Below are positions 1 to 64,000 of a DNA stretch of 64,000 bases, piece by piece. A program made the translations under genes and the position numbers. Numbering within the stretch: position 1 is the stretch's first letter; each line of letters starts with the position of its first letter. The stretch covers positions 405,561-469,560 of the forward strand of contig NZ_JAMCOJ010000002.1 in NCBI RefSeq assembly GCF_023476645.1, given 5' to 3'. This stretch comes from Cellulophaga sp. 20_2_10 (lineage in GTDB: Bacteria; Bacteroidota; Bacteroidia; Flavobacteriales; Flavobacteriaceae). Under the pieces are notes generated by a model. The model was not told where the DNA came from, made no database searches, and saw nothing but the letters and a program-made list of their open reading frames with translations.

Positions 1-863
1 TTTTCAAAAACAAGAGGAATTTGTATTTTACCACTGTTACCATTAGTTACCAAAAGGTTAGGGTTGTTAAATACTGCTCTTAAACTTACAGTACCCGTCT
101 TTGGGTTAACTTGACCTGTACTGGTTTGTATTTTTCCTTTTTCAGAATATGTACTACCGTTCGCTAATATTAAGTTTACTGCAGGATAATTGGCTAATTT
201 CTCTTTCAAAGTTTTACCTTCTGCTTTCTCTAAAAAGTCTAAATATTGAGTTTCATTTAAGCTAAAGAATGCATATACTTTACTAATATCACTAACAGTT
301 GTAAGAGGAGTAGGGTCACTAGGGCTAATTAATGTACCTTCTCTAAAGTTAATTGCACCAACATAACCATTTACAGGACTTTTAATTGTTGCATAGCCAA
401 TATTTGCACTTACACTGCTGTAATTAGCTTTTGCTTGTGCTAAATTTGCCTTTGCAGTCTCTAGCTGTACTGCACTAATAATGTTTTTTTCTACAAGAGG
501 CACTAATTTATCTACCTCTACTTGGGCTACATTAATACGTGCTTTTGCCGCACCAGCATCCTGACTTAAAGATTGTGTTTCTAGTCTAAATAAAACTTGA
601 CCTTTACGTACCTTTTGCCCTTCGTCTACTAATACACTTTTAATGTATCCAGATGTTTTAGCTCTAACATCACTATTTACAATACCTTCTATAGTTGTTG
701 GGTATTCTGTGTAACCTGTTACCGTTTTTGGTTGTAATTCTGCAACAGGAAAAGGTGCAGGTGGTGCCTGTGGAGCTTGCTGTTCTTGCTTGCTTCCACA
801 ACTTACAATGACAAGGAATACTGCCATTGGTATTAAAATTCTACTAATAGTTCTCTTTTTCAT
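1..863 (-). CDS. RND efflux periplasmic adaptor (MFP/HlyD family), partial
   Basis: The gene runs off the left edge; about 287 N-terminal codons are visible, with ATG at 861-863. The product starts with a lipoprotein signal ending in VIVSC (Cys22), followed by a Pro/Ala/Gln-rich linker. Then come a biotinyl-lipoyl-like segment (VRAKTSGYIKSVLVDEGQKV), a helical hairpin rich in Ala and Lys, and the returning lipoyl half (ATIKSPVNGYVGAINFREG). This is the standard layout of AcrA/MexA-type adaptors that join an inner-membrane RND pump to an outer-membrane channel. The GbsR-like regulator gene sits 12 bp upstream on the same strand, so the two are probably co-transcribed. The pump and channel genes would lie beyond the edge. 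The substrate cannot be told. Confidence 0.9.
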   Translation of the reverse strand, partial: MKKRTISRILIPMAVFLVIVSCGSKQEQQAPQAPPAPFPVAELQPKTVTGYTEYPTTIEGIVNSDVRAKTSGYIKSVLVDEGQKVRKGQVLFRLETQSLSQDAGAAKARINVAQVEVDKLVPLVEKNIISAVQLETAKANLAQAKANYSSVSANIGYATIKSPVNGYVGAINFREGTLISPSDPTPLTTVSDISKVYAFFSLNETQYLDFLEKAEGKTLKEKLANYPAVNLILANGSTYSEKGKIQTSTGQVNPKTGTVSLRAVFNNPNLLVTNGNSGKIQIPLVFE

Positions 864-875
864 CTTGCTTTATTT

Positions 876-1367
876 TTATAGGTTAATGTTGTCTATGTCT
901 AGTTTTGATATAGACGTAATTGCTTGGTTTAAAAATTGTATGTAATTGTTATGAAATGTTAAATCGAATTTTTCCTCTTCTAATGTTGTTTCTATATTAT
1001 TAATTTCTTTTTTATAACTTCTAACTTCTTCATGTAGTTCTTTTTCTATTTCCCATTTATGAATCATTGTGCTTATATGATTCTTAATTTTGTTGGTCGT
1101 AATTACATAATATTTTTTACGATCACCTGTTTTGGTAAAATATTCTATCTCTTTTAAATCTGATAAGTAATTTAAATGTGTAGAGATGGTACTTTTACTT
1201 GCACACAATACTGAAACTAAATCTTCAAATGTTGTTCCTATTTTTCCGGTAAGGATTATATAAGCTAAAATTCTTGATGCAACGGGAGCATATCCATTAT
1301 TTGCTTCTATATGTACTCCTAACTTTTCTATTAATGCACTTTTTTTTGTACAAATGTTTTTTTCCAT
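876..1367 (-). CDS. GbsR/MarR-family transcriptional regulator
   Basis: This 163-residue protein has a winged helix-turn-helix at about residues 25-95: a helix-turn-helix around LVSVLCASKSTISTHLNYL, then a wing ending near KKYYVIT. A charged helical C-terminal half (about 100-160) is probably the dimerisation region. The size and order fit the GbsR-like branch of MarR regulators that often head efflux operons in Flavobacteriia. The gene lies directly upstream of the RND adaptor. It has a -7 box and a perfect 7-bp-arm inverted repeat in its promoter, so autorepression of regulator plus pump is likely. The inducing ligand is unknown. The family call is firm; the regulatory role is inferred. Confidence 0.85.
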   Translation of the reverse strand: MEKNICTKKSALIEKLGVHIEANNGYAPVASRILAYIILTGKIGTTFEDLVSVLCASKSTISTHLNYLSDLKEIEYFTKTGDRKKYYVITTNKIKNHISTMIHKWEIEKELHEEVRSYKKEINNIETTLEEEKFDLTFHNNYIQFLNQAITSISKLDIDNINL

Positions 1368-1430
1368 TTGTTATATGTTTAATATTTATATTCTTTAGTA
1401 AAATCTCTTTTTGTGTAAAAAAAGAAAGTG

Positions 1431-1438
1431 CAAATATA
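1431..1438 (-). promoter_or_regulatory. -7 promoter box of the gbsR-efflux operon
   Basis: TATATTTG on the minus strand matches the Bacteroidota -7 consensus TAnnTTTG. Nineteen bases upstream lies TTCG, a weak match to the -33 element, and it falls inside the palindrome at 1445-1462. The implied leader before the ATG at 1367 is about 60 nt. Confidence 0.6.
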
Positions 1439-1444
1439 TAGTTG

Positions 1445-1462
1445 GTTCGGTGAGTACCGAAC
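1445..1462. promoter_or_regulatory. Operator-like palindrome of the GbsR regulator
   Basis: GTTCGGTGAGTACCGAAC is a perfect inverted repeat with 7-bp arms and a 4-bp centre. With one mismatch the arms extend to 10 bp (1442-1465). It overlaps the expected -33 position of the minus-strand promoter, the classical place for a MarR-type repressor. That the adjacent regulator binds here is inferred from position. Confidence 0.6.
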
Positions 1463-1620
1463 TAATCGAAGTTAATTAATTGTTAAAGCAATTATTATAA
1501 TTAAATTAATAACAATCAAGGTGTTATGTTGGTTATTTGCTTAATTAAAGCATTTTTTTATACTAATTTAGCGACTTAAATAACGCTTGTTTTTTTAATT
1601 ATGAACTACTGTATATGACA
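1463..1620. other. Non-coding spacer between the gbsR promoter and the terminators
   Basis: The interval from 1368 to 1770 lacks a gene. It holds the gbsR leader, promoter and operator, this very AT-rich spacer with no convincing reading frame or motif, and two terminator hairpins (1621-1666 and 1699-1734). Confidence 0.5.
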
Positions 1621-1666
1621 AAAAAGTCGCTTAAAAGAATGCTATTATTCTTTTAAGCGACTTTTT
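1621..1666. terminator. Bidirectional hairpin terminator
   Basis: A perfect 20-bp inverted repeat begins AAAAAGTCGCTTAAAAGAAT, followed by a 6-base loop and the exact complement. A-tract and T-tract flanks would make U-runs in either direction. It is the second of two terminators below susD and shields the gbsR operon from readthrough. Confidence 0.85.
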
Positions 1667-1689
1667 ATAAAGATGATTAGAACTTGGTG

Positions 1690-1734
1690 TAAAAAAAAGA
1701 TACGATAATTTAAGAAATCTTAAATTACCGTATC
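1690..1734 (-). terminator. Rho-independent terminator of the susC1-susD1 operon
   Basis: A 17-bp stem with one imperfect pair (1699-1715 with 1718-1734) and a 2-base loop is followed on the minus strand by a run of nine U residues (from 1698 down to 1690). It lies 36 bp after the susD1 stop codon. Confidence 0.85.
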
Positions 1735-1770
1735 AATTCAACTAAAAATCTAACTACTATATTTTAAGAA

Positions 1771-3315
1771 TTAATAACCAGCATTTTGATCTGCTTGTGT
1801 TAATTCTGAATTTTTTTCAATTTCTGTTTCCGGAATAGGGAACAAGTCATTTTTAGCAGTATAACCTGTGCCAGCTAATTCTGTTGCAGCTTTACCCCAA
1901 CGTACTAAATCCCAGAAACGTTGTCCTTCATGAGCTAATTCTAAAAACTTTTCGTTTACAATGGCTTCAAATAAATCGTCACCAGCTAAAGATGCATCTA
2001 CATTTGCTAAACCAGCTCTGTTTCTAACTTTATTTAACTCAGTTCTAGCTTGTCCGTCTTTACTGTCTTTATTATACGCTTCTGCAGCTAATAATAAAAC
2101 TTCTGCATAACGGAACAGTTTATAGTTTGTACCATAATTTAATTCCTTAACACCGTCAGAACTTGTATCTTCTTCTTTTGTAGCATATTTAATTCTAATA
2201 CCACCTTCGTAATCCCAAACAGCACCACCAGTTGCAAGAGATTGGTCTACACCACCACCAGCAGCTATTAATTCTGCTTCTGTCATAACAGTAGCTACTT
2301 TTCTTTCTGTGTCGCCAGCAGCATCAAAAGCGTTCATTAATTTTGCAGTTGGTAGGTTAAAACCCCAACCGTTTATTAAACCTATAGTAGAAACATCAAA
2401 AATACCGTCTCCACGTGGGCCCATTAACTGTATATGTATGTTGTTCTCGTTTCTACCTCCCCAGGCAAAGTTACCCCAGTCTCTTCCGGTAGTAGAAATA
2501 AAACCAATTTCGAATAAAGATTCTGGTCCAAATTCGTGATTAATACTCCACACATCTTCTGGATTTGTAGCTAAATCGTGAGCTGGATTAGCAATTACAT
2601 CTTCGAAAAAAGGAATTGCTTCGCCATGTTTACCTTCAAAAACTAATACTTTACCCATTAGTGCTTGTGCAGCACCTTTAGAAGCTCTAAAGTTATCTGC
2701 TAATGCAGATTTATCTTTTAAACCAGCAATTGCATCTGTTAAGTCTAACTTTATTTGGGTATAAATATCTGCTCTAGAAGATTTAGCAATTCCAAATTCT
2801 GTAGCAGAAGCAGGTATTGTTAATCTTAAAGGAATATCACCAAACATAGTTGTAAGCTCAAAATAAGACCAAGCTCTTAAAAACTTAGCTTCAGCTAAAG
2901 CTTCTTCTTTGTTGCTTAATTCACTATCCTTAATGTTTTCTATAACTAAGTTTGATAAAGAAATTGTTCTGTAAAACAAATCCCAAACGCTTCTTATAGA
3001 TTGGTTAGATGTAGATACGTTAGCGTAATCATCTATATCTTGCAATTGTGGTTGATCATCACTGTTACCACCAGCGGCATTCATATCATCTCCAGGTAAT
3101 TGCTTTACCAAAAATGCACTGTTCCAATCTACAGAGTAGTTGTGTTGCATTAGATCATATATACCCACAACAGCAGCATCTACATTTTCTTCTTCAAGAA
3201 AAAATGTTGCTAGGTCTTCACCATCCTCACGCGGATTGGTTGTAAAATCTTCACTACATGAAGTAACTCCTCCTATTAATAGGATAGTTACCATTGTTAC
3301 TATAATTTTTTTCAT
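1771..3315 (-). CDS. SusD/RagB-family glycan-binding lipoprotein (pair 1)
   Basis: This 514-residue outer-membrane lipoprotein has a signal ending GGVTSC (Cys20), so it should be lipid-anchored and surface-exposed as the lid on its SusC partner. The N-terminal part carries SusD-type tetratricopeptide helices (EEALAEAKFLRAWSYFELTTMFGDIPL, about residues 130-160). The C-terminal RagB segment has the family ending (NEKFLELAHEGQRFWDLVRWGKA, then LFPIPETEI). The length is normal. It starts 18 bp after susC1 on the same strand and ends before a strong terminator, so the pair forms one operon. No enzyme gene is in this operon, so the ligand is not given by its immediate neighbours. A sulfated galactan is inferred from the wider region. 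Confidence 0.93.
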   Translation of the reverse strand: MKKIIVTMVTILLIGGVTSCSEDFTTNPREDGEDLATFFLEEENVDAAVVGIYDLMQHNYSVDWNSAFLVKQLPGDDMNAAGGNSDDQPQLQDIDDYANVSTSNQSIRSVWDLFYRTISLSNLVIENIKDSELSNKEEALAEAKFLRAWSYFELTTMFGDIPLRLTIPASATEFGIAKSSRADIYTQIKLDLTDAIAGLKDKSALADNFRASKGAAQALMGKVLVFEGKHGEAIPFFEDVIANPAHDLATNPEDVWSINHEFGPESLFEIGFISTTGRDWGNFAWGGRNENNIHIQLMGPRGDGIFDVSTIGLINGWGFNLPTAKLMNAFDAAGDTERKVATVMTEAELIAAGGGVDQSLATGGAVWDYEGGIRIKYATKEEDTSSDGVKELNYGTNYKLFRYAEVLLLAAEAYNKDSKDGQARTELNKVRNRAGLANVDASLAGDDLFEAIVNEKFLELAHEGQRFWDLVRWGKAATELAGTGYTAKNDLFPIPETEIEKNSELTQADQNAGY

Positions 3316-3333
3316 AATAATATATCTATTTTA

Positions 3334-6300
3334 TTAAAAGTCTAATGAAATACCAAAAACAGTTTTAGCAGCTGTAGGATAAAAACCTCTGTCTACACCA
3401 ATAGAGTTATAGCTAAAGTTTCCAATTTCTGGATCTAAACCTTTGTAATCTGTAAATGTAAAGTAGTCGTCTAGAGATACATACATTCTTAAATTGTTAA
3501 TGCGTAGTTTTTCTGCAATTTTCTTAGGTAATGTATACCCAACTTGTATTTGCTTAATTCTCATATAAGAACCGTCTTCTACCATTAAATCTGTATCGTA
3601 AGAATCTATAACATTAGCTGCTCCTGGAAAAGTAGCAACATCACCAGGTTGTGTCCATCTTTCGTTATAGAAATGTACTGGTTTGTTAGTTATAGGTCTA
3701 GAAGGTTGGTGGTACGTAGCAAAAATATCGTTACCAATAGTACCTTGAAACTGTACATTAAAATCAATAGCTTTGTATCCTAAAGCAATGTTACCACCAA
3801 ACAATACATCTGGGTGAGGAGAGCCTACATTAACTTTATCTGCATTATTTATGATGTTATCACCATTAGTATCTACCTTAATAACTTCACCAGTTGCAGT
3901 ATCTATACCATTAGTTTCGTAACCGTAAAAGTACCAAGAAGGTTGCCCTTGTGTAAAACGTGTAACACCATCTGGATTCTGTTGTGCACCAGCACCAATT
4001 ATAGATGCACCTTCTGGTACAAATAAAATTTCTGTTACTTCATTTTTTAGGGTTGATAAGTTAGCGTTAATATCATACCTAAAACCACTACTAGTTGTAT
4101 CTCCGTAGCCTAGTTCAAATTCCCAACCTTTGTTTTCTATAGTACCAGCGTTAAATTCGTTAGACTGAAAACCAGCAGAACCAGGAGTAATTAAACTACC
4201 ATCATTAACAATAGCATCTCTTGTAGTCTTTTTGTAATAATCTACAGATAAGGTTAATCTGTTTTCAAAAGCTCTAAAATCTGCACCAAAATCTAACTGT
4301 TCAGATGTTTCCCAAACTAAATTAGGGTTAGAGTAACCAGAAATCTGTGCTCCTGTTAAACCTTCGTAGTTTATACCTGTACCGTTAATTGCTCTAATAA
4401 CATACGTTTTGTCAGAGTTACCAATAAGGTTACTTCTACTCCCGTTTTGTCCCCAACTAGCTCTTAATTTAGCATAGTTTATTTTAGAATCTTCTTTCCA
4501 GAAATCTTCTTTAGATAATAACCAACCTGCAGAAAAAGCAGGGAAAGTACCAGCCTTATTAGCACTTGGGAATTTATCAGATCTATCTCTTCTTATAGAT
4601 GTTTCAAATAAATATTTACCCGCAAAATCATAAGATAACCTACCGTACATAGAAACCATATTATCAGGGGCAGGTAAAATATCCTTAACTTCTACAGTGT
4701 AACCAGGTAAGTCTAAATCGAATCCAGTAAATTGATCTATGTCTACAGAACCATTTCTAGATAATGTTGTTTTAAATCTTGTTTGCTCAGCAGAATAACC
4801 AGCTAATAACGTAAAATTATGGTCGTTGATAGACTTAGTGTATGTTGCAAAGTTTTCCCACAACCACTTTTTAGTTTCGTACTTAGTTTGTGATGTCGTG
4901 TATTTAGTATTTGAAGCTTCAGAAGAAACGTAATACGGATTTACATTGTTTCTTACTTCAGTTTCTCCATTTTCATATCCAAATCTAGATGTAAAAGAGA
5001 ATCCTTCAAATAAATTAAATTTTAAATAAGCAGAACCTAAAAACTGATTTGTATCTGTAATAGTTTTATTAATACTGTTCGCAAATGCTACAGGGTTAAT
5101 TACCTCACCAGTAGAATAACTTGGATATCCATATACATTACCATTACTATCTGTTAATAATGGTACATTGTTATTTGCCGCCTTATCTATTACAGATTGT
5201 GGTACTGCACCATTAGCATAAGTAGCAGGAGTTAATGGGTCTATAATTAACATATTTTGTATAACACCTCTAGTGTCACTGTTTTCTTGTATACCGTTTT
5301 TGTCTGTAATAGAGTAGGTAGCATTTACGCCAGCTTCTAGCCATTTAGTTACATCTACTTTTACGTTAGCTCTAAATGTAGAACGCTCAAAAGAAGAATT
5401 TCCTTTACCTACAATACCATCTTGGTTTAAGTTAGATGCAGACATATAGTAAGATAATTTTTCTGTTGCTCCAGAAAGGTTAACATCATTTCTAAACATA
5501 AAAGCATCGTTAAATGTTTCGTCTATCCAATCTGTATCATAACCGTTATTAACAACATTGGCTTGTCCTGCTTCGTTCATATACTTTACAAACTGATCAG
5601 CATTCATTAAATCCATTTTGGTTTTAACTGTTTGTATTGCTATTTGTGTGTTAAAGCCAACTTTTAAACCACCAATTTTACCTTTTTTAGTTGTAATAAT
5701 TACAACACCATTTGCACCTTCTGTACCATATATTGCAGCAGAAGCAGCATCTTTTAAAATTTCTAAATTAGCAATGTCTCCAGGAGCTATATCTACTATA
5801 GAAGAAGTTTTCATACCATCTACTATATATAAAGGATCTGAGTTACCACTAGAACCAGCACCTCTAATTCTAATTTTTGCTCCAGAACCTGGCGCACCAG
5901 AAGAAGAAGAAACACTAACACCAGAAGTTCTACCTTGTAATACTTGTTCTACTCTTTGACCAGATGCGCTTTTAATGTCTTCGCTATCTATGCTAGAGAT
6001 GGCACCAGTTACTAAGCTCTTTTTCTTAGAACCGTAACCTACAATAACAACTTCGTCAAGGGCTTGTGCGTCCTCTTTTAGTGTTACGTTTATTGTTGTT
6101 TTGCTACCAATAAGAATTGTCTGAGCTACCATACTTATATAGGTAAACTCTAGTTTGTCCGTAGCCTTAGTGTTTTCAATAGTATAGTTACCATCAAAAT
6201 CTGTACTGGTACCATTAGTGGTTCCAGATACAAGAACAGTTACGCCACCTAGCGGAATACCGCTTTGGTCTGTAACAACTCCGCTTACAGTTTTTGTCTG

Positions 6301-6366
6301 CGAGAATGCTGCTTGTGTAAAGATAATTACCAGTGTAGCAATCACGTATTTTAACCTTATTATCAT
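3334..6366 (-). CDS. SusC/RagA-family TonB-dependent outer-membrane transporter (pair 1)
   Basis: This 1010-residue protein imports oligosaccharides across the outer membrane using TonB energy. It has a signal peptide (about 1-23, ending AAFSQ). A carboxypeptidase-D-like regulatory domain follows (about 25-100, GVVTDQSGIPLGGVTVLV). Then come a TonB box region (DEVVIVGYG, about 103-111), a plug domain (about 115-225, containing LYIVDGMK and SAAIYGTEGANGVVIITTKKG) and a C-terminal beta-barrel ending in the aromatic terminus GISLDF. This is the SusC layout at full length. The gene is followed by its susD partner. The 709-bp region upstream carries a promoter box, TWTGCA repeats and a tiny open frame, so transcription is probably controlled by HTCS-1, encoded just beyond. 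Confidence 0.94.
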   Translation of the reverse strand: MIIRLKYVIATLVIIFTQAAFSQTKTVSGVVTDQSGIPLGGVTVLVSGTTNGTSTDFDGNYTIENTKATDKLEFTYISMVAQTILIGSKTTINVTLKEDAQALDEVVIVGYGSKKKSLVTGAISSIDSEDIKSASGQRVEQVLQGRTSGVSVSSSSGAPGSGAKIRIRGAGSSGNSDPLYIVDGMKTSSIVDIAPGDIANLEILKDAASAAIYGTEGANGVVIITTKKGKIGGLKVGFNTQIAIQTVKTKMDLMNADQFVKYMNEAGQANVVNNGYDTDWIDETFNDAFMFRNDVNLSGATEKLSYYMSASNLNQDGIVGKGNSSFERSTFRANVKVDVTKWLEAGVNATYSITDKNGIQENSDTRGVIQNMLIIDPLTPATYANGAVPQSVIDKAANNNVPLLTDSNGNVYGYPSYSTGEVINPVAFANSINKTITDTNQFLGSAYLKFNLFEGFSFTSRFGYENGETEVRNNVNPYYVSSEASNTKYTTSQTKYETKKWLWENFATYTKSINDHNFTLLAGYSAEQTRFKTTLSRNGSVDIDQFTGFDLDLPGYTVEVKDILPAPDNMVSMYGRLSYDFAGKYLFETSIRRDRSDKFPSANKAGTFPAFSAGWLLSKEDFWKEDSKINYAKLRASWGQNGSRSNLIGNSDKTYVIRAINGTGINYEGLTGAQISGYSNPNLVWETSEQLDFGADFRAFENRLTLSVDYYKKTTRDAIVNDGSLITPGSAGFQSNEFNAGTIENKGWEFELGYGDTTSSGFRYDINANLSTLKNEVTEILFVPEGASIIGAGAQQNPDGVTRFTQGQPSWYFYGYETNGIDTATGEVIKVDTNGDNIINNADKVNVGSPHPDVLFGGNIALGYKAIDFNVQFQGTIGNDIFATYHQPSRPITNKPVHFYNERWTQPGDVATFPGAANVIDSYDTDLMVEDGSYMRIKQIQVGYTLPKKIAEKLRINNLRMYVSLDDYFTFTDYKGLDPEIGNFSYNSIGVDRGFYPTAAKTVFGISLDF

Positions 6367-6514
6367 ATTAAAAAGTTTAAGTTAGTAAATTAGTTTTTTG
6401 TGAGTTATAATTGTTTAGTTTTTAGTTTTAATTCGTTTTTGGGTTGTTTGTCATAGGCTTTCTTCATTAATTATATAGTTATTCTAGTTGTTACGTTTTG
6501 TAAAAAGTTATTGT

Positions 6515-6613
6515 TTATATTATGTAAGTAATAATAAAAACGAGGAGTGCAATTATTGCTGCTATTAAGCCAATTTCTACGATGCGTCTCCATCTGGAAT
6601 AGTTAATCTTCAT
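6515..6613 (-). CDS. Possible 32-residue single-span membrane peptide
   Basis: ATG at 6611-6613 opens a 32-codon frame ending TAA at 6515-6517. The product begins MKINYSRWRRIVEIG and continues as an unbroken hydrophobic stretch of about 17 residues (LIAAIIALLVFIITYII). This gives the positive-inside plus one transmembrane helix pattern of small membrane proteins. A TATATTTG box lies only 5 bp upstream of the ATG, so the message would be leaderless or nearly so, and would continue into susC1 about 150 bp below. It may be a genuine peptide, a regulatory leader peptide, or chance in AT-rich DNA. No known family is claimed. Confidence 0.45.
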   Translation of the reverse strand: MKINYSRWRRIVEIGLIAAIIALLVFIITYII

Positions 6614-7075
6614 AGTTCCAAATATATATAAAGAACCCTGCTAGTTGGTAAAACATATAAAGCGTTTATGACAGGATTTGCAGCAATATGCAGTAATACC
6701 AGGTATTTGCAACATTTGTAGCATTGTATGCAACATACCTTTTAGTAGCGGGGAGTTTGTTGTGGTGCTGTAGTACTATGGTTATAGTAATTTGTGTGTT
6801 TGTGGGTACTAAATATCTTAATTCTTTTGTAGTTAAAACTAATTATGAAATACAGAATACATGAAAACGATGTCTATGCTTCTGTGGTTTTAGTTGTATT
6901 TGTAAGATATATGAAGCTCTTTACAACACACCCTTACGAGGTAATTAAGTAGTAGTATTGTACCATAAAAAGAATTGTAATAACCTTTGTATTAGACGTA
7001 AATATGTATTGTATTTAGTACCTGTATTGATTAAAGAAAAGTAATTGATTAAATAGGCTTAAGTTAACTTTAGAA
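6614..7075. other. Regulatory gap between HTCS-1 and susC1
   Basis: No convincing gene is visible here. Besides the promoter box, TWTGCA occurs four times on the plus strand within 56 bp: 6677-6682, 6687-6692, 6706-6711 and 6727-6732. The last two sit inside the 10-mers TTTGCAACAT and TATGCAACAT, exactly 21 bp apart, a spacing that suits AraC-type tandem binding. An 11-mer, TTTGTAGCATT (6715-6725), recurs upstream of susC2 at 40268-40278. The part from about 6740 to 7075 shows nothing clear. Confidence 0.45.
6619..6626 (-). promoter_or_regulatory. -7 promoter box upstream of the small peptide and susC1
   Basis: TATATTTG on the minus strand matches TAnnTTTG exactly. No good -33 TTTG is seen at the usual 19-21 bp spacing, as expected if an activator such as HTCS-1 is required. 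Confidence 0.5.
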
Positions 7076-10000
7076 CTAGGAGTCTGTTGGTTTAATATCT
7101 GTGGGTAGCAGGTCAAAATAGTTTTTAAAACACTTTGTAAAGTAAGATGGAGAAGAGAACCCTACTTTATAAGATACCTCACTAATATTTGTGTTACCCA
7201 TTTCTATAATTTGTTTCGCTTTTTGTAAACGTATATTTCTTAAGAACTCAATTGCCGTTTGGTTGGTAAGTGCTTTTATTTTTCTGTAAAACTGACTTCT
7301 ACTCAAGTTTAATTCATATGCTAATGACTCTACATTTAGGTCCGGATCTCCTATGTTCTCATTAATGTATACAAGTACTTTTTGTATAAACTCTTTATCT
7401 AAAGAAGTTGTATTTATATTTTTAGGCACATCATTTATTAAACTAAAATATTTATTAAAAATGAGTTGTCTACTGGTTATGAGTTGCGAAACTCTTAATT
7501 TAAGTAATCGCATATCAAAAGGTTTAACCATATAGGCATCTGCGCCTTTTTCTATGCCCTCTATACGGTCGTCTATCCTAGCTTTTGCAGTAAGCATTAG
7601 TAGTGGTATATGGCTTGTCTTTAGGTCATTTTTAATGCTTTCACAGAACTTATAGCCATTCATTTCTGGCATAATAATATCTGTAATTATAACATCGGGC
7701 AAAGCTTCTTTTGCAATTTTTAAACCTTCTAATCCATTTACTGCGGTTAATACTCTATACAAATGTTTTAGTTCGTTTTTTAGATAATTTCTTAGTTCAG
7801 TATTGTCTTCAACTATTAGGAGCGAGTGTAGATTAGAGCTGTTTTCTATCTCTAAAGTATCCATTTGGGTGTCTATTTCTTCTGAAGAAAAGCGTTCTTG
7901 TTTAGCGTTAATACTAACGGCATCTTGTAAAATTTCATCTTCGGAGAAATGAGATTTACCTGCAGGGAGTATAATTTTAAACTTTGTGCCTTTACCAACA
8001 ATACTATTAACCTCTACTTTACCTTTGTGTAGTTGTACAAAACTTTTTACAACCTCTAAGCCAATACCTGTGCCATCATAATATGTTTTGTTAAGGTTGT
8101 CTACTTGGTAAAAGCGCTCAAAAATTCGTTTTACTTGTTCTTTTTTTAATCCGGGACCAGTATCAGAAATCGTAATTTTAATTGCACTAACTGGCCTGGT
8201 GGTATTAACAAGCGGTAGTATTGCTAGTGTACTTTTTGGTTCTAATTTAATTTTTATAGCTCCTCCATTAGGAGTAACCTTCATTGCATTAGATAAAATA
8301 TTAAATATTATTTTTTCTAATTTGTTCTCATCCGCCCAGATAGCTAAATCTTCTATAGTAGAGCTAACCCATAAATTAATGTTTTTAGAATTTGCTTCTT
8401 CTTTAAAATGACTTGCAATTTCCTTAGTAAAAGCAATAAGGTTAAGTTCTCTTACTTTAATATTTATTTTGTTAAGTTCTAATTTTCTAAAATCTAAAAG
8501 CTCATTTATTAATCGGTAAAGTCTATCTGTGTTTTTATGTATTATGTTTAGTTTTTCTTTAGTACGAGCAGGTAAACTAATAGTACTATCGTTAATAATA
8601 TCTTCTAATGGATTTAAAATAAGTGTTAAAGGTGTTCTAAATTCGTGAGAGATATTTGTAAAAAACTGAAATTTTTTCTCGTCTAAATCTTTTTCTTGCA
8701 GTCTTTTATCCCTTTCATTATTAATAAGCTGTTTCTCTTTTATTCTGCTTTGTGTCATTTTATTTAAAATGTACACACCCAAAAGAAAAAGAATAACATA
8801 GGCCAATAGTGCCCAAATGTTTTTCCACCAAGGGGGCAATATTGTAATTTTTAATTCCAACGGATCTTCATTCCAAACGCCATCATTATTAGATGCTTTT
8901 AGTTTAAAAACATAATTGCCAGCATCTAAATTTGTGTAAGTAGCATTTCTGGTATTACCAACATAGTTCCAGTTTTTCTCGTATCCTTCTAAATAATAAG
9001 CATATTCATTTTTTTCTGGCCTTGTGTAGTTAATACCAGAATATTCTATTGTAAAAACAGACTGTTTGCTGCTTAATGTTAAGCTATCTGTTTCTGATAT
9101 AACTTTTTTTAAGGGCGATTTAGCTTGTATTGGGGTAACCTTTTTATTAAAAAGTTTAAAATCTGTTAGGTAAATAGAAGTTAGTGTTTTGTTGGTTTGT
9201 ATATTTTTAGGATTAAAATAATCTACACCCTTATAATTACCAAAATACAGTTTTCCTTCACTGTCTTTATAGGTTGCATTTATATTAAAGTCGTTAGATA
9301 ATAAACCGTCGTTACTTGTGTAATTAGTAATGCTATTATCTTTTTCTATAATTTTAGAGATACCTGCGTTACCTGTAACCCAAATGTTACCATCTGTACA
9401 TTCTATAATTCCAGATACATTTTCTTCGGTTAAACCATTAAATTTATTATACCATTTAAAGCTATCTTCTGCTACATTGTATTTGCACAGACCTGCACCT
9501 TTAGTGCCAATCCATATACTTCCTTTGCTGTCTTCATGTAGTGTTAAAATATGGCTAGCACTTGCTTGGTTTTTGTATTCTTTAGACATCCTAGCAGACA
9601 TTGGAGTGACAATAAAATTACCATTGTTTGTTTTTTTAACTCTAAATAACCCTAAAGTTGTACCAAGCCAAATATTATCTTCATGATCTATTAAAACTTT
9701 CCAGATATCACTAATAGTAATATCATTTTTTACAAAAATTTCTGTATTATGATGCGTAATTTTTTTAGTTTTTGGGTTGTAGGAATGTAAACCTCTATAA
9801 AACGATCCTATCCAAATAGTTCCTTCAGAATCTTCATCTATACTAAGAACGGTGTTAGAACTTAAATTACCATTGGTGTTTTCTATGTTAAAGTGAGTAA
9901 ACTTAGTTTCTCCTTTTCTTAACATGTATATACCATTATCCCAACTAGTCGCCCAGATATTTTCTTTGCTATCTATAAAAATAGCTTCTATATAATCACT

Positions 10001-11212
10001 GGTAAGCCCAGAATAAGTGCTATTTTCTTTTAAATTTATATGAGTAAATTTATTTGTTTTAGGATCTAGCACATCTATACCACCACCATCCATACTAATC
10101 CAAAGTTTGCCCTGACTATCTTGAGAAATGCCCGTTACAGAACCAATTTGAAGCGAATTTTGAGTGTTATTTAAACTTTCTATGTTTTTAAATTTATCAT
10201 ACAACTTATCATAAACAGCAACACCAGAATTGTAATAACCCATCCAGATTCTTTCATTCTTATCAAGAAATAAAGACCAAATAGAGTTGTATAGAATACT
10301 TTTTTCATCAGTCTTACTAGAAAGATATCTTTTTATAATACTGCCATTAGAGTTTAAATGAAAAAGGCCGTTGTTCTCTGAGCCTAACATAATGGTGTTG
10401 TCTGGTAGCTGAATAATAGAAAAAATCTTGTTATCAGAAATTGAAAAGTGATATGTATTTAGTAGATTATCAATTTTATATAGTCCGTTACCAATTGTAC
10501 CCACCCAAATGTTATTTTTTTTATCAACCATTAAAGATTGTATGGGATGTTTAAGGGCAGACGAGTTATCATCTGTATTTAGTAAAGATTGCTTTAAAGT
10601 ATTTGTGTTAGAATCAAACTCTTGTAAACCAATGCTTGTGCCTGCGTAAATTTTATTGTTGTTATCAAGCCGTAGCGCATAAATGCTAATAGGGATATAT
10701 TTGTATTGATTTTGTATTTTTTTAGCCTCTAGGGTTTCTAAATTTAATTTAAACAATCCCTGCTCATAGGTGCCAATAAATAGATTTCCTTTTTTATCGC
10801 CCTCTAAACTACGTATAGATATGTTTTTACTATTATCTTTTTCTTCTGTAGTAAGGTGTATTTTTTTAAATTGATCGGTATCTCTATCATATACGTTTAA
10901 GCCTTCTTCAGTGCCAAACCAGAGTCTATTGCTTTTGTCTAAATAAGAGCAATAAACCAAACTACTACTTATAGATGTAGAGTCGTTTAAAATGTGCTTG
11001 TAATATGTGTAATCTATGCCATCGTAACGGTATAGGCCAACACCATTAGTACCCATCCACATAAATCCGTGATGATCTTGTACAATTGTAGATACACCAA
11101 CCTTAGAGATGCCTTCTTTAATACTTACAAAATTATATTCTTTAGATAAATCTTGAGAAAAGACAGTATTAGAGATTAGGTATAAGAAGATAATAAGCAA
11201 TACTTTTCTCAT
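7076..11212 (-). CDS. Hybrid two-component system sensor-regulator HTCS-1
   Basis: This 1378-residue fusion joins all parts of a two-component system. It has a signal peptide (1-19). Two seven-bladed propellers of Reg_prop repeats (about 25-690, many IWxGT-type motifs) and a Y_Y_Y domain (about 717-780) form the periplasmic glycan sensor. A transmembrane helix lies at about 794-817. The histidine kinase has its H-box (SHEFRTPLTLI) near 856 and an ATPase domain at about 970-1080 (DTGPGLKKEQ, GTGIGLEVVKS). A receiver domain spans about 1132-1237 with the phospho-acceptor Asp near 1174 (DVIITDIIMPEMNG). An AraC-type DNA-binding domain occupies about 1287-1374. It is complete and on the same strand as susC1/susD1, which it probably activates. 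The true ligand is unknown. Confidence 0.95.
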   Translation of the reverse strand: MRKVLLIIFLYLISNTVFSQDLSKEYNFVSIKEGISKVGVSTIVQDHHGFMWMGTNGVGLYRYDGIDYTYYKHILNDSTSISSSLVYCSYLDKSNRLWFGTEEGLNVYDRDTDQFKKIHLTTEEKDNSKNISIRSLEGDKKGNLFIGTYEQGLFKLNLETLEAKKIQNQYKYIPISIYALRLDNNNKIYAGTSIGLQEFDSNTNTLKQSLLNTDDNSSALKHPIQSLMVDKKNNIWVGTIGNGLYKIDNLLNTYHFSISDNKIFSIIQLPDNTIMLGSENNGLFHLNSNGSIIKRYLSSKTDEKSILYNSIWSLFLDKNERIWMGYYNSGVAVYDKLYDKFKNIESLNNTQNSLQIGSVTGISQDSQGKLWISMDGGGIDVLDPKTNKFTHINLKENSTYSGLTSDYIEAIFIDSKENIWATSWDNGIYMLRKGETKFTHFNIENTNGNLSSNTVLSIDEDSEGTIWIGSFYRGLHSYNPKTKKITHHNTEIFVKNDITISDIWKVLIDHEDNIWLGTTLGLFRVKKTNNGNFIVTPMSARMSKEYKNQASASHILTLHEDSKGSIWIGTKGAGLCKYNVAEDSFKWYNKFNGLTEENVSGIIECTDGNIWVTGNAGISKIIEKDNSITNYTSNDGLLSNDFNINATYKDSEGKLYFGNYKGVDYFNPKNIQTNKTLTSIYLTDFKLFNKKVTPIQAKSPLKKVISETDSLTLSSKQSVFTIEYSGINYTRPEKNEYAYYLEGYEKNWNYVGNTRNATYTNLDAGNYVFKLKASNNDGVWNEDPLELKITILPPWWKNIWALLAYVILFLLGVYILNKMTQSRIKEKQLINNERDKRLQEKDLDEKKFQFFTNISHEFRTPLTLILNPLEDIINDSTISLPARTKEKLNIIHKNTDRLYRLINELLDFRKLELNKINIKVRELNLIAFTKEIASHFKEEANSKNINLWVSSTIEDLAIWADENKLEKIIFNILSNAMKVTPNGGAIKIKLEPKSTLAILPLVNTTRPVSAIKITISDTGPGLKKEQVKRIFERFYQVDNLNKTYYDGTGIGLEVVKSFVQLHKGKVEVNSIVGKGTKFKIILPAGKSHFSEDEILQDAVSINAKQERFSSEEIDTQMDTLEIENSSNLHSLLIVEDNTELRNYLKNELKHLYRVLTAVNGLEGLKIAKEALPDVIITDIIMPEMNGYKFCESIKNDLKTSHIPLLMLTAKARIDDRIEGIEKGADAYMVKPFDMRLLKLRVSQLITSRQLIFNKYFSLINDVPKNINTTSLDKEFIQKVLVYINENIGDPDLNVESLAYELNLSRSQFYRKIKALTNQTAIEFLRNIRLQKAKQIIEMGNTNISEVSYKVGFSSPSYFTKCFKNYFDLLPTDIKPTDS

Positions 11213-11386
11213 AAAAAGCGCATGGTTTTTTGCCTGTACAATTTATAAATTAAAATCTAGTTAGAGAAGAAAATGAACTAATTGCTTAAATTAATGTTAA
11301 TTTAAGTTGAAATTAGCTATAAAATGTAAGTAGATTTTGTTTTAAAAAGGTATAAATAAGCTAAACTAAATTATGAGATAATGGTA

Positions 11387-11427
11387 TTTTAACAAGGGTA
11401 CTAATCTCTTTGGTACCCTTGTTAAAA
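11387..11427. terminator. Bidirectional hairpin terminator after the galE-lacI operon
   Basis: The arms AACAAGGGTAC (11391-11401) and GTACCCTTGTT (11413-11423) pair perfectly, and the flanking TTTT and AAAA extend the stem to 15 bp. On the minus strand the hairpin follows the LacI-type gene by 21 bp. Confidence 0.85.
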
Positions 11428-11448
11428 TTGGTTTAGTATAGCAAAATT

Positions 11449-12435
11449 TTAAACAAATTCTGTTCTAATTGTACGAGTGTAAAACTCTGTAGTATTGGTG
11501 ATTTTTATGCGTTGTATTACAAGTTTAGCAGCTTCTTCTCCCATTTTTTTGGCATTCTGATTTATAATTCTAAGTGCGGGATTCCATGCTATTTTAGAAT
11601 TGTTGCAGAAGCCTGTATATGCAATTTTAACCGTGTTTAAGTTTCTCTCTATATCCATAGTTTGTGCCAACGCCAAATCATTTGCGCCAAAAATGCCATC
11701 TATATTATTTTCTTGTAATACAGGCTTAACTTTAGAAATTAACTCTTCTATAGTTGTAGCATCGATAATACTATCTTCTGTAGAAATATGATGTTTTTTT
11801 AACGCATCTGTAAATCCTTTTGCTCTTAATTTACCGTGTTGCAATTGGTTAATTAGAGATACCAAAATTGGTTTTTTACAATTTTTGTTTACTATTAAAT
11901 ACTCAGTAGCCTCAAAAGATGCTTTATAATCGTCAATTCTAACACTATCACACCTTTTTAAATCACTAATTCTATCAAACAGAACAAGTGGCGTACCTTG
12001 TCCTATAAGCGTATCTATGTGTTTGTATTTATTTGTAATTTCAGTTTCTTTAGATACACATATAATAACCCCATCTACATATCCACTACCTAAGAGGCTC
12101 AGGTACTTTGCTTCTTTCTCTGCAGATTCGTTACTAATACTTGTTATTAATTTGTATCCATTTTCGTCTAAATATTTTTCTACCCCAACTAATACTTTCG
12201 CATAAAAAGGGTTTAAAACACTAGGTATAATTAAACCTATATTTTTGGTGTACCCCCTTCTTAAACTAGCAGCAAAACTGTTTGGCCTGTAGTTGCATTT
12301 ACGAGCAAATTCGCGTACTTTATTTTTGGTACTTATACTAATTTCTGAACTATCTGAAAGCGATTTAGACACAGTGGATATTGACAAATCTAATGCTTTT
12401 GATATTTGCGATAATGTAGGTCTTGTTTGTATCAT
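11449..12435 (-). CDS. LacI-family transcriptional regulator
   Basis: This 328-residue regulator has an N-terminal LacI helix-turn-helix (about 6-58: LSQISKALDLSISTVSKSLSD, then the hinge region YRPNSFAASLRRG) and a periplasmic-binding-protein-like sugar-sensing domain (about 62-328, beginning KNIGLIIPSVLNPFYAKVL). I start it at ATG 12433-12435. This ATG shares one base with the galE stop (TAATG), so the two genes are translationally coupled. A longer frame begins 39 bp upstream inside galE but adds only a basic tail not usual for the family. Placement with galE suggests control of galactose or galactan genes. The effector is unknown. Confidence 0.88.
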   Translation of the reverse strand: MIQTRPTLSQISKALDLSISTVSKSLSDSSEISISTKNKVREFARKCNYRPNSFAASLRRGYTKNIGLIIPSVLNPFYAKVLVGVEKYLDENGYKLITSISNESAEKEAKYLSLLGSGYVDGVIICVSKETEITNKYKHIDTLIGQGTPLVLFDRISDLKRCDSVRIDDYKASFEATEYLIVNKNCKKPILVSLINQLQHGKLRAKGFTDALKKHHISTEDSIIDATTIEELISKVKPVLQENNIDGIFGANDLALAQTMDIERNLNTVKIAYTGFCNNSKIAWNPALRIINQNAKKMGEEAAKLVIQRIKITNTTEFYTRTIRTEFV

Positions 12436-13469
12436 TATTTTTGTTCTTTTCTTACGTTTTGTTCCCATTTCCAAGAAGAACTTATCATTTCATTTAACTC
12501 CCTTTTAGGTGTCCAACCTAATTTCTTTGCAGCTAATTTAGTCGCGGCATACAACTTAGGAACATCGCCTTCTCTTCTGCTTGTAATTTCATAATTAAGT
12601 TTAGAGTTGGTGACCTTTTCAAACGTTTTTACAATATCTAAAACGGAGTAGCCAATGCCTGTACCTAGATTAAAATATTCAAAAGACTTCTCTTGTTCCT
12701 TGTTAATTAATCTTTTTACAGCTAAAACATGTGCTTTTGCTAAATCTACTACGTGGATATAATCTCTAATTGGTGTACCATCTTTAGTAGGGTAGTCGTT
12801 ACCATATATCATAAGCTTTTCTCTAATTCCGGCAGCTGTTTGTGTTACATACGGCATGAGATTATTAGGTATGCCAGTTGGTAATTCACCAATTAAACCG
12901 GACTCGTGTGCGCCAATAGGGTTAAAGTAACGAAGAGATATTGCGGTAAAATTAGGATCAGAATTTGTCAAATCCTCTAGTATTTCTTCAGCTACTTTTT
13001 TAGTGTTACCATAAGGAGAGAACGGACGTTTGGTCTTATTCTTTTCTGTAATAGGTAAGGTTTTAGGTAAACCGTAAACAGTTGCAGAAGATGAAAATAT
13101 AAAATTTGTAATGTTATTTTTTAGTTGAGAATTAAGAGAGTTTATAAGCGAGTAAAAATTATTTTGATAATATTTTAATGGCTCTTTTACCGATTCTGCT
13201 ACGGCTTTATGTGCAGCAAAATGTATCACTGCTAGTGCATCTTTATGTGCTGTAAATACCTTATCAGTTTCTGTTTCGTTTTTTAAATCGACCTTTACAA
13301 AAGTGGGTGTTTTTCCCGTAATTTGTGATATTCTATCAATTGTTTTTTCTGTAGAGTTAGATAAATCATCAAAAATAACAACTTCAAAATTACTTTCTAA
13401 CAGTTCTATAACTGTATGAGACCCTATATAACCACAGCCTCCGGTTACAATTATCTTATTTTTCATCAT
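12435..13469 (-). CDS. galE: UDP-glucose 4-epimerase
   Basis: This cytoplasmic enzyme interconverts UDP-galactose and UDP-glucose, the last step of the Leloir pathway. The 344-residue protein begins with the NAD-binding Rossmann motif (VTGGCGYIGSHT, about residues 8-19). The catalytic Ser/Thr region is IFSSSATVYG, and the Tyr-xxx-Lys pair is in SPYGNTKKV (Tyr153, Lys157). The family motif SLRYFNPIGAHESG follows, then the sugar-binding IRDYIHVVDLA. Length is typical for bacterial GalE. It is divergent from the gntR-galK-galT set across a 112-bp shared promoter region and is followed, with a one-base overlap, by the LacI-type regulator. With galK and galT it completes conversion of galactose to UDP-glucose. 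Confidence 0.95.
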   Translation of the reverse strand: MMKNKIIVTGGCGYIGSHTVIELLESNFEVVIFDDLSNSTEKTIDRISQITGKTPTFVKVDLKNETETDKVFTAHKDALAVIHFAAHKAVAESVKEPLKYYQNNFYSLINSLNSQLKNNITNFIFSSSATVYGLPKTLPITEKNKTKRPFSPYGNTKKVAEEILEDLTNSDPNFTAISLRYFNPIGAHESGLIGELPTGIPNNLMPYVTQTAAGIREKLMIYGNDYPTKDGTPIRDYIHVVDLAKAHVLAVKRLINKEQEKSFEYFNLGTGIGYSVLDIVKTFEKVTNSKLNYEITSRREGDVPKLYAATKLAAKKLGWTPKRELNEMISSSWKWEQNVRKEQK

Positions 13470-13531
13470 CTAAATTATTTAGTTGCGTTAATTTGAAGTA
13501 GCTATATTAAGGAAAATAAATTAAAAACCAT

Positions 13532-13547
13532 ACTAGTACCTACTAGT
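13532..13547. promoter_or_regulatory. Operator-like palindrome between galE and gntR
   Basis: ACTAGTACCTACTAGT is a perfect inverted repeat with 7-bp arms and a 2-bp centre. Its last base is the first base of the -33 element of the rightward promoter (TTTG, 13547-13550). It sits in the 112-bp divergent spacer, so one bound protein could affect both galE-lacI and gntR-galK-galT. The GntR- or LacI-type neighbour is the obvious candidate. Confidence 0.6.
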
Positions 13548-13577
13548 TTGTTATTTTGCTTTTTTATTTTATATTTG
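13547..13577 (+). promoter_or_regulatory. Promoter of the gntR-galK-galT operon
   Basis: A -33 TTTG (13547-13550) and a -7 TATATTTG (13570-13577) are separated by 19 bp, an exact match to the Bacteroidota sigma-A consensus. The gntR ATG at 13582 follows only 4 bases after the -7 box, which predicts a leaderless message. Confidence 0.7.
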
Positions 13578-13581
13578 TCAT

Positions 13582-14580
13582 ATGGGTATAGTTTCTATAA
13601 AAGGCAATTCTGGTGTGCCAAAGTATAAACAAATTATAGCTTCTGTAGAGGAGGCTATAGAACTTGGTGCATTAAAAAAAGGAGATAAGTTACCATCTAT
13701 AAATAGTATTAGAGATCAACATAAACTATCCAGAGATACGGTTTTAATGGCCTTTAATGAGCTAAAAACGCGTGGTATTGTACAGTCTATAGCTGGTAAA
13801 GGATACTATTTAATTAGTGAAAATGTTAATGTAGTACAAAAAGTTTTTTTGTTGTTTGATGAGCTAAACTCTTTTAAAGAAGATTTGTATAATTCTTTTT
13901 TAGAAAGATTAGGAGCTAATGTACAGGTAGATATTTATTTTCATCATTTTAACCCAGCTATTTTTTCAAAATTAATTTATGATAATATTGGTGACTATAA
14001 GTATTATGTACTTATGCCGGCCAACTTGCAAAACATTAAGCATATTGTAGAAAAACTACCAAAAGACAAGGTTTATATATTGGACCAGACCAACGAGGAG
14101 TTGGCAGAATACCCTGCAATTTATCAGAACTTTAAAAAGAACGTTTTTGAAGGCTTACAAGAATGCTCTTTGTCAATTAAAAAATATAAAAAAATGGTTT
14201 TGTTGTTCTCACAACAGAAGCAACCACAAGGTATTTTAGAGGGGTTTAATGTTTTTTGTAAAAATAATGCTATTGCACAAGAACTAGTTTCTAGCATAAA
14301 AGAATGTACCCCTGTTAAGGGAGAATTGTATTTTATTTTGGATGATAGAAGTTTAATTATTTTAATAAAAAAGATACAACAACAGCAATTAGTTTTGGGT
14401 AAGGACATAGGTATTATTTGCTATAACGATAGTCTTTTAAAGGAAGTTGTAGAAGGTGGTATTACTACAATATCTACCAATTTTAATACTATGGGCGAAC
14501 GTTTAGCAGAAATGATATTATCTAACGAGAATATACAAATAGAGAACCCAAATAGTTTAATAGTCAGAAACTCATTATAA
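13582..14580 (+). CDS. GntR-family regulator with a LacI-like sensor domain
   Basis: This 332-residue protein carries an N-terminal GntR winged helix (about 10-78; PKYKQIIASVEEAIELG, GDKLPSINSIRDQHKLSRDTVLMAFNELKTRG and the wing SIAGKGYYL). The rest, about 85-332, reads as a divergent periplasmic-binding-protein-like ligand domain (QNIKHIVEKLP, IGIICYNDSLLKEVVEGGITTISTNFNTMGERLAEMIL). This fusion is common in Bacteroidota, where such regulators head sugar operons. It is the first gene of the galK-galT operon; its stop is one base before the galK ATG. A consensus promoter and a palindrome overlapping the -33 box lie just upstream, pointing to autoregulation. Galactose or a derivative is the likely signal, by inference. 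Confidence 0.88.
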   Translation: MGIVSIKGNSGVPKYKQIIASVEEAIELGALKKGDKLPSINSIRDQHKLSRDTVLMAFNELKTRGIVQSIAGKGYYLISENVNVVQKVFLLFDELNSFKEDLYNSFLERLGANVQVDIYFHHFNPAIFSKLIYDNIGDYKYYVLMPANLQNIKHIVEKLPKDKVYILDQTNEELAEYPAIYQNFKKNVFEGLQECSLSIKKYKKMVLLFSQQKQPQGILEGFNVFCKNNAIAQELVSSIKECTPVKGELYFILDDRSLIILIKKIQQQQLVLGKDIGIICYNDSLLKEVVEGGITTISTNFNTMGERLAEMILSNENIQIENPNSLIVRNSL

Positions 14581-14581
14581 A

Positions 14582-15730
14582 ATGAATAAGAAGTTAATAA
14601 AAGAGGTTAAAAATAGTTTTAAACATACATTTAAAACTAAGCCACTTATGGTTTTTTCTCCGGGTAGAATTAATCTAATTGGTGAGCATACAGATTATAA
14701 TGATGGTTTTGTTTTTCCTGCAGCTATAAACAAAGGTATTGCTTTAGCTATTCAAAAAAGTAAAAATAAAGTGTCTACGGTTTATGCTTTAAATAAAGAG
14801 GAAACATACCAATTTAGTTTAGATACTGTTTCTCCTTTAGAAAATGGAGGCTGGCGTAATTATATTTTGGGGGTTGTTGCAGAGCTAAAAAAACGAGGCA
14901 TAGAGCTAGGTAATTTTAATATTGTTTTTGCAGGTAATATTCCCGGTGGTGCGGGTATGTCGTCTTCTGCAGCATTAGAAAACAGTGTGGTTTTTGGTTT
15001 AAATAAACTGTTTAAATTGGGTATTCCTAAAAAGGAAATGATTCTAATTTCACAACAAGCAGAACATAACTATGCAGGTGTAAAATGCGGAATAATGGAC
15101 CAATACGCAAGTATGTTTGGTGTTAAAAAAAGTGCATTATTATTAGACTGTAGAACTATTAAATCTAAGTTGTATAAAATTAACTTTGGCGATTATAAGT
15201 TGCTGTTAATTAATACCAATGTAAAGCATGACTTATCTGAAAGTGCTTATAATGATAGACGAGCAGTTTGCGAAAAAGTATCTAATAAGTTAAATATAAA
15301 GGCTTTAAGAGATGCTACTGTATCAGATTTAAATACAATTAAATCAGATATTACAGAAGAAGATTACCAAAAGGCATTGTATATAATTGAAGAAAATTTA
15401 AGAGTTCAAGAATTCTCTAAAGCTATAAAAGCTGATGATATTAAACAGCTAGGAGAATTGTTGTATAAATCTCATAATGGTTTAAGTACGCAGTTTAAAG
15501 TAAGTTGTAAAGAGCTAGATTTTTTAGTAAACAACACAAAAAACAACCCAAATATTTTAGGTGCAAGGATGATGGGCGGCGGCTTTGGAGGCTGTACTAT
15601 TAATCTAATTTTAAAGTCTGAAGTTAAGTCGTTTAAAAAAGAAATCTCAAGTCTTTTTAAAAAGGAGTTTGGTAAAGATTGCTCTATTTACAACGTAAAA
15701 TTATCAGACGGGACACAAAAAATAAAATAA
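14582..15730 (+). CDS. galK: Galactokinase
   Basis: It phosphorylates D-galactose to galactose 1-phosphate with ATP in the cytoplasm. The 382-residue GHMP kinase has the galactokinase signature (PGRINLIGEHTDYNDGFVFP, about residues 27-46), the ATP-binding glycine/serine loop (GGAGMSSSAALE) and the catalytic-Asp region (KCGIMDQYASMFG). The C-terminal GHMP motif is ARMMGGGFGGCTINL. Length is typical. It is packed directly behind the GntR-type gene and just before galT (23-bp spacer), so the three are co-transcribed. The presence of a whole galactose-salvage set beside galactan-degrading genes indicates that free D-galactose is the main product. Confidence 0.96.
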   Translation: MNKKLIKEVKNSFKHTFKTKPLMVFSPGRINLIGEHTDYNDGFVFPAAINKGIALAIQKSKNKVSTVYALNKEETYQFSLDTVSPLENGGWRNYILGVVAELKKRGIELGNFNIVFAGNIPGGAGMSSSAALENSVVFGLNKLFKLGIPKKEMILISQQAEHNYAGVKCGIMDQYASMFGVKKSALLLDCRTIKSKLYKINFGDYKLLLINTNVKHDLSESAYNDRRAVCEKVSNKLNIKALRDATVSDLNTIKSDITEEDYQKALYIIEENLRVQEFSKAIKADDIKQLGELLYKSHNGLSTQFKVSCKELDFLVNNTKNNPNILGARMMGGGFGGCTINLILKSEVKSFKKEISSLFKKEFGKDCSIYNVKLSDGTQKIK

Positions 15731-15753
15731 CACAACCACAATTCTACTATAAA

Positions 15754-16773
15754 ATGAATACAGATTTACAAGATTTTTCACATAAACGTTTTAATATCCT
15801 AACTGGAGAATGGGTTTTAGTTTCTCCGCACAGGGCAAAAAGACCTTGGCAAGGACAAAACGAAACTATTTCTAATGAGGTTAGGCCAGCGCATGATCCT
15901 AGTTGCTATTTATGTGCAGGAAATACTAGAATTAACGGAGAAGTAAATCCGGATTATAAAGATGTTTTTGTGTTTACTAACGATTTTGCAGCCTTGCAAA
16001 CCGATTCAAAAATTTTTTCTGTTAACGACGGTTTGTTTAAAGCAGAGAGTGAGCAAGGTATTTGTAAAGTAATATGTTTTAGCCCAGACCACTCTAAAAG
16101 TTTAGCAGATATGGCTGTTAATGATATTAGTAAAGTAGTGGCAACTTGGCAAAAAGAATATGTAGAATTGGGTAGTAATGATACCATAAATTACGTTCAA
16201 ATTTTTGAAAACAAAGGAGCTGTAATGGGTTGTAGTAATCCGCATCCTCACGGACAAATTTGGTCGCAATCTACCTTGCCTAATGAAATTATAAAGAAAG
16301 AAAAGGAGCAAAAAGAATATTACGCTAAAAATAAAAGTAGTCTTTTAGGAGATTATTTACAACAAGAAATAGAAGCAAACGAACGTATTATTTATAGTAA
16401 TGATGATTTTGTTGTGCTTACTCCTTTTTGGGCAATTTGGCCTTTTGAGGCTATGATTGTTCCTAGGAAACAAAGTCAGGATATTAGTAAACTGTCAGCT
16501 AAAGAATCTACAGCATTTGCAGATGCTATTTCTGCTATTACTAAGGCTTATGATAAGCTTTTTAATACTTCTTTTCCGTATTCTAGTGGTATACACCAAG
16601 CGCCAACAAATGGTGAGGATAATAGCCATTGGCATTGGCATATGAGTTTTTACCCGCCATTGTTACGTAGTGCAACAGTTAAAAAGTTTATGGTTGGGTA
16701 TGAGATGTTTGGTTCTCCACAAAGAGACATAACAGCAGAGCAAGCAGCAACAAGGTTAAGAGACTTAATTTAA
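15754..16773 (+). CDS. galT: Galactose-1-phosphate uridylyltransferase
   Basis: It transfers UMP from UDP-glucose to galactose 1-phosphate. I start the 340-residue protein at the ATG at 15754. The frame is open further upstream into galK, but the extra residues resemble no GalT. It opens with the family N-terminus (HKRFNILTGEWVLVSPHRAKRPWQG). Zinc-ligand cysteines are in PSCYLCAGN, and the catalytic histidine motif is in CSNPHPHGQIWSQS. The C-terminal HIT-like half has SSGIHQAPTNGEDNSHWHWHMSFYPP. All active-site motifs are intact. It is third in the gntR-galK-galT operon and is followed 39 bp later by an isomerase gene. Confidence 0.96.
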   Translation: MNTDLQDFSHKRFNILTGEWVLVSPHRAKRPWQGQNETISNEVRPAHDPSCYLCAGNTRINGEVNPDYKDVFVFTNDFAALQTDSKIFSVNDGLFKAESEQGICKVICFSPDHSKSLADMAVNDISKVVATWQKEYVELGSNDTINYVQIFENKGAVMGCSNPHPHGQIWSQSTLPNEIIKKEKEQKEYYAKNKSSLLGDYLQQEIEANERIIYSNDDFVVLTPFWAIWPFEAMIVPRKQSQDISKLSAKESTAFADAISAITKAYDKLFNTSFPYSSGIHQAPTNGEDNSHWHWHMSFYPPLLRSATVKKFMVGYEMFGSPQRDITAEQAATRLRDLI

Positions 16774-16812
16774 AATAATATAAAACCTGTTTAGCAAGTA
16801 AACTATAGTAGC

Positions 16813-17574
16813 ATGCGAAATAATATAAAACATAGTGTTTGTCAATGGTGTTTTAACGACACTCCTTTAGAAGATTTTTTAATTATAATTAAAGATCTTG
16901 GAGTAACTGCTATAGATTTAATTGGACCTAAAGACTGGCCATTACTTGCTAAACACGGTGTACATTGTGCCATGTGTAATGGTGCAGAAATTAGCTTGGA
17001 ACAAGGTTGGAACAATCCGGAAAACCACCATCAACTTACAAAAAATTATACAGAATTAATACCGCAAGTAGCCGCTGTAGGTTACACTAACTTAATATGT
17101 TTTAGTGGTAATAGTAATGGTTTAGATAAGGAAACTGGTATGCAAAATTGTGTAGATGGCTTATCTAAAATATTACCGTTAGCAGAAAAGCATAATGTGG
17201 TTTTACAAATGGAATTGTTTAACCAAATAGATCATCCAGATTATATGTGCGACTCCTCTGAATGGGGAGTAAATTTGTGTAAAAAATTAGATTCTAGTAG
17301 TTTTAAGCTTCTTTTTGATATTTATCATATGCAAATACAAGAAGGAGATATTATAAGAACAATTAAGAAAAATCATCAGTATTTTGGTCATTACCACACC
17401 GCTGGTGTTCCTGGACGTAATGAAATAGACCATACGCAAGAAATAAACTACTCGGCAGTTATGAAAGCCATTGTAGATACTGGTTTTAAGGGGTATGTAG
17501 CTCAGGAATTTATGCCTTTATCAAAAAATAAAATACAATCCTTAAGAGAATCATTCTTAATATGTGATGTATAA
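16813..17574 (+). CDS. TIM-barrel sugar isomerase, hydroxypyruvate-isomerase-like
   Basis: This 253-residue cytoplasmic protein matches the xylose-isomerase-like TIM-barrel superfamily (AP_endonuc_2). It is closest in feel to hydroxypyruvate isomerase: N-terminal HSVCQWCFNDTPLEDFL, and metal-ligand-like segments VLQMELFNQ (Glu), LLFDIYHMQ (Asp and His), FGHYHTAGVPGRNEID (His) and VAQEFMPL (Glu). The order of Glu, Asp, His and Glu ligands is preserved. It has no signal peptide. It follows galT on the same strand and may be part of the operon. A role in converting a non-galactose sugar or a side product of galactan breakdown is possible, but the substrate cannot be read from sequence. Confidence 0.75.
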   Translation: MRNNIKHSVCQWCFNDTPLEDFLIIIKDLGVTAIDLIGPKDWPLLAKHGVHCAMCNGAEISLEQGWNNPENHHQLTKNYTELIPQVAAVGYTNLICFSGNSNGLDKETGMQNCVDGLSKILPLAEKHNVVLQMELFNQIDHPDYMCDSSEWGVNLCKKLDSSSFKLLFDIYHMQIQEGDIIRTIKKNHQYFGHYHTAGVPGRNEIDHTQEINYSAVMKAIVDTGFKGYVAQEFMPLSKNKIQSLRESFLICDV

Positions 17575-17630
17575 TTTTTATATTGTGAGCTGTCGCGTTT
17601 TCAATAAAGAAAATACGTTCTAAATTTTAT

Positions 17631-20600
17631 ATGGGTAAAAAAGTATATATAGTAATAGTACTATTTTTGTGTTTTTTATATGTGTCTAATGCACAGGAGA
17701 AAACACTGAATTACTCTCAGAAATTAACAATTTCAGAGGGCTTAGCTCATAACGGAGTAACTTCAATATTAGAAGACTCTAGAGGTTTTTTATGGCTTGG
17801 TACGTATGAGGGTTTAAATAAGTACAATGGGTACGAGTTTAAAGTTTATAAAAATACTTTAGAACAAAACATTTTAACCAGCAACCGTGTACGTACTATT
17901 AGTGAAGATTTAAAAGGTAATATTTGGATTGGTACAGACCAAGGTGTGTCTATTTACAATTATGAACAAGAGGCGTTTACTAAACTATACTCTAATAAAG
18001 AACTAGGTAAAGGTAATAATGGTCCCGTAGTTCGTAAAATACTAATAAACAAAAAACACAACTTAGTTTTTTGTGCCACAGAAGGCAACGGAGTTTTAAT
18101 TTTTAAGGACGATTATACTTTTGTTAATCAGTTTTTTTTACCAGGAGGCTCAGAGAATAAAGATATTTCATACCTAGATGCTGTAGCTTTAGATGAAGAT
18201 AACTACCTTTTTTCTACCTCTAGTGGTTTGGTGCTTTATAATATAGAAAAAGCAAAATTTAAAAAAGTTTTAAGCAAGCGTATCTTAACTAGTCCTGCTA
18301 TTTTAAAGGTAGATGATAAAACAATTATTGCCGCTTGTTCTACAGGAGTTTCTGTGGTTACGTTTAAAAAAGAAAACGATTCTTTTTCTGTGCAATTGAA
18401 AGAGAGAAAGCTACAGGATAATCAATTTAATAGTATTTCTAAAGACAAACTAGGTAATATATGGTTGGGAACTTATACAGATGGCGTAGTGCGTATAGAC
18501 AATGTATCAGACTTTATAAATAAAGGAAACCCTGTAACATCATCTTTTTATTTTGAAAAAGGTTTAATGCGTGTAAGTGCTATTGCGGCTGCAACTACTA
18601 CGGGTTGTTGGGTGTCTACTTTTAATGAAGGTATTTATAAGTTTGATGTAGATGAAAATCCCTTTAAAAAATACACAACAGATCTTAATTACAAGCACGG
18701 TCTGTTTTCTAATAATATCTCCTCTATTTCTGCTTTAGATACCAATAGAGTTTATGTAACTGCCAGTAGAGGCGGAGTAGGACTTTTTAACACTAAAACA
18801 AGTAGTTTTGAACCTTTGCCTTTTTCTTTGCCAGAAAAATATAAACTCAGAGTTGCTGGCTTTTTTGTAGACTCCAAAGAAAACTTTTGGATTCAGATTA
18901 CCAATTCTGGTCTTTTTAGAATTAAAAATGGAGAAACTGAATTAAAAAAAGTTTTAATTAATAATAAGGTTGACAAAGAATTTTTTAGACCAAGGAGAAT
19001 TACTGAAGATAAAGAAGGTAATATTTGGATGGTTTTTGCAGATGAAGTTTTTAAAATAAAATTAGATGCCAAAGGAGAAATTATTAAAATAGAATCTTTA
19101 TTTGATAATCCTTTTTTTAAAGATAATCAGCCCTCGTTATCTAGAGTTATGTATGTAGATCCTCTATATAATTATGTTTGGTTGGGGACAGATTTAGATG
19201 GTTTATACAGAATTAATAATTCTAGCAAAAATTTAAAAGATGCTAAAATAAAACAATTTCTAAATGATAAAAACGACAGTTTATCTCTGTCAAGTAACTT
19301 TGTAACATCTTTGGTGAGGTTGTCTAATGATGAGCTCTGGCTGGGTACAGAAGGCGGAGGTATTTGTTATGTAGAAAAAAGTAGTAGTACAAAACCAAAA
19401 TTTGTTCCGTATACAGAAAAGCAAGGTTTATCTAACAATGTGGTTAAAAGTCTTTTGGCAGATGATAAAAATAACCTGTGGATTTCTACCAATATAGGCT
19501 TAAATAAGTTTGATGTTAAAGAAAGACGTTTCAGAAATTTTAATAAATCTGATGGATTACCTTTTGAGGATTTTTGGTATGCTAGTACAAAACTGAAGAA
19601 CGGTAAATTTATATTTTCTGGATTAGACGGATTTTGTTTTTTTAATCCTAATGAAATATCTAACCAAGAAAGCTTGCCTAAATTACAGTTTGATGATTTT
19701 AAAATTTTTAATAAAAATATTTTTCCCGGTGATACCATAAATAATAGAGTTTTATTAGATAAGCGTATAGGAGATATTAATAAAATTCAATTAAAACACA
19801 ACGAGAATGTTTTTTCTTTAGAAGTAGCAAGTCTTCATTTCTCTAACACTAGAAATCACAATATAAAATATAGGTTGCTACCATTAAATAAACAGTGGAT
19901 AGAGGTTCCTTCTAATCAAAAAACAATTTATTACAATGGGTTGCAACCAGGAGAATATGAGCTAAGTGTTATGGCATCTAATTCTTTAAATGAATGGACG
20001 GCTCCCAAAAATCTTAAAATAGAAATTTTACCTCCTTTTTGGAAAACTACCTGGGCTTACCTTTTATACGCATTGCTTACTATTTGCTTTATATATGTAG
20101 TTGTACGTATTATTTTAAAAATACAATCTCTAAACCATAAGGTAGAGATAGAAAAATTAGAGAAGAGTAATGTTAATGAGGTTAATGAAGCTAAACTTCG
20201 GTTTTTTGCAAACATATCTCATGAAATAAAAACACCACTTACACTTATTTCTAGACCACTAGATATTTTAGCAGACCGATTTAAAAATAATGAAGATGCT
20301 AGTGAAAAACTTCATCTTGTGATGAGGCAATCAAAAAAAATTCAGCAATTAATAGAGCAAGTCTTAGATTTTAGAAGGGCAGATGCTAACCTATTAAAAA
20401 TGAATTATTCTAGATTTGGTTTTGATGGTTTTGTAAAAGACCTAATTATAGATTTTAACTTTTTGGCAGAAAACGATTCTAAAAAGTTAGTAGTAGAAAA
20501 AGGAGATTGTAGAATAACTGTAGCGGCAGATAAAGATAAATTAGAAAAGGTTTTTAATAACTTGCTTAGTAATGCATTTAAGTATACAAGTTCTGATGAT

Positions 20601-21767
20601 GTTATTACCATATCTTATAAAAGTGTAGATAAGGATTTAATTGTAACGGTAAAGGACACAGGTAGAGGTATAGACAGTGTAGATTTAGAGCATATTTTTG
20701 AGCGTTTTTATCAATCTCAAAAAGAAAACAATACCCACATAAGTGGTTCTGGTATAGGTTTGGCTTTTTCTAAGCGCTTGGTAGAAATGCACTATGGTTT
20801 TATTAAGGCAGAAAGTGAAGTTGGTAAAGGAACGGTAATTACCGTTAGGTTGCCAATTGTAAAAAGCAATTTGCCTACAGATAAAGATGTTCCAGAAGAT
20901 TTAGACCTTCCAAAAGAAAAAGAAGTAACCATAAATAATAAGTTAATACAAGAGAACTCGCCAGCTAAAATTATTGCTACAGGAGATTTTTCCGATTCAT
21001 TAATTTTTTATGCTGAAGACAATTTAGAAATGAGAAATTTTGTATCTAAATTATTGTCTAAGTTTTTTAAAGTAAAAACCTTTAGAAATGGTAAAGAATG
21101 TTTAGATGCTATGGAAGATGAGTGGCCAGACATTGTAATTAGTGATGTTCAAATGCCAGAGATGAATGGATTAGATTTATGTTTACGTATTAAATCTGAT
21201 TTAAAAACAAGTCATATTCCAGTAATATTACTAACCGCTTTAAGCAATATAGAAGATCATTTACAAGGGATAAGAGATGGTGCAGATGCATACATAAAAA
21301 AGCCATTTAATGTACAACGTTTAATTACAAATACAGAAGCATTGTTATCTACACGTAAACAACTTAGAGAGCGGTATCAAATAGGTATACCTTTAACTAA
21401 GGAGAATAATAAAAATAATAGAAACGATAATGCCTTTTTGGAAAAGTTATATAGTTTAATTGAAGAAAACTTAGACAATCAAGAGTTCGATTTAAATAGC
21501 CTTGCTAAAGAATTGTATTTAAACAGAACGCATTTTTATCAAAAAGTAAAGGTGCTTACCAACCAAACACCGTTTGAGCTTTTAAAAATTTACAGACTTA
21601 AAAAAGCAGCAGAGTTACTTAGTCAAAAAGGACTAGCGGTTAACGAGGTGTATATTATGACAGGATTTAAAAGTAGAACGCATTTTGCTAAAATTTTTAA
21701 AGAGAAGTATAATATTTCTCCAGGGAAGTATGCGGCAGAGATTAATAAAAAATACGAGTCAGAGTAA
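17631..21767 (+). CDS. Hybrid two-component system sensor-regulator HTCS-2
   Basis: This complete 1378-residue HTCS has a signal peptide (1-22, ending SNAQ), periplasmic Reg_prop propellers (about 28-700) and a Y_Y_Y domain (about 725-790). A transmembrane helix lies at about 803-828. The kinase H-box (SHEIKTPLTLI) is near 864, and the ATPase domain (DTGRGIDSVD, GSGIGLAFSKR) is at about 966-1076. The receiver spans about 1124-1236 with its Asp near 1170 (DIVISDVQMPEMNG). An AraC-type helix-turn-helix domain is at about 1270-1376. All signalling residues are present. It has the same length as HTCS-1, but the sequences are clearly different, so it is no recent copy. It stands at the head of the enzyme-rich plus-strand region and probably activates it in response to a galactan oligosaccharide. 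Confidence 0.95.
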   Translation: MGKKVYIVIVLFLCFLYVSNAQEKTLNYSQKLTISEGLAHNGVTSILEDSRGFLWLGTYEGLNKYNGYEFKVYKNTLEQNILTSNRVRTISEDLKGNIWIGTDQGVSIYNYEQEAFTKLYSNKELGKGNNGPVVRKILINKKHNLVFCATEGNGVLIFKDDYTFVNQFFLPGGSENKDISYLDAVALDEDNYLFSTSSGLVLYNIEKAKFKKVLSKRILTSPAILKVDDKTIIAACSTGVSVVTFKKENDSFSVQLKERKLQDNQFNSISKDKLGNIWLGTYTDGVVRIDNVSDFINKGNPVTSSFYFEKGLMRVSAIAAATTTGCWVSTFNEGIYKFDVDENPFKKYTTDLNYKHGLFSNNISSISALDTNRVYVTASRGGVGLFNTKTSSFEPLPFSLPEKYKLRVAGFFVDSKENFWIQITNSGLFRIKNGETELKKVLINNKVDKEFFRPRRITEDKEGNIWMVFADEVFKIKLDAKGEIIKIESLFDNPFFKDNQPSLSRVMYVDPLYNYVWLGTDLDGLYRINNSSKNLKDAKIKQFLNDKNDSLSLSSNFVTSLVRLSNDELWLGTEGGGICYVEKSSSTKPKFVPYTEKQGLSNNVVKSLLADDKNNLWISTNIGLNKFDVKERRFRNFNKSDGLPFEDFWYASTKLKNGKFIFSGLDGFCFFNPNEISNQESLPKLQFDDFKIFNKNIFPGDTINNRVLLDKRIGDINKIQLKHNENVFSLEVASLHFSNTRNHNIKYRLLPLNKQWIEVPSNQKTIYYNGLQPGEYELSVMASNSLNEWTAPKNLKIEILPPFWKTTWAYLLYALLTICFIYVVVRIILKIQSLNHKVEIEKLEKSNVNEVNEAKLRFFANISHEIKTPLTLISRPLDILADRFKNNEDASEKLHLVMRQSKKIQQLIEQVLDFRRADANLLKMNYSRFGFDGFVKDLIIDFNFLAENDSKKLVVEKGDCRITVAADKDKLEKVFNNLLSNAFKYTSSDDVITISYKSVDKDLIVTVKDTGRGIDSVDLEHIFERFYQSQKENNTHISGSGIGLAFSKRLVEMHYGFIKAESEVGKGTVITVRLPIVKSNLPTDKDVPEDLDLPKEKEVTINNKLIQENSPAKIIATGDFSDSLIFYAEDNLEMRNFVSKLLSKFFKVKTFRNGKECLDAMEDEWPDIVISDVQMPEMNGLDLCLRIKSDLKTSHIPVILLTALSNIEDHLQGIRDGADAYIKKPFNVQRLITNTEALLSTRKQLRERYQIGIPLTKENNKNNRNDNAFLEKLYSLIEENLDNQEFDLNSLAKELYLNRTHFYQKVKVLTNQTPFELLKIYRLKKAAELLSQKGLAVNEVYIMTGFKSRTHFAKIFKEKYNISPGKYAAEINKKYESE

Positions 21768-21920
21768 AAAAAAGCCGGTTTTTAATGGTTTTTACTGAAA
21801 ACTACATTAAATGTATGTTTAAGTACATAAAAAGGTAGAAACTAAGCTTTCTTTACAATGTAAGGCTAGCATTATAGCACTTACAGAATTAGTTTTTATT
21901 TTGAGTTACTATTGAAAATG

Positions 21921-21950
21921 AAAAGGTGCTTTGCGCCTTTTTATTTTTTT
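21921..21950 (+). terminator. Terminator after HTCS-2
   Basis: A short GC-containing stem, AAAAGGTGC with GCGCCTTTT (allowing one G-U pair) and a TTT loop, is followed by TTATTTTTTT. It lies about 150 bp after the HTCS-2 stop and separates it from the enzyme operon. Confidence 0.7.
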
Positions 21951-22002
21951 ATAAAAGTACTGTTAACTCAATTTCTAAAATAACCACTTTAGACCAATTA
22001 AA

Positions 22003-24822
22003 ATGAAAAAAGTAAAGCTGTTTTTAGTCTTTGTATTGTTTGCTGGTGTTTTTATAATGCAGGCTCAACTAGAAAAGATCGACTTTAAAAATAAAGGTAT
22101 TGCCAGTATAGAAACAGGGTACACAATTACAAAAGTTCGTACGGCATTAAAGAAAAACAAAACATATATAGTAGCTACTAGTTTTGAAGGTGCAGTCTTG
22201 GGTATTTCTTATGAAGGTAAAATTCTTTGGAAAAACGAATTGTCTGGCTTTATGAACCACGATATATGGTGCCAAGATATAAATGGAGATGGCGTAGATG
22301 AAATTTTAACAGCTAACGCAGATGGTACCATTTATTGTTTAAATAGTAAGGGAAAATTACTATGGAAGTTTAAAAAGAATTCTGCTCCTATGTATGCTGT
22401 TTGTGTTGTTAAAAAAGGAGGTAAGGCATACGTTGTAGCTGGTGGTTTTGATAAGAGTATATATTACATATCTTCAACCGGAGAAATGGTTAAAGAGCTT
22501 AAATCATCTACCTATTCTATAGAAAAACCTTGGGCGCAGTTAAAAAAAGACTTGCCAGAAAGTAATGTATCTACAGCTAATTTTATAAGACCAATACCTC
22601 AAAAAAATGGGGATGATGTTTTAGCTGTTTTAGGGACTAACAATCATATGAATGTACCAGGAACAATGTATTTGTTTAAGCCACTAGAAGATGTGCCATT
22701 TAGAAAAGATAAGTTAGCAATAAAAGGTAAAAGAGTACGGGTAATAGGACATTTTGCTGTAGATGATGCAGTTGTAGAAGGAGAACAAACGGTAATTTTG
22801 GGTACCTCTGCACACTCTAATGATAGTGCTCTTTTATTATACAACCCACAAACCGGGAAGGTCACATACCATAAAAATACTAAAATACCTTTTGGGTATG
22901 ATGTTACACATACAGTAACTATTAAAGACAATAATAAGACACTTTTTTTAACACGTGTTAGAAACCAAATTAGATTATTAGATCTTAATTTAAATGAAAA
23001 AAAGGTTGAGCGTATTCTAGGTAAATATGCCTTTAATGACCTATGGAAAGACCCAAAAACTGGCTATGTTATTTTGGCTAGTGCGCAAAGTGGTGGTAGT
23101 AGTATTCATGTAATTAACCCTAATAAAAAATCTTGGAAAAAGGATTTTGAAAAGTTGACGCCTCCTGGTAAAATAGCTTCAATAGTCGCAAATACAAAAG
23201 CAACAAGAGAAGATTTAAAAAAATATACTGCTAATAAGTCTAAAAGAACGCAATTGCCTGTTTATTTAATGACAGAGAAGGTGCCTTCTTCTTTAGAGTC
23301 TCTAAAAAATGAAATAACCAATAATTACCCAAGTCCGGTGTTTTTAAACTCTAAACACTTGCCAGAAGTAGAAAATTGGGATAGATCTATTTTAACAAAT
23401 GAGAAATTTAGAAAAAAGAGAGACCGTAGAAAAAAGTATGTGTTAAGTCAGCAACAGGTAGTAGATTTAATTACTAAAGAATATGCAAATGCTCCTGGTT
23501 TGGCGTATTGGGCCGGACACGGAAACGATCCTTATATGTTTAGTTTAGCTACAACTAAAAAGGTTTTAGATGCTGCTAATGGTAAAAAAACGGTTCTTAT
23601 TTATCCAGAGATGGAAGACCATTCTGAAGATTTAAATTTTGTGGTTAACAATTTATTGTATCCATTAGCAACCTACGCTAAAGATAAAAATGCTTCTATA
23701 TTTTTACGATCTAAAAATGTATTTTGGTTAGGATCTAATTATTTAGATGCTTGGTCTGGCTTAATGTCTGGTACTTATGCAGATGTTTTTGTACCTGCTA
23801 TGGAAGAAACTACAGATAAAACGATGGAGCTTAGTTTGGCTGGGAGAACTGGTATGTGGGCCAGTGGTGCTGTAAATTCTTGGGGTACGCGGGCTGTTCC
23901 AGATAATACTGCTTTTGATAGGTCTAGACAGTACGGCTCGCAACAACTACCAAATCATTTTTTAAGAATGCTAATTTTTCATACCGCAAATGGTGCACAA
24001 TACATAAATAATTTTGCTGTAGACCAAGAGTATTTAAGCGTGTATTGGGAGTTAATAGCTAAAGGTGTTTTGTTTGTTCCGAAACGAGAGGAAATAGTAA
24101 GTTTTTCTCCGGTACATTTAAGTATGAAGTCGCCAAATGAGCACTTTTTAGAAGATGGATCTAACGTAAAATGGACTATAAAATATAATGAAGAATTTGA
24201 AAAAAACAATCCTTTTGTTTTTAGTAGGATGAATGGTTCTTGGCCAGGTGCTCCCGTAACAGAATGGGATTTTTCTAAATATGCAGCAGGTGTAAAAGAG
24301 CGTAGATTAAATTTTTTAGCGCCCTATAATAATGGTTTAGTTTTAATTACTCCACCACAAGAAGGTATTTTTGCCACTAAAAATGTGGCTAGAGGTTCTT
24401 TAAAATCTCATTTGCATCCTTTATATAAAAATATAACTAAAGAATATATTACAGATGGGGAATCTTACTTTTCAAAAGATGGTAAGCAAACATATGCGGC
24501 AGATACATACTATAAAACAGTAGAAAAATCTATAAAAGAAAGTGCAAAACTTTTACCTATTACCGTAGACGGTGATGTTGCTTGGGTGGTTGCTCAAATT
24601 GCACCAAAAACACTTAGGTTAACGCTTATAGATAATGGGTATCTTAACCCAAGTAATAAACAGGCAACTATACACTTTAATACTGTTGCTCCTGTAAAAA
24701 TAACAGACGTTTTAAATAAAGAAATTTTTAAGGTTAAAGGTGAAGCTGCATCAACAACAATAAATGTTCCTTTGGGCTTATTTCGTTTTATAGATGTTGA
24801 GCTAGCCAAAGAGTTAAAATAA
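22003..24822 (+). CDS. Secreted beta-propeller enzyme, candidate GH150 lambda-carrageenase (copy 1)
   Basis: This 939-residue protein has a signal peptide (1-22, ending MQAQ). The N-terminal part (about 25-370) has PQQ/FG-GAP-like propeller repeats such as GAVLGISYEGKILWKNE, DINGDGVDEILTANADGTIY and LNSKGKLLWKFK. The large C-terminal part (about 400-939) has no common fold that I can name. It carries conserved patches shared with the 881-residue paralogue at 45976: WAGHGNDPYMF (near 505), VLIYPEMEDHSEDL, and LAGRTGMWASGAVN. From memory, characterised lambda-carrageenases (GH150) are about 940 residues with an N-terminal propeller and a novel catalytic C-terminus. Size and layout agree, and the sulfatase, GH110 and galactose neighbours support a lambda-carrageenan-like substrate. 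Family membership is inferred and needs a profile search. Confidence 0.6.
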   Translation: MKKVKLFLVFVLFAGVFIMQAQLEKIDFKNKGIASIETGYTITKVRTALKKNKTYIVATSFEGAVLGISYEGKILWKNELSGFMNHDIWCQDINGDGVDEILTANADGTIYCLNSKGKLLWKFKKNSAPMYAVCVVKKGGKAYVVAGGFDKSIYYISSTGEMVKELKSSTYSIEKPWAQLKKDLPESNVSTANFIRPIPQKNGDDVLAVLGTNNHMNVPGTMYLFKPLEDVPFRKDKLAIKGKRVRVIGHFAVDDAVVEGEQTVILGTSAHSNDSALLLYNPQTGKVTYHKNTKIPFGYDVTHTVTIKDNNKTLFLTRVRNQIRLLDLNLNEKKVERILGKYAFNDLWKDPKTGYVILASAQSGGSSIHVINPNKKSWKKDFEKLTPPGKIASIVANTKATREDLKKYTANKSKRTQLPVYLMTEKVPSSLESLKNEITNNYPSPVFLNSKHLPEVENWDRSILTNEKFRKKRDRRKKYVLSQQQVVDLITKEYANAPGLAYWAGHGNDPYMFSLATTKKVLDAANGKKTVLIYPEMEDHSEDLNFVVNNLLYPLATYAKDKNASIFLRSKNVFWLGSNYLDAWSGLMSGTYADVFVPAMEETTDKTMELSLAGRTGMWASGAVNSWGTRAVPDNTAFDRSRQYGSQQLPNHFLRMLIFHTANGAQYINNFAVDQEYLSVYWELIAKGVLFVPKREEIVSFSPVHLSMKSPNEHFLEDGSNVKWTIKYNEEFEKNNPFVFSRMNGSWPGAPVTEWDFSKYAAGVKERRLNFLAPYNNGLVLITPPQEGIFATKNVARGSLKSHLHPLYKNITKEYITDGESYFSKDGKQTYAADTYYKTVEKSIKESAKLLPITVDGDVAWVVAQIAPKTLRLTLIDNGYLNPSNKQATIHFNTVAPVKITDVLNKEIFKVKGEAASTTINVPLGLFRFIDVELAKELK

Positions 24823-24941
24823 GCTTTGCTTAAGATAGTATGGTGTTTATTATTTAGAACTACATTTTATTTATTTACAAGTACAAACAAGAACAAACTC
24901 ATAATTAAGTTTACGTTAAGTAAAAACTTAAAAATATAATT

Positions 24942-25253
24942 ATGAAAATTGTAAAAATCACTTTGGTGCTATGCTCTTTGTGTTTTGCGACTTCCGCTAT
25001 TGCACAGGATAAAGAGGCCAAAACTAAAAAGAAATTTAGTAGGATAGATACCAATAAGGATAACGCAATTGACATAGCAGAAATAACTACTTTCTACAAA
25101 GATAAAACCAATAAAAAAGGAGAGAAAATTGATGCAGAATTATTGTTTCTTGGTTTGGATGCGGATGCAAATAATAGTATTACTCTTCAAGAGTTTGGAC
25201 AAAAAGTAAATTGGAAAGCAGCCAAAGAAAAGAGAAAAGCCAATAAGAAGTAG
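24942..25253 (+). CDS. Small secreted EF-hand protein
   Basis: This 103-residue protein has a signal peptide (1-21, ending SAIAQ) and two EF-hand calcium loops: DTNKDNAIDIAE (residues 36-47) and DADANNSITLQE (73-84). Both have acidic residues at the first and twelfth loop positions. The tail is rich in lysine. It is probably a periplasmic or surface calcium-binding protein. It lies between the GH150-like gene and the first sulfatase gene on the same strand. Sulfatases of family S1 need calcium, so a role in calcium supply is possible but speculative. It has no catalytic domain. Confidence 0.8.
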   Translation: MKIVKITLVLCSLCFATSAIAQDKEAKTKKKFSRIDTNKDNAIDIAEITTFYKDKTNKKGEKIDAELLFLGLDADANNSITLQEFGQKVNWKAAKEKRKANKK

Positions 25254-25302
25254 AGCTACTTTCTTCAGTTAAAATAGTAATATCAATTTATACCCTTATC
25301 AA

Positions 25303-26793
25303 ATGAAGTGTGTTTTAAAAAAGGTAACTTTTATTGCTTTTAGTGTTCTTGCATTAGCTAGTTGCGACACTAACAAAAACGATAAAAAAACAGAAAATAA
25401 AGTAGCAGATATAATTGCGAACCCAGCAGCACCAAATATAATTTTATTTGTAGCAGATGATCACGGTATAGATGCTTTAGGTGCTTATGGTAATACTGTA
25501 ATAAAAACCCCAAACTTAGATAAGTTGGCTACAGAAGGCACAAAATATACAAATGCCTATTGTACAAGTGCTAGTTGTGCGGCCAGTAGATCTGTAATAT
25601 TAACGGGTAAATTTGGACACGCAACTGGGTCTTATGGTCACGTGCATGACTATCATCATTTTAGTACGTATGACTCTATTACCTCATTACCAATTTTATT
25701 AAGTAAAGCCGGTTATGAAACTGCTCGTATAGGTAAGTATCATGTGGCTCCAGAAAAGGTATATCATTTTAATACTGTTCTAGAGGCAAATCCAAGAAAT
25801 ACAGTAGAAATGGCAGATAAATGCGCAAGTGTATTAAAATCTGATAAACCATTTTTTCTATATTTCTGTACAGATGATCCCCACCGTGGACAACCTTTTA
25901 CTCCAGAGGAATGGGATGTGCCAAACAGCTTTGGTAATAAAAAAGAAGGGTATAAAGATGTAGAAACGGTTACCTATAATCCAGATGATGTTTTAGTGCC
26001 ATCATTTTTACCAAATACCAAGCAAACAAGAGAAGAAATTGCCCAGTATTACCAAAGTATTTCTAGAATAGATCAGGGTTTTGGTAAGCTTATGGCAATG
26101 CTAAAGGCAGAAGGTAAAGATAAAAACACTGTTGTTATTTATATTTCAGATAACGGAATGGCATTTCCAGGAGCCAAAACTTCTGTGCATGAACCAGGAA
26201 TTAAATTACCGTGTATTATAAAAGATCCAACTGTTAAGGAAACAAATGTAACAAGCAGCGCAATGGTTTCTTGGGTAGATTTAACGCCAACTATTTTAGA
26301 TATGGCTAAAGTAAACTACAATAAAAATAAGTTTCACGGTACTTCTTTTAAATCTACAATTGGAAAAAATGAAGCAAAAGATTTTAATGAAATTTATGCG
26401 TCACATACGTTTCATGAAATTACAATGTATTACCCAATGCGTGTGGTTAGGAGTAACAATTACAAACTTATTTGGAATATAGCTTACCGCTTAGAGTATC
26501 CTTTTGCATCAGACCTTTGGGCATCTTCTACGTGGCAAAGTGTGTACAGAACGCACCAAGAGTATTTTGGGCCTAAAAAAGTAAAAGACTTTTTGTTTAG
26601 ACCAGAGTTTGAGCTTTATGATTTAGATAAAGATCCTAATGAGTTAAACAATTTAGCAGATAAAGAAGCTTATAAAAACACATTAGAAAGTTTAAAAACG
26701 AAGCTTAAAAATTTTCAGACAAAAACATCAGATCCTTGGAAAATTATGTGGAACCATGATGCAACGTTACAAGGAACAGGAGTAAACTTATAA
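25303..26793 (+). CDS. S1-family sulfatase, SGSH (sulfamidase)-like lipoprotein
   Basis: This 496-residue lipoprotein has a signal ending LALASC (Cys21). The formylglycine motif is CAASR with Cys92, followed by the helper region LTGKFGHATGSYGH. Calcium-binding residues lie in LFVADDHG, and DNGMAFPGAKTSVHEPG is the later metal and sulfate-binding segment. The course of the protein (VHDYHHFSTYDSITSLPILLSKAGYETARIGKYHV, then PFFLYFCTDDPHRG) resembles human heparan N-sulfatase and bacterial S1_8-type enzymes. In this setting an O-sulfated galactose residue is a more plausible target than N-sulfate. The motif needs an anaerobic-type maturase or FGE encoded elsewhere. It is 13 bp ahead of the GH110-like gene, and the two are surely co-expressed. 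Confidence 0.92.
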   Translation: MKCVLKKVTFIAFSVLALASCDTNKNDKKTENKVADIIANPAAPNIILFVADDHGIDALGAYGNTVIKTPNLDKLATEGTKYTNAYCTSASCAASRSVILTGKFGHATGSYGHVHDYHHFSTYDSITSLPILLSKAGYETARIGKYHVAPEKVYHFNTVLEANPRNTVEMADKCASVLKSDKPFFLYFCTDDPHRGQPFTPEEWDVPNSFGNKKEGYKDVETVTYNPDDVLVPSFLPNTKQTREEIAQYYQSISRIDQGFGKLMAMLKAEGKDKNTVVIYISDNGMAFPGAKTSVHEPGIKLPCIIKDPTVKETNVTSSAMVSWVDLTPTILDMAKVNYNKNKFHGTSFKSTIGKNEAKDFNEIYASHTFHEITMYYPMRVVRSNNYKLIWNIAYRLEYPFASDLWASSTWQSVYRTHQEYFGPKKVKDFLFRPEFELYDLDKDPNELNNLADKEAYKNTLESLKTKLKNFQTKTSDPWKIMWNHDATLQGTGVNL

Positions 26794-26806
26794 TAGCAAT
26801 CTTTAA

Positions 26807-28621
26807 ATGAATAAAATATCAAAATTATTACTTGCATTTACTTTAGCTTTTAGCAGTGTTTATGCTACAGAAACTATACATATAAGTCATTCTAAAGAAG
26901 ACATGTCTTATACCGTTAGGCAAGCTATAGAAAATGCAAAGGATAAAGATATTGAGTTAGTTTTTGAAAAAGGAGACTATACGTTTTTAACGGATTATGC
27001 CGTTGGTAAATACCTATATGTTACGAATCACGGTAACGGATTTAAAAAAATAATTTTCAATTTTGAAGGTTTTAATTCTGTTGTTATAAATGGCAACAAT
27101 TCTAAGTTTATTTTTCACGGTCAGACTGCTCCTTTTGTTTTTAAAGGTTGCTCTAAAATAGACGTTAAAAATGTAACATTAGATTGGGATATTCCTTTTA
27201 GTTTTCAGGGCGATGTTGTTGCCGTTAATAAAAAGGAACATTGGTACGAGCTTAAACCTTATACAAAGGGTTTTTCTTGGAAATTGGTTAATGGTGCAAT
27301 TGAGTTTCCTGGGGTTACTAATTTTAATTTCTCTTCATTAGGGAGTTCTCTACCGCATAATAAAGAGACTAAAGCTGTAGATTATGGCGCTTTTGATACT
27401 TCTTTAGATCTTAATTTGGTTGAAGAAAAAGCAAACGGAGTGCTTCGTTTTTATCAATATAACTTAAATAAATTTCCAAGGGTAGGCAGTGTTCTTCAGT
27501 CTAAAGGAGATAAAAAAAATAACCGCTATGCACCAGCTTTTTTGGTTCGTAATTCTAAAGAAATTGTATTTAACAATGTTGTAATACACCACGCTTTAGG
27601 AATGGGTTTTTTGTTTGAGCGGTCAGAAAATATCAAAATAATAAATAGTGGTATTTATATAGAAGAAGGTTCAGATCGTGTAATGTCTATTGTTGCAGAT
27701 GCTACCCATTTTGCAAATTGTAAGGGAGATATACTTATTGAAAATTGCCGTTTTGAAGGGATGTATGATGATGGTACAAATGTACACGGAACATATGTAG
27801 AAGTACATAAAATTATAGATTCTAAAACTATACGTATAGCACTAAAGCACAACCAACAGTATGGGTTTGAGTTTGCAGGAGAAGGGGACGAAGTGTGGTT
27901 TATAAAAGCGCCAAGTCCTGCTAGAAAAGAAATAAATACAGTTGCTACAGTTAAAGTAATTAACGACCATTACACAGACCTTACGTTTAAAAATGATATA
28001 GCTAAAGGTCTTAAAATTGGGGATATTTTAGAAAACAAAACGTGGAATCCAAGTTTTACAATGCGTGGTAATACTATTCGCGACCATAGAGCAAGAAATA
28101 TAATTATAAAAACTCCTAAGAAAATAGTAATAGAGAATAATAACTTATCGTCTATGATGTCTTCTATTATGTTAAGAGGAGAAACGTTTTACTGGTTTGA
28201 GTCTGGTAATGTAGAGGACGTAATTATTAGGAATAATAATTTTGTAGATTGTGCTTATGGAGGAGCTTCCGAACACGCTATTTTAAAGGTGTCTCCAAGG
28301 TTAGGAAAAACATTTAGTGATACTGATTTATATGATAGGAATATCACTTTTGAGAATAACACCATAGAAACTTTTGGCAACCGTATTGTTTGGGCAGATA
28401 GGGTAGATGGGTTAACAATTAAAGGAAATACCATCAAGCAGACAACAACCTTTAAACCACAATTTCCAGATGCGTATTTGTTTGATTTGATAAACTGTAA
28501 GAATGTAGAAATTATAAGTAACACGTATAAAGGCGCAGTAACTAATGGTGTGCAAGCAGATAAAACATCCAAAAAAACACTGAAAGTAAAGAAAAATAAA
28601 GGCTTTAAGTATGAGGAATAA
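26807..28621 (+). CDS. GH110-like alpha-1,3-galactosidase (right-handed beta-helix)
   Basis: This 604-residue protein has a signal peptide (1-20). It reads as a parallel beta-helix with repeated turns of the type VIINNNFVDC and ITFENNTIETFGNRIVW. It matches the GH110 pattern: an N-terminal segment (VRQAIENAKDKDIELVFEKGDY), VTLDWDIPF, then IVADATHF and GMYDDGTNVHGTYVEV. The acidic residues Asp298, Asp321 and Asp322 have the spacing (24 between first and last) that I recall for the catalytic Asp set of a marine Pseudoalteromonas GH110 active on the galactose disaccharide of lambda-carrageenan. The enzyme would cut terminal alpha-1,3-galactose by inversion. It follows an SGSH-like sulfatase, and its last 11 bp overlap the next gene. 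Confidence 0.8.
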   Translation: MNKISKLLLAFTLAFSSVYATETIHISHSKEDMSYTVRQAIENAKDKDIELVFEKGDYTFLTDYAVGKYLYVTNHGNGFKKIIFNFEGFNSVVINGNNSKFIFHGQTAPFVFKGCSKIDVKNVTLDWDIPFSFQGDVVAVNKKEHWYELKPYTKGFSWKLVNGAIEFPGVTNFNFSSLGSSLPHNKETKAVDYGAFDTSLDLNLVEEKANGVLRFYQYNLNKFPRVGSVLQSKGDKKNNRYAPAFLVRNSKEIVFNNVVIHHALGMGFLFERSENIKIINSGIYIEEGSDRVMSIVADATHFANCKGDILIENCRFEGMYDDGTNVHGTYVEVHKIIDSKTIRIALKHNQQYGFEFAGEGDEVWFIKAPSPARKEINTVATVKVINDHYTDLTFKNDIAKGLKIGDILENKTWNPSFTMRGNTIRDHRARNIIIKTPKKIVIENNNLSSMMSSIMLRGETFYWFESGNVEDVIIRNNNFVDCAYGGASEHAILKVSPRLGKTFSDTDLYDRNITFENNTIETFGNRIVWADRVDGLTIKGNTIKQTTTFKPQFPDAYLFDLINCKNVEIISNTYKGAVTNGVQADKTSKKTLKVKKNKGFKYEE

Positions 28622-30893
28622 AAGTAGTTTACTGGTATTAGTTTTTTGCTTGTTTTCTTTTTTACTACAAGCTCAAAGTTTAGAAGAGGTTGCAAAAACT
28701 AAAATAGCAACTCTTAAAAATTTGCGTGATAAGGCAAATAAAAAAGGTATAGATGTTTTAAAAGAAGACACTACCATTAGAACAGCAGAACTATTTTTAA
28801 AATATGCTAATTGGGACGAGAACAATATACAGGCAAATGAAAAAGCATTTTCACTAGTTAAAATTTACGCGGATAAAGCCGAAGAAATGGCCGCAAATCT
28901 TCCTGATTTTGAACGCGAAGATGTAATAAAAATGCTAGATGAAGCTACAGCATATTTAAAGTTGCTTTTAGATAAAAAAGTCTTTAGAACACCAAGTCCA
29001 AAAGTAGACTGGTCTAAAGTAAAAGTAGGTAAAGACCAATTGCTTTTTAACAACAAACCTGTGTTTTTGGCAGACTACACTTGGAAACCAGATGCTGCGG
29101 AGTTAAATGAGTACCACGGAAATCAAGACGGTTTTTTTGTAACTCCTTCTTATGTTGTAAAAGAAGATGGCACCATAAATTTATCTAAGAAGAATGAGTT
29201 GGTTGCTAAACCAACTGGCAACTTAGGATTTATATTTTTAAATCATAAAACAACACCAGATTGGGCTATTAAAAAATATGGAAAAGATTTTGTTATGCGT
29301 ACCAATACGTATACTGCTTACGATATAGACAACCCAGGAGCAAAAGATGTACAGCAAAAATTACTAGCAGGTATTGTACCAACTATGGCTGGTAAAAACT
29401 ATACTGGTTTGGGGTATATGTTGTGTAACGAACCTCATTTTTTTACTCAAAAAACAGGTGATAAACTAGCTTGGGCTTCAGGGCCAGTTTCTGCTTATAC
29501 AATAGATAAGTTTAAAGTTTGGCTTAAACAAAAGCATACATCTATAGACGTATTAAACACCTTATGGCATACTAATTTTAAAGATTTTGATGCGGTACAT
29601 ATTCAGATACCAATAGATACAAGTTTAAGAGGTACGCCAATGTGGTACGATTGGTCTTTGTTTAATATGCACAGAGTAACAGAGTGGTATACTTTTTTAA
29701 AAGCAGAAATATTAAAGTATGATGCTAACGCTAAAGTACATTTAAAAATTATGCCTAATTTATGGACAGAGAATAAAAGAGTACACGGAATAGATTTAGA
29801 AGCGCTAACAGATTTAAGCGGAATTATAGGTAACGATTCTGGATCCGAAAACAACCATATGTGGGGTCCAAAAGAGGAGTGGGAAGACCATTATGCGCTT
29901 AATTGGAGAGAACTTTGTATGGGGTTTGATTTTATGAAATCTGTGAGTCCCAATAAACTAAATTTTAATTCCGAACTGCATTATTTATCAACTAACAAAT
30001 CAAGAGATTTATACCAAGATCCTAAATATGCTAGAGCCACTTTTTGGTTGGCACACACCTATGGGATGACGGCTAGTCAAATATGGTTTTGGCCAAGAAA
30101 AGCAGACGGAGCTATATCTGAAAAAGCAACAAACGATAAAAGTTACGCAGGTAGTAATAATCAGCAACCAAGAATAACAAACGAGGTTGCCACTACATTA
30201 ATAGATTTAAATGCGTACTCAGATTATATTATGGGGATGCAACGCCAAAGGAAACCATTGCGTATTTTTTATTCTAAATCTTCAGCAATAAATAAAGAGC
30301 GTCATATGGATGATGTCTTTGAGCTGTACGAGTCGCTTCATTTTAACGGTACATCGTTAGGCTTTGTAACTAAAGATATTCTTAAAAAACAAGATGCAGC
30401 TAACTGGGACGCAATTTTGGTAAGTAAAACTCAATTTATCACTTTAGAAGAACAAAAAGAATTGCAAAACTATTTAGATAATGGAGGTGTAATTATAACA
30501 GATAAGGTTAGTGTAAGCAAAGATGAATATGGGAACTCTATTACTAAACTAAAAAAGAGCAATGGCACATTAGTAGTTTGTAATTCTTTAGAAGATATTA
30601 ATGAGCATGCAATGAATTTATTAAAAAATAAAAATTTGTTGCCAAAAATTACAATTACAGAAACTAATAAATTAGGAGTTAAGGGCTGTGCTTGGAAGGT
30701 AATACAGAATAAAAAAGGAGCATATGTTTTGTCTGTAGTTAACCTAGGGAAAACGGATGCAACTTTAAATATCAAATTAAAAAATGTAGAAAAAGCTGTT
30801 TGTAAGGATTTATTAAATGGTGTAAAAGTAAGTTCTAACCCAACCCTAAAACCTTATGAGGTTTTTTATGTGGAGGTTTTAGAAGCAAAATAA
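28611..30893 (+). CDS. GH42-like beta-galactosidase
   Basis: This 760-residue protein has a signal peptide (1-21, ending LLQAQ). After a helical N-terminal region (about 25-125) comes a TIM barrel with clan GH-A residues: acid/base Glu274 in YMLCNEPHFF and nucleophile Glu455 in FNSELHYL. A GATase-like trimerisation segment follows (DAILVSKTQFITLEEQKELQNYL, about 600-640), then a small C-terminal beta domain. This is the GH42 layout. The related GH167 exo-beta-carrageenase family has the same fold and is an alternative call. It would release beta-linked galactose, or act on desulfated oligosaccharides, from the non-reducing end. Translation is coupled to the GH110-like gene by an 11-bp overlap, suggesting that the two act in turn on alternating alpha and beta linkages. 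Confidence 0.82.
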   Translation: MRNKSSLLVLVFCLFSFLLQAQSLEEVAKTKIATLKNLRDKANKKGIDVLKEDTTIRTAELFLKYANWDENNIQANEKAFSLVKIYADKAEEMAANLPDFEREDVIKMLDEATAYLKLLLDKKVFRTPSPKVDWSKVKVGKDQLLFNNKPVFLADYTWKPDAAELNEYHGNQDGFFVTPSYVVKEDGTINLSKKNELVAKPTGNLGFIFLNHKTTPDWAIKKYGKDFVMRTNTYTAYDIDNPGAKDVQQKLLAGIVPTMAGKNYTGLGYMLCNEPHFFTQKTGDKLAWASGPVSAYTIDKFKVWLKQKHTSIDVLNTLWHTNFKDFDAVHIQIPIDTSLRGTPMWYDWSLFNMHRVTEWYTFLKAEILKYDANAKVHLKIMPNLWTENKRVHGIDLEALTDLSGIIGNDSGSENNHMWGPKEEWEDHYALNWRELCMGFDFMKSVSPNKLNFNSELHYLSTNKSRDLYQDPKYARATFWLAHTYGMTASQIWFWPRKADGAISEKATNDKSYAGSNNQQPRITNEVATTLIDLNAYSDYIMGMQRQRKPLRIFYSKSSAINKERHMDDVFELYESLHFNGTSLGFVTKDILKKQDAANWDAILVSKTQFITLEEQKELQNYLDNGGVIITDKVSVSKDEYGNSITKLKKSNGTLVVCNSLEDINEHAMNLLKNKNLLPKITITETNKLGVKGCAWKVIQNKKGAYVLSVVNLGKTDATLNIKLKNVEKAVCKDLLNGVKVSSNPTLKPYEVFYVEVLEAK

Positions 30894-30899
30894 AACTAT

Positions 30900-31781
30900 A
30901 TGTTTAAAAATAGAAATTGGTTAAAGTTATTTACAATGTGTTTTTTGTGCATTAGTATGTCGTCTGCACAAAAAAAAGTAAAGGTTATTTTGTTGTCGGG
31001 ACAGTCTAATATGGCAGGTGCTGGTAATTATGATAATTTAGATTCAGAAATAAAAAACCGAATTGTAAAAGCATCTAAAACTGTACGCTTAAGTTTTAAT
31101 GGTGAAGAGGCAAAACCCTTATCTTATTATGATAACAAGCCAAGTGAAAAATATAATTTTAAAAACCGATTTGGACCAGAATTACTACTAGGTGTAAGCT
31201 TGGCAGAAAAGTATCCGAATCAAGAATTTTTAGTAGTGAAAAAGTCTATGGGAGGTACAGCCTTGTATGGTGCATGGAACCCTAATTGGACTTTGCAAAA
31301 ATCGGAAGCAGTAGAAAAAGGAGAAAAGAAACATCATCTAAAATTATACAGTACCCATATACAAGATATTAAGCAAAATTTAGATCTAATTGAAAAAGAG
31401 GGGAAGACATACACTATTATTGGTCTATGTTGGATGCAAGGTGAGAATGATGCTGCGAAAGAGGTTTCTGCTAGGAGCTATAAAGTAAATTTAAAAGAAT
31501 TGCACAATGCCTATAAGAGAGATTTAAACTTAGAAAAGTTACCTTTTGTTATAGGGCAAATTAACTCTACTTACGGTAGATTTAAAGAAGGTCCAGATAT
31601 GGTTAGACAAGCAATGGCAGATTTTTGCAAAGAAAATAAGAATGCTATTCTTTTAAAAACAACCACAAACAGAAAATGGAAAGACTATCCTAAACACACA
31701 GACAATGTGCATTATAATGCAGAAGGACAAAAACGTTTAGGAATTGCCTTTGGAAAAAAAATTATTAAATTAAATAAATAA
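30900..31781 (+). CDS. SGNH/SASA-type carbohydrate esterase
   Basis: This 293-residue secreted protein (signal 1-23) belongs to the sialate O-acetylesterase-like SASA/CE6 group. Nucleophile Ser36 is in LLSGQSNMAG. Other blocks are KSMGGTALYGAWNPNW and LCWMQGENDA, and the catalytic pair Asp268/His271 is in DNVHYNAEGQKRLG. The triad is complete. It begins 6 bp after the beta-galactosidase stop and ends 4 bp before the next sulfatase, so it is within the operon. Removal of acetyl or another ester from galactan chains is the likely job. Lambda-carrageenan is not usually described as acetylated, so the natural substrate is open. Confidence 0.85.
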   Translation: MFKNRNWLKLFTMCFLCISMSSAQKKVKVILLSGQSNMAGAGNYDNLDSEIKNRIVKASKTVRLSFNGEEAKPLSYYDNKPSEKYNFKNRFGPELLLGVSLAEKYPNQEFLVVKKSMGGTALYGAWNPNWTLQKSEAVEKGEKKHHLKLYSTHIQDIKQNLDLIEKEGKTYTIIGLCWMQGENDAAKEVSARSYKVNLKELHNAYKRDLNLEKLPFVIGQINSTYGRFKEGPDMVRQAMADFCKENKNAILLKTTTNRKWKDYPKHTDNVHYNAEGQKRLGIAFGKKIIKLNK

Positions 31782-31785
31782 GAAA

Positions 31786-33234
31786 ATGAATTTAACTAGA
31801 GTAATGGGAGTCTTGCTTATGGGGACTCTTTTAATAAGCTGCAACTCCAAGCCTAAAAAAGAAAATCAAGTTGCTATAGATTCTACAGCCCAAGACAAGG
31901 TAAACATATTATGGGTTTTTGGTGAAGATATAAGCCCTTGGATGCCTGCTTACGGAGATAGTACGGTTACTACACCAAACATAGATTTTTTAGTAGACAG
32001 TGGTGTTTTATTTAAAAATGTATATTCTATGTCTGCAGTATGTTCGCCAACTAGATCTGCAATGATTACAGGTTCTATGCCAACAACAATAGGTGCGCAT
32101 AACCATAGATCGGGTAGGTCTAAAAATGTAAAAGTTACATTGCCAGAATATGTGCAAATACTACCTCAAATATTTAAAGAAAAAGGATACCATACTTTTA
32201 ACGAGGGTAAGGACGATTTTAACTGGCAGTACAATTGGGACGATTATTGGACTGGCCCACATAAAGTAAATAAATTTTACGGAATAGAAGGTCACGGTAG
32301 TTGGAACGACAGAAAAGAGGGTCAGCCATTTTTTGGTGTCATAGAGTTATTTGGAGGTAAAAATAAAAATAAGCCGCCAACATTAGTTAACCCAGACTCT
32401 GTTAAAGTACCACAGTATTATCCAGATATTCCTGAGATTAGAAAAGAGATAGCGGCACATTACAATCAAATTAAAATGACCGATATTGAGATTGGTACCA
32501 TTATAGAAAAACTAAAAAAAGATAATTTATACGATAAAACAATTATTATTTTTATGTCTGATAATGGCTATAAAACACCAAGAGATAAACAGTTTTTGTA
32601 TGATGGTGGTTTGCATATGCCTTTGGTAATTGCTAGTCCAGGAAACCCAGAGTTATTAAATAAAAAAGGAATTCGTGAAGATATGATTAGCTTGTTAGAT
32701 GTTACTGCAACTACATTGGCTTTGGCAGATATAGAAATTCCTGAGTATATGGAAAGTAAAGATATTTTTGCATCCGATTTCCATAGAGACTTTATTATTG
32801 CAGCTAAAGACAGATGCGATTTTACTATTGATAGAGTTAGAGCAGTGCGTACAAAAGACTTTAAATACATAAAGAATTTTATGACCGACAGGCCATTAAT
32901 GCAACCGCAGTATAGAGACAATAGACCAACGTTTATTGCATTAATGAAAGCATTTAAAGATGGTGTTCCTTTTACCAACGACTGGTTAAAAGATTTTAGA
33001 CCTGCGGAAGAATTGTACAATTTAAATGAAGATCCAGATGAAGTACATAATTTAGCTAACGATCCTAAATACGCAGATGTATTAGAAAAACTTAGAGGTA
33101 ATTTAGACGATTGGATAAAAAAAACGGATGATAAAGGACAGTACCCAGAGTCTAAAGAGCAATTAAAAGTTATTTACGATCGCTGGGGAGAACGTTGTGT
33201 TAACCCGGAGTACGATGTGGTTAAAAGTGAGTAA
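31786..33234 (+). CDS. S1-family sulfatase, lipoprotein (second)
   Basis: This 482-residue lipoprotein has a signal ending LLISC (Cys19). The formylglycine motif is CSPTR with Cys86, then SAMITGSMPTTIGAHNHRS. The N-terminal metal motif reads VFGEDISPW, with Glu-Asp in place of the commoner Asp-Asp, a variant seen in other sulfatases. MSDNGYKTPRDKQFLYDGG carries the later metal ligands. The C-terminal part has the usual ELYNLNEDPDEVHNLAND tail. It is packed between the esterase (4 bp) and the third sulfatase (24 bp). It is not a copy of the first sulfatase, which suggests a different sulfate position. Exact regiospecificity cannot be read from sequence. Confidence 0.92.
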   Translation: MNLTRVMGVLLMGTLLISCNSKPKKENQVAIDSTAQDKVNILWVFGEDISPWMPAYGDSTVTTPNIDFLVDSGVLFKNVYSMSAVCSPTRSAMITGSMPTTIGAHNHRSGRSKNVKVTLPEYVQILPQIFKEKGYHTFNEGKDDFNWQYNWDDYWTGPHKVNKFYGIEGHGSWNDRKEGQPFFGVIELFGGKNKNKPPTLVNPDSVKVPQYYPDIPEIRKEIAAHYNQIKMTDIEIGTIIEKLKKDNLYDKTIIIFMSDNGYKTPRDKQFLYDGGLHMPLVIASPGNPELLNKKGIREDMISLLDVTATTLALADIEIPEYMESKDIFASDFHRDFIIAAKDRCDFTIDRVRAVRTKDFKYIKNFMTDRPLMQPQYRDNRPTFIALMKAFKDGVPFTNDWLKDFRPAEELYNLNEDPDEVHNLANDPKYADVLEKLRGNLDDWIKKTDDKGQYPESKEQLKVIYDRWGERCVNPEYDVVKSE

Positions 33235-33258
33235 AATCAAAATTATAAACTAAATAAA

Positions 33259-34815
33259 ATGCGTAATTTTTTAAAAGTAAATACACTTTGTTTTTTTATA
33301 GGTACACTGCTATTTGTTTCTTGTAAAGAGAAACCAGAAAGTAAAGATGTAGCACAGGAAACAAGAAGTAAACAGCCAAATATTGTATTTATTTTGGTTG
33401 ATGATCTTGGCTATGCAGATGTTGGTTTTAATGGGTCTAGTTATTATGAAACTCCAAATTTAGATGCCTTAGCTAAGGAAAGTTTGGTGTTAGATAACGC
33501 CTATATGTACCCAACATGTTCGCCATCTAGAACTGCAATTTTTACGGGTAAACAATCTTTTAGAACCGGTGTTTATACAGTGCCAGTCTTGGAAAAAGGT
33601 ACGGCAGAAGAAAATATTTTTTCTAGGTGGACAGTAGGTAAAGAGCATACCATTTTTGCAGAACCATTGGCGGAAGCTGGTTACAAGGCCATACATATTG
33701 GTAAGTGGCATATTGTTGGTCCTAATCCGTTGCAAGAATTAGAAATGACTTTTCCTATACAACAGAAACTTACGCAACCAGATCCGGGAGATTATAGTTG
33801 GGTGGCAAAACATAAAACACCAGAAATACAGCAGTACTACCCAGAAGGTCGTGGTTTTATAAAAAATGTTGCGGGTACCTACCGTGGTGATCCTGCTTTG
33901 GAACCCGGTGGATACAAAAGCGTAGGTGGTGGTTATATAGCACCATTTAGCAATCCGTTTATAGAGCAGAAACCAACAGATGAATGGCTTACAGATAGAC
34001 TTACAGATGAAGCTATTGAGTTTATTGGAGATCATAAAAATGAGCCTTTCTTTATAAACTTAGATTATTATGCAGTGCACGCACCTGTTAGAAAACGTAA
34101 TGAAGAATTATATCAAAAATATTTAAACAAAGAGGTAGATTCTGTTACAGGTCAAGGTATTGCAGCTAAAATGAAAAGAAAAGAACATTATGCCGGTTAT
34201 GCCTCTATGGTAGAATCTGTAGATGATAACGTAGCCAGAATTGTAAAGTATTTAGATGATAATGGTCTTAGAGAAAATACAATGATAATTTTAACTTCAG
34301 ACAACGGGTATAATGGCGGACAAAGTAAAAACGATTTACTACGTGGTGCTAAAGGTTATATTTATGAAGGCGGAATAAAAGTACCCGCTTTGGTAAACTG
34401 GCCAGGTAAAGTACAAGCAAGAAGAAGTAAAGAAGCTATAACAGCATTAGATTTTTTCCCTACATTTTTAGATGTCGCTGGTATTAAAGATTACCAAGGT
34501 GAGTTAGATGGTAACTCTATTACACCAATATTTAAGAATGATGTAAAAGAGTTTGCAGAACGTCCTTTGTTTTGGCATTTGGCTAGTCAATGGAAACACG
34601 GTACTTGTTCTGTAATTCGTAAAAACAATTACAAGTTAATTCAGTTTTTAGCAGATGGTAAGTTAGAGTTGTACAACTTAAATGAAGATCCGTCTGAGTC
34701 TACTAACTTAGTAGAAACTAATAAAGATGTGGCTAATACTATGTTAGCAGAATTAGTAGAATGGCGCAAAGAAAATAAGGTGCCCTTGCCTCCAAATTCT
34801 ATTTTAGAGTTTTAA
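33259..34815 (+). CDS. S1-family sulfatase, arylsulfatase-A-like lipoprotein (third)
   Basis: This 518-residue lipoprotein has a signal ending LLFVSC (Cys22). Calcium ligands lie in FILVDDLGYADVGFNGS. The formylglycine motif is CSPSR with Cys87, followed by TAIFTGKQSFRTGVY. Lysine and histidine of the sulfate pocket appear in IHIGKWHIVG, and TSDNGYNGGQ supplies the other Asp-Asn pair. An insert of about 80 residues (from about 170 to 250) separates the halves. The C-terminus has ELYNLNEDPSESTNLVE. It is the last gene of the operon that begins at or before the first sulfatase; a strong terminator follows. It resembles the sulfatase at 62181 more than the other two in this operon. Confidence 0.92.
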   Translation: MRNFLKVNTLCFFIGTLLFVSCKEKPESKDVAQETRSKQPNIVFILVDDLGYADVGFNGSSYYETPNLDALAKESLVLDNAYMYPTCSPSRTAIFTGKQSFRTGVYTVPVLEKGTAEENIFSRWTVGKEHTIFAEPLAEAGYKAIHIGKWHIVGPNPLQELEMTFPIQQKLTQPDPGDYSWVAKHKTPEIQQYYPEGRGFIKNVAGTYRGDPALEPGGYKSVGGGYIAPFSNPFIEQKPTDEWLTDRLTDEAIEFIGDHKNEPFFINLDYYAVHAPVRKRNEELYQKYLNKEVDSVTGQGIAAKMKRKEHYAGYASMVESVDDNVARIVKYLDDNGLRENTMIILTSDNGYNGGQSKNDLLRGAKGYIYEGGIKVPALVNWPGKVQARRSKEAITALDFFPTFLDVAGIKDYQGELDGNSITPIFKNDVKEFAERPLFWHLASQWKHGTCSVIRKNNYKLIQFLADGKLELYNLNEDPSESTNLVETNKDVANTMLAELVEWRKENKVPLPPNSILEF

Positions 34816-34840
34816 AATATTTTACAGATAGTTAAAAATA

Positions 34841-34884
34841 AAATCCTTGTTAGCGTAGTAAAATGCGATAACAAGGATTTTTTT
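34841..34884. terminator. Bidirectional terminator between the sulfatase operon and the CAT-like gene
   Basis: ATCCTTGTTA (34843-34852) pairs with TAACAAGGAT (34869-34878), and a run of T follows. The two flanking genes converge on it, and the hairpin has A- and T-tracts on both sides. Confidence 0.85.
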
Positions 34885-35518
34885 ATTCATTCAATAAAGC
34901 CTGAAACTTATCTACAAAAAGACCCACGTGGTAACCATCTACCAAACCGTGATGCGCGTGTATAGATACAGACATTGTTTTTGTATTGTCTACTGTAATT
35001 AGTTTTCCAAAAGATATTTTAGGGCAGCTATCTGGGTATTTGTAATTTCTTGCGTGAGACATACTGGTAAAGTTTAACCACGGTAAAGCAGAAAAATGTA
35101 TCACGTTAATTTTATCATCTTCACCAGGAAATAAACTGGTAGATTCTTGTACTCTTTTTATCACTTGTAAAGCATCATCCCTAAAAGCAATTTCATCTTC
35201 ATTATAATTTACAAAAGAAAAACCAAAAGTATGGTCTGGTCTGCTTATGGTTGGTGATGCGTTTATAGTATCAAACAAATACACCTGATCATCTATAATT
35301 CTATATTTAAAATTTTCAATTTGGTTTGCTGCTTCTAATGCACGGTATAAATAATAAAGAAAGAACGAAGTGTTGTTTTCTTTTGCTTTTTTGTATGCCT
35401 TAGTACAGTCAACGGTAACCGTGATTCCAAAAAAAGGTTCATCAAACTTAGAAAAAAAGTTATAATGATCTTTTCTATTCCATGTATCAATGGCAACCAA
35501 AGTTTTAGTCATAGTCAT
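34883..35518 (-). CDS. Chloramphenicol-acetyltransferase-like enzyme (CAT family)
   Basis: This 211-residue cytoplasmic protein has the fold markers of trimeric CAT enzymes: the N-terminal WNRKDHYNFFSKFDEPFFGITVTVDCT, SFFLYYLYRALEAANQIENFKYRI, the core FGFSFV, and the active-site motif HHGLVDGYHVGLF with His190 and Asp194. Length is normal. It reads against the PUL genes and shares a 172-bp divergent region with the FAD oxidoreductase. Many chromosomal relatives are not proven resistance genes, so acetylation of chloramphenicol should not be assumed. Its place here may be incidental. Confidence 0.85.
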   Translation of the reverse strand: MTMTKTLVAIDTWNRKDHYNFFSKFDEPFFGITVTVDCTKAYKKAKENNTSFFLYYLYRALEAANQIENFKYRIIDDQVYLFDTINASPTISRPDHTFGFSFVNYNEDEIAFRDDALQVIKRVQESTSLFPGEDDKINVIHFSALPWLNFTSMSHARNYKYPDSCPKISFGKLITVDNTKTMSVSIHAHHGLVDGYHVGLFVDKFQALLNE

Positions 35519-35631
35519 AATTTTCAGTAAAAATAGTAAAGAAAATGGGCAACATACTTTATAATTTACAGAAATAAAAATGAAATAGTACGCTTAACTA
35601 CATTATAATTACGCACCAAAACATTTATATG

Positions 35632-35658
35632 TATAGGAACTAGTAATTTGTTCCTATA
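35632..35658. promoter_or_regulatory. Inverted repeat upstream of the FAD-oxidoreductase gene
   Basis: ATAGGAAC (35633-35640) and GTTCCTAT (35650-35657) are perfect complements around a 9-base centre; one further T-A pair extends the arms to 9 bp. It lies 33 bp before the ATG in the divergent spacer, a suitable place for an operator. The binding protein is not known. Confidence 0.45.
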
Positions 35659-35690
35659 AAGAATACAGACCAACATTTTAGCATTATATA

Positions 35691-37619
35691 ATGGAAAGAA
35701 GAAAGTTTTTTAAAACAAGTACAAAAGGGGTATTAGCAGCTAGTATGTTGCCAATAGTAGGGGAGTTAACAGCGCAAACATCACACACAGAAGATGTAGC
35801 TGCTCCTAACTGGAATACAGATGCAGACGGACAACAATTTCATTTAAATAGAAAAAAAACAATTACAGCAGATGTTGTTGTAGTTGGTGCTGGTATGGCA
35901 GGTATTTGCGCCGCAGTATCTTCTGCAAGAATGGGGAATAAAACAGTTTTAATACAAGACAGACCAGTACTGGGTGGTAATGCCTCTAGTGAAATTAGAG
36001 TAACCGTAAACGGCGTACAGAGTTTAAAAAATAAACATATTGTAGAAAGAGAAACAGGTGTCTTAGAAGAAATGCTTATTGAAAATTGGCATTTTAACGA
36101 GCAAGAATCTTATCCTGTTTGGGACCACGTTTTGTATGATTTTGTTAAGAGAGAAAAGAATTTAGAACTGTTTTTAAATACACAGGCGTATGATGTGGTT
36201 AAAGATGGCGATAAAATAAAATCTGTTTTTGCTAGGCAAACTACAACAGAAATGGCATATACCTTTAATGCAGATGTATTTATAGATTCTTCTGGTGACG
36301 GTTTTATGGCTGCAATGGCCGGAGCAGAATACAGAATTGGTAGAGAAGGTAAAGAGGAATTTGGAGAGTCTTTTGCCCCAGATGTGCCAGATAATTGGGT
36401 AATGGGAGATTGTATTATGATGGTGACCAAGGATATGGGCAGACCAATTAAATTTAATCCGCCAGCATATGCAATTCCGTTTGACTCAGAAACTGCTTTT
36501 AAGGATAAACATCGTAAAATTAAACAAGTTAAAGAAGGCTTTTGGTGGGTAGAAATTGGTAGTAATAATGATATTATTGGCGAGAGAGAAGAAATAAAAC
36601 ACAAACTGCTAGCACGTTTTTATGGGGTTTGGGATCATATAAAAAATTCAGGTAATTTTCCTGAAGCTGAAAATATAGCTTTAGATTGGATAGGTTCTGT
36701 ACCTGGCCGTAGAGAATCTCGTAGGTTTATGGGAGATTATATTTTAACGCAACCAGATATGGAAGAATACCGTCATTTTAATGATACTGTTGCCTATGGT
36801 GGCTGGTCTTTAGATGAGCACTGTCCGGGCGGCATAGAAAATTTAACCGAGCCAGCTAGTTATTTTCATTCTAGGTTTGAGCAGGTTTATGAGATTCCTT
36901 TTCGTTGCTTGTACTCTAAAAATGTAAGTAATTTAATGATGGCTGGGCGTAATGTAAGTGTATCGCATATGGCATTATCATCATCACGTATTATTGCCAC
37001 ATGTGCATTAATGGGGCAAGCCGTAGGTACAGCTTCTGCTTTGTGTGTACAGCATAAAGCTACACCTAGAGAAATAGGTGAAAAGTATATAAATGATTTG
37101 CAAGAGCAGTTGTTAAGAGACGATTCTTACCTGCCTAACAGACCTGCAAATGATAAAAATGACAAAGCAAAACAAGCAAGTGTAATCTTTGGTTCTTCTA
37201 CAATATCTGGTGATGTAAAAAACTTGGTAGATGGTGTTGGTAGAGATGAGGTAGAAAAAATACACCATTGGCAAGCAGATGGTTTGCAGGCAGAATTACA
37301 GTTAGAATGGAAAAAGAATATAGATTTATCTAGTGTAGAGTTTAAGTTTGATACCAATTTGCAACGTAAAATGATGATGCATAAAAATCCGGCTAAAAAT
37401 AAAGGCCAGGTTATTGGTGTACCGCCAGAATTGGTAAAATCTTTTACGGTAGAAGCAAGAGAAAAAGGAAGTTGGAAAACCATTGCTGAAGTTAAAGACA
37501 ATAGAACACGTTTGGTGAAAGTTAATTTTAGTACATTAAAAACCAACGCAATACGTGTTACATTTAATGATACACATGGCGACCCTAATATTAAACTTTT
37601 TGAAGTTCGTTGTTATTAA
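35691..37619 (+). CDS. Tat-exported FAD-dependent oxidoreductase
   Basis: This 642-residue protein opens with a twin-arginine signal (ERRKFFKTSTKG, cleavage near ELTAQT), so it should be exported folded with its cofactor. An FAD-binding Rossmann motif follows (VVVVGAGMAGICAAVSSARMG, about 63-83), then VLIQDRPVLGGNASSEIRV and the second FAD contact LMMAGRNVSVSH. This is the FAD_oxidored (PF12831) type found beside many Bacteroidota glycan loci. About 150 C-terminal residues (from about 490) look like a separate beta-rich domain. The substrate is unknown; oxidation of a sugar hydroxyl is a possibility. The stop overlaps the start of the next gene by one base, so the two are coupled. Confidence 0.85.
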   Translation: MERRKFFKTSTKGVLAASMLPIVGELTAQTSHTEDVAAPNWNTDADGQQFHLNRKKTITADVVVVGAGMAGICAAVSSARMGNKTVLIQDRPVLGGNASSEIRVTVNGVQSLKNKHIVERETGVLEEMLIENWHFNEQESYPVWDHVLYDFVKREKNLELFLNTQAYDVVKDGDKIKSVFARQTTTEMAYTFNADVFIDSSGDGFMAAMAGAEYRIGREGKEEFGESFAPDVPDNWVMGDCIMMVTKDMGRPIKFNPPAYAIPFDSETAFKDKHRKIKQVKEGFWWVEIGSNNDIIGEREEIKHKLLARFYGVWDHIKNSGNFPEAENIALDWIGSVPGRRESRRFMGDYILTQPDMEEYRHFNDTVAYGGWSLDEHCPGGIENLTEPASYFHSRFEQVYEIPFRCLYSKNVSNLMMAGRNVSVSHMALSSSRIIATCALMGQAVGTASALCVQHKATPREIGEKYINDLQEQLLRDDSYLPNRPANDKNDKAKQASVIFGSSTISGDVKNLVDGVGRDEVEKIHHWQADGLQAELQLEWKKNIDLSSVEFKFDTNLQRKMMMHKNPAKNKGQVIGVPPELVKSFTVEAREKGSWKTIAEVKDNRTRLVKVNFSTLKTNAIRVTFNDTHGDPNIKLFEVRCY

Positions 37620-38761
37620 TGTTTTTACGATATACATACATAGTCACAGTTGCTTTTTTAGCGCTTTTATTTACTGATAAAAGTGCTAAAACGCATTTGG
37701 CGCAATCGAAAAACGAAATAAAACACCACATAAAAGTCCACCATCCTGGTAAAGGACAAAATAATATTGAAGATGCAGTACTTGTAGAAGTAAAAGGTAA
37801 AAACAACTTACCGGTATCTTATTATATGGATGTAGAATCTGTAATTTGTTACGAGAACTTGTGTAAAATTGTTCCAGTGCGTATTATTTGGAACACTATT
37901 GGCGAGTACCAAAAATATGAGCTAGCAGAAGGTGTAGCTTTAGAAAAGTATGAGGGAGAACCATATGCAGAAGAAGATTATAGTAAAACACAAAAAATAC
38001 TTTTAGATGGTGACTCACCTTTTAAAAGCATTAGAATAGATGAAATTTTAACAACCGTAAAGTCGCACGATATTGTAGACGCTGTTGCAGGCGAAACCTT
38101 GTTAGAGTTAAACGAAGAAGATACTGTTCACGGCGCGTCCTTAACATGTTATACGCTTTGGCATTGGGCACACGGCCCTGTTGTAGATAAAATAAAAGAG
38201 GTAACAGCTTCTAATTTTTCAAGCAAGGAATATGTTGCTTATTTAAATAGTGGTAATCGTCAAAAACAATTATTTGCTATAGCTCAGTTAGAAAATAAAA
38301 AAATCTATACTAAAAATGTATTAGTAGCCTTAGAAAAGCAAACGCTTGCGGCTAATGAGCTTATTCGTTCTTCAATTCAATATCTAGAGAAAAGCGAGCC
38401 AACGGTATATACATCAACCTTAAAAACTTTTTTGCAAGAAGGTAATGATGTGTTAAGTGTTGCAAGTTTGCAATCTTTACTAAACTCAAAAGTACCGGTA
38501 ACAAGCAACTACGTAACAAGTTTAAGTAAGCTGTTATCTAAGGAAGTAACGTACCAAGAGGTAACCTTATTTATTAGGCTTTTAAAGCAACAAAAAAATG
38601 CTTTATATAGTACGGAATTGGTGGCTAACTTTATACCGCTTTTGCAAAAGGATATTCTTATATCTAGAAATGTATATTGGTTTTTACAAGACCAGAATTT
38701 AACTGCATCACAAAAAAATACGCTTGCCAGCTTTGCTAAAAAGCATAAAAATCAACTTTAA
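37619..38761 (+). CDS. Uncharacterised secreted protein with helical repeats
   Basis: This 380-residue product starts at ATG 37619, which forms TAATG with the preceding stop; a TTG nine bases earlier is a less likely start. An N-terminal hydrophobic segment (about 4-20) may be a signal. The first half is beta-rich. It contains DIVDAVAGETLLELNEEDTV and GASLTCYTLWHWAHG, faintly like the DAVSGAT motif of FMN-binding domains. The second half (about 200-380) is a run of short helices resembling HEAT-type repeats. I recognise no family with certainty. Tight coupling to the FAD oxidoreductase suggests that the two form one redox system, perhaps with this protein as electron-transfer or scaffold partner. 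That is speculation. Confidence 0.7.
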   Translation: MFLRYTYIVTVAFLALLFTDKSAKTHLAQSKNEIKHHIKVHHPGKGQNNIEDAVLVEVKGKNNLPVSYYMDVESVICYENLCKIVPVRIIWNTIGEYQKYELAEGVALEKYEGEPYAEEDYSKTQKILLDGDSPFKSIRIDEILTTVKSHDIVDAVAGETLLELNEEDTVHGASLTCYTLWHWAHGPVVDKIKEVTASNFSSKEYVAYLNSGNRQKQLFAIAQLENKKIYTKNVLVALEKQTLAANELIRSSIQYLEKSEPTVYTSTLKTFLQEGNDVLSVASLQSLLNSKVPVTSNYVTSLSKLLSKEVTYQEVTLFIRLLKQQKNALYSTELVANFIPLLQKDILISRNVYWFLQDQNLTASQKNTLASFAKKHKNQL

Positions 38762-38770
38762 AAAACCAGT

Positions 38771-40189
38771 ATGATCTCTTTTGTAATTTGTGTAGTAATT
38801 CTAGTACTTGGTTATTTTGTATACGGCAGCTATGTAGAAAAACAATTTGGTATAGATGTAAACCGTAAAACGCCAGCAATAACAAAGGAAGACGGTGTAG
38901 ATTTTGTACCGCTTAAACTGGGTAAAATATTTTTAATACAGTTTTTAAATATAGCAGGTTTAGGACCTATTTTTGGTGCTATATCTGGTGCACTTTGGGG
39001 ACCTGTAGCTTTTTTATGGATTACATTTGGGTGTATTTTTGGAGGCGTAGTACATGACTACTTTTCCGGAATGCTATCTATGCGTCACGGCGGACAAAGT
39101 ATACCTGAAATAGTGGGTAAATATTTGGGTAATGGTGTAAAGCATTTTATGAGAATTTTCGCCGTAGTACTGCTAGTTTTAGTGGGCGTGGTTTTTGTAA
39201 AAGGACCAGCAAGTATACTGCAGGAACTTACAGGTATTAGCGCATCTACAATGGTTATCGTTATATTTTTATACTACATTTTAGCCACTATGATCCCCAT
39301 AGACAAGCTTATTGGTAAAGTATACCCATTGTTTGGACTGTCTTTATTACTTATGGCTTTTGGTTTATTTGGAGCACTAGTTTTTCAAGATTTTACCATT
39401 CCAGAAATTACTTTTAGTACGTTAAAAAATATGCATTCAGATCCAGATACATTTCCTGTGTTTCCATTGGTATTTGTTACTATTGCTTGTGGTGCGGTAT
39501 CAGGATTTCATGCAACACAGTCGCCTTTAATGGCACGCTGTATTTCTAATGAGGCAGATGGTAAAAAAGTATTTGCTGGCGCCATGGTTACAGAAGGTAT
39601 TATAGCTTTAATCTGGGCAGCAGTAGCAATGTCATTTTTTGGTGGTGTTGGTCAGTTAGGAGAGGCAATGGCACAAGACGGACACAATGCAGCTTGGGTG
39701 GTAAATATAATTTGCAATACCATGCTGGGTAAAGTAGGTGGTATTTTAGCCGTATTTGGCGTAGTAGCAGCACCAATAACATCTGGAGATACTGCTTTTA
39801 GAAGTGCACGATTAACCATTGCGGATTCCTTTAAAATAAATCAGTCTAAACTATCTAAAAGATTGCTAGTTACCATACCACTTTTTGTTATTGCAGTAGT
39901 ACTTACCAAGGTAGATTTTGCCATTATATGGCGTTATTTTGGGTGGTCTAATCAGGTAATGGCAACTATAGTTTTATGGGCAGCAGCCGTTTATATGAAA
40001 AAACAAGGCAAAAAGACCTGGTTTATTCTTTTTCCGGCTGCATTTATGACTACTGTAGTGGTTACTTATATCTTGGTCGCGCCAGAAGGCTTTATGTTAA
40101 ATTACACCTTGTCTTATAGTTTAGGTATAGTGGTAGCATTATTTGTAACTGCGTGGTTTTTAATGTCTAAAAAAGTAGCTAAAGAATAG
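38771..40189 (+). CDS. CstA-family inner-membrane transporter (short form)
   Basis: This 472-residue integral membrane protein has about 12 to 13 hydrophobic helices. The family opening is GYFVYGSYVEKQFGID, then TPAITKEDGVDFVPLKLGKIFLIQFLNIAGLGPIFGAISG. The segment GAVSGFHATQSPLMARCISNEADG matches the conserved core. CstA relatives in Escherichia coli take up pyruvate or peptides under carbon starvation and are about 700 residues; the shorter form here lacks the C-terminal part. It begins 9 bp after the unknown protein and is probably co-transcribed with the FAD oxidoreductase. It may import or export a small acid made by that system. The cargo is unknown. Confidence 0.88.
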   Translation: MISFVICVVILVLGYFVYGSYVEKQFGIDVNRKTPAITKEDGVDFVPLKLGKIFLIQFLNIAGLGPIFGAISGALWGPVAFLWITFGCIFGGVVHDYFSGMLSMRHGGQSIPEIVGKYLGNGVKHFMRIFAVVLLVLVGVVFVKGPASILQELTGISASTMVIVIFLYYILATMIPIDKLIGKVYPLFGLSLLLMAFGLFGALVFQDFTIPEITFSTLKNMHSDPDTFPVFPLVFVTIACGAVSGFHATQSPLMARCISNEADGKKVFAGAMVTEGIIALIWAAVAMSFFGGVGQLGEAMAQDGHNAAWVVNIICNTMLGKVGGILAVFGVVAAPITSGDTAFRSARLTIADSFKINQSKLSKRLLVTIPLFVIAVVLTKVDFAIIWRYFGWSNQVMATIVLWAAAVYMKKQGKKTWFILFPAAFMTTVVVTYILVAPEGFMLNYTLSYSLGIVVALFVTAWFLMSKKVAKE

Positions 40190-40267
40190 GTAATTGACTT
40201 CCTTTTGCCTTTTTCTTATCGATTTAACGACTACGTTATAAAATATTTTTAAAGTGTAATTTATTGG

Positions 40268-40300
40268 TTTGTAGCATTCTGTACTAATATGCACATATTA
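40268..40300. promoter_or_regulatory. Candidate regulatory site upstream of susC2
   Basis: Two signals lie about 120-150 bp ahead of susC2. TTTGTAGCATT (40268-40278) is identical to an 11-mer in the susC1 control region. TAATATGCACATATTA (40285-40300) is a perfect palindrome with 7-bp arms. Binding by an HTCS is a guess; the rest of the 227-bp gap shows no gene. Confidence 0.4.
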
Positions 40301-40416
40301 TTTACCATTGAATACAAAAAAAAATAGAAAGTAGATACCTTCGATATCAGAAATAACATCAAATTAACAATCTCTGTTAAAAGGTGTTTAATTTTTATAA
40401 CAACTAAAACTTAAAA

Positions 40417-43400
40417 ATGAAAAAAAACAAACTCAAAAATGCTATGAGGTGGAAGTTGCCACTTTATGTGTTGTTGCTGTTGGTAGGTATTAGCGCTTAT
40501 GGGCAAAATACAACTATTACAGGTGTTATTAGTTCTACCGATGATGGTATGCCATTGTTAGGAGCTAATGTATTAGTAAAAGGTACAACAATAGGAGTTG
40601 TATCGGATTTTGATGGAAATTATAGTATTAACGCGCCAAGTGGTTCTACGACTTTGGTCTTTTCTTATATTGGTTTTAAAACCAAAGAGATAGCTATAAA
40701 TGGAAAAACAGCTATAAATATTTCTTTAGATTTAGACGCTGCTCAGTTAGATGAGGTTGTAATTATTGGTTATGGTACTTCTACCAAAAGAAAGATGGTA
40801 GGAGCTATATCTACTTTAGATAACGAAAAATTAGAGCAAACACCTTATATGAATGTGGGTGAGGCATTGCAAGGGCAAGTTGCTGGTCTTATTGTACAAA
40901 ATAATGGTGGTGGCCCAGGTGCTTCTCCGTCTGTGTCTATTCGTGGTGGCGGTAGTCCATTGTACGTAATAGATGGTGTTATCTTGGGAGAACAAGATTT
41001 TAATGCAATTAACTCAAACGATATAGAATCTATTAGCTTCTTAAAAGATGCTTCTGCAACAGCAGTATATGGTTCTAGAGCAGGTAATGGTATTGTACTA
41101 GTTACAACCAAAAGAGGTAAAGATGGTAAAATGAATATTAACTATTCTTACAACTACCAAATTAGTGAACCTACTGTTTTACCAGAGCAAATGAACTCTT
41201 ACCAGTATGCGCAAGTGCAAAATGCAGCTAGTGCTTTTGAGGGGTTACCAGTACCGTATTCAAATGCGCAATTAGAAACAATACGTAACCATTCTGATTT
41301 AGATACGTATCCAGATAACAACTGGTTAGATTTAACCTTAAAAGATTATGCTCCAGAGCAACGTCATAATTTATCTTTAAATGGAGGTAATGAAAAATCG
41401 AACTACTTTGTTTCTTTAGGGTATGTAGACCAAGGCGGAATTTTAAAAGAAGACGTTGTAAACTACGAACGTTTTAACATAAGAAGTAACCTTACTACTA
41501 ATTTTGAAAAAATTGGTTTAGAGGTGGGTTTAAATGTAAATGCCAGTTTAGAAAAATACGAGGAACCTTATGCAGGTATGTTTAGTATTTGGCGTGCTGC
41601 AAACCAAAATACAAGTGCTCTTTATAGAGCATATAATTTAGATGGTACCCTAGCAGGTGGAGGTAATGGCGATAACCCATTGGCATTAATAGATCCGGAT
41701 GAAGGGTACAACAGAACAAGAGATAAATTTATAAACACACAGTTAAGTCTTAAATGGCAAGTACCTGGTGTAGAGGGTTTAAAAATTGGCGCAATGGCCA
41801 ACTACAGAGATGGTGATGGTTGGGGTAAATTATGGGAGTACAATGTACCGCTTTATATGCAAGACGGTTCTTTAGCTCCACAAAAAGCACCAGCATTAAG
41901 TCAGTCATCATATTACAATACAAGTACGTATTTAGAAACGAGTATAGCTTACGGGCGTACTTTTGGCGTACACGGTATAGATGCTACTTTTGTGTATAAC
42001 CAAGGAAATAATTTTGCAGCAAACTTAGGAGCTTCTCGTAGAGATTATATTTCTGGTGCAGTAGACCAGTTATTTGCAGGGCCAGCTATTGGTAAAGATA
42101 ATGATGGTAGTGAAAGAGAAGGAGCTAATGCAGGTTATGTATTTAGATTAAAGTACGATTATGATTATAAGTACATTTTAGAATTAAGTGGTCGTTATGA
42201 TGGTAATGATAACTTTACAGAAAAGAAGCGTTGGGGATTTTTTCCGGCATTCTCATTTGCGTGGAATGTTACAGAGGAAGATTTTATGCAATCACTTAAA
42301 GAAAAAAATATAATAAATTCTTTAAAACTAAGATCATCTTACGGTAAAACAGGGGTAACACAAGGTGTAAATAGGTTTGGTTATATTCCTGTTTATAACT
42401 TAGAAGCTAGTGCTTACACTATTGGTAATTCCTTAGTAAATGGATATTCTGAAGGTAATTTGGTTAAGCCAGAAGAACTTACGTGGTACACAAGAGAGTC
42501 TTTTAATTACGGATTAGATTTTTCTTCTATGGGTGATAAGTTAAGCGGTACTTTTGAATACTTTAATTACTTAACTACAGGCTTTTTGGTAAGTCCAAGA
42601 AATGTGTATTCTCAGCCTTTAGGAAAAGATTTACCACAAGTAAGGTCTAACTCTGCGCAACGTAGAGCAGGTTTTGAGCTTGGTTTACGATATAAAGGTG
42701 GTAAAGGAACAGATTTTCAGTATGAAGTTGGAGCAAACTATGCTTACTTTAATCAGCTATGGGAACAGTTAGATACAGAAGATCAAGCTACTTTATACAA
42801 CCCGTACACAAGACAAACACACCGTACAGATTACTGGCAAGGTGGTGCAGTATACCAAACAGATGGTTTATACCAAGGAAACGGTGATATTTTAAATACT
42901 CCAAGACTATTAAGTTCAACCGCAACTCAAGGCGGAGATATACGTTACGTAGATTCTAACGGAGATGGTAAAGTAGACGAGCAAGATAAAAGGTTATTAG
43001 GTAAATCTTCTGTACCACACGGAACTTACGGTATAGATTTTAAACTTAAATACAAAGGGTGGTCTATGTCTGGTTTGTTCCAAGGAACAGGAGATAGGTA
43101 TATTGGTTTTGATCGTTTTATAGCAGCAGAAGCAAAAAGATTAACGTATGTGTACCAGTTAGATTATTGGACACCTAACAATACAAATGCTTTATATCCT
43201 AGACCAATAACTAGTGTTGGGGTTAATGGTGGTAATAACGATATTATTAGTAATCCATCAGACTACTTCCTTAAAAACGCAAAGTATTTTAGACTTAAAA
43301 ATCTTCAATTAGGGTACGATTTTAAAAAGACATTATTAGCAGATGCAAAAGGCTTATCAACCTTTAGAATGTTTGTTAACGGAACCAATTTGTTTACTGT

Positions 43401-43515
43401 ATCTCCAGTAAAAGATTTCTTTGATCCGGAACAAGTACAAGGTAATGCTGGGGTAGTAAGTTATGGTTACCCAATACAACGTACATATTCTTTAGGTTTA
43501 ACTGTTGGATTTTAA
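40417..43515 (+). CDS. SusC/RagA-family TonB-dependent outer-membrane transporter (pair 2)
   Basis: This 1032-residue protein has a signal peptide (about 1-30, ending AYGQ). A carboxypeptidase-D-like domain (about 33-110) contains ITGVISSTDDGMPLLGANVLV. The TonB-box-like DEVVIIGYG lies near 112-120. The plug (about 125-235) contains SPLYVIDGVI and GSRAGNGIVLVTTKRG, and a full beta-barrel ends in SLGLTVGF. It is complete and of normal length. It is clearly a different lineage from SusC-1, so the two pairs may take up different fragments. It starts an operon with susD2 and a small lipoprotein, downstream of the CstA gene, with its own 227-bp control region. Confidence 0.95.
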   Translation: MKKNKLKNAMRWKLPLYVLLLLVGISAYGQNTTITGVISSTDDGMPLLGANVLVKGTTIGVVSDFDGNYSINAPSGSTTLVFSYIGFKTKEIAINGKTAINISLDLDAAQLDEVVIIGYGTSTKRKMVGAISTLDNEKLEQTPYMNVGEALQGQVAGLIVQNNGGGPGASPSVSIRGGGSPLYVIDGVILGEQDFNAINSNDIESISFLKDASATAVYGSRAGNGIVLVTTKRGKDGKMNINYSYNYQISEPTVLPEQMNSYQYAQVQNAASAFEGLPVPYSNAQLETIRNHSDLDTYPDNNWLDLTLKDYAPEQRHNLSLNGGNEKSNYFVSLGYVDQGGILKEDVVNYERFNIRSNLTTNFEKIGLEVGLNVNASLEKYEEPYAGMFSIWRAANQNTSALYRAYNLDGTLAGGGNGDNPLALIDPDEGYNRTRDKFINTQLSLKWQVPGVEGLKIGAMANYRDGDGWGKLWEYNVPLYMQDGSLAPQKAPALSQSSYYNTSTYLETSIAYGRTFGVHGIDATFVYNQGNNFAANLGASRRDYISGAVDQLFAGPAIGKDNDGSEREGANAGYVFRLKYDYDYKYILELSGRYDGNDNFTEKKRWGFFPAFSFAWNVTEEDFMQSLKEKNIINSLKLRSSYGKTGVTQGVNRFGYIPVYNLEASAYTIGNSLVNGYSEGNLVKPEELTWYTRESFNYGLDFSSMGDKLSGTFEYFNYLTTGFLVSPRNVYSQPLGKDLPQVRSNSAQRRAGFELGLRYKGGKGTDFQYEVGANYAYFNQLWEQLDTEDQATLYNPYTRQTHRTDYWQGGAVYQTDGLYQGNGDILNTPRLLSSTATQGGDIRYVDSNGDGKVDEQDKRLLGKSSVPHGTYGIDFKLKYKGWSMSGLFQGTGDRYIGFDRFIAAEAKRLTYVYQLDYWTPNNTNALYPRPITSVGVNGGNNDIISNPSDYFLKNAKYFRLKNLQLGYDFKKTLLADAKGLSTFRMFVNGTNLFTVSPVKDFFDPEQVQGNAGVVSYGYPIQRTYSLGLTVGF

Positions 43516-43534
43516 TAAAGTAAAAAAGTAAGCG

Positions 43535-45340
43535 ATGAAAAAAATATCGACATATATAATAATAGCAATACTAGGCTTCATTAATTTTTCATGTGATGAT
43601 GATCTTTTAGATACAAAACCTCTAGATAAGTATACAGAACTAGATGTTTGGAGCGATTTTAACTTAGCGCAAGGCTTTGTGTATAACACCTATGCATCTG
43701 TAATACCAGAACTAATGGTGAACCCATTAGATCCAGACCCAAAAGGTGGCGGAGCAGGTGTAGACGATTTTACAGATAATATGGTACTGGTAAAATCTAA
43801 CAAAGTGGCACTAGATTTAATGGATCAGTTTTATGATGCTGGTTGGGCAACAAACAACTCATACTACTTTTTTGGTAACGCACCTTTGGGTAAAAAAGCA
43901 CCTATAAAAAGAAATTCTTTTGAGGTTATTAGAGACTGTAATTTAATTATAGAAAAAGTAGCAGCATCTCAAGGAATACAAGAATCTGCTAAACCAGGTT
44001 TAATTGCACAAGGTAAAATGCTACGTGCTTTAATCTACTTTTCTAAAGCACGATTATTTGGTAAGTATGTTATTGTAGATAAGGTGTTAACAGAAGAAGA
44101 CAATTTAAAATTACCACGTTCTAAAACTATAAAAGAAACGTACGATTTTATTATAAAAGATTTACAAGCAGCAGCAGAAGATTTACCATTGGCTAATAAT
44201 GCAGAACCAGGTAGCTTAACAAAAGGTGCAGCATATGCATATTTAGCAGAAATTGCTTTACACGGTGCTGCTTATATAGAAACTGGTAAAGACGATTATT
44301 ACGCAATAGCTAAAAAAGCCAGTGAAGATTTAATTGGTTTAGGTTATGCTTTAGATGATGATTATGGTGCTGTTTTTAATAGTTATGATACCGCTTTAAA
44401 TTCTTCTGGTATTATTTTAGGATTGTATTCTAATATAGATGCAACCTTGTGTGTGCTAACGCCTATGCAACGTACAATGCCTAATATGGAAGTTGCAAAA
44501 ACAACGGGAACGCCACAATTAAAAGAATCGTTTTTAGGGTGGACAACCTGTATGCCTTCTGCAGACTTAGTAGATGATTATTTGGTAGAAGATACAGATG
44601 GTGTTGCTAAAAAATGGGATCAGACTTCATATTATCAAGACTACATAAATACAGGTGGGTTTTTATCTGAAGCTATTTATAATGAACATAGAGATGCTCG
44701 TTTTTTTGCATCAATAGTACAAGATTCATCTAAATTCTTTTCTAATACAGTAACTACAAGAGTAGGTGGTAATATGCACTATGCACAAAGTACTAAAGGT
44801 ACAGAGGCATCTACTATTTCCGGATACTTTTTACGTAAAGGTATTTATGAAAGTATAGAGGGCTATAAGTCTACAGTATTTACAGATCACCACCAAGTGG
44901 TTATGCGTTTGGGAAGAGCGTACTTAAATTATGCTGAGGTTTTATTGCGTTTAAACGATGTGTCTACGGCTGTAGAATACATAAACAAAACAAGAACGGT
45001 ACACGGTAAATTACCAGCACTATCTACAGGTATTACTAGCGCAGAAGCGTGGAATATGTATAAGATAGAGCGTAGAGTAGAATTGTTTTTTGAGAACGAT
45101 AGATACTGGTCTCTTTTACGTTGGGGTAAAGAAGATGGTGGCGGAGTAATACCAGAACTAAACGATAAGCAATACACGTATTTTGAAATTTCTGAAGACG
45201 GAAAATCTTTTGAAAGAAAACCAGTATTACTTAAAGTAGGGAACCAAAAGAAAAGGTTTAGCCCTAAGCGCTACTTGTTCCCTGTACCGCAAAACGAAAG
45301 AATTTTAAACGATTTACTAGACCAAAACCCAGGGTGGTAA
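43535..45340 (+). CDS. SusD/RagB-family glycan-binding lipoprotein (pair 2)
   Basis: This 601-residue lipoprotein has a signal ending GFINFSC (Cys20). It carries SusD-type helices (GLIAQGKMLRALIYFSKARLFGKYVIVDKVL, about 150-185) and the C-terminal RagB block (RLGRAYLNYAEVLLRLNDVSTAVEYIN, NMYKIERRVELFFENDRYWSLLRWGK, RYLFPVPQNERILN). It is longer than average for the family (about 500-550) and much longer than SusD-1, with extra loops that may shape the ligand site. It begins 19 bp after susC2. Placed next to a GH150-like gene and close to the sulfatases, it is the better candidate for capturing the sulfated galactan. Confidence 0.94.
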   Translation: MKKISTYIIIAILGFINFSCDDDLLDTKPLDKYTELDVWSDFNLAQGFVYNTYASVIPELMVNPLDPDPKGGGAGVDDFTDNMVLVKSNKVALDLMDQFYDAGWATNNSYYFFGNAPLGKKAPIKRNSFEVIRDCNLIIEKVAASQGIQESAKPGLIAQGKMLRALIYFSKARLFGKYVIVDKVLTEEDNLKLPRSKTIKETYDFIIKDLQAAAEDLPLANNAEPGSLTKGAAYAYLAEIALHGAAYIETGKDDYYAIAKKASEDLIGLGYALDDDYGAVFNSYDTALNSSGIILGLYSNIDATLCVLTPMQRTMPNMEVAKTTGTPQLKESFLGWTTCMPSADLVDDYLVEDTDGVAKKWDQTSYYQDYINTGGFLSEAIYNEHRDARFFASIVQDSSKFFSNTVTTRVGGNMHYAQSTKGTEASTISGYFLRKGIYESIEGYKSTVFTDHHQVVMRLGRAYLNYAEVLLRLNDVSTAVEYINKTRTVHGKLPALSTGITSAEAWNMYKIERRVELFFENDRYWSLLRWGKEDGGGVIPELNDKQYTYFEISEDGKSFERKPVLLKVGNQKKRFSPKRYLFPVPQNERILNDLLDQNPGW

Positions 45341-45368
45341 TCTACTAATAAATTAAAGTATACTTAAG

Positions 45369-45833
45369 ATGAAAACAATTATAAAATATATAACCGTACT
45401 AGTACTTTGCATCGTAAATACCTCTTGTTTAAAATCTGGTTTAGAAGATTTGCCTGCCTTTAGTGATGCAGAAATTACAAGTTTTAAGTTCGAGTATAGA
45501 TGGGTAGATAACGCTACAGAAAATAGTCAATTACAGGTAATACAATTGCCTACAGAAACTATAATTAATACAGATGATGCTATAATTAACTGTATTATAA
45601 CCGTACCAGCTGTTAACGCAGATTTTTCTGCTGCGGTAAGGGACAATGTTACACTGGCTGGCATTGTTGGATATACAGATATTTCTACGGCTGCTACCAT
45701 AGCACCAGTAGGTACTGCGCCAACACTTGGTAAAGTCGCAGATTTTAGTGCAGATACAATGGAGTATAAAGTTACAGCTGCAGATGACTCTAGTAAAGTT
45801 TGGACCTTAGTAATTTCTGATTTTATAAAGTAA
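45369..45833 (+). CDS. Small surface lipoprotein, DUF5018-like
   Basis: This 154-residue lipoprotein has a signal ending VNTSC (Cys20). It has one beta-sandwich-like domain with SDAEITSFKFEYRW near the start and a threonine- and alanine-rich middle, ending in DSSKVWTLVISDFIK. The opening and closing strands resemble the DUF5018-type domains found downstream of susC/susD genes. It probably sits on the cell surface as an auxiliary glycan-binding or scaffold protein (SusE/SusF position). It is the third gene of the susC2 operon, 28 bp after susD2, and is followed by a strong terminator. The function call is by position. Confidence 0.7.
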   Translation: MKTIIKYITVLVLCIVNTSCLKSGLEDLPAFSDAEITSFKFEYRWVDNATENSQLQVIQLPTETIINTDDAIINCIITVPAVNADFSAAVRDNVTLAGIVGYTDISTAATIAPVGTAPTLGKVADFSADTMEYKVTAADDSSKVWTLVISDFIK

Positions 45834-45892
45834 AAAATAAGAAGGTATTATGTTTGGAATTAGGAGCTGAACATATGTTTGTTATCTTGTAT

Positions 45893-45957
45893 AAAGAGTA
45901 ATGATGGTCTTAAAATGTAGTACTATTTAAGATGTATAATCATTACTCTTTTTTTTT
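45893..45957 (+). terminator. Terminator after the susC2-susD2 operon
   Basis: AAAGAGTAATGAT (45893-45905) pairs perfectly with ATCATTACTCTTT (45939-45951), followed by a T run to 45957. The 33-base loop is long. It ends just before the second GH150-like gene, so that gene either has its own promoter or relies on readthrough. Confidence 0.75.
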
Positions 45958-45975
45958 AAAACAAAACCATTAAAA

Positions 45976-48621
45976 ATGAAAAATCAATATACATTTATAC
46001 TTGTATTTCTTTTAATTATAGGAAATGCTAAAGCACAAAATTTTACAACAGAAGGCAATGGCATACGCAATGCTATTGTTGCAAACATAAATAAAGATCA
46101 AATTTTATACGTATCCGAGTTAGATGGTGCGGTAGCTGCATACACACTCTCTGGTGAAAAAATATGGAGCCAACCAAGTACAAACCCAGCCTTACTATTT
46201 AATATAGCAGCAGCAGATATTACAAATAATGGTAAAGATGAGCTTATTGCGGCAAGTGCTAACGGTTCTGTGTACTGTTACAATCACAAAGGAGAAATCC
46301 TGTGGACGTTTACCCCAAAAGATAAAGTTAGGTTTAGTGAAGTTGCTGTTATAAACAACGGAAAACCACAAATATTTGCAGGCGGTAATAACTATAAGTT
46401 GTATGAGTTAGATGCTAAAGGTAATTTGGTGTCTACCACAAAAATAGATGGCGTAGTACGTAAATTAATGCCGGGTAACTTTATAGAAAAAGACAAACAG
46501 AGTCTTTTTGTAATGACCTATGTTCACGATAAATTTAGATGGGAGTTTTTAGGCTTTTTAGATCCAGATACAAAAGAAGCGCTTAAAAGTTTAGATTTTA
46601 AAGACAATACCTTAAAAGAACTAGGCAAAGCAATGATTACAGATTTTGCTGTAGCAGATATAAATAACAACGCTTTAGACGATATTTTAATTTTTGGAGA
46701 CACGTCTTTTAACCCATTTTTTACAGCAATAGACGCTAATTTTAAAGAGTTGGCAAGTTACAGTGGCGGCAGAAAAGAAACTCAGAGGTATGCACATAGC
46801 AAAGGAGCATATTTACCAAAGAGTAAAGAAATTATGTTTCAGCACGGTAGTGTAATCTACATTTTAGATACAAAAGGAAATTTAGTACTAAAGGCAGGTA
46901 AAAACTACAAAAACAAGGTGTATAGTGATATTACCTACGTACCAAGTAAAAACAGCCTATTTGCAGCTGGTGAAGTAGATGGTGGTAATGCAGTTTATGT
47001 ATACAATTTAGATGCTAAAAATTGGTGGAATACAACCCAAGAAAAGCAAGGTAGAATGTTAGAGGTTCAAGAAAATTTAGCCAAGCTTTACCAACAAACA
47101 TTAGATTTTAAGTTACCAGCATATCAAAAAAAATCTGAGAAAGATTGGGTAATGATTACCTCTAAAAAAGTAGATGCTGCGGTAAATAACCTAAACGGAA
47201 ACAATGTAAAATTTGTAATTCAGAAATCGCCAAAAGAGAGTACAGATCGTTCTGCATTGGTAAAAATTATTGGTAAAGATGCGCTAAAAAAAGACAAGCG
47301 TGGCAAGTACCAAGACTCTAGAGAAGACATTGTACAAATGGCCATAAAATATGAGGCAGAAGGGCAGCCATTTACCTTTTGGGCAGGCCACGGTAACGAT
47401 CCTTTTTACATACAAATAGAAACCTTAGAAAAAATATTAGAAGTAGCACCAAACACCTGTTACGGTTTTGTGTATGCAGAAATGGCAAATGTAGACGACC
47501 CTAGAGTGCAACACTTTGTAAGGGAGTATATGCCAAGACTAGCAAAGGCAATTCGTAAAAACAACAGAGCAAAACTGTATTTTAGATACAAAAATATGTT
47601 TTGGGCAGCAACCGCTCACTTACCATTATGGAAAGAGATGTTCTTTTCTAATACCTATACTGATATTTTAGTACCAGCGTCAGAAGATACAAGTAACAGA
47701 ATACAAGAACTTAATTTAGCAGGTCGTGTAGGTATGCAATCTAGCGGATATGTAAACGATTTTGCAATGCGTTTAATAGACGATAACCCAACAAGCTGGA
47801 GACCACTTTCTCCAGGCGGACAAACATCTATTTCTCCTTATTTAAGACAAGGAACATTAATGGCAGCTTATGGTGCTAGGTATGGTGTAGTAGCAAACAA
47901 CCCTTTTACGGAAGAACCGGGTTTAAACGTACTATTTGCTTTAATGAAATCTGGAGTTTTACCATTAGTAGAACCAAAAGATATTATGTCTATTAGTTCA
48001 TGGCATTTAATACAAGATGTAGATGAAAAACTAATACACACCGTAGACAACCACCATAATTTAAAACAATATAGTAAGGCAGATGCCGATGCCGTATTCT
48101 CATTAGGACAAATGCATTGGGCAGGTACAAACATACCAGAGTACGATTTTTCTAGCGCAGCCTTAGGCGTAAAATACAGATGGTTAAACTATATGCCAGT
48201 ACTGCCAAACGGTATGGTAGCCGTAGCACCAATAGAGGCTAAAAGTTTTGTAGAAAAACAAGGCAAACCCTATTTTGTATCTACAGCCAAAGTAGGTATT
48301 AAAAACGGAGTTAAGGTACCTGCAAAAGAGTTTGGTGCGGTTATAAAGGCAACAGTAGCAGAAGGAGCTAAACAATTACCAATAATAGTTTCTGGAGCAT
48401 CTTGGAGCGCTATACGATTAGATGATACGCATACACGTTTAATTTTAATAGATCCAGGTTACATAAACCCACAAGACACAAAAGTTATGGTAACCTTTGC
48501 GCACAAAACACCCAAACAAATAGTAGATATTTTATCTAAAGAGGTGTTTACAGCAACCAACAATAAAATAGAAGTAACAGTACCAGCAGGATCTATGCGT
48601 TTTATAGATGTAGCGTATTAA
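45976..48621 (+). CDS. Secreted beta-propeller enzyme, candidate GH150 lambda-carrageenase (copy 2)
   Basis: This 881-residue paralogue of the 939-residue protein has a signal peptide (1-20, ending AKAQ). An N-terminal propeller spans about 22-350 (VSELDGAVAAYTLSGEKIWSQ, DITNNGKDELIAASANGSVY, YNHKGEILWTF). The C-terminal region has the same patches as copy 1: FWAGHGNDPFYI (near 468), YGFVYAEMANVDDPRV, LAGRVGMQSSGYVNDFAMR and a closing AGSMRFIDVAY. The two are clearly related but far from identical, so the duplication is old or they arrived separately. They probably differ in cleavage specificity. A duplicate of its last 99 codons plus terminator lies 2 kb downstream. The family call rests on recalled size and domain layout. 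Confidence 0.6.
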   Translation: MKNQYTFILVFLLIIGNAKAQNFTTEGNGIRNAIVANINKDQILYVSELDGAVAAYTLSGEKIWSQPSTNPALLFNIAAADITNNGKDELIAASANGSVYCYNHKGEILWTFTPKDKVRFSEVAVINNGKPQIFAGGNNYKLYELDAKGNLVSTTKIDGVVRKLMPGNFIEKDKQSLFVMTYVHDKFRWEFLGFLDPDTKEALKSLDFKDNTLKELGKAMITDFAVADINNNALDDILIFGDTSFNPFFTAIDANFKELASYSGGRKETQRYAHSKGAYLPKSKEIMFQHGSVIYILDTKGNLVLKAGKNYKNKVYSDITYVPSKNSLFAAGEVDGGNAVYVYNLDAKNWWNTTQEKQGRMLEVQENLAKLYQQTLDFKLPAYQKKSEKDWVMITSKKVDAAVNNLNGNNVKFVIQKSPKESTDRSALVKIIGKDALKKDKRGKYQDSREDIVQMAIKYEAEGQPFTFWAGHGNDPFYIQIETLEKILEVAPNTCYGFVYAEMANVDDPRVQHFVREYMPRLAKAIRKNNRAKLYFRYKNMFWAATAHLPLWKEMFFSNTYTDILVPASEDTSNRIQELNLAGRVGMQSSGYVNDFAMRLIDDNPTSWRPLSPGGQTSISPYLRQGTLMAAYGARYGVVANNPFTEEPGLNVLFALMKSGVLPLVEPKDIMSISSWHLIQDVDEKLIHTVDNHHNLKQYSKADADAVFSLGQMHWAGTNIPEYDFSSAALGVKYRWLNYMPVLPNGMVAVAPIEAKSFVEKQGKPYFVSTAKVGIKNGVKVPAKEFGAVIKATVAEGAKQLPIIVSGASWSAIRLDDTHTRLILIDPGYINPQDTKVMVTFAHKTPKQIVDILSKEVFTATNNKIEVTVPAGSMRFIDVAY

Positions 48622-48811
48622 GCACCTAACACTTATTTATTTTCTCCTTTTATAGTGGTTTGTAAAAACTAGCGTAAAAGGAGATTTTTTTTATGGGCAA
48701 ATTGCAAATAAACACCCAATTGATGCCATTTATATATTATATTAATGCAATTACACATATCTATAATTGTACTACAAAAAAATAGTTTTATATTGTAAGA
48801 AAATTAAGCGC
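48322..48811 (+). repeat. 490-bp direct repeat, left copy
   Basis: It covers the last 99 codons of the GH150-like gene, its terminator and about 120 bp more. The right copy starts at 50311, an offset of 1988-1989 bp. The coding part is about 96 percent identical between copies; the part after the terminator is less alike. Confidence 0.9.
48643..48692 (+). terminator. Terminator after GH150-like copy 2
   Basis: TCTCCTTTTA (48643-48652) pairs with TAAAAGGAGA (48675-48684), followed by eight T. The same hairpin, with one wobble pair, is found in the right repeat copy at about 50632-50681. Confidence 0.85.
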
Positions 48812-48864
48812 GTTAAATTTGTAGTTGCGTTTACTAACTAGTTGTAAAACATTTTAACAAACCA

Positions 48865-50232
48865 ATGAACAAAATTCTATTCCTAATATTAATAACACTT
48901 TTATTAACTTCTTGTAAAGAAGAAAAACATACTGAATTAGAAAATCCACAAAAGAATATAATAGTCAAAAAAGATTCCTTTTCCATTTCATTAGAAATGC
49001 CTGCAAAAACATCTAAGAATATAAATGTTTGGCTAAAACCTTATGATGAGTTTAGTTTAGTATTTAAAAATAATAGTAATAAAGATACTATAATCACAAA
49101 AAAACTTCCTTTGTTTTATGACTATTATCAAATGATATTTCTCAAGTCGAAATTTGACGAAAACAAGAATTTGCAAATAATATACAGACATTTTATTGCA
49201 AGCCAAGAAATGACTGATTTACAACTTAAATGTGATTCAAATTTAATTGAATTAAAAAATAAAACTTCTCAAAGCATTCTCACAGACAGTATTCATAAAA
49301 GCTACAAGTATTTAAGAAGAAAACATTTAGAAAATAAAACAATAGGGAGTGAAAATTATAGTAAAGAATTGGATAGTCTAAACGGTTATTTTAAAAAATT
49401 AACAAACAATCAAATACCGAACTCTCAAATAAATGAAATGCTCTATTTGGGTGAAATACAAGAAGCAAATCCCAAAGACAAACGAGTAGAAGAGTTTATA
49501 AAAAATAGCGATATAATAATGATAGGACACGCTCAATTAAACCTATTATTCAATTACTTTAAAAATAATGCCGAATTATTAGATTACGAAAATTTAAATA
49601 CAAAAAACAATTCTGAAACTTATATTGAACAACTTGCTATTGGTGCATATCGTTTTTTGAAATTAAAGGATAACAAGGGAGATGCAAAATATAATAAAGC
49701 TGTGGATTGGCTAAAAACTACTGATTTTTATAAGAGAGATTCAACACATATTAGAAAAGAAATAACACCTTTAAATAACAAAAAATTTAAGGAATATTTG
49801 AGCAAAATAGAGATGATTGACATAAACGATAAGAAAATCAAAATTGCTGAAATACTTTCTGAAAATAATTCTAAATATTACTTAATTGACTTTTGGGCTA
49901 CGTGGTGTGTGCCTTGTATACAAGGTGTAAAGACAATGAATAATATGGTAATTCCAAAAGATGTTAAGGTTTTGAGTTTTAGTGTTGATAAGAAAAAAGA
50001 CAAGGAAAAATGGAAGATAAAAACAAACGAATTAGAACAGAAATTGACTTTTTGGTTTGATGAAGAAATAGAGACTAACAAAGGATTTACCAAATTTATG
50101 GAAATGCAGAGTATTCCTCGTTATGTGTTGATTGACAGAAATATGAACTTAATTGACCCGGCGTTTTATCTTCCACAAGAAATACAGTTTTTATTAAAAT
50201 TAAAAGACATAAAAAACCATAATTATTGGTAA
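48865..50232 (+). CDS. Thioredoxin-like (TlpA/ResA-type) lipoprotein
   Basis: This 455-residue lipoprotein has a signal ending LLLTSC (Cys17). The first 300 residues are mostly helical and unassigned, with many Lys and Asn. The C-terminal domain (about 310-455) is a TlpA-like thioredoxin fold with YLIDFWATWCVPCIQGVK, the redox pair being Cys348 and Cys351, and cis-Pro-like IPRYVLID. Such proteins reduce or shuffle disulfides at the outer face of the membrane. It lies between the two copies of the 490-bp repeat and is less like the PUL genes in style. Its stop is followed by the left half of a palindromic element, so it seems to have come in as a gene-plus-element module. Confidence 0.85.
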   Translation: MNKILFLILITLLLTSCKEEKHTELENPQKNIIVKKDSFSISLEMPAKTSKNINVWLKPYDEFSLVFKNNSNKDTIITKKLPLFYDYYQMIFLKSKFDENKNLQIIYRHFIASQEMTDLQLKCDSNLIELKNKTSQSILTDSIHKSYKYLRRKHLENKTIGSENYSKELDSLNGYFKKLTNNQIPNSQINEMLYLGEIQEANPKDKRVEEFIKNSDIIMIGHAQLNLLFNYFKNNAELLDYENLNTKNNSETYIEQLAIGAYRFLKLKDNKGDAKYNKAVDWLKTTDFYKRDSTHIRKEITPLNNKKFKEYLSKIEMIDINDKKIKIAEILSENNSKYYLIDFWATWCVPCIQGVKTMNNMVIPKDVKVLSFSVDKKKDKEKWKIKTNELEQKLTFWFDEEIETNKGFTKFMEMQSIPRYVLIDRNMNLIDPAFYLPQEIQFLLKLKDIKNHNYW

Positions 50233-50245
50233 AAATCGTTTTAGA

Positions 50246-50289
50246 ACAATGGCTATAATTAATACGGGTTTTGGCGCTTAACCATAAGT
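50246..50289. repeat. Half of a palindromic element after the TlpA-like gene
   Basis: AACAATGGCTATAATTAATA (50247-50266) matches the start of the element at 54333 in 18 of 20 bases. The expected right half ending in GTTAGCTGTAA is missing. The sequence runs instead into the right copy of the 490-bp repeat at 50311. Confidence 0.55.
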
Positions 50290-50310
50290 TTGGGTATATT
50301 TACTAAGTCC

Positions 50311-50610
50311 GCAAAAGAGTTTGGTGCGGTTATAAAGGCAACAGTAGCAGAAGGAGCTAAACAACTACCAATAGTAGTTTCTGGAGCATCATGGAGCGCT
50401 ATACGATTAGATGATACGCATACACGTTTAATTTTAATAGACCCAGGTTACATAAACCCACAAGACACAGAAGTTACTGTAACATTTGCCCATAAAACAC
50501 CCAAACAAATAGTAGATATTTTATCTAAAGAGGTGTTTACAGCAACCAACAATAAGATAGAAGTAACAGTACCAGCAGGATCTATGCGTTTTATAGACGT
50601 AGCGTATTAA
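50311..50610 (+). pseudogene. 3' fragment of a GH150-like gene
   Basis: It encodes 99 residues that match residues 783-881 of the upstream GH150-like protein with three differences (Ile to Val, Lys to Glu, Met to Thr). About eight further nucleotide changes are synonymous, so this end evolved as part of a working gene before it was cut. A frame could open at a TTG at 50290, but no signal peptide, propeller or start-like context is present. The product would lack almost all of the enzyme. It is best read as a remnant of a second, diverged allele or tandem copy left by recombination. Confidence 0.88.
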
Positions 50611-50799
50611 GCACCTAACACTTATTTATTTTCTCCTTTTATACTGGTTTGTAAAAACTAGCGTAAAAGGGGATTTTTTTTAACAGTGAAATGTAAACTA
50701 TCACCCAATTGCTACCGTTTATATATTATTTTAATACAATTACACATATCCGTAATTGCACAACAAAAAATGTTTTTATATTGTAAGATAATTAAGCGC
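50311..50799 (+). repeat. 490-bp direct repeat, right copy
   Basis: This is a second copy of 48322-48811, holding a 3' gene fragment (50311-50610), a degenerate copy of the terminator and the following spacer. It starts abruptly after the truncated palindromic element. Confidence 0.9.
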
Positions 50800-50847
50800 T
50801 AAGAATAGAAATATGCGTTTATTTATAGTTGGCAATAATTAACCAGA

Positions 50848-51477
50848 ATGAGAATAACAAATCAGCAAAAAAAAGAACTTTCAAGTATTTTCAATCAAAA
50901 TGAACTTAATTTACTTGATTTTGAAGCTTCAGGCAGTTATCAGGAATTTAAGATTAAATTTAAGTTTGATTATTTCTCTTTTAATATTATAAAAACGGAT
51001 AAAGACCAATATCAAATCACAATACAGTCGATTGATAACACAAATGCTGGTACGACTGTTACGAAATGGGATGGAGTCATACATCGTTTTAAGTTATGGT
51101 CAAACGAAATAAGTTCTGAATTAAATACACCAAATGGTTGGGGAACATTTGAGAACGAGAATTACTTAAATACAGATTATGATGATTTAAATAAGTCTTT
51201 TTCAAAGAATGAAAAGGAATCAATAAGACAGAGTCTTAAGTATATTAAGAAAAAGGTAAAAACATTGGATGTTTCTTCTGACACACTAAAGATTATTGAA
51301 CATAAACTAGATGAGTTAGACACCAAAGTAGATGATTTGAAAAAGTTTGATTGGAAATCTTTGTTCATAGGAACTATAGCCAGTCTAATTATGTCATTAG
51401 GTATTACACCAGAATCAGCAGGGATGTTATGGGAAATGATTAAAAGTTCGTTTAGTGGACTAAAACTTAAAGGTTGA
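50848..51477 (+). CDS. Uncharacterised protein with C-terminal hydrophobic segment
   Basis: I do not recognise a family for this 209-residue protein. It has no signal peptide. The N-terminal 100 residues look like a mixed beta domain with aromatic strands (FKIKFKFDYFSFNIIKTDKDQYQITIQSIDN). Residues 115-165 are a charged helical stretch that could form a coiled coil (LKIIEHKLDELDTKVDDLKKF). A hydrophobic segment (SLFIGTIASLIMSLGI, about 170-185) suggests membrane contact. It lies between the repeat fragment and an AAA ATPase gene, each ending in a palindromic element. A toxin-like or defence accessory role is conceivable from the layout alone; nothing in the sequence proves it. Confidence 0.6.
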   Translation: MRITNQQKKELSSIFNQNELNLLDFEASGSYQEFKIKFKFDYFSFNIIKTDKDQYQITIQSIDNTNAGTTVTKWDGVIHRFKLWSNEISSELNTPNGWGTFENENYLNTDYDDLNKSFSKNEKESIRQSLKYIKKKVKTLDVSSDTLKIIEHKLDELDTKVDDLKKFDWKSLFIGTIASLIMSLGITPESAGMLWEMIKSSFSGLKLKG

Positions 51478-51479
51478 AT

Positions 51480-51700
51480 ATAAAATAACTATTGCCAACA
51501 AAGCCTAAACGTAATGCGGACTTTTGGGCAAAATTGAAAGGTCTGTGTTTATTTGCAAAGTCTGCTAAATCTTATGGATTTAGCTTTGGACAAAATAAAG
51601 AAAAAGCAAAATCCATAAGCTTTAGCTTCGTGCGCAAACGGAAACGAAAAGTTTCCTTGCCTCCGCACTACGCTTAGCTCAAACGTTAGCTGTAAGCCAA
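51480..51700. repeat. Long imperfect palindromic element after the 209-residue gene
   Basis: The outer arms TAAACGTAATGCGGA (left, about 51506-51520) and its near-complement TCCGCACTACGCTTA (51662-51676) flank a second, inner palindrome. The inner arms are GCTAAATCTTATGGATTT and AAATCCATAAGCTTTAGC (17 of 18 paired). It begins with GCCAACAAAG and ends ACGTTAGCTGTAA. A 61-codon frame inside is a by-product of the repeat. The layout is reminiscent of integron attC sites or flavobacterial intergenic repeats. Confidence 0.6.
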
Positions 51701-51728
51701 AAAAACTATATAACTAATAATTTAAAAG

Positions 51729-54317
51729 ATGTCTATATACCAAGAAATTTTAAACTGGTCGCAAAGTAGACCTCTTTTTATCCAAGATGCATTAAGAAGG
51801 ATAATAACTTCAACAACAATTGTACAAAACGATATTGATGAACTGTTATTATTGCTCAAAAAAGAATGTGGAGATACATCAATAATTTTAAATGCAATTC
51901 CATTAAACAATACTCATATACCAACTTCCACATCCGCCAACGGAATTTACCCAAAGTTGGTCAGTCTTAAAAATCCGATTAATATTTGTGCTTTACATAG
52001 TCAGGGAAATTTACAGTTTTCAAAAAATGGATTAAATGTTGTTTATGGAAATAATGGTTCCGGAAAATCAAGTTACTCAAGAATTTTAAATAAACTCTGC
52101 TGGAGTCGTAACCCAAGTGTTGAATTAAAAAAAAACGTTTTCAATCCTATTTCAAATCAACAACAAGTTGAACTCACAATTGAACACAATAGCTCTAATA
52201 TTGACTTTACTTGGACTGAGAACAGTCCAAGTCATCCATCTCTAAATTCAATTTTTATTTTTGACAATGGTTGTAGTGACGTCTATATAAATGGAGAAAA
52301 TCCTACTGAATACAAACCGATTGGAATTGATGTACTTGAAAAATTAGTTTCAATCTTTGGGGAACTTTCTCAATCATTAAACTTGGAGGTCATTACTTTA
52401 AACACTCAAAAACCTATTATAGATAATTCTCTTTCTTCTTCAATTTCCGCTCAATGGTTCGCAAATATTGAAAACTTAATTAAGACAGAGATTGATACTT
52501 ATATTCAATTTAGACAAGCAGATATTGACAGAAAACAAGAATTAATACGATTAACGAATTCACAAAACCCTCAACAGAATATTGAAGTTTTAAATGGTAG
52601 AAAAATTAGACTTACCAATTATATAAGGCAACTTTCAGCAATAGAAAATTTATTTAGCGAACAGAACATTACTGAACTAATAGGAATTAGAACAACTTTT
52701 GAAAGTACTAATCAAGCATATCAAATTTCGGTAAATGGTTTAAGTGAACTTAACACAATTGAAGGACTTGGAAATAATCCTTGGAGAACACTATGGGATT
52801 CTGCTAAGAATTTTGCTCATAGTTCCAATATGTCAGATGGAGAAAATTTTCCTTCATCCGAATCTTTAGAAAAGTGTGTGTTATGTCAACAAGACTTAGA
52901 TGAAACAGCACAGCAAAGACTAGTTGCCTTTAACCAATTTGTTTTAAATGACATTTCTACACAACTAACCGCAATTAACTCTACTATTCAACAAAGAAAG
53001 CTATCCTATAACTCATTAGTCATTCAACCAATAGAAAATTTTGCAGAATTAGAACAATCAATTCCTGATTTCAGAAATAACTATACTCAATTTACTCAAC
53101 TCATTACAACATTAAAAAGTAGAGTTGTCGCATACTTGGAAAACGGTGGCGAATTTAATATTACTAAGCCTATTTTGTCTGAACACATTTCAAGTTTAAT
53201 CCCAGCTATTGATGTACAAATTCAGCAAAACACCCAGCTTCTATTAAATAGAAATGCATTAGATATTGAACTGAAAGAGCTAAATACAAAAGAATTTTTA
53301 TTCGCCAATAAAACAGCTATTCTTCAAAATTATGACGAGTATAAATTTAAAGCTTGGATTAGTCAATGCCGAGCTAAATTAAATACTAGAACAATATCAA
53401 TAAAGATTGGAGAAATAATGGAAAATCAAGCTGTCAACTTGCAACACCAAGAATTTATTTCTCACTTAAATTCATTTAATACTGAACTCGCATCTAAGGT
53501 GTTAATTTCGCGAACTCGAACAAGTCAAGGTAATACATTTCAAAGATGTAGTTTGAGCGGTATTAATGATAGTATCAACACTGTTTTGAGCGAAGGCGAG
53601 CAAAAAATAGTAGCCTTATCAAATTTTTTGGCAGAATGTACTATTGATGGTCGATTAAACTCAATAATTTTTGATGACCCAGTAACATCATTAGATATGG
53701 ATTATCGAGATTTAATTGCATCTAAAATCGTTCAATTATCACAAAATAGGCAAATTGTAGTTTTAACTCACGATTTATCTTTCTTACGTCTTTTAATAGA
53801 TACTCATAAATCAGTAACTACAATAGACTGTGCTATTATTGGTATTGATAAATATAATGGGATTAGTGGAATAGTCACGGATGAAATTCCTTATTTGGCT
53901 AAAAACGTTCAAGAAAGAATTGATTCAATAAGAAGAATTTTAAGAGAACACGATTCGCTTGGGTTAACAGATGCTCACGGCAGAGAAACTAAACTAGATT
54001 CTGCTCGAAAAAGGTTTAGAATGCTTGTAGAACGTACTGTTGAAGAAATTCTTTCAAATAAAACGTACGAACGTTTTTCTAAGAATATTCATTTAAAAAA
54101 AGGAAATCTTTCAAGCTATATAGTTACTGAACAATCAGATATAGACTTTCTTTTAAACCTATTTGGTAAATACTCTATAACTGAACACGATGGAGGAACA
54201 TCAACAATTCCACAACTACCGAATAAAACTGTGATTGAACAAGACATAACTGATTATTCTAATTGGAAAAATACATTTAAAAGTAAGCTAAGAAATTTCC
54301 AAGCAACATATAACTAA
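51729..54317 (+). CDS. AAA_13-type ATPase, RloC/PrrC-like
   Basis: This 862-residue cytoplasmic protein is of the ABC/SMC-like AAA_13 class. Walker A (YGNNGSGKSSYSRI) lies near 105-118. A long, probably coiled middle (about 200-600) holds a CxxC pair, Cys383 and Cys386, in EKCVLCQQDLDE, like a zinc hook. The signature LSEGEQKIVALSNFLAE lies near 620, Walker B IIFDDPVTSLD near 647 and the H-loop VLTHDL near 680. The C-terminal 150 residues carry Arg764-xxx-Glu768 (FRMLVERTVEE) with His788 downstream. That is loosely like the Arg-Glu-His set of anticodon nucleases, but the spacing differs from PrrC, so nuclease activity is unproven. A phage-defence role is likely by family. No restriction genes are beside it. 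Confidence 0.75.
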   Translation: MSIYQEILNWSQSRPLFIQDALRRIITSTTIVQNDIDELLLLLKKECGDTSIILNAIPLNNTHIPTSTSANGIYPKLVSLKNPINICALHSQGNLQFSKNGLNVVYGNNGSGKSSYSRILNKLCWSRNPSVELKKNVFNPISNQQQVELTIEHNSSNIDFTWTENSPSHPSLNSIFIFDNGCSDVYINGENPTEYKPIGIDVLEKLVSIFGELSQSLNLEVITLNTQKPIIDNSLSSSISAQWFANIENLIKTEIDTYIQFRQADIDRKQELIRLTNSQNPQQNIEVLNGRKIRLTNYIRQLSAIENLFSEQNITELIGIRTTFESTNQAYQISVNGLSELNTIEGLGNNPWRTLWDSAKNFAHSSNMSDGENFPSSESLEKCVLCQQDLDETAQQRLVAFNQFVLNDISTQLTAINSTIQQRKLSYNSLVIQPIENFAELEQSIPDFRNNYTQFTQLITTLKSRVVAYLENGGEFNITKPILSEHISSLIPAIDVQIQQNTQLLLNRNALDIELKELNTKEFLFANKTAILQNYDEYKFKAWISQCRAKLNTRTISIKIGEIMENQAVNLQHQEFISHLNSFNTELASKVLISRTRTSQGNTFQRCSLSGINDSINTVLSEGEQKIVALSNFLAECTIDGRLNSIIFDDPVTSLDMDYRDLIASKIVQLSQNRQIVVLTHDLSFLRLLIDTHKSVTTIDCAIIGIDKYNGISGIVTDEIPYLAKNVQERIDSIRRILREHDSLGLTDAHGRETKLDSARKRFRMLVERTVEEILSNKTYERFSKNIHLKKGNLSSYIVTEQSDIDFLLNLFGKYSITEHDGGTSTIPQLPNKTVIEQDITDYSNWKNTFKSKLRNFQATYN

Positions 54318-54668
54318 AAAGGCGAACTGCTAACAATGGATATAATAAATAGACCTATTGTGCTAACTCCAAAGTTTTGTGCTTTTCTACTATTTTTGTT
54401 TTTAAACTTAAAACAAAAGTGTTTTTAACCTGCTACGTTTCTTATACTTAGCGTTAGCTGTAATTTAATGTGAAAGCACTTAAAAACTCAAATACTCAAG
54501 GAATCGTGGAAAGCTACTTTGACATTGAAAAAGGGTATTCTTATTTACTTCTCCCCAACAAATTTTTAATATCGAATATTTATTAATAACTAACAAATAT
54601 ATGTTGGTGGTTACATTAGTCCTAAAAGTTTTTAATATTTGGAGTGTTAACTACACAATAAAACCATT
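54318..54668. other. Palindromic element and non-coding spacer after the AAA ATPase
   Basis: The first part (about 54331-54465) starts GCTAACAATGG and ends GCGTTAGCTGTAA. The end boxes GCTAAC and GTTAGC are exact complements, and the inner arms pair imperfectly. It matches the truncated element at 50246 (AACAATGG, then TATAAT). The rest is AT-rich. A 38-codon frame from GTG at 54470 (VKALKNSNTQGIVESYFDIE at its start) may be a gene remnant, but it has no support beyond being open. Confidence 0.55.
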
Positions 54669-55559
54669 ATGAAATTTAAATTAGCTTACAACACTTTCTT
54701 TGTCGCTTTGTTTTTTACTTTCACCTTAAGTGCACAATACAACCAAACCAATGGTGATGGTATGGAAATAACTTCTTACAGACCGTTTGAAGAAGTTACC
54801 GATTATGCCAATTTTAGCGAATGTACAGCAACCACGGCAGGAGCACAAAACGTTTGTTTTACAGGTAAATTACAAGCGTTTTTTAATGAGAACTTAAAGA
54901 TGCCTAAAGATTCTATTTCTCAAAATTTTAATGGAAAAGTATATTTTAAATTCTTTACAGATACTAAAGGAGAGCTAGAATCTACGGAGATGTATAGTAG
55001 GCCAGAAACTAAATTTATTGAAGAAAAAATAGATCTGATTCTAAAAAAACTCCCTGCACTAAAAGTGGTTCAATTAAAAGATACGGCTGTTAGTACTGGT
55101 TATGTGTTGTATGCAAAATTTAATCCAGGAGAACGTATTCGTTTAAAGGTTATAGATATTAAAGTAAGTAAAGAAAATTTAAAAGAAGAAGAAGAAATAG
55201 CTGAAGATAATGTACCCTTTTTTATTGTAGAAGATGTACCCATATTTCCTGGATGTGAGGATATGGACAAAAGCAGCCAGAAATCTTGTTTTCAAAATAA
55301 ATTAGGCAAACACATTGTTAAAAATTTTAGATACCCAGAAGAAGCTGAGGAATTAGGAATGCGAGGTAGAGTAAACATAATGTTTGTTATTGATAAAGAT
55401 GGATCTGTAAAAAACATAAAAACCAGAGGACCACACCCTTTATTTGAATTGGAAGGGCGAAGAATTTTTGCAAAACTTCCTCGTATGACTCCTGGTAAAG
55501 TAAAGGGAAAACCCGTTAGAGTTCCTTTTAGTATACCTTTAACGTTTAAACTTAACTAA
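54669..55559 (+). CDS. Secreted TonB C-terminal-domain protein
   Basis: This 296-residue protein has a signal peptide (1-22, ending LSAQ). The C-terminal domain (about 200-296) matches the TonB C-terminal fold: FRYPEEAEELGMRGRVNIMFVIDKDGSVKNIKTRG, then RIFAKLPRMTPGKVKGKPVRVPFSIPLTFKL. The middle (about 60-155) looks like a weaker copy (GKVYFKFFTDTKGELESTEMYSR). Unlike true TonB it lacks an N-terminal transmembrane anchor and a proline-rich spacer. It is therefore probably a free periplasmic member of this common Bacteroidota group and not an energy transducer. Its two repeats contain Cys residues (ECTATTAGAQNVCF and CEDMDKSSQKSC) that could form disulfides. Its partner is unknown. Confidence 0.8.
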   Translation: MKFKLAYNTFFVALFFTFTLSAQYNQTNGDGMEITSYRPFEEVTDYANFSECTATTAGAQNVCFTGKLQAFFNENLKMPKDSISQNFNGKVYFKFFTDTKGELESTEMYSRPETKFIEEKIDLILKKLPALKVVQLKDTAVSTGYVLYAKFNPGERIRLKVIDIKVSKENLKEEEEIAEDNVPFFIVEDVPIFPGCEDMDKSSQKSCFQNKLGKHIVKNFRYPEEAEELGMRGRVNIMFVIDKDGSVKNIKTRGPHPLFELEGRRIFAKLPRMTPGKVKGKPVRVPFSIPLTFKLN

Positions 55560-55695
55560 TTACAAGAAACTTAATTTTAAAATTAGAGCAAGTAGTTTAG
55601 GCATATCTATTAGGGCATTCAAATACTTTGTTTTTAGTTAAATACACCATTAATTATTTAGATAAAAAACGTTACACAACATTAACTAGCAACAA

Positions 55696-56433
55696 ATGAA
55701 AATAGCACTGAACATACTTTTATTTCTTTTTTTAACTTCTTGTTCTAGTCAGGTATATTTAGAAGACGGAAATTTTAGTTTAGAAAAAATAAATCTTAGC
55801 TCATTTAACGCAAAAGAATTCTACTCTAAATCTTTGAAAGCTGAGTGGTCTGATTACCATAAAAAAAGAAAAAATGATGTTAGTCCTATCTATTTTTTTC
55901 AAACAGATAGAGATACAATTGATGGCGGAGGAAACTCTTTTAGAATAGATACGCCTTATGCAGTAACATACATGCAGAGTGCTAGAGCAGGAGGTAATAC
56001 TTGGGAGAAAGATTATTGTTTAGCTACATACAGTTCTTTAAAATTTGATGAGCTCAATGCTGTAACCGATTTAAGTAATAACACAATATTGGTTTGTGCG
56101 TATGCAGAGGAGGCTGAAAAAACAGAGATTAAAAATACAATTAAGGGGTTAAACAATAAATATGGTGCTTTTAAACTTTCAGAATCTTCTGCGGGTTTTA
56201 CTAGATCTAGTGTTCGGAAATGGGATGCCGGTGATGTTATAATTTCTATGGTGTCTGATGTTATAGTAGACTTTAAAAATGTAATATTAACAGAAGAAGA
56301 AAAGGAAGAGATAGCTAAAATAGAGTCTGAAAATTTGAGTTCTGTATATTTATTTTTTACAAAAAAAGAGTCCTATAACAAAATTAAAGAAATGAACACT
56401 AGAATTGGATTTCTGACTAGTTTTGAAGATTAA
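55696..56433 (+). CDS. Uncharacterised lipoprotein
   Basis: This 245-residue protein has a lipoprotein signal ending LFLTSC (Cys16). No family is recognised. The mature part is of mixed composition, with GGGNSFRIDTPYAVTYMQSARAGGNTW in the first half and a Lys/Glu-rich C-terminal half (ILTEEEKEEIAKIES). It is the second of several small export-signal genes between the AAA ATPase and the GH27 gene, each with its own spacer of 80-160 bp, so no tight operon is apparent. A cell-envelope role is all that can be inferred. Confidence 0.65.
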   Translation: MKIALNILLFLFLTSCSSQVYLEDGNFSLEKINLSSFNAKEFYSKSLKAEWSDYHKKRKNDVSPIYFFQTDRDTIDGGGNSFRIDTPYAVTYMQSARAGGNTWEKDYCLATYSSLKFDELNAVTDLSNNTILVCAYAEEAEKTEIKNTIKGLNNKYGAFKLSESSAGFTRSSVRKWDAGDVIISMVSDVIVDFKNVILTEEEKEEIAKIESENLSSVYLFFTKKESYNKIKEMNTRIGFLTSFED

Positions 56434-56513
56434 TGTCAGTTTCGAACTTTAGTGCTTAATCACGGAATAAATGATATATAAGAACGTTACCTCACCTTTG
56501 AAGAAACCATTTT

Positions 56514-57098
56514 ATGAGAAATTTTTTACTGATTTTACTTTTAGCAATAAGTTTTCAATCTTTTGGCCAAAAAAACTACCGCATTGAAAAGTGTATTTGG
56601 AGTATTACACCACCAGCGGCATATAGTGCTAGAGTAGATAATTTTGAAAAAATAGTAAAAGCTGGAGAAACATATATTAAAAAGCAAAAAAATGATGGTG
56701 TTACACTATCTACAGATGATACAGTCCTCTTTTCATTAGCAAAAACAGATGCTGTACAAATGAATATTGTTTTAGCGAGTTATAAAAATAATGAAAGTAT
56801 TGAGCAATACACGCTTAAGGGGTATGCAGAAATACTAGGAGAATATTTAAAAATTCACCCAAAAGATAATAACCCCAAAAATACCGTAAATGTACTAGTG
56901 CGTGAATTGGTTATTGATAAAATAAAATTCTACCTAATTAGAAAAACCACAAATTATACAGTAGAAAAATATTCCTATACGTCTGACTATTATGTTGCAG
57001 AAATTGAAGGTAAAGAGTTTTCTATAACTGCAATTTATGATAATGAATTTGATAAGCAAAAAATAGAAAAAGCAGTGCTAGAATCTACTTTTAAATAA
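56514..57098 (+). CDS. Uncharacterised secreted protein
   Basis: This 194-residue protein has a signal peptide (1-18, ending QSFGQ). The rest is a mixed alpha/beta domain of unknown family (YRIEKCIWSITPPAAYSARV near the start, SYTSDYYVAEIEGKEFSITAIYDNEFDKQKIE near the end). The closing LESTFK codons and stop (from CTAGAATCTAC, 57078-57099) recur as an exact 22-bp copy at 60368-60389, apparently a scar of a second copy. It probably acts in the periplasm. It has no link to glycan metabolism in sequence. Confidence 0.65.
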   Translation: MRNFLLILLLAISFQSFGQKNYRIEKCIWSITPPAAYSARVDNFEKIVKAGETYIKKQKNDGVTLSTDDTVLFSLAKTDAVQMNIVLASYKNNESIEQYTLKGYAEILGEYLKIHPKDNNPKNTVNVLVRELVIDKIKFYLIRKTTNYTVEKYSYTSDYYVAEIEGKEFSITAIYDNEFDKQKIEKAVLESTFK

Positions 57099-57180
57099 AG
57101 AACACCGTACCAACAAAATAAAGCACAAACTTTCTATTTTGAGCTTTGTGGTATTTATAAAAACAAGACAATATTTATTT

Positions 57181-58452
57181 ATGAAATCTCAGTTATTATT
57201 ATTTTGTATCTCAGTATTACTTATTTCTAGTCAGTGTACATCTCAAAAAAAAGAAGAGCCTTCTAAAACTTCAGAAACAGCTATACATACCAAGAATTAT
57301 AAAAATAAAAGCTGGCCACAATATATGGGGCCTGCTATGGACGGAAAGGTTAAAAGTAAATTTATACCAAAGAGAAAGCCAAAAGTTACGTGGGAATTTA
57401 AATATGAAGGAGGCAAACCAACACCACTCGTTGTAGATAATGGAACAACTTTTTTTGGTACAGAGTCAAAAGATATTTATGCAATTGACAGTATTGGTAA
57501 TTTAAAATGGAAAATTAAACTGGATAGTAAAATTAAGCATAGCCTATTAGTTTCTAATCATATTTTGGTTGCGGCTCCAGATTCAACATTTGTGTATGGT
57601 ATTAATGCTAAAAATGGTAAAGTGATTTGGAAACGAGACTTTTCATACGAATATAAAAGTTATATATCTGATAAGAAAGATATGTTTGGAAACGCAATTG
57701 TAACAGACACTGCAGCGTATACCATTAATAAAAAAAGAACAAATGAAACGGCACCTTTGCTTAGAGGAGATAACGTTTTTATTACGTTAGAAAAACATAT
57801 GGTGGCATTGGATATTAAAACAGGTGGTACACAGTATTTTTTTAATGCAAATATAGGAAGTGGTATCCCTCCTTTAATAACGGAGAATGTTATATACGTT
57901 AATGATGGCCACCGTAACTTATACGCACACAGTAAAAAAAACGGAGATTTAAAATGGAAGTCTAAATTATATGATTTAAACGAAGGAAAACCTTTTGTAT
58001 ATGAAGACACCTTATATGTTTCTAGTTATAGCCATTTAAATAAAATAGATAAAAAAACAGGAAAGCGGTTAGGCATAATGGCTTTTTCCGATTCTGAAAA
58101 AAAATATGACATTGTAGATAATGGTACACATTACCTAACAGCAGATGGTTACCATACCCATATGGGTGTAAATTATGGCTCTTATGTAAAAGCATTTAAC
58201 TTAAGTTCTGGTGAAAAAATATGGAGTTATAATGTAGAAGGTAAATATATAACCGAATTAATTATGGTAGGAGATTATTTATATTTTGGAGACTCTACTG
58301 GCACTGTATATATACTGGACAAAACTACCGGAGAAAAGTTTTTTAGTGGGTATCTTGAAGGTGCTATAACAGACCCATTATCTTATGCCAATGGGACCAT
58401 ATACGGAGCTTATGAAAAAAATAAGCACTTTGTAATTTTTGCTCTAAATTAA
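57181..58452 (+). CDS. PQQ-type beta-propeller lipoprotein (BamB-like)
   Basis: This 423-residue lipoprotein has a signal ending LISSQC (Cys19). I start at ATG 57181; the frame opens earlier at a non-ATG codon, but the preceding residues do not make a lipobox. The mature part has tandem PQQ-like repeats with the pattern YAIDSIGNLKWKIKL, YGINAKNGKVIWKRDF, YAHSKKNGDLKWKSKL, FNLSSGEKIWSYNV and YILDKTTGEKFFSG. Repeats of this kind act as protein-protein or ligand scaffolds. The fold is similar to the N-terminal part of the GH150-like proteins, but no C-terminal catalytic region is present. The role is unknown. Confidence 0.8.
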   Translation: MKSQLLLFCISVLLISSQCTSQKKEEPSKTSETAIHTKNYKNKSWPQYMGPAMDGKVKSKFIPKRKPKVTWEFKYEGGKPTPLVVDNGTTFFGTESKDIYAIDSIGNLKWKIKLDSKIKHSLLVSNHILVAAPDSTFVYGINAKNGKVIWKRDFSYEYKSYISDKKDMFGNAIVTDTAAYTINKKRTNETAPLLRGDNVFITLEKHMVALDIKTGGTQYFFNANIGSGIPPLITENVIYVNDGHRNLYAHSKKNGDLKWKSKLYDLNEGKPFVYEDTLYVSSYSHLNKIDKKTGKRLGIMAFSDSEKKYDIVDNGTHYLTADGYHTHMGVNYGSYVKAFNLSSGEKIWSYNVEGKYITELIMVGDYLYFGDSTGTVYILDKTTGEKFFSGYLEGAITDPLSYANGTIYGAYEKNKHFVIFALN

Positions 58453-58535
58453 ATAACAAGAAACTGAACGAATAAAAAACGCGTCACAGCACCTTATAAA
58501 TCACACGTAATACGAATCATTAATACGCATTAAAA

Positions 58536-59039
58536 ATGAACAAATTACTTATAATAATTTCAATATTATTTTTAAATATTGGAACTAAAGAACATAAAGG
58601 TTTAAACTCTAAAATAGAGATTAGCACTGAAGATATACATCTTGAGGGTGCTACAAACGTAAATAGGAATATTTTATACAAAGGAACTCTAAACGGAAAA
58701 ACTAAAATATCACTGTACTTAAATGAGCAAGAACATCCTTGCGGTGGAGAAATGACTTTATTAAACGCTATGTACAAGTATGATAATCAAAAAAAATGGT
58801 TGCTGCTTAATACAACTACAGACATTCAAAAAAAGAAATACTGTATGGTCGAGGATAATTTTACCGGAGCGTTATTTTTAGAAGAAGAAGGGGATTATTT
58901 AAGAGGCAATTGGGTAAGTCCTGATACAAAACAAAAATACGAAGTTGAGTTAAAAAAAGTTGATTTAAATAAAATAGAAAAGGATAAATTAGACGAAATT
59001 TTATTTGATGATTTATTATATAGCAAAAATGATTGCTAA
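58536..59039 (+). CDS. Uncharacterised small exported protein
   Basis: This 167-residue product has a short hydrophobic N-terminus (NKLLIIISILFLNIG) that may be a signal peptide. Cysteines occur in HPCGGEMTLLN, KKYCMVED and near the C-terminus. The middle reads as a beta domain (LYLNEQEHPCGGEMTLLNAM, GALFLEEEGDYLRGNWVSP), a pattern seen in small lipocalin-like proteins. No family is recognised with confidence. It stands alone between the propeller lipoprotein and the next lipoprotein gene. Confidence 0.6.
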   Translation: MNKLLIIISILFLNIGTKEHKGLNSKIEISTEDIHLEGATNVNRNILYKGTLNGKTKISLYLNEQEHPCGGEMTLLNAMYKYDNQKKWLLLNTTTDIQKKKYCMVEDNFTGALFLEEEGDYLRGNWVSPDTKQKYEVELKKVDLNKIEKDKLDEILFDDLLYSKNDC

Positions 59040-59207
59040 GTATTTTTTATAATTTTTGGTGGTCTAGTTTTAAAAGGATATAAAATATACTACCAACAAT
59101 ATAGGCTATACTTAATTAATATTTTCTTAGTTGTGTAAAACTTATGTAACTTTCTATTCAGTTTTTATTTGTTAATTTAGAGGCGTAACTATAAAATTAA
59201 ACCATTA

Positions 59208-60272
59208 ATGAAAAATATTTTTAGAGCTATTACCATAGCGGTATTCGTAATTGTTGCATCTTGCTCAGAAGACGATACAAAAGATCAGCAAGCCGTAAAC
59301 CAGGAAACTATTCCGTTAGCAGCAAATACGGTATCAGATAACGTTATAATTAAAGGAGCAACCAAAGAAGAAGGTATGCCGCCGGTACCTAATGAGGCAA
59401 TAACGTTAGGCATTGCAAATAGTGGTAAAGCAGCTTTTTTAAATGAAGGTTTTGAAATTAATTTAAAATCTAACGTAGATATAGTTGGTGCTTATTTACA
59501 ATTTAAAGATGAAAGTGGTACTGTATCTAGCAGTTATTATGATATTGACCTTACAGAGAACAGTTTGTCTGGTAAAGTAAGCACGATTAGTGCTAAAGGA
59601 GATGAATTTACTTTAGACGTTGGTTTTAACAGCGATGTTAAATCTGGTACTTTTTGTTATGTAGTTTGCGTTTATGATAGTCAAGGAAATATAAGTGCAC
59701 CTATACAAGTATGTACTACAGTAGAAAGCTGGGGAGGAAATTCAGATTTAGTGGGTACTTGGAATTATACTAAAAAAGAGGTTACCGAAGATGGTGAAAC
59801 AAAAATAGTTTTAGTAGGAGAGAATGGTTGTAATGAAAGGTCTATATCTTGTGAGGATGAAGAATTATTTTACGAGGATTGTACGCTTATAGAATATCAA
59901 AACTTCACTTTAAATGAAGATGGCACTTTTACCTATGAATATAAGAATGTGATTAACAATTTAGATTTTGGAGCCACATTTTCGGAATGCGAGCCTATTT
60001 TTAAAGAGGAATATGTATTTATTGAAAAGTTTAAGGGCTTTTGGGCATATCGCGAAGCAGAGTCAAGTTTAAGTTTGGTCTTTTATGAGCAAGTTCGCAT
60101 CACTGATGGTGAGGTAGAAAACAGAAGCTTTGAGAATGGTGAGGGCATTGTTCTTAGTGATACACCTATAGAGCTTAATGACAAAATACTTGTCCGTATC
60201 ATTAATAGAGATACCGATGAAGACGGTATCAATGATTATACTTTTAAAACTTTTTCAGAAAAAGCGAATTAA
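59208..60272 (+). CDS. Uncharacterised lipoprotein with lipocalin-like C-terminal half
   Basis: This 354-residue lipoprotein has a signal ending VIVASC (Cys19). Residues 20-165 are an Ala/Thr/Ser-rich extracellular region, probably an Ig-like domain (LNEGFEINLKSNVDIVGAYLQF). From about 180 the sequence has LVGTWNYTKKEVTEDGETKIVL, DGTFTYEYK and repeated beta strands, typical of lipocalin-like domains in Bacteroidota lipoproteins. Cysteines in NERSISCEDEELFYEDC probably form disulfides. It is exported to the cell surface or periplasm. The ligand is unknown, and there is no direct link to the PUL. Confidence 0.7.
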   Translation: MKNIFRAITIAVFVIVASCSEDDTKDQQAVNQETIPLAANTVSDNVIIKGATKEEGMPPVPNEAITLGIANSGKAAFLNEGFEINLKSNVDIVGAYLQFKDESGTVSSSYYDIDLTENSLSGKVSTISAKGDEFTLDVGFNSDVKSGTFCYVVCVYDSQGNISAPIQVCTTVESWGGNSDLVGTWNYTKKEVTEDGETKIVLVGENGCNERSISCEDEELFYEDCTLIEYQNFTLNEDGTFTYEYKNVINNLDFGATFSECEPIFKEEYVFIEKFKGFWAYREAESSLSLVFYEQVRITDGEVENRSFENGEGIVLSDTPIELNDKILVRIINRDTDEDGINDYTFKTFSEKAN

Positions 60273-60367
60273 AAACACAAACAATAGTATTAGTAATTTA
60301 ATTGGTGCATTTATGTTGTAGTTGTGAAGCTTATGGTAATGAGAACATATATGATTGTTTTATTTGA

Positions 60368-60389
60368 CTAGAATCTACTTTTAAATAAA
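60368..60389 (+). repeat. 22-bp copy of the 3' end of the 194-residue gene
   Basis: The sequence beginning CTAGAATCTACTTTTAAATA is identical for 22 bp to 57078-57099, where it encodes the last residues LESTFK and the stop. It lies in a non-coding spacer and is probably a scar of duplication or recombination. Confidence 0.6.
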
Positions 60390-60419
60390 AACGTAGAACT
60401 ACATTCCCTTAACTTAGTA

Positions 60420-60453
60420 ACGTGCTTATATTTTTATGTAAGCACGTTTTTTT
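60420..60453 (+). terminator. Terminator ahead of the GH27 gene
   Basis: ACGTGCTTA (60420-60428) and TAAGCACGT (60439-60447) pair perfectly around a 10-base loop, and a T run follows. It closes the accessory island before the PUL genes resume at 60564. Confidence 0.85.
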
Positions 60454-60563
60454 ATGCCGTATACCTTAAAAATGCACGTTAGAATACAAAAGTTTGACTA
60501 AGAGAAACATTCTAGTCCGTTGTTCTTTGTTATTTAGCAATACCAATTTTAAACAAACCACAA

Positions 60564-62168
60564 ATGCTAAACAACTTATACACTAAAACTCTTTGTTTAT
60601 TAGTATGCTGCATTCTTACCGTTTCTTGTAACTCTAAAGAAGAGCAAAAAACTTATAAACCAATAAATGTAGAGGGTAAATATATTTTAACACCCAAAGC
60701 AAGTGCTAGTCCAACTATAAACGGACCAGCAATATTTGGGGTACGTCCAGGATCCCAATTTCTATATAGTATTCCTGTAACCGGAAAAAGACCAATGGAG
60801 TTTGCTGTAAAAGGATTGCCTGAAGGTTTAAAACTAAATACAGAAACGGGTTTAATAAGTGGTGTTATAAAAGACCTACAAAAAAGAGATTATGCCTTAA
60901 CATTTGTGGCTAAAAACAAAAAGGGAGAACAAAAAAAGAACTTTACCATTGTAGTGGGTGAAACCATTTGTTTAACTCCGCCAATGGGCTGGAATAGTTG
61001 GAACTGCTGGGGGCCAAGTGTTACGCAACAAAATGTAATTGCATCTGCACAAGCAATGGTGAACAAAGGCCTAGCAAATTATGGATGGAGCTATATAAAC
61101 GTAGATGATGGTTGGCAATCTCACAGGGGTGGCAAACACCACGGTATTTTAGCAGATTCTACTAAGTTTCCAGATATGCAGGCAATGGCAACTAAAATTC
61201 ATAATATGGGATTAAAGGTTGGTATTTATTCGTCACCTTGGGTTACTACATATGCTGGGTATATTGGTGGTTCTAGTGATACCGAAAACGGATATTGGGA
61301 CCAGTCTATGAACGATAAAAAACTTAAAAAGAAACGAACATTTACCAGAGTTGCTGCACATACTTTTGATGAAAACGATGTGGCACAATGGACAGATTGG
61401 GGTATAGATTATTTAAAGTACGATTGGAACCCTAACGAGCCAGAAAGTACCATACGTATGGCAAATGCTTTAAAAAATAGTAATAGAGATATTGTATATT
61501 CACTAAGTAACACAGCTCCTATAGAAAATGCTGCATTGTTTGGAGAAATTGTAAATTGTTTTAGAACAGATGGCGATTTAAAAGATAGATGGGGCGGAAA
61601 AGGAAGTCATAAAAGTATAAGAGACGAGTGGGTGGCGCATAGAAACTGGCTAGAAAAAGGTTTCGCAGGTGCTCCTGGTCATTTTCCAGATCCAGATATG
61701 TTAGTTATTGGCGAGGTAAATACAAGAAGTAAAAATCCACAACCATCTCGCTTAACTGCAGATGAGCAATACTCGCACGTATCACTTTGGTCGTTATGGG
61801 CAGCACCCTTATTAATTGGTTGCCCTATAGAAACTATGGATGAATTTACGGTTAACTTAGTAACCAATTCAGAGGTATTGGCAATTCATCAAGATGAAGT
61901 AGCAGTTCCAGGAAAAACAGTTTTTTATGATGATACTATGGAGATTGTAGTTAAAGAATTATCAGATGGTAGCAAAGCAATTGGTCTTTTCAACCTAAAC
62001 AATAAAGAACAAATTATTACTGTAAATTGGGAGTTGTTAGGTATTTCTGGCCCTCAGTCTTTTAGAGATGTTTGGAGACAAAAAGATATTGGTGGGTTTA
62101 ATAATGAGTTTTCTGCCAGTGTACCTAGGCACGGCGTAATATTTGTAAAAGTTACTAGTATTAAATAA
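60564..62168 (+). CDS. GH27 alpha-galactosidase lipoprotein
   Basis: This 534-residue lipoprotein has a signal ending LTVSC (Cys22). A putative Ig-like domain (about 45-130, FAVKGLPEGLKLNTETGLISG) precedes the catalytic TIM barrel. The barrel opens with PPMGWNSWNCWG (near 140) and contains YINVDDGWQ, nucleophile Asp287 in YLKYDWN and probable acid/base Asp338 in RTDGDLKDRW. The barrel is followed by GAPGHFPDPDMLVIG and a C-terminal beta domain. This is classic GH27 and should release terminal alpha-galactose. Along with the GH110-like enzyme it gives the locus two alpha-galactosidases of different clans. It is the first gene of a plus-strand run with two sulfatase genes, 12 bp before the next. 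Confidence 0.93.
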   Translation: MLNNLYTKTLCLLVCCILTVSCNSKEEQKTYKPINVEGKYILTPKASASPTINGPAIFGVRPGSQFLYSIPVTGKRPMEFAVKGLPEGLKLNTETGLISGVIKDLQKRDYALTFVAKNKKGEQKKNFTIVVGETICLTPPMGWNSWNCWGPSVTQQNVIASAQAMVNKGLANYGWSYINVDDGWQSHRGGKHHGILADSTKFPDMQAMATKIHNMGLKVGIYSSPWVTTYAGYIGGSSDTENGYWDQSMNDKKLKKKRTFTRVAAHTFDENDVAQWTDWGIDYLKYDWNPNEPESTIRMANALKNSNRDIVYSLSNTAPIENAALFGEIVNCFRTDGDLKDRWGGKGSHKSIRDEWVAHRNWLEKGFAGAPGHFPDPDMLVIGEVNTRSKNPQPSRLTADEQYSHVSLWSLWAAPLLIGCPIETMDEFTVNLVTNSEVLAIHQDEVAVPGKTVFYDDTMEIVVKELSDGSKAIGLFNLNNKEQIITVNWELLGISGPQSFRDVWRQKDIGGFNNEFSASVPRHGVIFVKVTSIK

Positions 62169-62180
62169 CCTTTTGTTTGT

Positions 62181-63587
62181 ATGAGATTTATAACATTTAT
62201 ATGCTGTTTTTTACCTTTAGTTTTATTTTCACAAACGAATAAACCCAACGTTGTTTTTTTGTTGGTAGATGATGTTGGTTGGGGAGATTTTAGCTGTTAT
62301 GGTGCTACATTTAATGAAACGCCAAATATTGATAAGTTAAGTAAAGACGGAATGCTTTTTGTAAATGGATATGCAGCTAGTACTGTCTGTTCTCCGAGTA
62401 GAGCTGCAATTTTAGCAGGTAAATATCCTGCAAAGTTAAAATTAACAGACTGGATAGATGGTCATAATTATGCCTATGCTAAACTAACAGTACCAGATTG
62501 GACATTAAAATTAGATCACAAAGAAAAATTACTACCAGAGGTATTAAAAGACCAGGGCTACACAACGGCATTTTTTGGTAAATGGCATTTAATGCCTATT
62601 AACAGAAAAGATTTTGACGACCATTACCCAACCAATCACGGTTTTGATATAAATGTAGGTGGTAGAGAATGGGGACAACCAAAAGGTAGAGGTAAGTATT
62701 TTTCTCCTTTTGATATGCCTAATTTAGACAATGGTAAAAAGAACGATTTTTTAACCGATAAGTTAACCAACGCAGCAATAACATATTTAGACACGGTATC
62801 TAAAAAAGATCCTTTTCTACTATATTTTTCTTATTATACAATACACGGTCCGGTGATGGCACCAAAGACTATAATAGAAAAATATAAAAAAAAATCTAAA
62901 ACTTTTGTAAACACTAAAAACGAATATGTTAGCGCCACAAGAGCAGCAATGGTAGAACGGTTAGATGTTAGTGTTGGTAAAATACTAGACAAATTAGATG
63001 CGCTAGGTATTGCAGATAATACCATTATTATTTTAACAGGAGATAATGGTGGTAATTATGACGAAACCACAAACGGATTAAGAGGGTACAAGGGCTTTGC
63101 TTATGAAGGCGGAGTAAGAGAACCTCTAATAGTAAAGTGGCCCAATAATATAGCACCAGGCAGTAGATCTGCTGTGCCAGTTATGGGAATAGATTTTTAT
63201 CCTACAATTTTAGATATGGTAGGTATTGCAGATTATAATGCTAAAGAAATAGATGGCGAGTCTTTTTTACCGGTACTTACGGGAGAAAAGAATAAATTAA
63301 AACGTAAAAGTTTATTTTGGCATTATCCCCACTATCATAGAACAAAACCATATGGAGCTATTTTAGATGACAACTGGAAATTATTAGAGTTTTTTGAAGA
63401 TGGTAATTTAGAATTGTACAACTTGACTACAGACCCTAATGAAACAAGGAACCTAGCAAACATTAATGTGGCTAAGACACGTAAAATGAAAAAGAAACTA
63501 GTAAAATGGAGAGCATCTGTTGGGGCACAAATGATGACAGAAAATCCAAATTATGATGCTACAAAAGCAGACCTAAGAGTTAAATAA
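62181..63587 (+). CDS. S1-family sulfatase, arylsulfatase-like (fourth)
   Basis: This 468-residue protein has a cleavable signal (1-18, ending LFSQ) and no lipobox. Calcium ligands lie in FLLVDDVGWGDFSCYGAT. The formylglycine motif is CSPSR with Cys70, followed by AAILAGKYPAKLKLTDW. FFGKWHLM and TGDNGGN supply the remaining pocket residues, with LELYNLTTDPNETRNLANI near the end. It looks most like the S1_16-type arylsulfatases common in marine Bacteroidota and resembles the third sulfatase (33259). It follows the GH27 gene by 12 bp and is 14 bp ahead of another sulfatase, so the three are one operon. Confidence 0.93.
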   Translation: MRFITFICCFLPLVLFSQTNKPNVVFLLVDDVGWGDFSCYGATFNETPNIDKLSKDGMLFVNGYAASTVCSPSRAAILAGKYPAKLKLTDWIDGHNYAYAKLTVPDWTLKLDHKEKLLPEVLKDQGYTTAFFGKWHLMPINRKDFDDHYPTNHGFDINVGGREWGQPKGRGKYFSPFDMPNLDNGKKNDFLTDKLTNAAITYLDTVSKKDPFLLYFSYYTIHGPVMAPKTIIEKYKKKSKTFVNTKNEYVSATRAAMVERLDVSVGKILDKLDALGIADNTIIILTGDNGGNYDETTNGLRGYKGFAYEGGVREPLIVKWPNNIAPGSRSAVPVMGIDFYPTILDMVGIADYNAKEIDGESFLPVLTGEKNKLKRKSLFWHYPHYHRTKPYGAILDDNWKLLEFFEDGNLELYNLTTDPNETRNLANINVAKTRKMKKKLVKWRASVGAQMMTENPNYDATKADLRVK

Positions 63588-63601
63588 TTTAAGTTTTTAA
63601 A

Positions 63602-64000
63602 ATGAGAAATAGAATTTATATCAGCCTAGTTTTTATACTGCTTATTTGTAGTGTAGTTACGGCTCAAAATAATAAAAAACAGCCTAACGTTTTATTTATC
63701 ATGGTAGATGATTTAAACGATTGGGTTGGTGCTTTTGGGGGCAACCAACAAGCTATAACACCAAATATAGATGCGTTGGCAGCAAAAGGTGTCGTTTTTA
63801 AAAATGCCTATTGTTCTGCGCCATTATGCAACCCATCTAGAACCAGTATTTTAACGGGTTACCAGCCAAGCACAACAGGTGTTTATGGTAATAACGAGGT
63901 TTTTAGAGAAATAGAGGGTTTTAAAAATACGGTTACTTTACCGCAGTATTTTGAAGAAAACGGGTATGAAACTGCAGCGGCAGGTAAAATTTTTCATAAT
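63602..64000 (+). CDS. S1-family sulfatase, iduronate-2-sulfatase-like (fifth), partial
   Basis: Only the first 133 codons are inside the window. A signal peptide (1-21, ending VVTAQ) is followed by the metal motif LFIMVDDLNDWVGAFGGN, the formylglycine motif CNPSR (Cys76) and TSILTGYQPSTTGVYGNN. This N-terminal pattern matches iduronate-2-sulfatase-like enzymes (S1_7 type). It is the fifth sulfatase in the window and belongs to the GH27-sulfatase operon. The locus therefore continues beyond the right edge. Confidence 0.9.
   Translation, partial: MRNRIYISLVFILLICSVVTAQNNKKQPNVLFIMVDDLNDWVGAFGGNQQAITPNIDALAAKGVVFKNAYCSAPLCNPSRTSILTGYQPSTTGVYGNNEVFREIEGFKNTVTLPQYFEENGYETAAAGKIFHN

Follow-up and report, generated by a model that had tools for sequence, protein, structure and literature searches.

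A likely lambda-carrageenan polysaccharide utilization locus in Cellulophaga sp. 20_2_10, with a GH167 clade that may be characteristic of such loci

A gene cluster in Cellulophaga sp. 20_2_10, a marine flavobacterium that breaks down seaweed, is very likely a polysaccharide utilization locus (PUL) for lambda-carrageenan, a heavily sulfated polymer of red algae. This target, which the original prediction had proposed, is well supported because two types of GH150 enzyme, a GH110A orthologue and an S1_8B-like sulfatase match the published cascade of Pseudoalteromonas (PMC12549532; published work is cited throughout for the parts of each paper that were covered). The window, i.e. the whole stretch of 64,000 nucleotides that was analysed, was scanned with Pfam for 39 of its 44 open reading frames of at least 120 amino acids, the other five overlapping larger genes. 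The GH150/GH110/sulfatase locus extends nearly 40 kb beyond the window end, to window coordinate ~102,700, and 13 of the 20 sulfatase matches of the whole genome fall within this extended locus. Domain matches agreed with the GH27 alpha-galactosidase, the five sulfatases, the two SusC/SusD pairs and the two HTCS regulators that had been named before (Table 1). The galK, galT and galE genes of that earlier set are likewise present, but all three lie upstream of position 17631, where the locus had been said to start; the name galE rests on family and neighbours.

Table 1. Predicted features of the window, with the matches on which the names are based.
Feature	Position	Strand	Evidence
SusD and SusC-like pair (first)	1771..6366	-	Pfam SusD_RagB, Plug, TonB barrel; conserved in G011 and G015
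HTCS regulator 1	7076..11212	-	Pfam Reg_prop, Y_Y_Y, HisKA, HATPase_c, Response_reg, HTH_18
galE-like UDP-glucose 4-epimerase	12435..13469	-	Pfam Epimerase / GDP_Man_Dehyd
galK	14582..15730	+	Pfam GalKase_gal_bdg; Leloir pathway
galT	15679..16773	+	Pfam GalP_UDP_transf; Leloir pathway
HTCS regulator 2, adjoins GH150A	17631..21767	+	Pfam
GH150A lambda-carrageenase	22003..24822	+	Pfam CGLA_M 6.3e-197, propeller 1.8e-126, CGLA_C 2.7e-34
S1 sulfatase, SGSH/S1_8-like, active-site CAASR	25303..26793	+	best PDB match SGSH 4mhx 5.1e-85
GH110A-type alpha-1,3-galactosidase	26807..28621	+	Pfam GLAA-B domains; PDB 9beh (GH110A) 2.9e-208
GH167, lambda-locus clade	28611..30893	+	PDB 9whd 1.7e-268; BovGH167 6ptm 4.2e-234
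SASA-type carbohydrate esterase	30900..31781	+	Pfam SASA 1.8e-33
S1_8B-like sulfatase	31786..33234	+	CSPTR; 40% over 99% to P. carrageenovora protein taken as S1_8B
S1 sulfatase, GalNAc-6S / S1_16-like	33259..34815	+	PDB 7stt 3.1e-73, 9fo1 1.4e-70; CSPSR
FAD-dependent oxidoreductase, twin-arginine start	35691..37619	+	Pfam FAD_oxidored 9.4e-89
Partner protein of FAD oxidoreductase	37610..38761	+	AlphaFold pLDDT 77: beta domain and helical repeats
CstA-superfamily transporter	38771..40189	+	Pfam CstA 1.9e-56; NCBIfam CstA 1.4e-24, below cut-off
SusC/SusD pair (second)	40417..45340	+	Pfam; present in G015
GH150B-type lambda-carrageenase, divergent	45976..48621	+	Pfam CGLA_M 1.7e-59
GH27 alpha-galactosidase	60564..62168	+	Pfam Melibiase_2 4.2e-31
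S1_16-like sulfatase	62181..63587	+	PDB 9fo1 (kappa-carrageenan sulfatase S1_16) 5.4e-120
S1 sulfatase, cut by window end (continues to 65017)	63602..64000	+	Pfam; CNPSR

Judged by their domains, both large enzymes are GH150 lambda-carrageenases, as the earlier description of two GH150-like propeller enzymes had it. The propeller, middle and C-terminal CGLA domains all scored above cut-off in each, more weakly in the second, and a check for membership of a family unrelated to GH150 left the assignment standing. GH150A is 46% identical to CglA of P. carrageenovora, and the GH150B-type enzyme is 51% identical to GH150B and 26% to GH150A; here and below, the S1 and GH labels on the P. carrageenovora proteins were assigned from gene order and length. 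The GH110-like alpha-1,3-galactosidase that had also been proposed is 54% identical to GH110A of P. carrageenovora, and the GH27 enzyme has a 92% counterpart in genome G015.

Within the locus lies a six-gene run (25303-34815) with gaps of fewer than 25 bases and one overlapping pair. Since the order of these tightly packed genes is kept in C. omnivescoria (G011) and in G015, their clustering is not due to chance. The sulfatase at 31786 is 41% identical to the gene in its place in these genomes, and the other five genes are 77-93% identical. GH150A, GH110A and GH167 also lie close together in all four other GH150-holding genomes among 99 relatives. For a wider comparison we used 74 GH150A loci, drawn from 80 of 92 matches listed and including several per genome (three from Flavicella marina). 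The CAASR sulfatase was the commonest GH150A partner in these loci (30 of 74, 29 of them at 60% identity or more); an HTCS best matched by regulator 2 was present in 23 of 74 (18 at 49% or more) and the SASA-type esterase in 17 of 74. The CAASR motif was present in 33 of 33 sequences compared, a set in which at least three genes are counted twice because they were reached via different loci, and this sulfatase has no clear counterpart in the published lambda cascade. Three of the five window sulfatases were compared with the PDB and had SGSH, GalNAc-6-sulfatase and S1_16 as top matches, with exo-L-galactose-6-sulfatase as a lower-ranked match in one of the three lists. Two window sulfatases resemble S1_16, an enzyme known from kappa-carrageenan, which counts against the lambda reading, as does the report that five of the Cellulophaga tested acted most on iota-carrageenan (PMC8533080).

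The gene originally described as a GH42-like beta-galactosidase proved to be a GH167, a family assayed on 3,6-anhydrogalactose-containing oligosaccharides. The alignment with 6ptm spans residues 16-756 of 760, i.e. nearly the whole protein, whereas the match to GH42 was above cut-off yet partial (residues 297-410, 1.5e-6). The acid/base and nucleophile glutamates, E274 and E455, align to those of P. carrageenovora and do not vary in any of the 24 sequences from the two groups compared. BovGH167 (782 bits) is closer to the window enzyme than is the P. carrageenovora kappa enzyme (40% identical), and BovGH167 has been assayed to release beta-neocarrabiose (PMC6923384), which counts against a role in lambda breakdown.

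A tree of GH167 sequences placed the window enzyme in a clade of 17 rows, of which 16 have lambda neighbours, one is unlabelled and none has kappa/iota neighbours, with the limit that five of the 17 entered the sample through GH150. Kappa/iota neighbours were found for each of the six sampled rows closest to the P. carrageenovora enzyme, and no member of the lambda clade exceeds 42.6% identity to any of the seven kappa rows used for comparison. Three duplicate sequences were removed and a 29% partial match (G053:C5) was left out. Outside the clade the ratio of lambda to kappa labels was 4:8 with the divergent GH167-like frames G036a_1 and G292b_6781, which were kept, and 2:8 without them. Of note, the lambda label of G036, a genome without a GH150 match, reflects the CAASR sulfatase alone, several kappa labels reflect GH16 matches of 31-42% (above all in G201 and G194), and the GH150 of G301 is a weak split match. 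Every row of the lambda clade except G292a had at least one of GH110A, GH150 and the CAASR sulfatase nearby, and neither GH127 nor GH16 was found in the neighbourhoods examined. In genome G140 both kinds of GH167 occur, one copy each, on separate contigs. This partition within the family to which the window belongs, of a GH167 clade in lambda loci and relatives of the Pseudoalteromonas enzyme in kappa/iota loci, may be new. It does not translate directly into substrate. G301 and G194 have kappa/iota neighbours and branch immediately outside the lambda clade. Of the 48 positions at which lambda and kappa rows differ, 35 (G301) and 29 (G194) show the residue typical of lambda, so that a change of substrate cannot be read from sequence alone.

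The two families also co-occur at genome level. Among 397 genomes of the family to which the window belongs, ten held both GH150 and GH167, four GH150 alone (4 of 14 GH150 genomes thus being without GH167) and eight GH167 alone; Fisher's test gave p=1.7e-12, which is not a true probability since the genomes are related. Within the stretch read around each of the 74 GH150A loci listed, GH167 was present in 12. GH2 was present in 2 of these 12 and in 20 of the other 62, a small difference. The lambda locus of C. omnivescoria has GH167 and no GH2, so that in this organism GH167 may be the enzyme that cleaves the beta-1,4 link; seven GH2-domain matches occur on other contigs of that genome. Overall, we regard it as about an even chance that GH167 acts on the beta-link of lambda-carrageenan.

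The same enzyme could have a different task. In the window none of the GH16, GH127, GH129 and dau families was found among the 39 scanned frames, in line with the earlier statement that genes for 3,6-anhydrogalactose are absent; this statement does not extend to the genome, since contig C23 carries GH127, a GH129-like gene and dauA/B/C/D-like genes. Lambda breakdown might therefore proceed as in Pseudoalteromonas, with GH167 only clearing 3,6-anhydrogalactose-containing (hybrid kappa/iota/beta) stretches and its neocarrabiose product going to the GH127 and dau enzymes of C23. Consistent with this, the window enzyme is the only GH167 match of the genome, two GH2 genes lie downstream, and the sole GH167 activity assayed in the literature covered is on beta/kappa oligosaccharides (PMC6923384). 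However, a LacZ-type GH2 is part of the C23 cluster itself, in which no GH167 was found, the company of the lambda-clade enzymes is as described above, and the C. omnivescoria locus has no GH2. GH127 was found in none of the 74 GH150A loci listed, and the same probe did find it beside kappa-type GH167. We consider this clearing role plausible, if somewhat short of an even chance.

The FAD-dependent oxidoreductase is conserved in G011, G015, G019 and on contig C23. Its partner protein gave no Pfam match, and close relatives of it occur in 14 of the 397 genomes, 12 of which have GH150 or GH167. This pair recurs in lambda and in kappa/iota loci and suggests that the catabolism of an abundant sulfated sugar of the sea includes a step not yet described. 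A broader reading would join these observations: Bacteroidota may have evolved their own lambda pathway, in which a GH167 clade derived from exo-carrageenases on anhydrogalactose-containing carrageenans replaces GH2 and, together with the CAASR sulfatase, frees galactobiose-type disaccharides for GH110, and in which the periplasmic FAD oxidoreductase and its partner would perform a redox step common to lambda and kappa/iota, absent from the published carrageenan pathways covered. We put this forward tentatively, as a reading more doubtful than probable.

Beyond the window, the second half of the locus contains GH2 genes at 68116 and 86494 (26% and 23% identical to P. carrageenovora GH2), a second GH110 at 89217 (34% to GH110A, 30% to GH110B), an S1_8A-like sulfatase at 84919 (36%) and an S1_15-like sulfatase at 96659 (47%); no clear S1_8C orthologue, or second S1_15 at that level of identity, was seen in the locus. 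The halves are separated by a region (48865-60272) with nine frames, only one of which could be matched to a gene in the sequence read from four relatives; this region also contains a candidate phage-defence gene, and both of its flanks are conserved in G015. C. omnivescoria holds the first half only, and the second SusC/SusD pair has no counterpart in the stretch of its genome that was read. These features would fit a genomic island lying between two loci: the lambda core at 17631-48621 and, from 60564 onwards, an independent locus for a sulfated galactan that has its own SusCD, GH110, GH2s and LacI regulator. Against such a division, the S1_8A-like and S1_15-like genes of the second half would complete the published cascade. 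We judge the two-locus arrangement, which is compatible with the lambda core, to be only just short of an even call.

The target might also be a different carrageenan from the lambda group (xi-, pi- or theta-carrageenan) or a broader sulfated galactan. The SASA esterase, GH27, CstA-type transporter and S1_16-like sulfatases are absent from the published cascade. Pi-carrageenan bears pyruvate groups and some members of the CstA superfamily transport pyruvate, which would suit such a target. Cellulophaga supernatants, moreover, also acted on theta-carrageenan (PMC8533080). On the other hand, the substrate of the GH150 enzymes assayed to date is lambda-carrageenan (PMC12549532; PMC11202985), and a CstA gene also lies near kappa-type GH167 in G140 and G225 and is therefore not specific to the lambda group. 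Such a target appears improbable to us.

Taking lambda-carrageenan as the substrate, we infer each substrate and the order of steps from the observed gene content, families, conservation and partition of clades between loci. The HTCS adjoining GH150A would sense oligosaccharides. GH150A and GH150B would, like their characterised homologues, cut beta-1,4 links to give fully and less sulfated lambda-neocarrageenan oligosaccharides, which SusC/SusD would import. In the periplasm the S1_8B-like sulfatase would remove the 2-sulfate from the terminal alpha-galactose and GH110A would cut the alpha-1,3 link, with the CAASR and S1_16-like sulfatases as candidates for taking off further sulfates. GH167 would probably cleave the beta-1,4 link, either freeing a disaccharide for GH110A or acting after it like the Pseudoalteromonas GH2. 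Galactose would then enter the Leloir pathway via galK, galT and galE. The second half would add two GH2, a second GH110, and S1_8A-like, S1_15-like and more sulfatases. If GH167 does serve lambda degradation in Bacteroidota, two phyla would have reached the same chemistry by way of different enzymes, with a single family reused for more than one type of carrageenan. The C. omnivescoria locus, with two GH150, GH110, GH167 and three sulfatases, is a small natural version that suits testing of the GH167 role.

The suggestion that this could be a new pathway was overstated, since the lambda pathway of Pseudoalteromonas was solved in 2025 (PMC12549532), a related PUL was noted in 2018 (PMC6262041) and GH150 enzymes from flavobacteria have been characterised (PMC11202985). 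The U2A-type lambda-CarPUL comprises GH150A/B, GH110A/B, GH2, S1_8A, S1_8B, S1_8C, S1_15A and S1_15B, and according to its authors the lambda and kappa/iota cascades of that strain have no enzyme in common (PMC12549532). The locus studied here shares GH150A, GH150B, GH110A and the S1_8B-, S1_8A- and S1_15-like sulfatases with the loci of Pseudoalteromonas distincta U2A and P. carrageenovora 9T (PMC12549532; PMC6262041) at the identities given above, and in P. carrageenovora a galactokinase likewise lies near sulfatases. It differs in having SusCD, HTCS, GH167, the SASA esterase, the CAASR sulfatase, the FAD oxidoreductase pair and CstA, in GH2 and second GH110 enzymes that are only distantly alike, and in the lack of a clear S1_8C orthologue.

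GH167 itself is known for neocarrabiose release in kappa/iota pathways; with the exo-beta-carrageenases of P. fuliginea PS47 and B. ovatus the window enzyme shares near end-to-end homology and both catalytic glutamates (PMC6923384). Some kappa/iota CarPULs also have GH167, S1 sulfatases, the FAD oxidoreductase pair and CstA, whereas GH16, GH127 and dau genes are absent from the window frames scanned. A gut Bacteroides CarPUL combines GH16_17, GH82, GH150 and GH167, so that co-occurrence of GH150 and GH167 is already in print; it mixes in kappa/iota enzymes, and a lambda role for GH167 is not stated in the part of that paper covered (PMC13168452). Cellulophaga culture supernatants are reported to act on lambda-carrageenan among others (PMC8533080), and the reference list of PMC11202985 includes a thesis of 2008 about a lambda-carrageenase from Cellulophaga sp. 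QY201. The characterised flavobacterial lambda-carrageenases OUC-CglA (Maribacter vaceletii) and Cgl150A_Wa (Wenyingzhuangia aestuarii), whose species are both among the GH150A matches listed (80 of 92), are single enzymes with no pathway described in the part covered (PMC11202985). Flavobacteriaceae bacterium S85 (Ochrovirga pacifica S85) has been noted for a lambda-type PUL with two GH150, GH110 and GH2 (PMC6262041). In G236, which we take to be S85, GH150A, GH110A, the CAASR sulfatase, the FAD oxidoreductase pair and SASA occur together, and GH167, which the covered part of PMC6262041 does not mention, is present beside GH110A.

Pfam scans, which covered 39 of the 44 window ORFs, confirmed the gene list behind the original prediction of a lambda-carrageenan utilization locus. 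We consider this lambda-carrageenan locus very likely to be real, and it is a Bacteroidota variant of the pathway described in 2025 (PMC12549532); its GH167 enzyme, CAASR sulfatase and flavoprotein pair are the parts worth testing. By Pfam and by comparison with Pseudoalteromonas carrageenovora, the two propeller-type enzymes that had been likened to GH150 were resolved into a canonical GH150 and a GH150B-type enzyme, a pairing also found in P. distincta U2A, and the GH110-like gene could be placed as GH110A. HTCS regulators, SusCD pairs, GH27, sulfatases and gal genes were present as well, except that the gal genes lie upstream of the proposed start. The GH42-like assignment did not hold: this enzyme aligned with BovGH167 and 9whd over nearly its full length, with both catalytic glutamates kept, and is a GH167. 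Within the core, a chloramphenicol-acetyltransferase-family gene on the opposite strand was kept in C. omnivescoria (G011) and a second compared genome (G015). The S1_8B-like sulfatase shared only 41% identity with the same-place gene in two sister species, against 77-93% for five operon neighbours, and is perhaps a replaced gene.

Features of the locus and of compared stretches (window coordinates unless a fetched stretch, L, is named)
Feature	Position	Strand	Remark
Canonical GH150	22003-24822		46% to P. carrageenovora CglA
CAASR sulfatase	25303-26793	+	
GH110A	26807-28621		PDB 9beh, 2.9e-208
GH167	28611-30893		
S1_8B-like sulfatase	31786-33234	+	
Chloramphenicol-acetyltransferase family	34883-35518	-	
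FAD oxidoreductase	35691-37619		twin-arginine start; overlaps next gene
Unknown protein	37610-38761		overlaps FAD oxidoreductase
GH150B-type enzyme	45976-48621		51% to P. carrageenovora GH150B, 26% to GH150A
Region between locus halves	48865-60272		
PDC-S06 match	51729-54317		E=1.4e-153
486-aa protein	66646-68106 (L012:2646-4106)		downstream
GMC oxidoreductase module	73341-77502 (L012:9341-13502)		downstream
KDG-kinase-like gene and KDPG aldolase	100968-102704		downstream
Molybdopterin-cofactor-binding protein	L224:17065-19245		contig C23, same genome
Multihaem c-type cytochromes	L028:16414-18549, L030:15267-17402		P. carrageenovora plasmid

The locus exceeds the window. Downstream stretches add two GH2, a second GH110, a third SusCD pair, a LacI regulator and sulfatases, including S1_8A-like (36%) and S1_15-like (47%) enzymes, where the percentages refer to P. 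carrageenovora proteins whose sulfatase and GH110 labels were deduced from plasmid-record gene order and length against the paper. Thirteen of the 20 sulfatase-domain matches in the genome fell in the lambda locus and four in a second cluster on another contig, C23. Between the locus halves, only one of nine ORFs (TonB-like) had a counterpart in the compared stretches of four relatives, and one matched the candidate phage-defence family PDC-S06. Further downstream, a GMC oxidoreductase lies together with a Gluconate_2-dh3 subunit and two TIM barrels of isomerase-like type; all but one of these four have twin-arginine starts, and the group looks like a periplasmic sugar-oxidation module within the sulfatase-rich locus. 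The 486-aa protein, with weak, below-cut-off melibiase similarity, was kept at 66-69% near lambda-type genes in three genomes (G019, G036 and G437) and possibly represents an undescribed alpha-galactosidase group.

A GH167 within a lambda operon was unexpected, because known GH167 enzymes, according to PMC6923384, release beta-neocarrabiose from desulfated kappa/iota oligosaccharides, and PMC12549532 states that no enzyme is common to the lambda and kappa/iota pathways of P. distincta U2A. GH150 occurred in five of 100 genomes searched (own included), and in all four others (G011, G015, G019, G053) GH150A, GH110A and GH167 lay close together. Among 397 genomes of the same family, 14 carried GH150 (one, G301, as a weak split match only), 18 carried GH167, and 10 both. 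We then labelled each GH167 by neighbours within ~10 kb, as lambda (GH150, GH110A or CAASR sulfatase) or kappa/iota (GH16, GH127 or dau). In a tree of 39 sequences, the 17-row clade with the window enzyme held 16 lambda, one unlabelled and no kappa rows, although five had entered via GH150 and so carried the lambda label beforehand; the six sampled rows closest to the P. carrageenovora GH167 all had kappa/iota neighbours. Both labels changed along the tree fewer times than in 500 of 500 shuffles. Within the 397-genome sample only, the clade comprised 11 lambda, 0 kappa and 1 unlabelled against 4, 8 and 5 outside (p=0.0013, kinship ignored), and G140 (taken as Tamlana sp. 2_MG-2023) carried one GH167 of each kind in two loci. 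The tie of the clade to lambda loci is nevertheless positional and not via demonstrated activity, since the kappa-neighboured enzymes of G301 and G194 lie just outside it with most clade residues retained, and BovGH167, with a beta/kappa substrate in assay, resembles the window enzyme more closely than the kappa rows do.

The C. omnivescoria locus is a small natural version, which combines GH150A, CAASR sulfatase, GH110A, GH167, SASA esterase, flavoprotein pair, CstA and GH150B with S1_8B-like and S1_16-like sulfatases; within the 100 kb examined it showed no GH2 and no close S1_15 relative. Seven GH2-domain matches lie on other contigs, so GH167 may not be the sole beta-galactosidase. G036 (L185, L194) has a lambda-clade GH167, a CAASR sulfatase and GH27, with no GH150 match in the genome search; perhaps another endo-enzyme takes its place, as is suspected for Zobellia galactanivorans in PMC6262041.

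In named genomes we counted partners at 74 GH150A loci (drawn from the top 80 of 92 matches, some genomes repeated; stretches mostly 10 kb per side). The commonest was the CAASR-type sulfatase (30 loci, 29 at >=60% identity), followed by GH110A (29), HTCS (23, 18 at >=49%), SASA (17) and GH167 (12); GH127 was found at none of these loci. The CAASR active site was present in the window copy and 32 of 32 orthologues at >60% identity. In PDB its best match was N-sulphoglucosamine sulfohydrolase (4mhx), with S1_8A third. Among P. carrageenovora sulfatases, the highest identity across most of the protein was 28.8%, and a single 33% match covered 30% of it, so this sulfatase is without a clear counterpart in the published cascade.

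Genome searches placed GH127 and a DauB-like protein (40%) on C23, next to DauA-like (45%), DauC-like (30%) and DauD-like (33%) proteins, a LacZ-type GH2, a weak GH129 match, a SusCD pair and the four sulfatases; GH16 gave one weak match. The organism may therefore also use kappa/iota oligosaccharides, from a locus other than the lambda one. The same cluster encodes a molybdopterin-cofactor-binding protein.

The redox pair of FAD oxidoreductase and unknown protein recurs in GH150-bearing loci of six genomes (G011, G015, G019, G236, G292, G437). In G140 and G225 it lies near a kappa-type GH167, and it recurs on C23 as well. With a threshold of E<1e-100, close relatives of the unknown protein turned up in 14 of 397 genomes; GH150 or GH167 was present in 12 of these, compared to 10 of the 383 others. 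Weaker matches in 27 further genomes, only three with GH150 or GH167, show that carrageenan users are not the only carriers of the wider family. Our guess is that the pair performs a redox step common to lambda and kappa/iota loci. In P. carrageenovora, a multihaem c-type cytochrome is encoded instead in each of two clusters: the kappa/iota one, and the lambda-linked one that contains galactokinase and S1_8A/S1_15 sulfatases.
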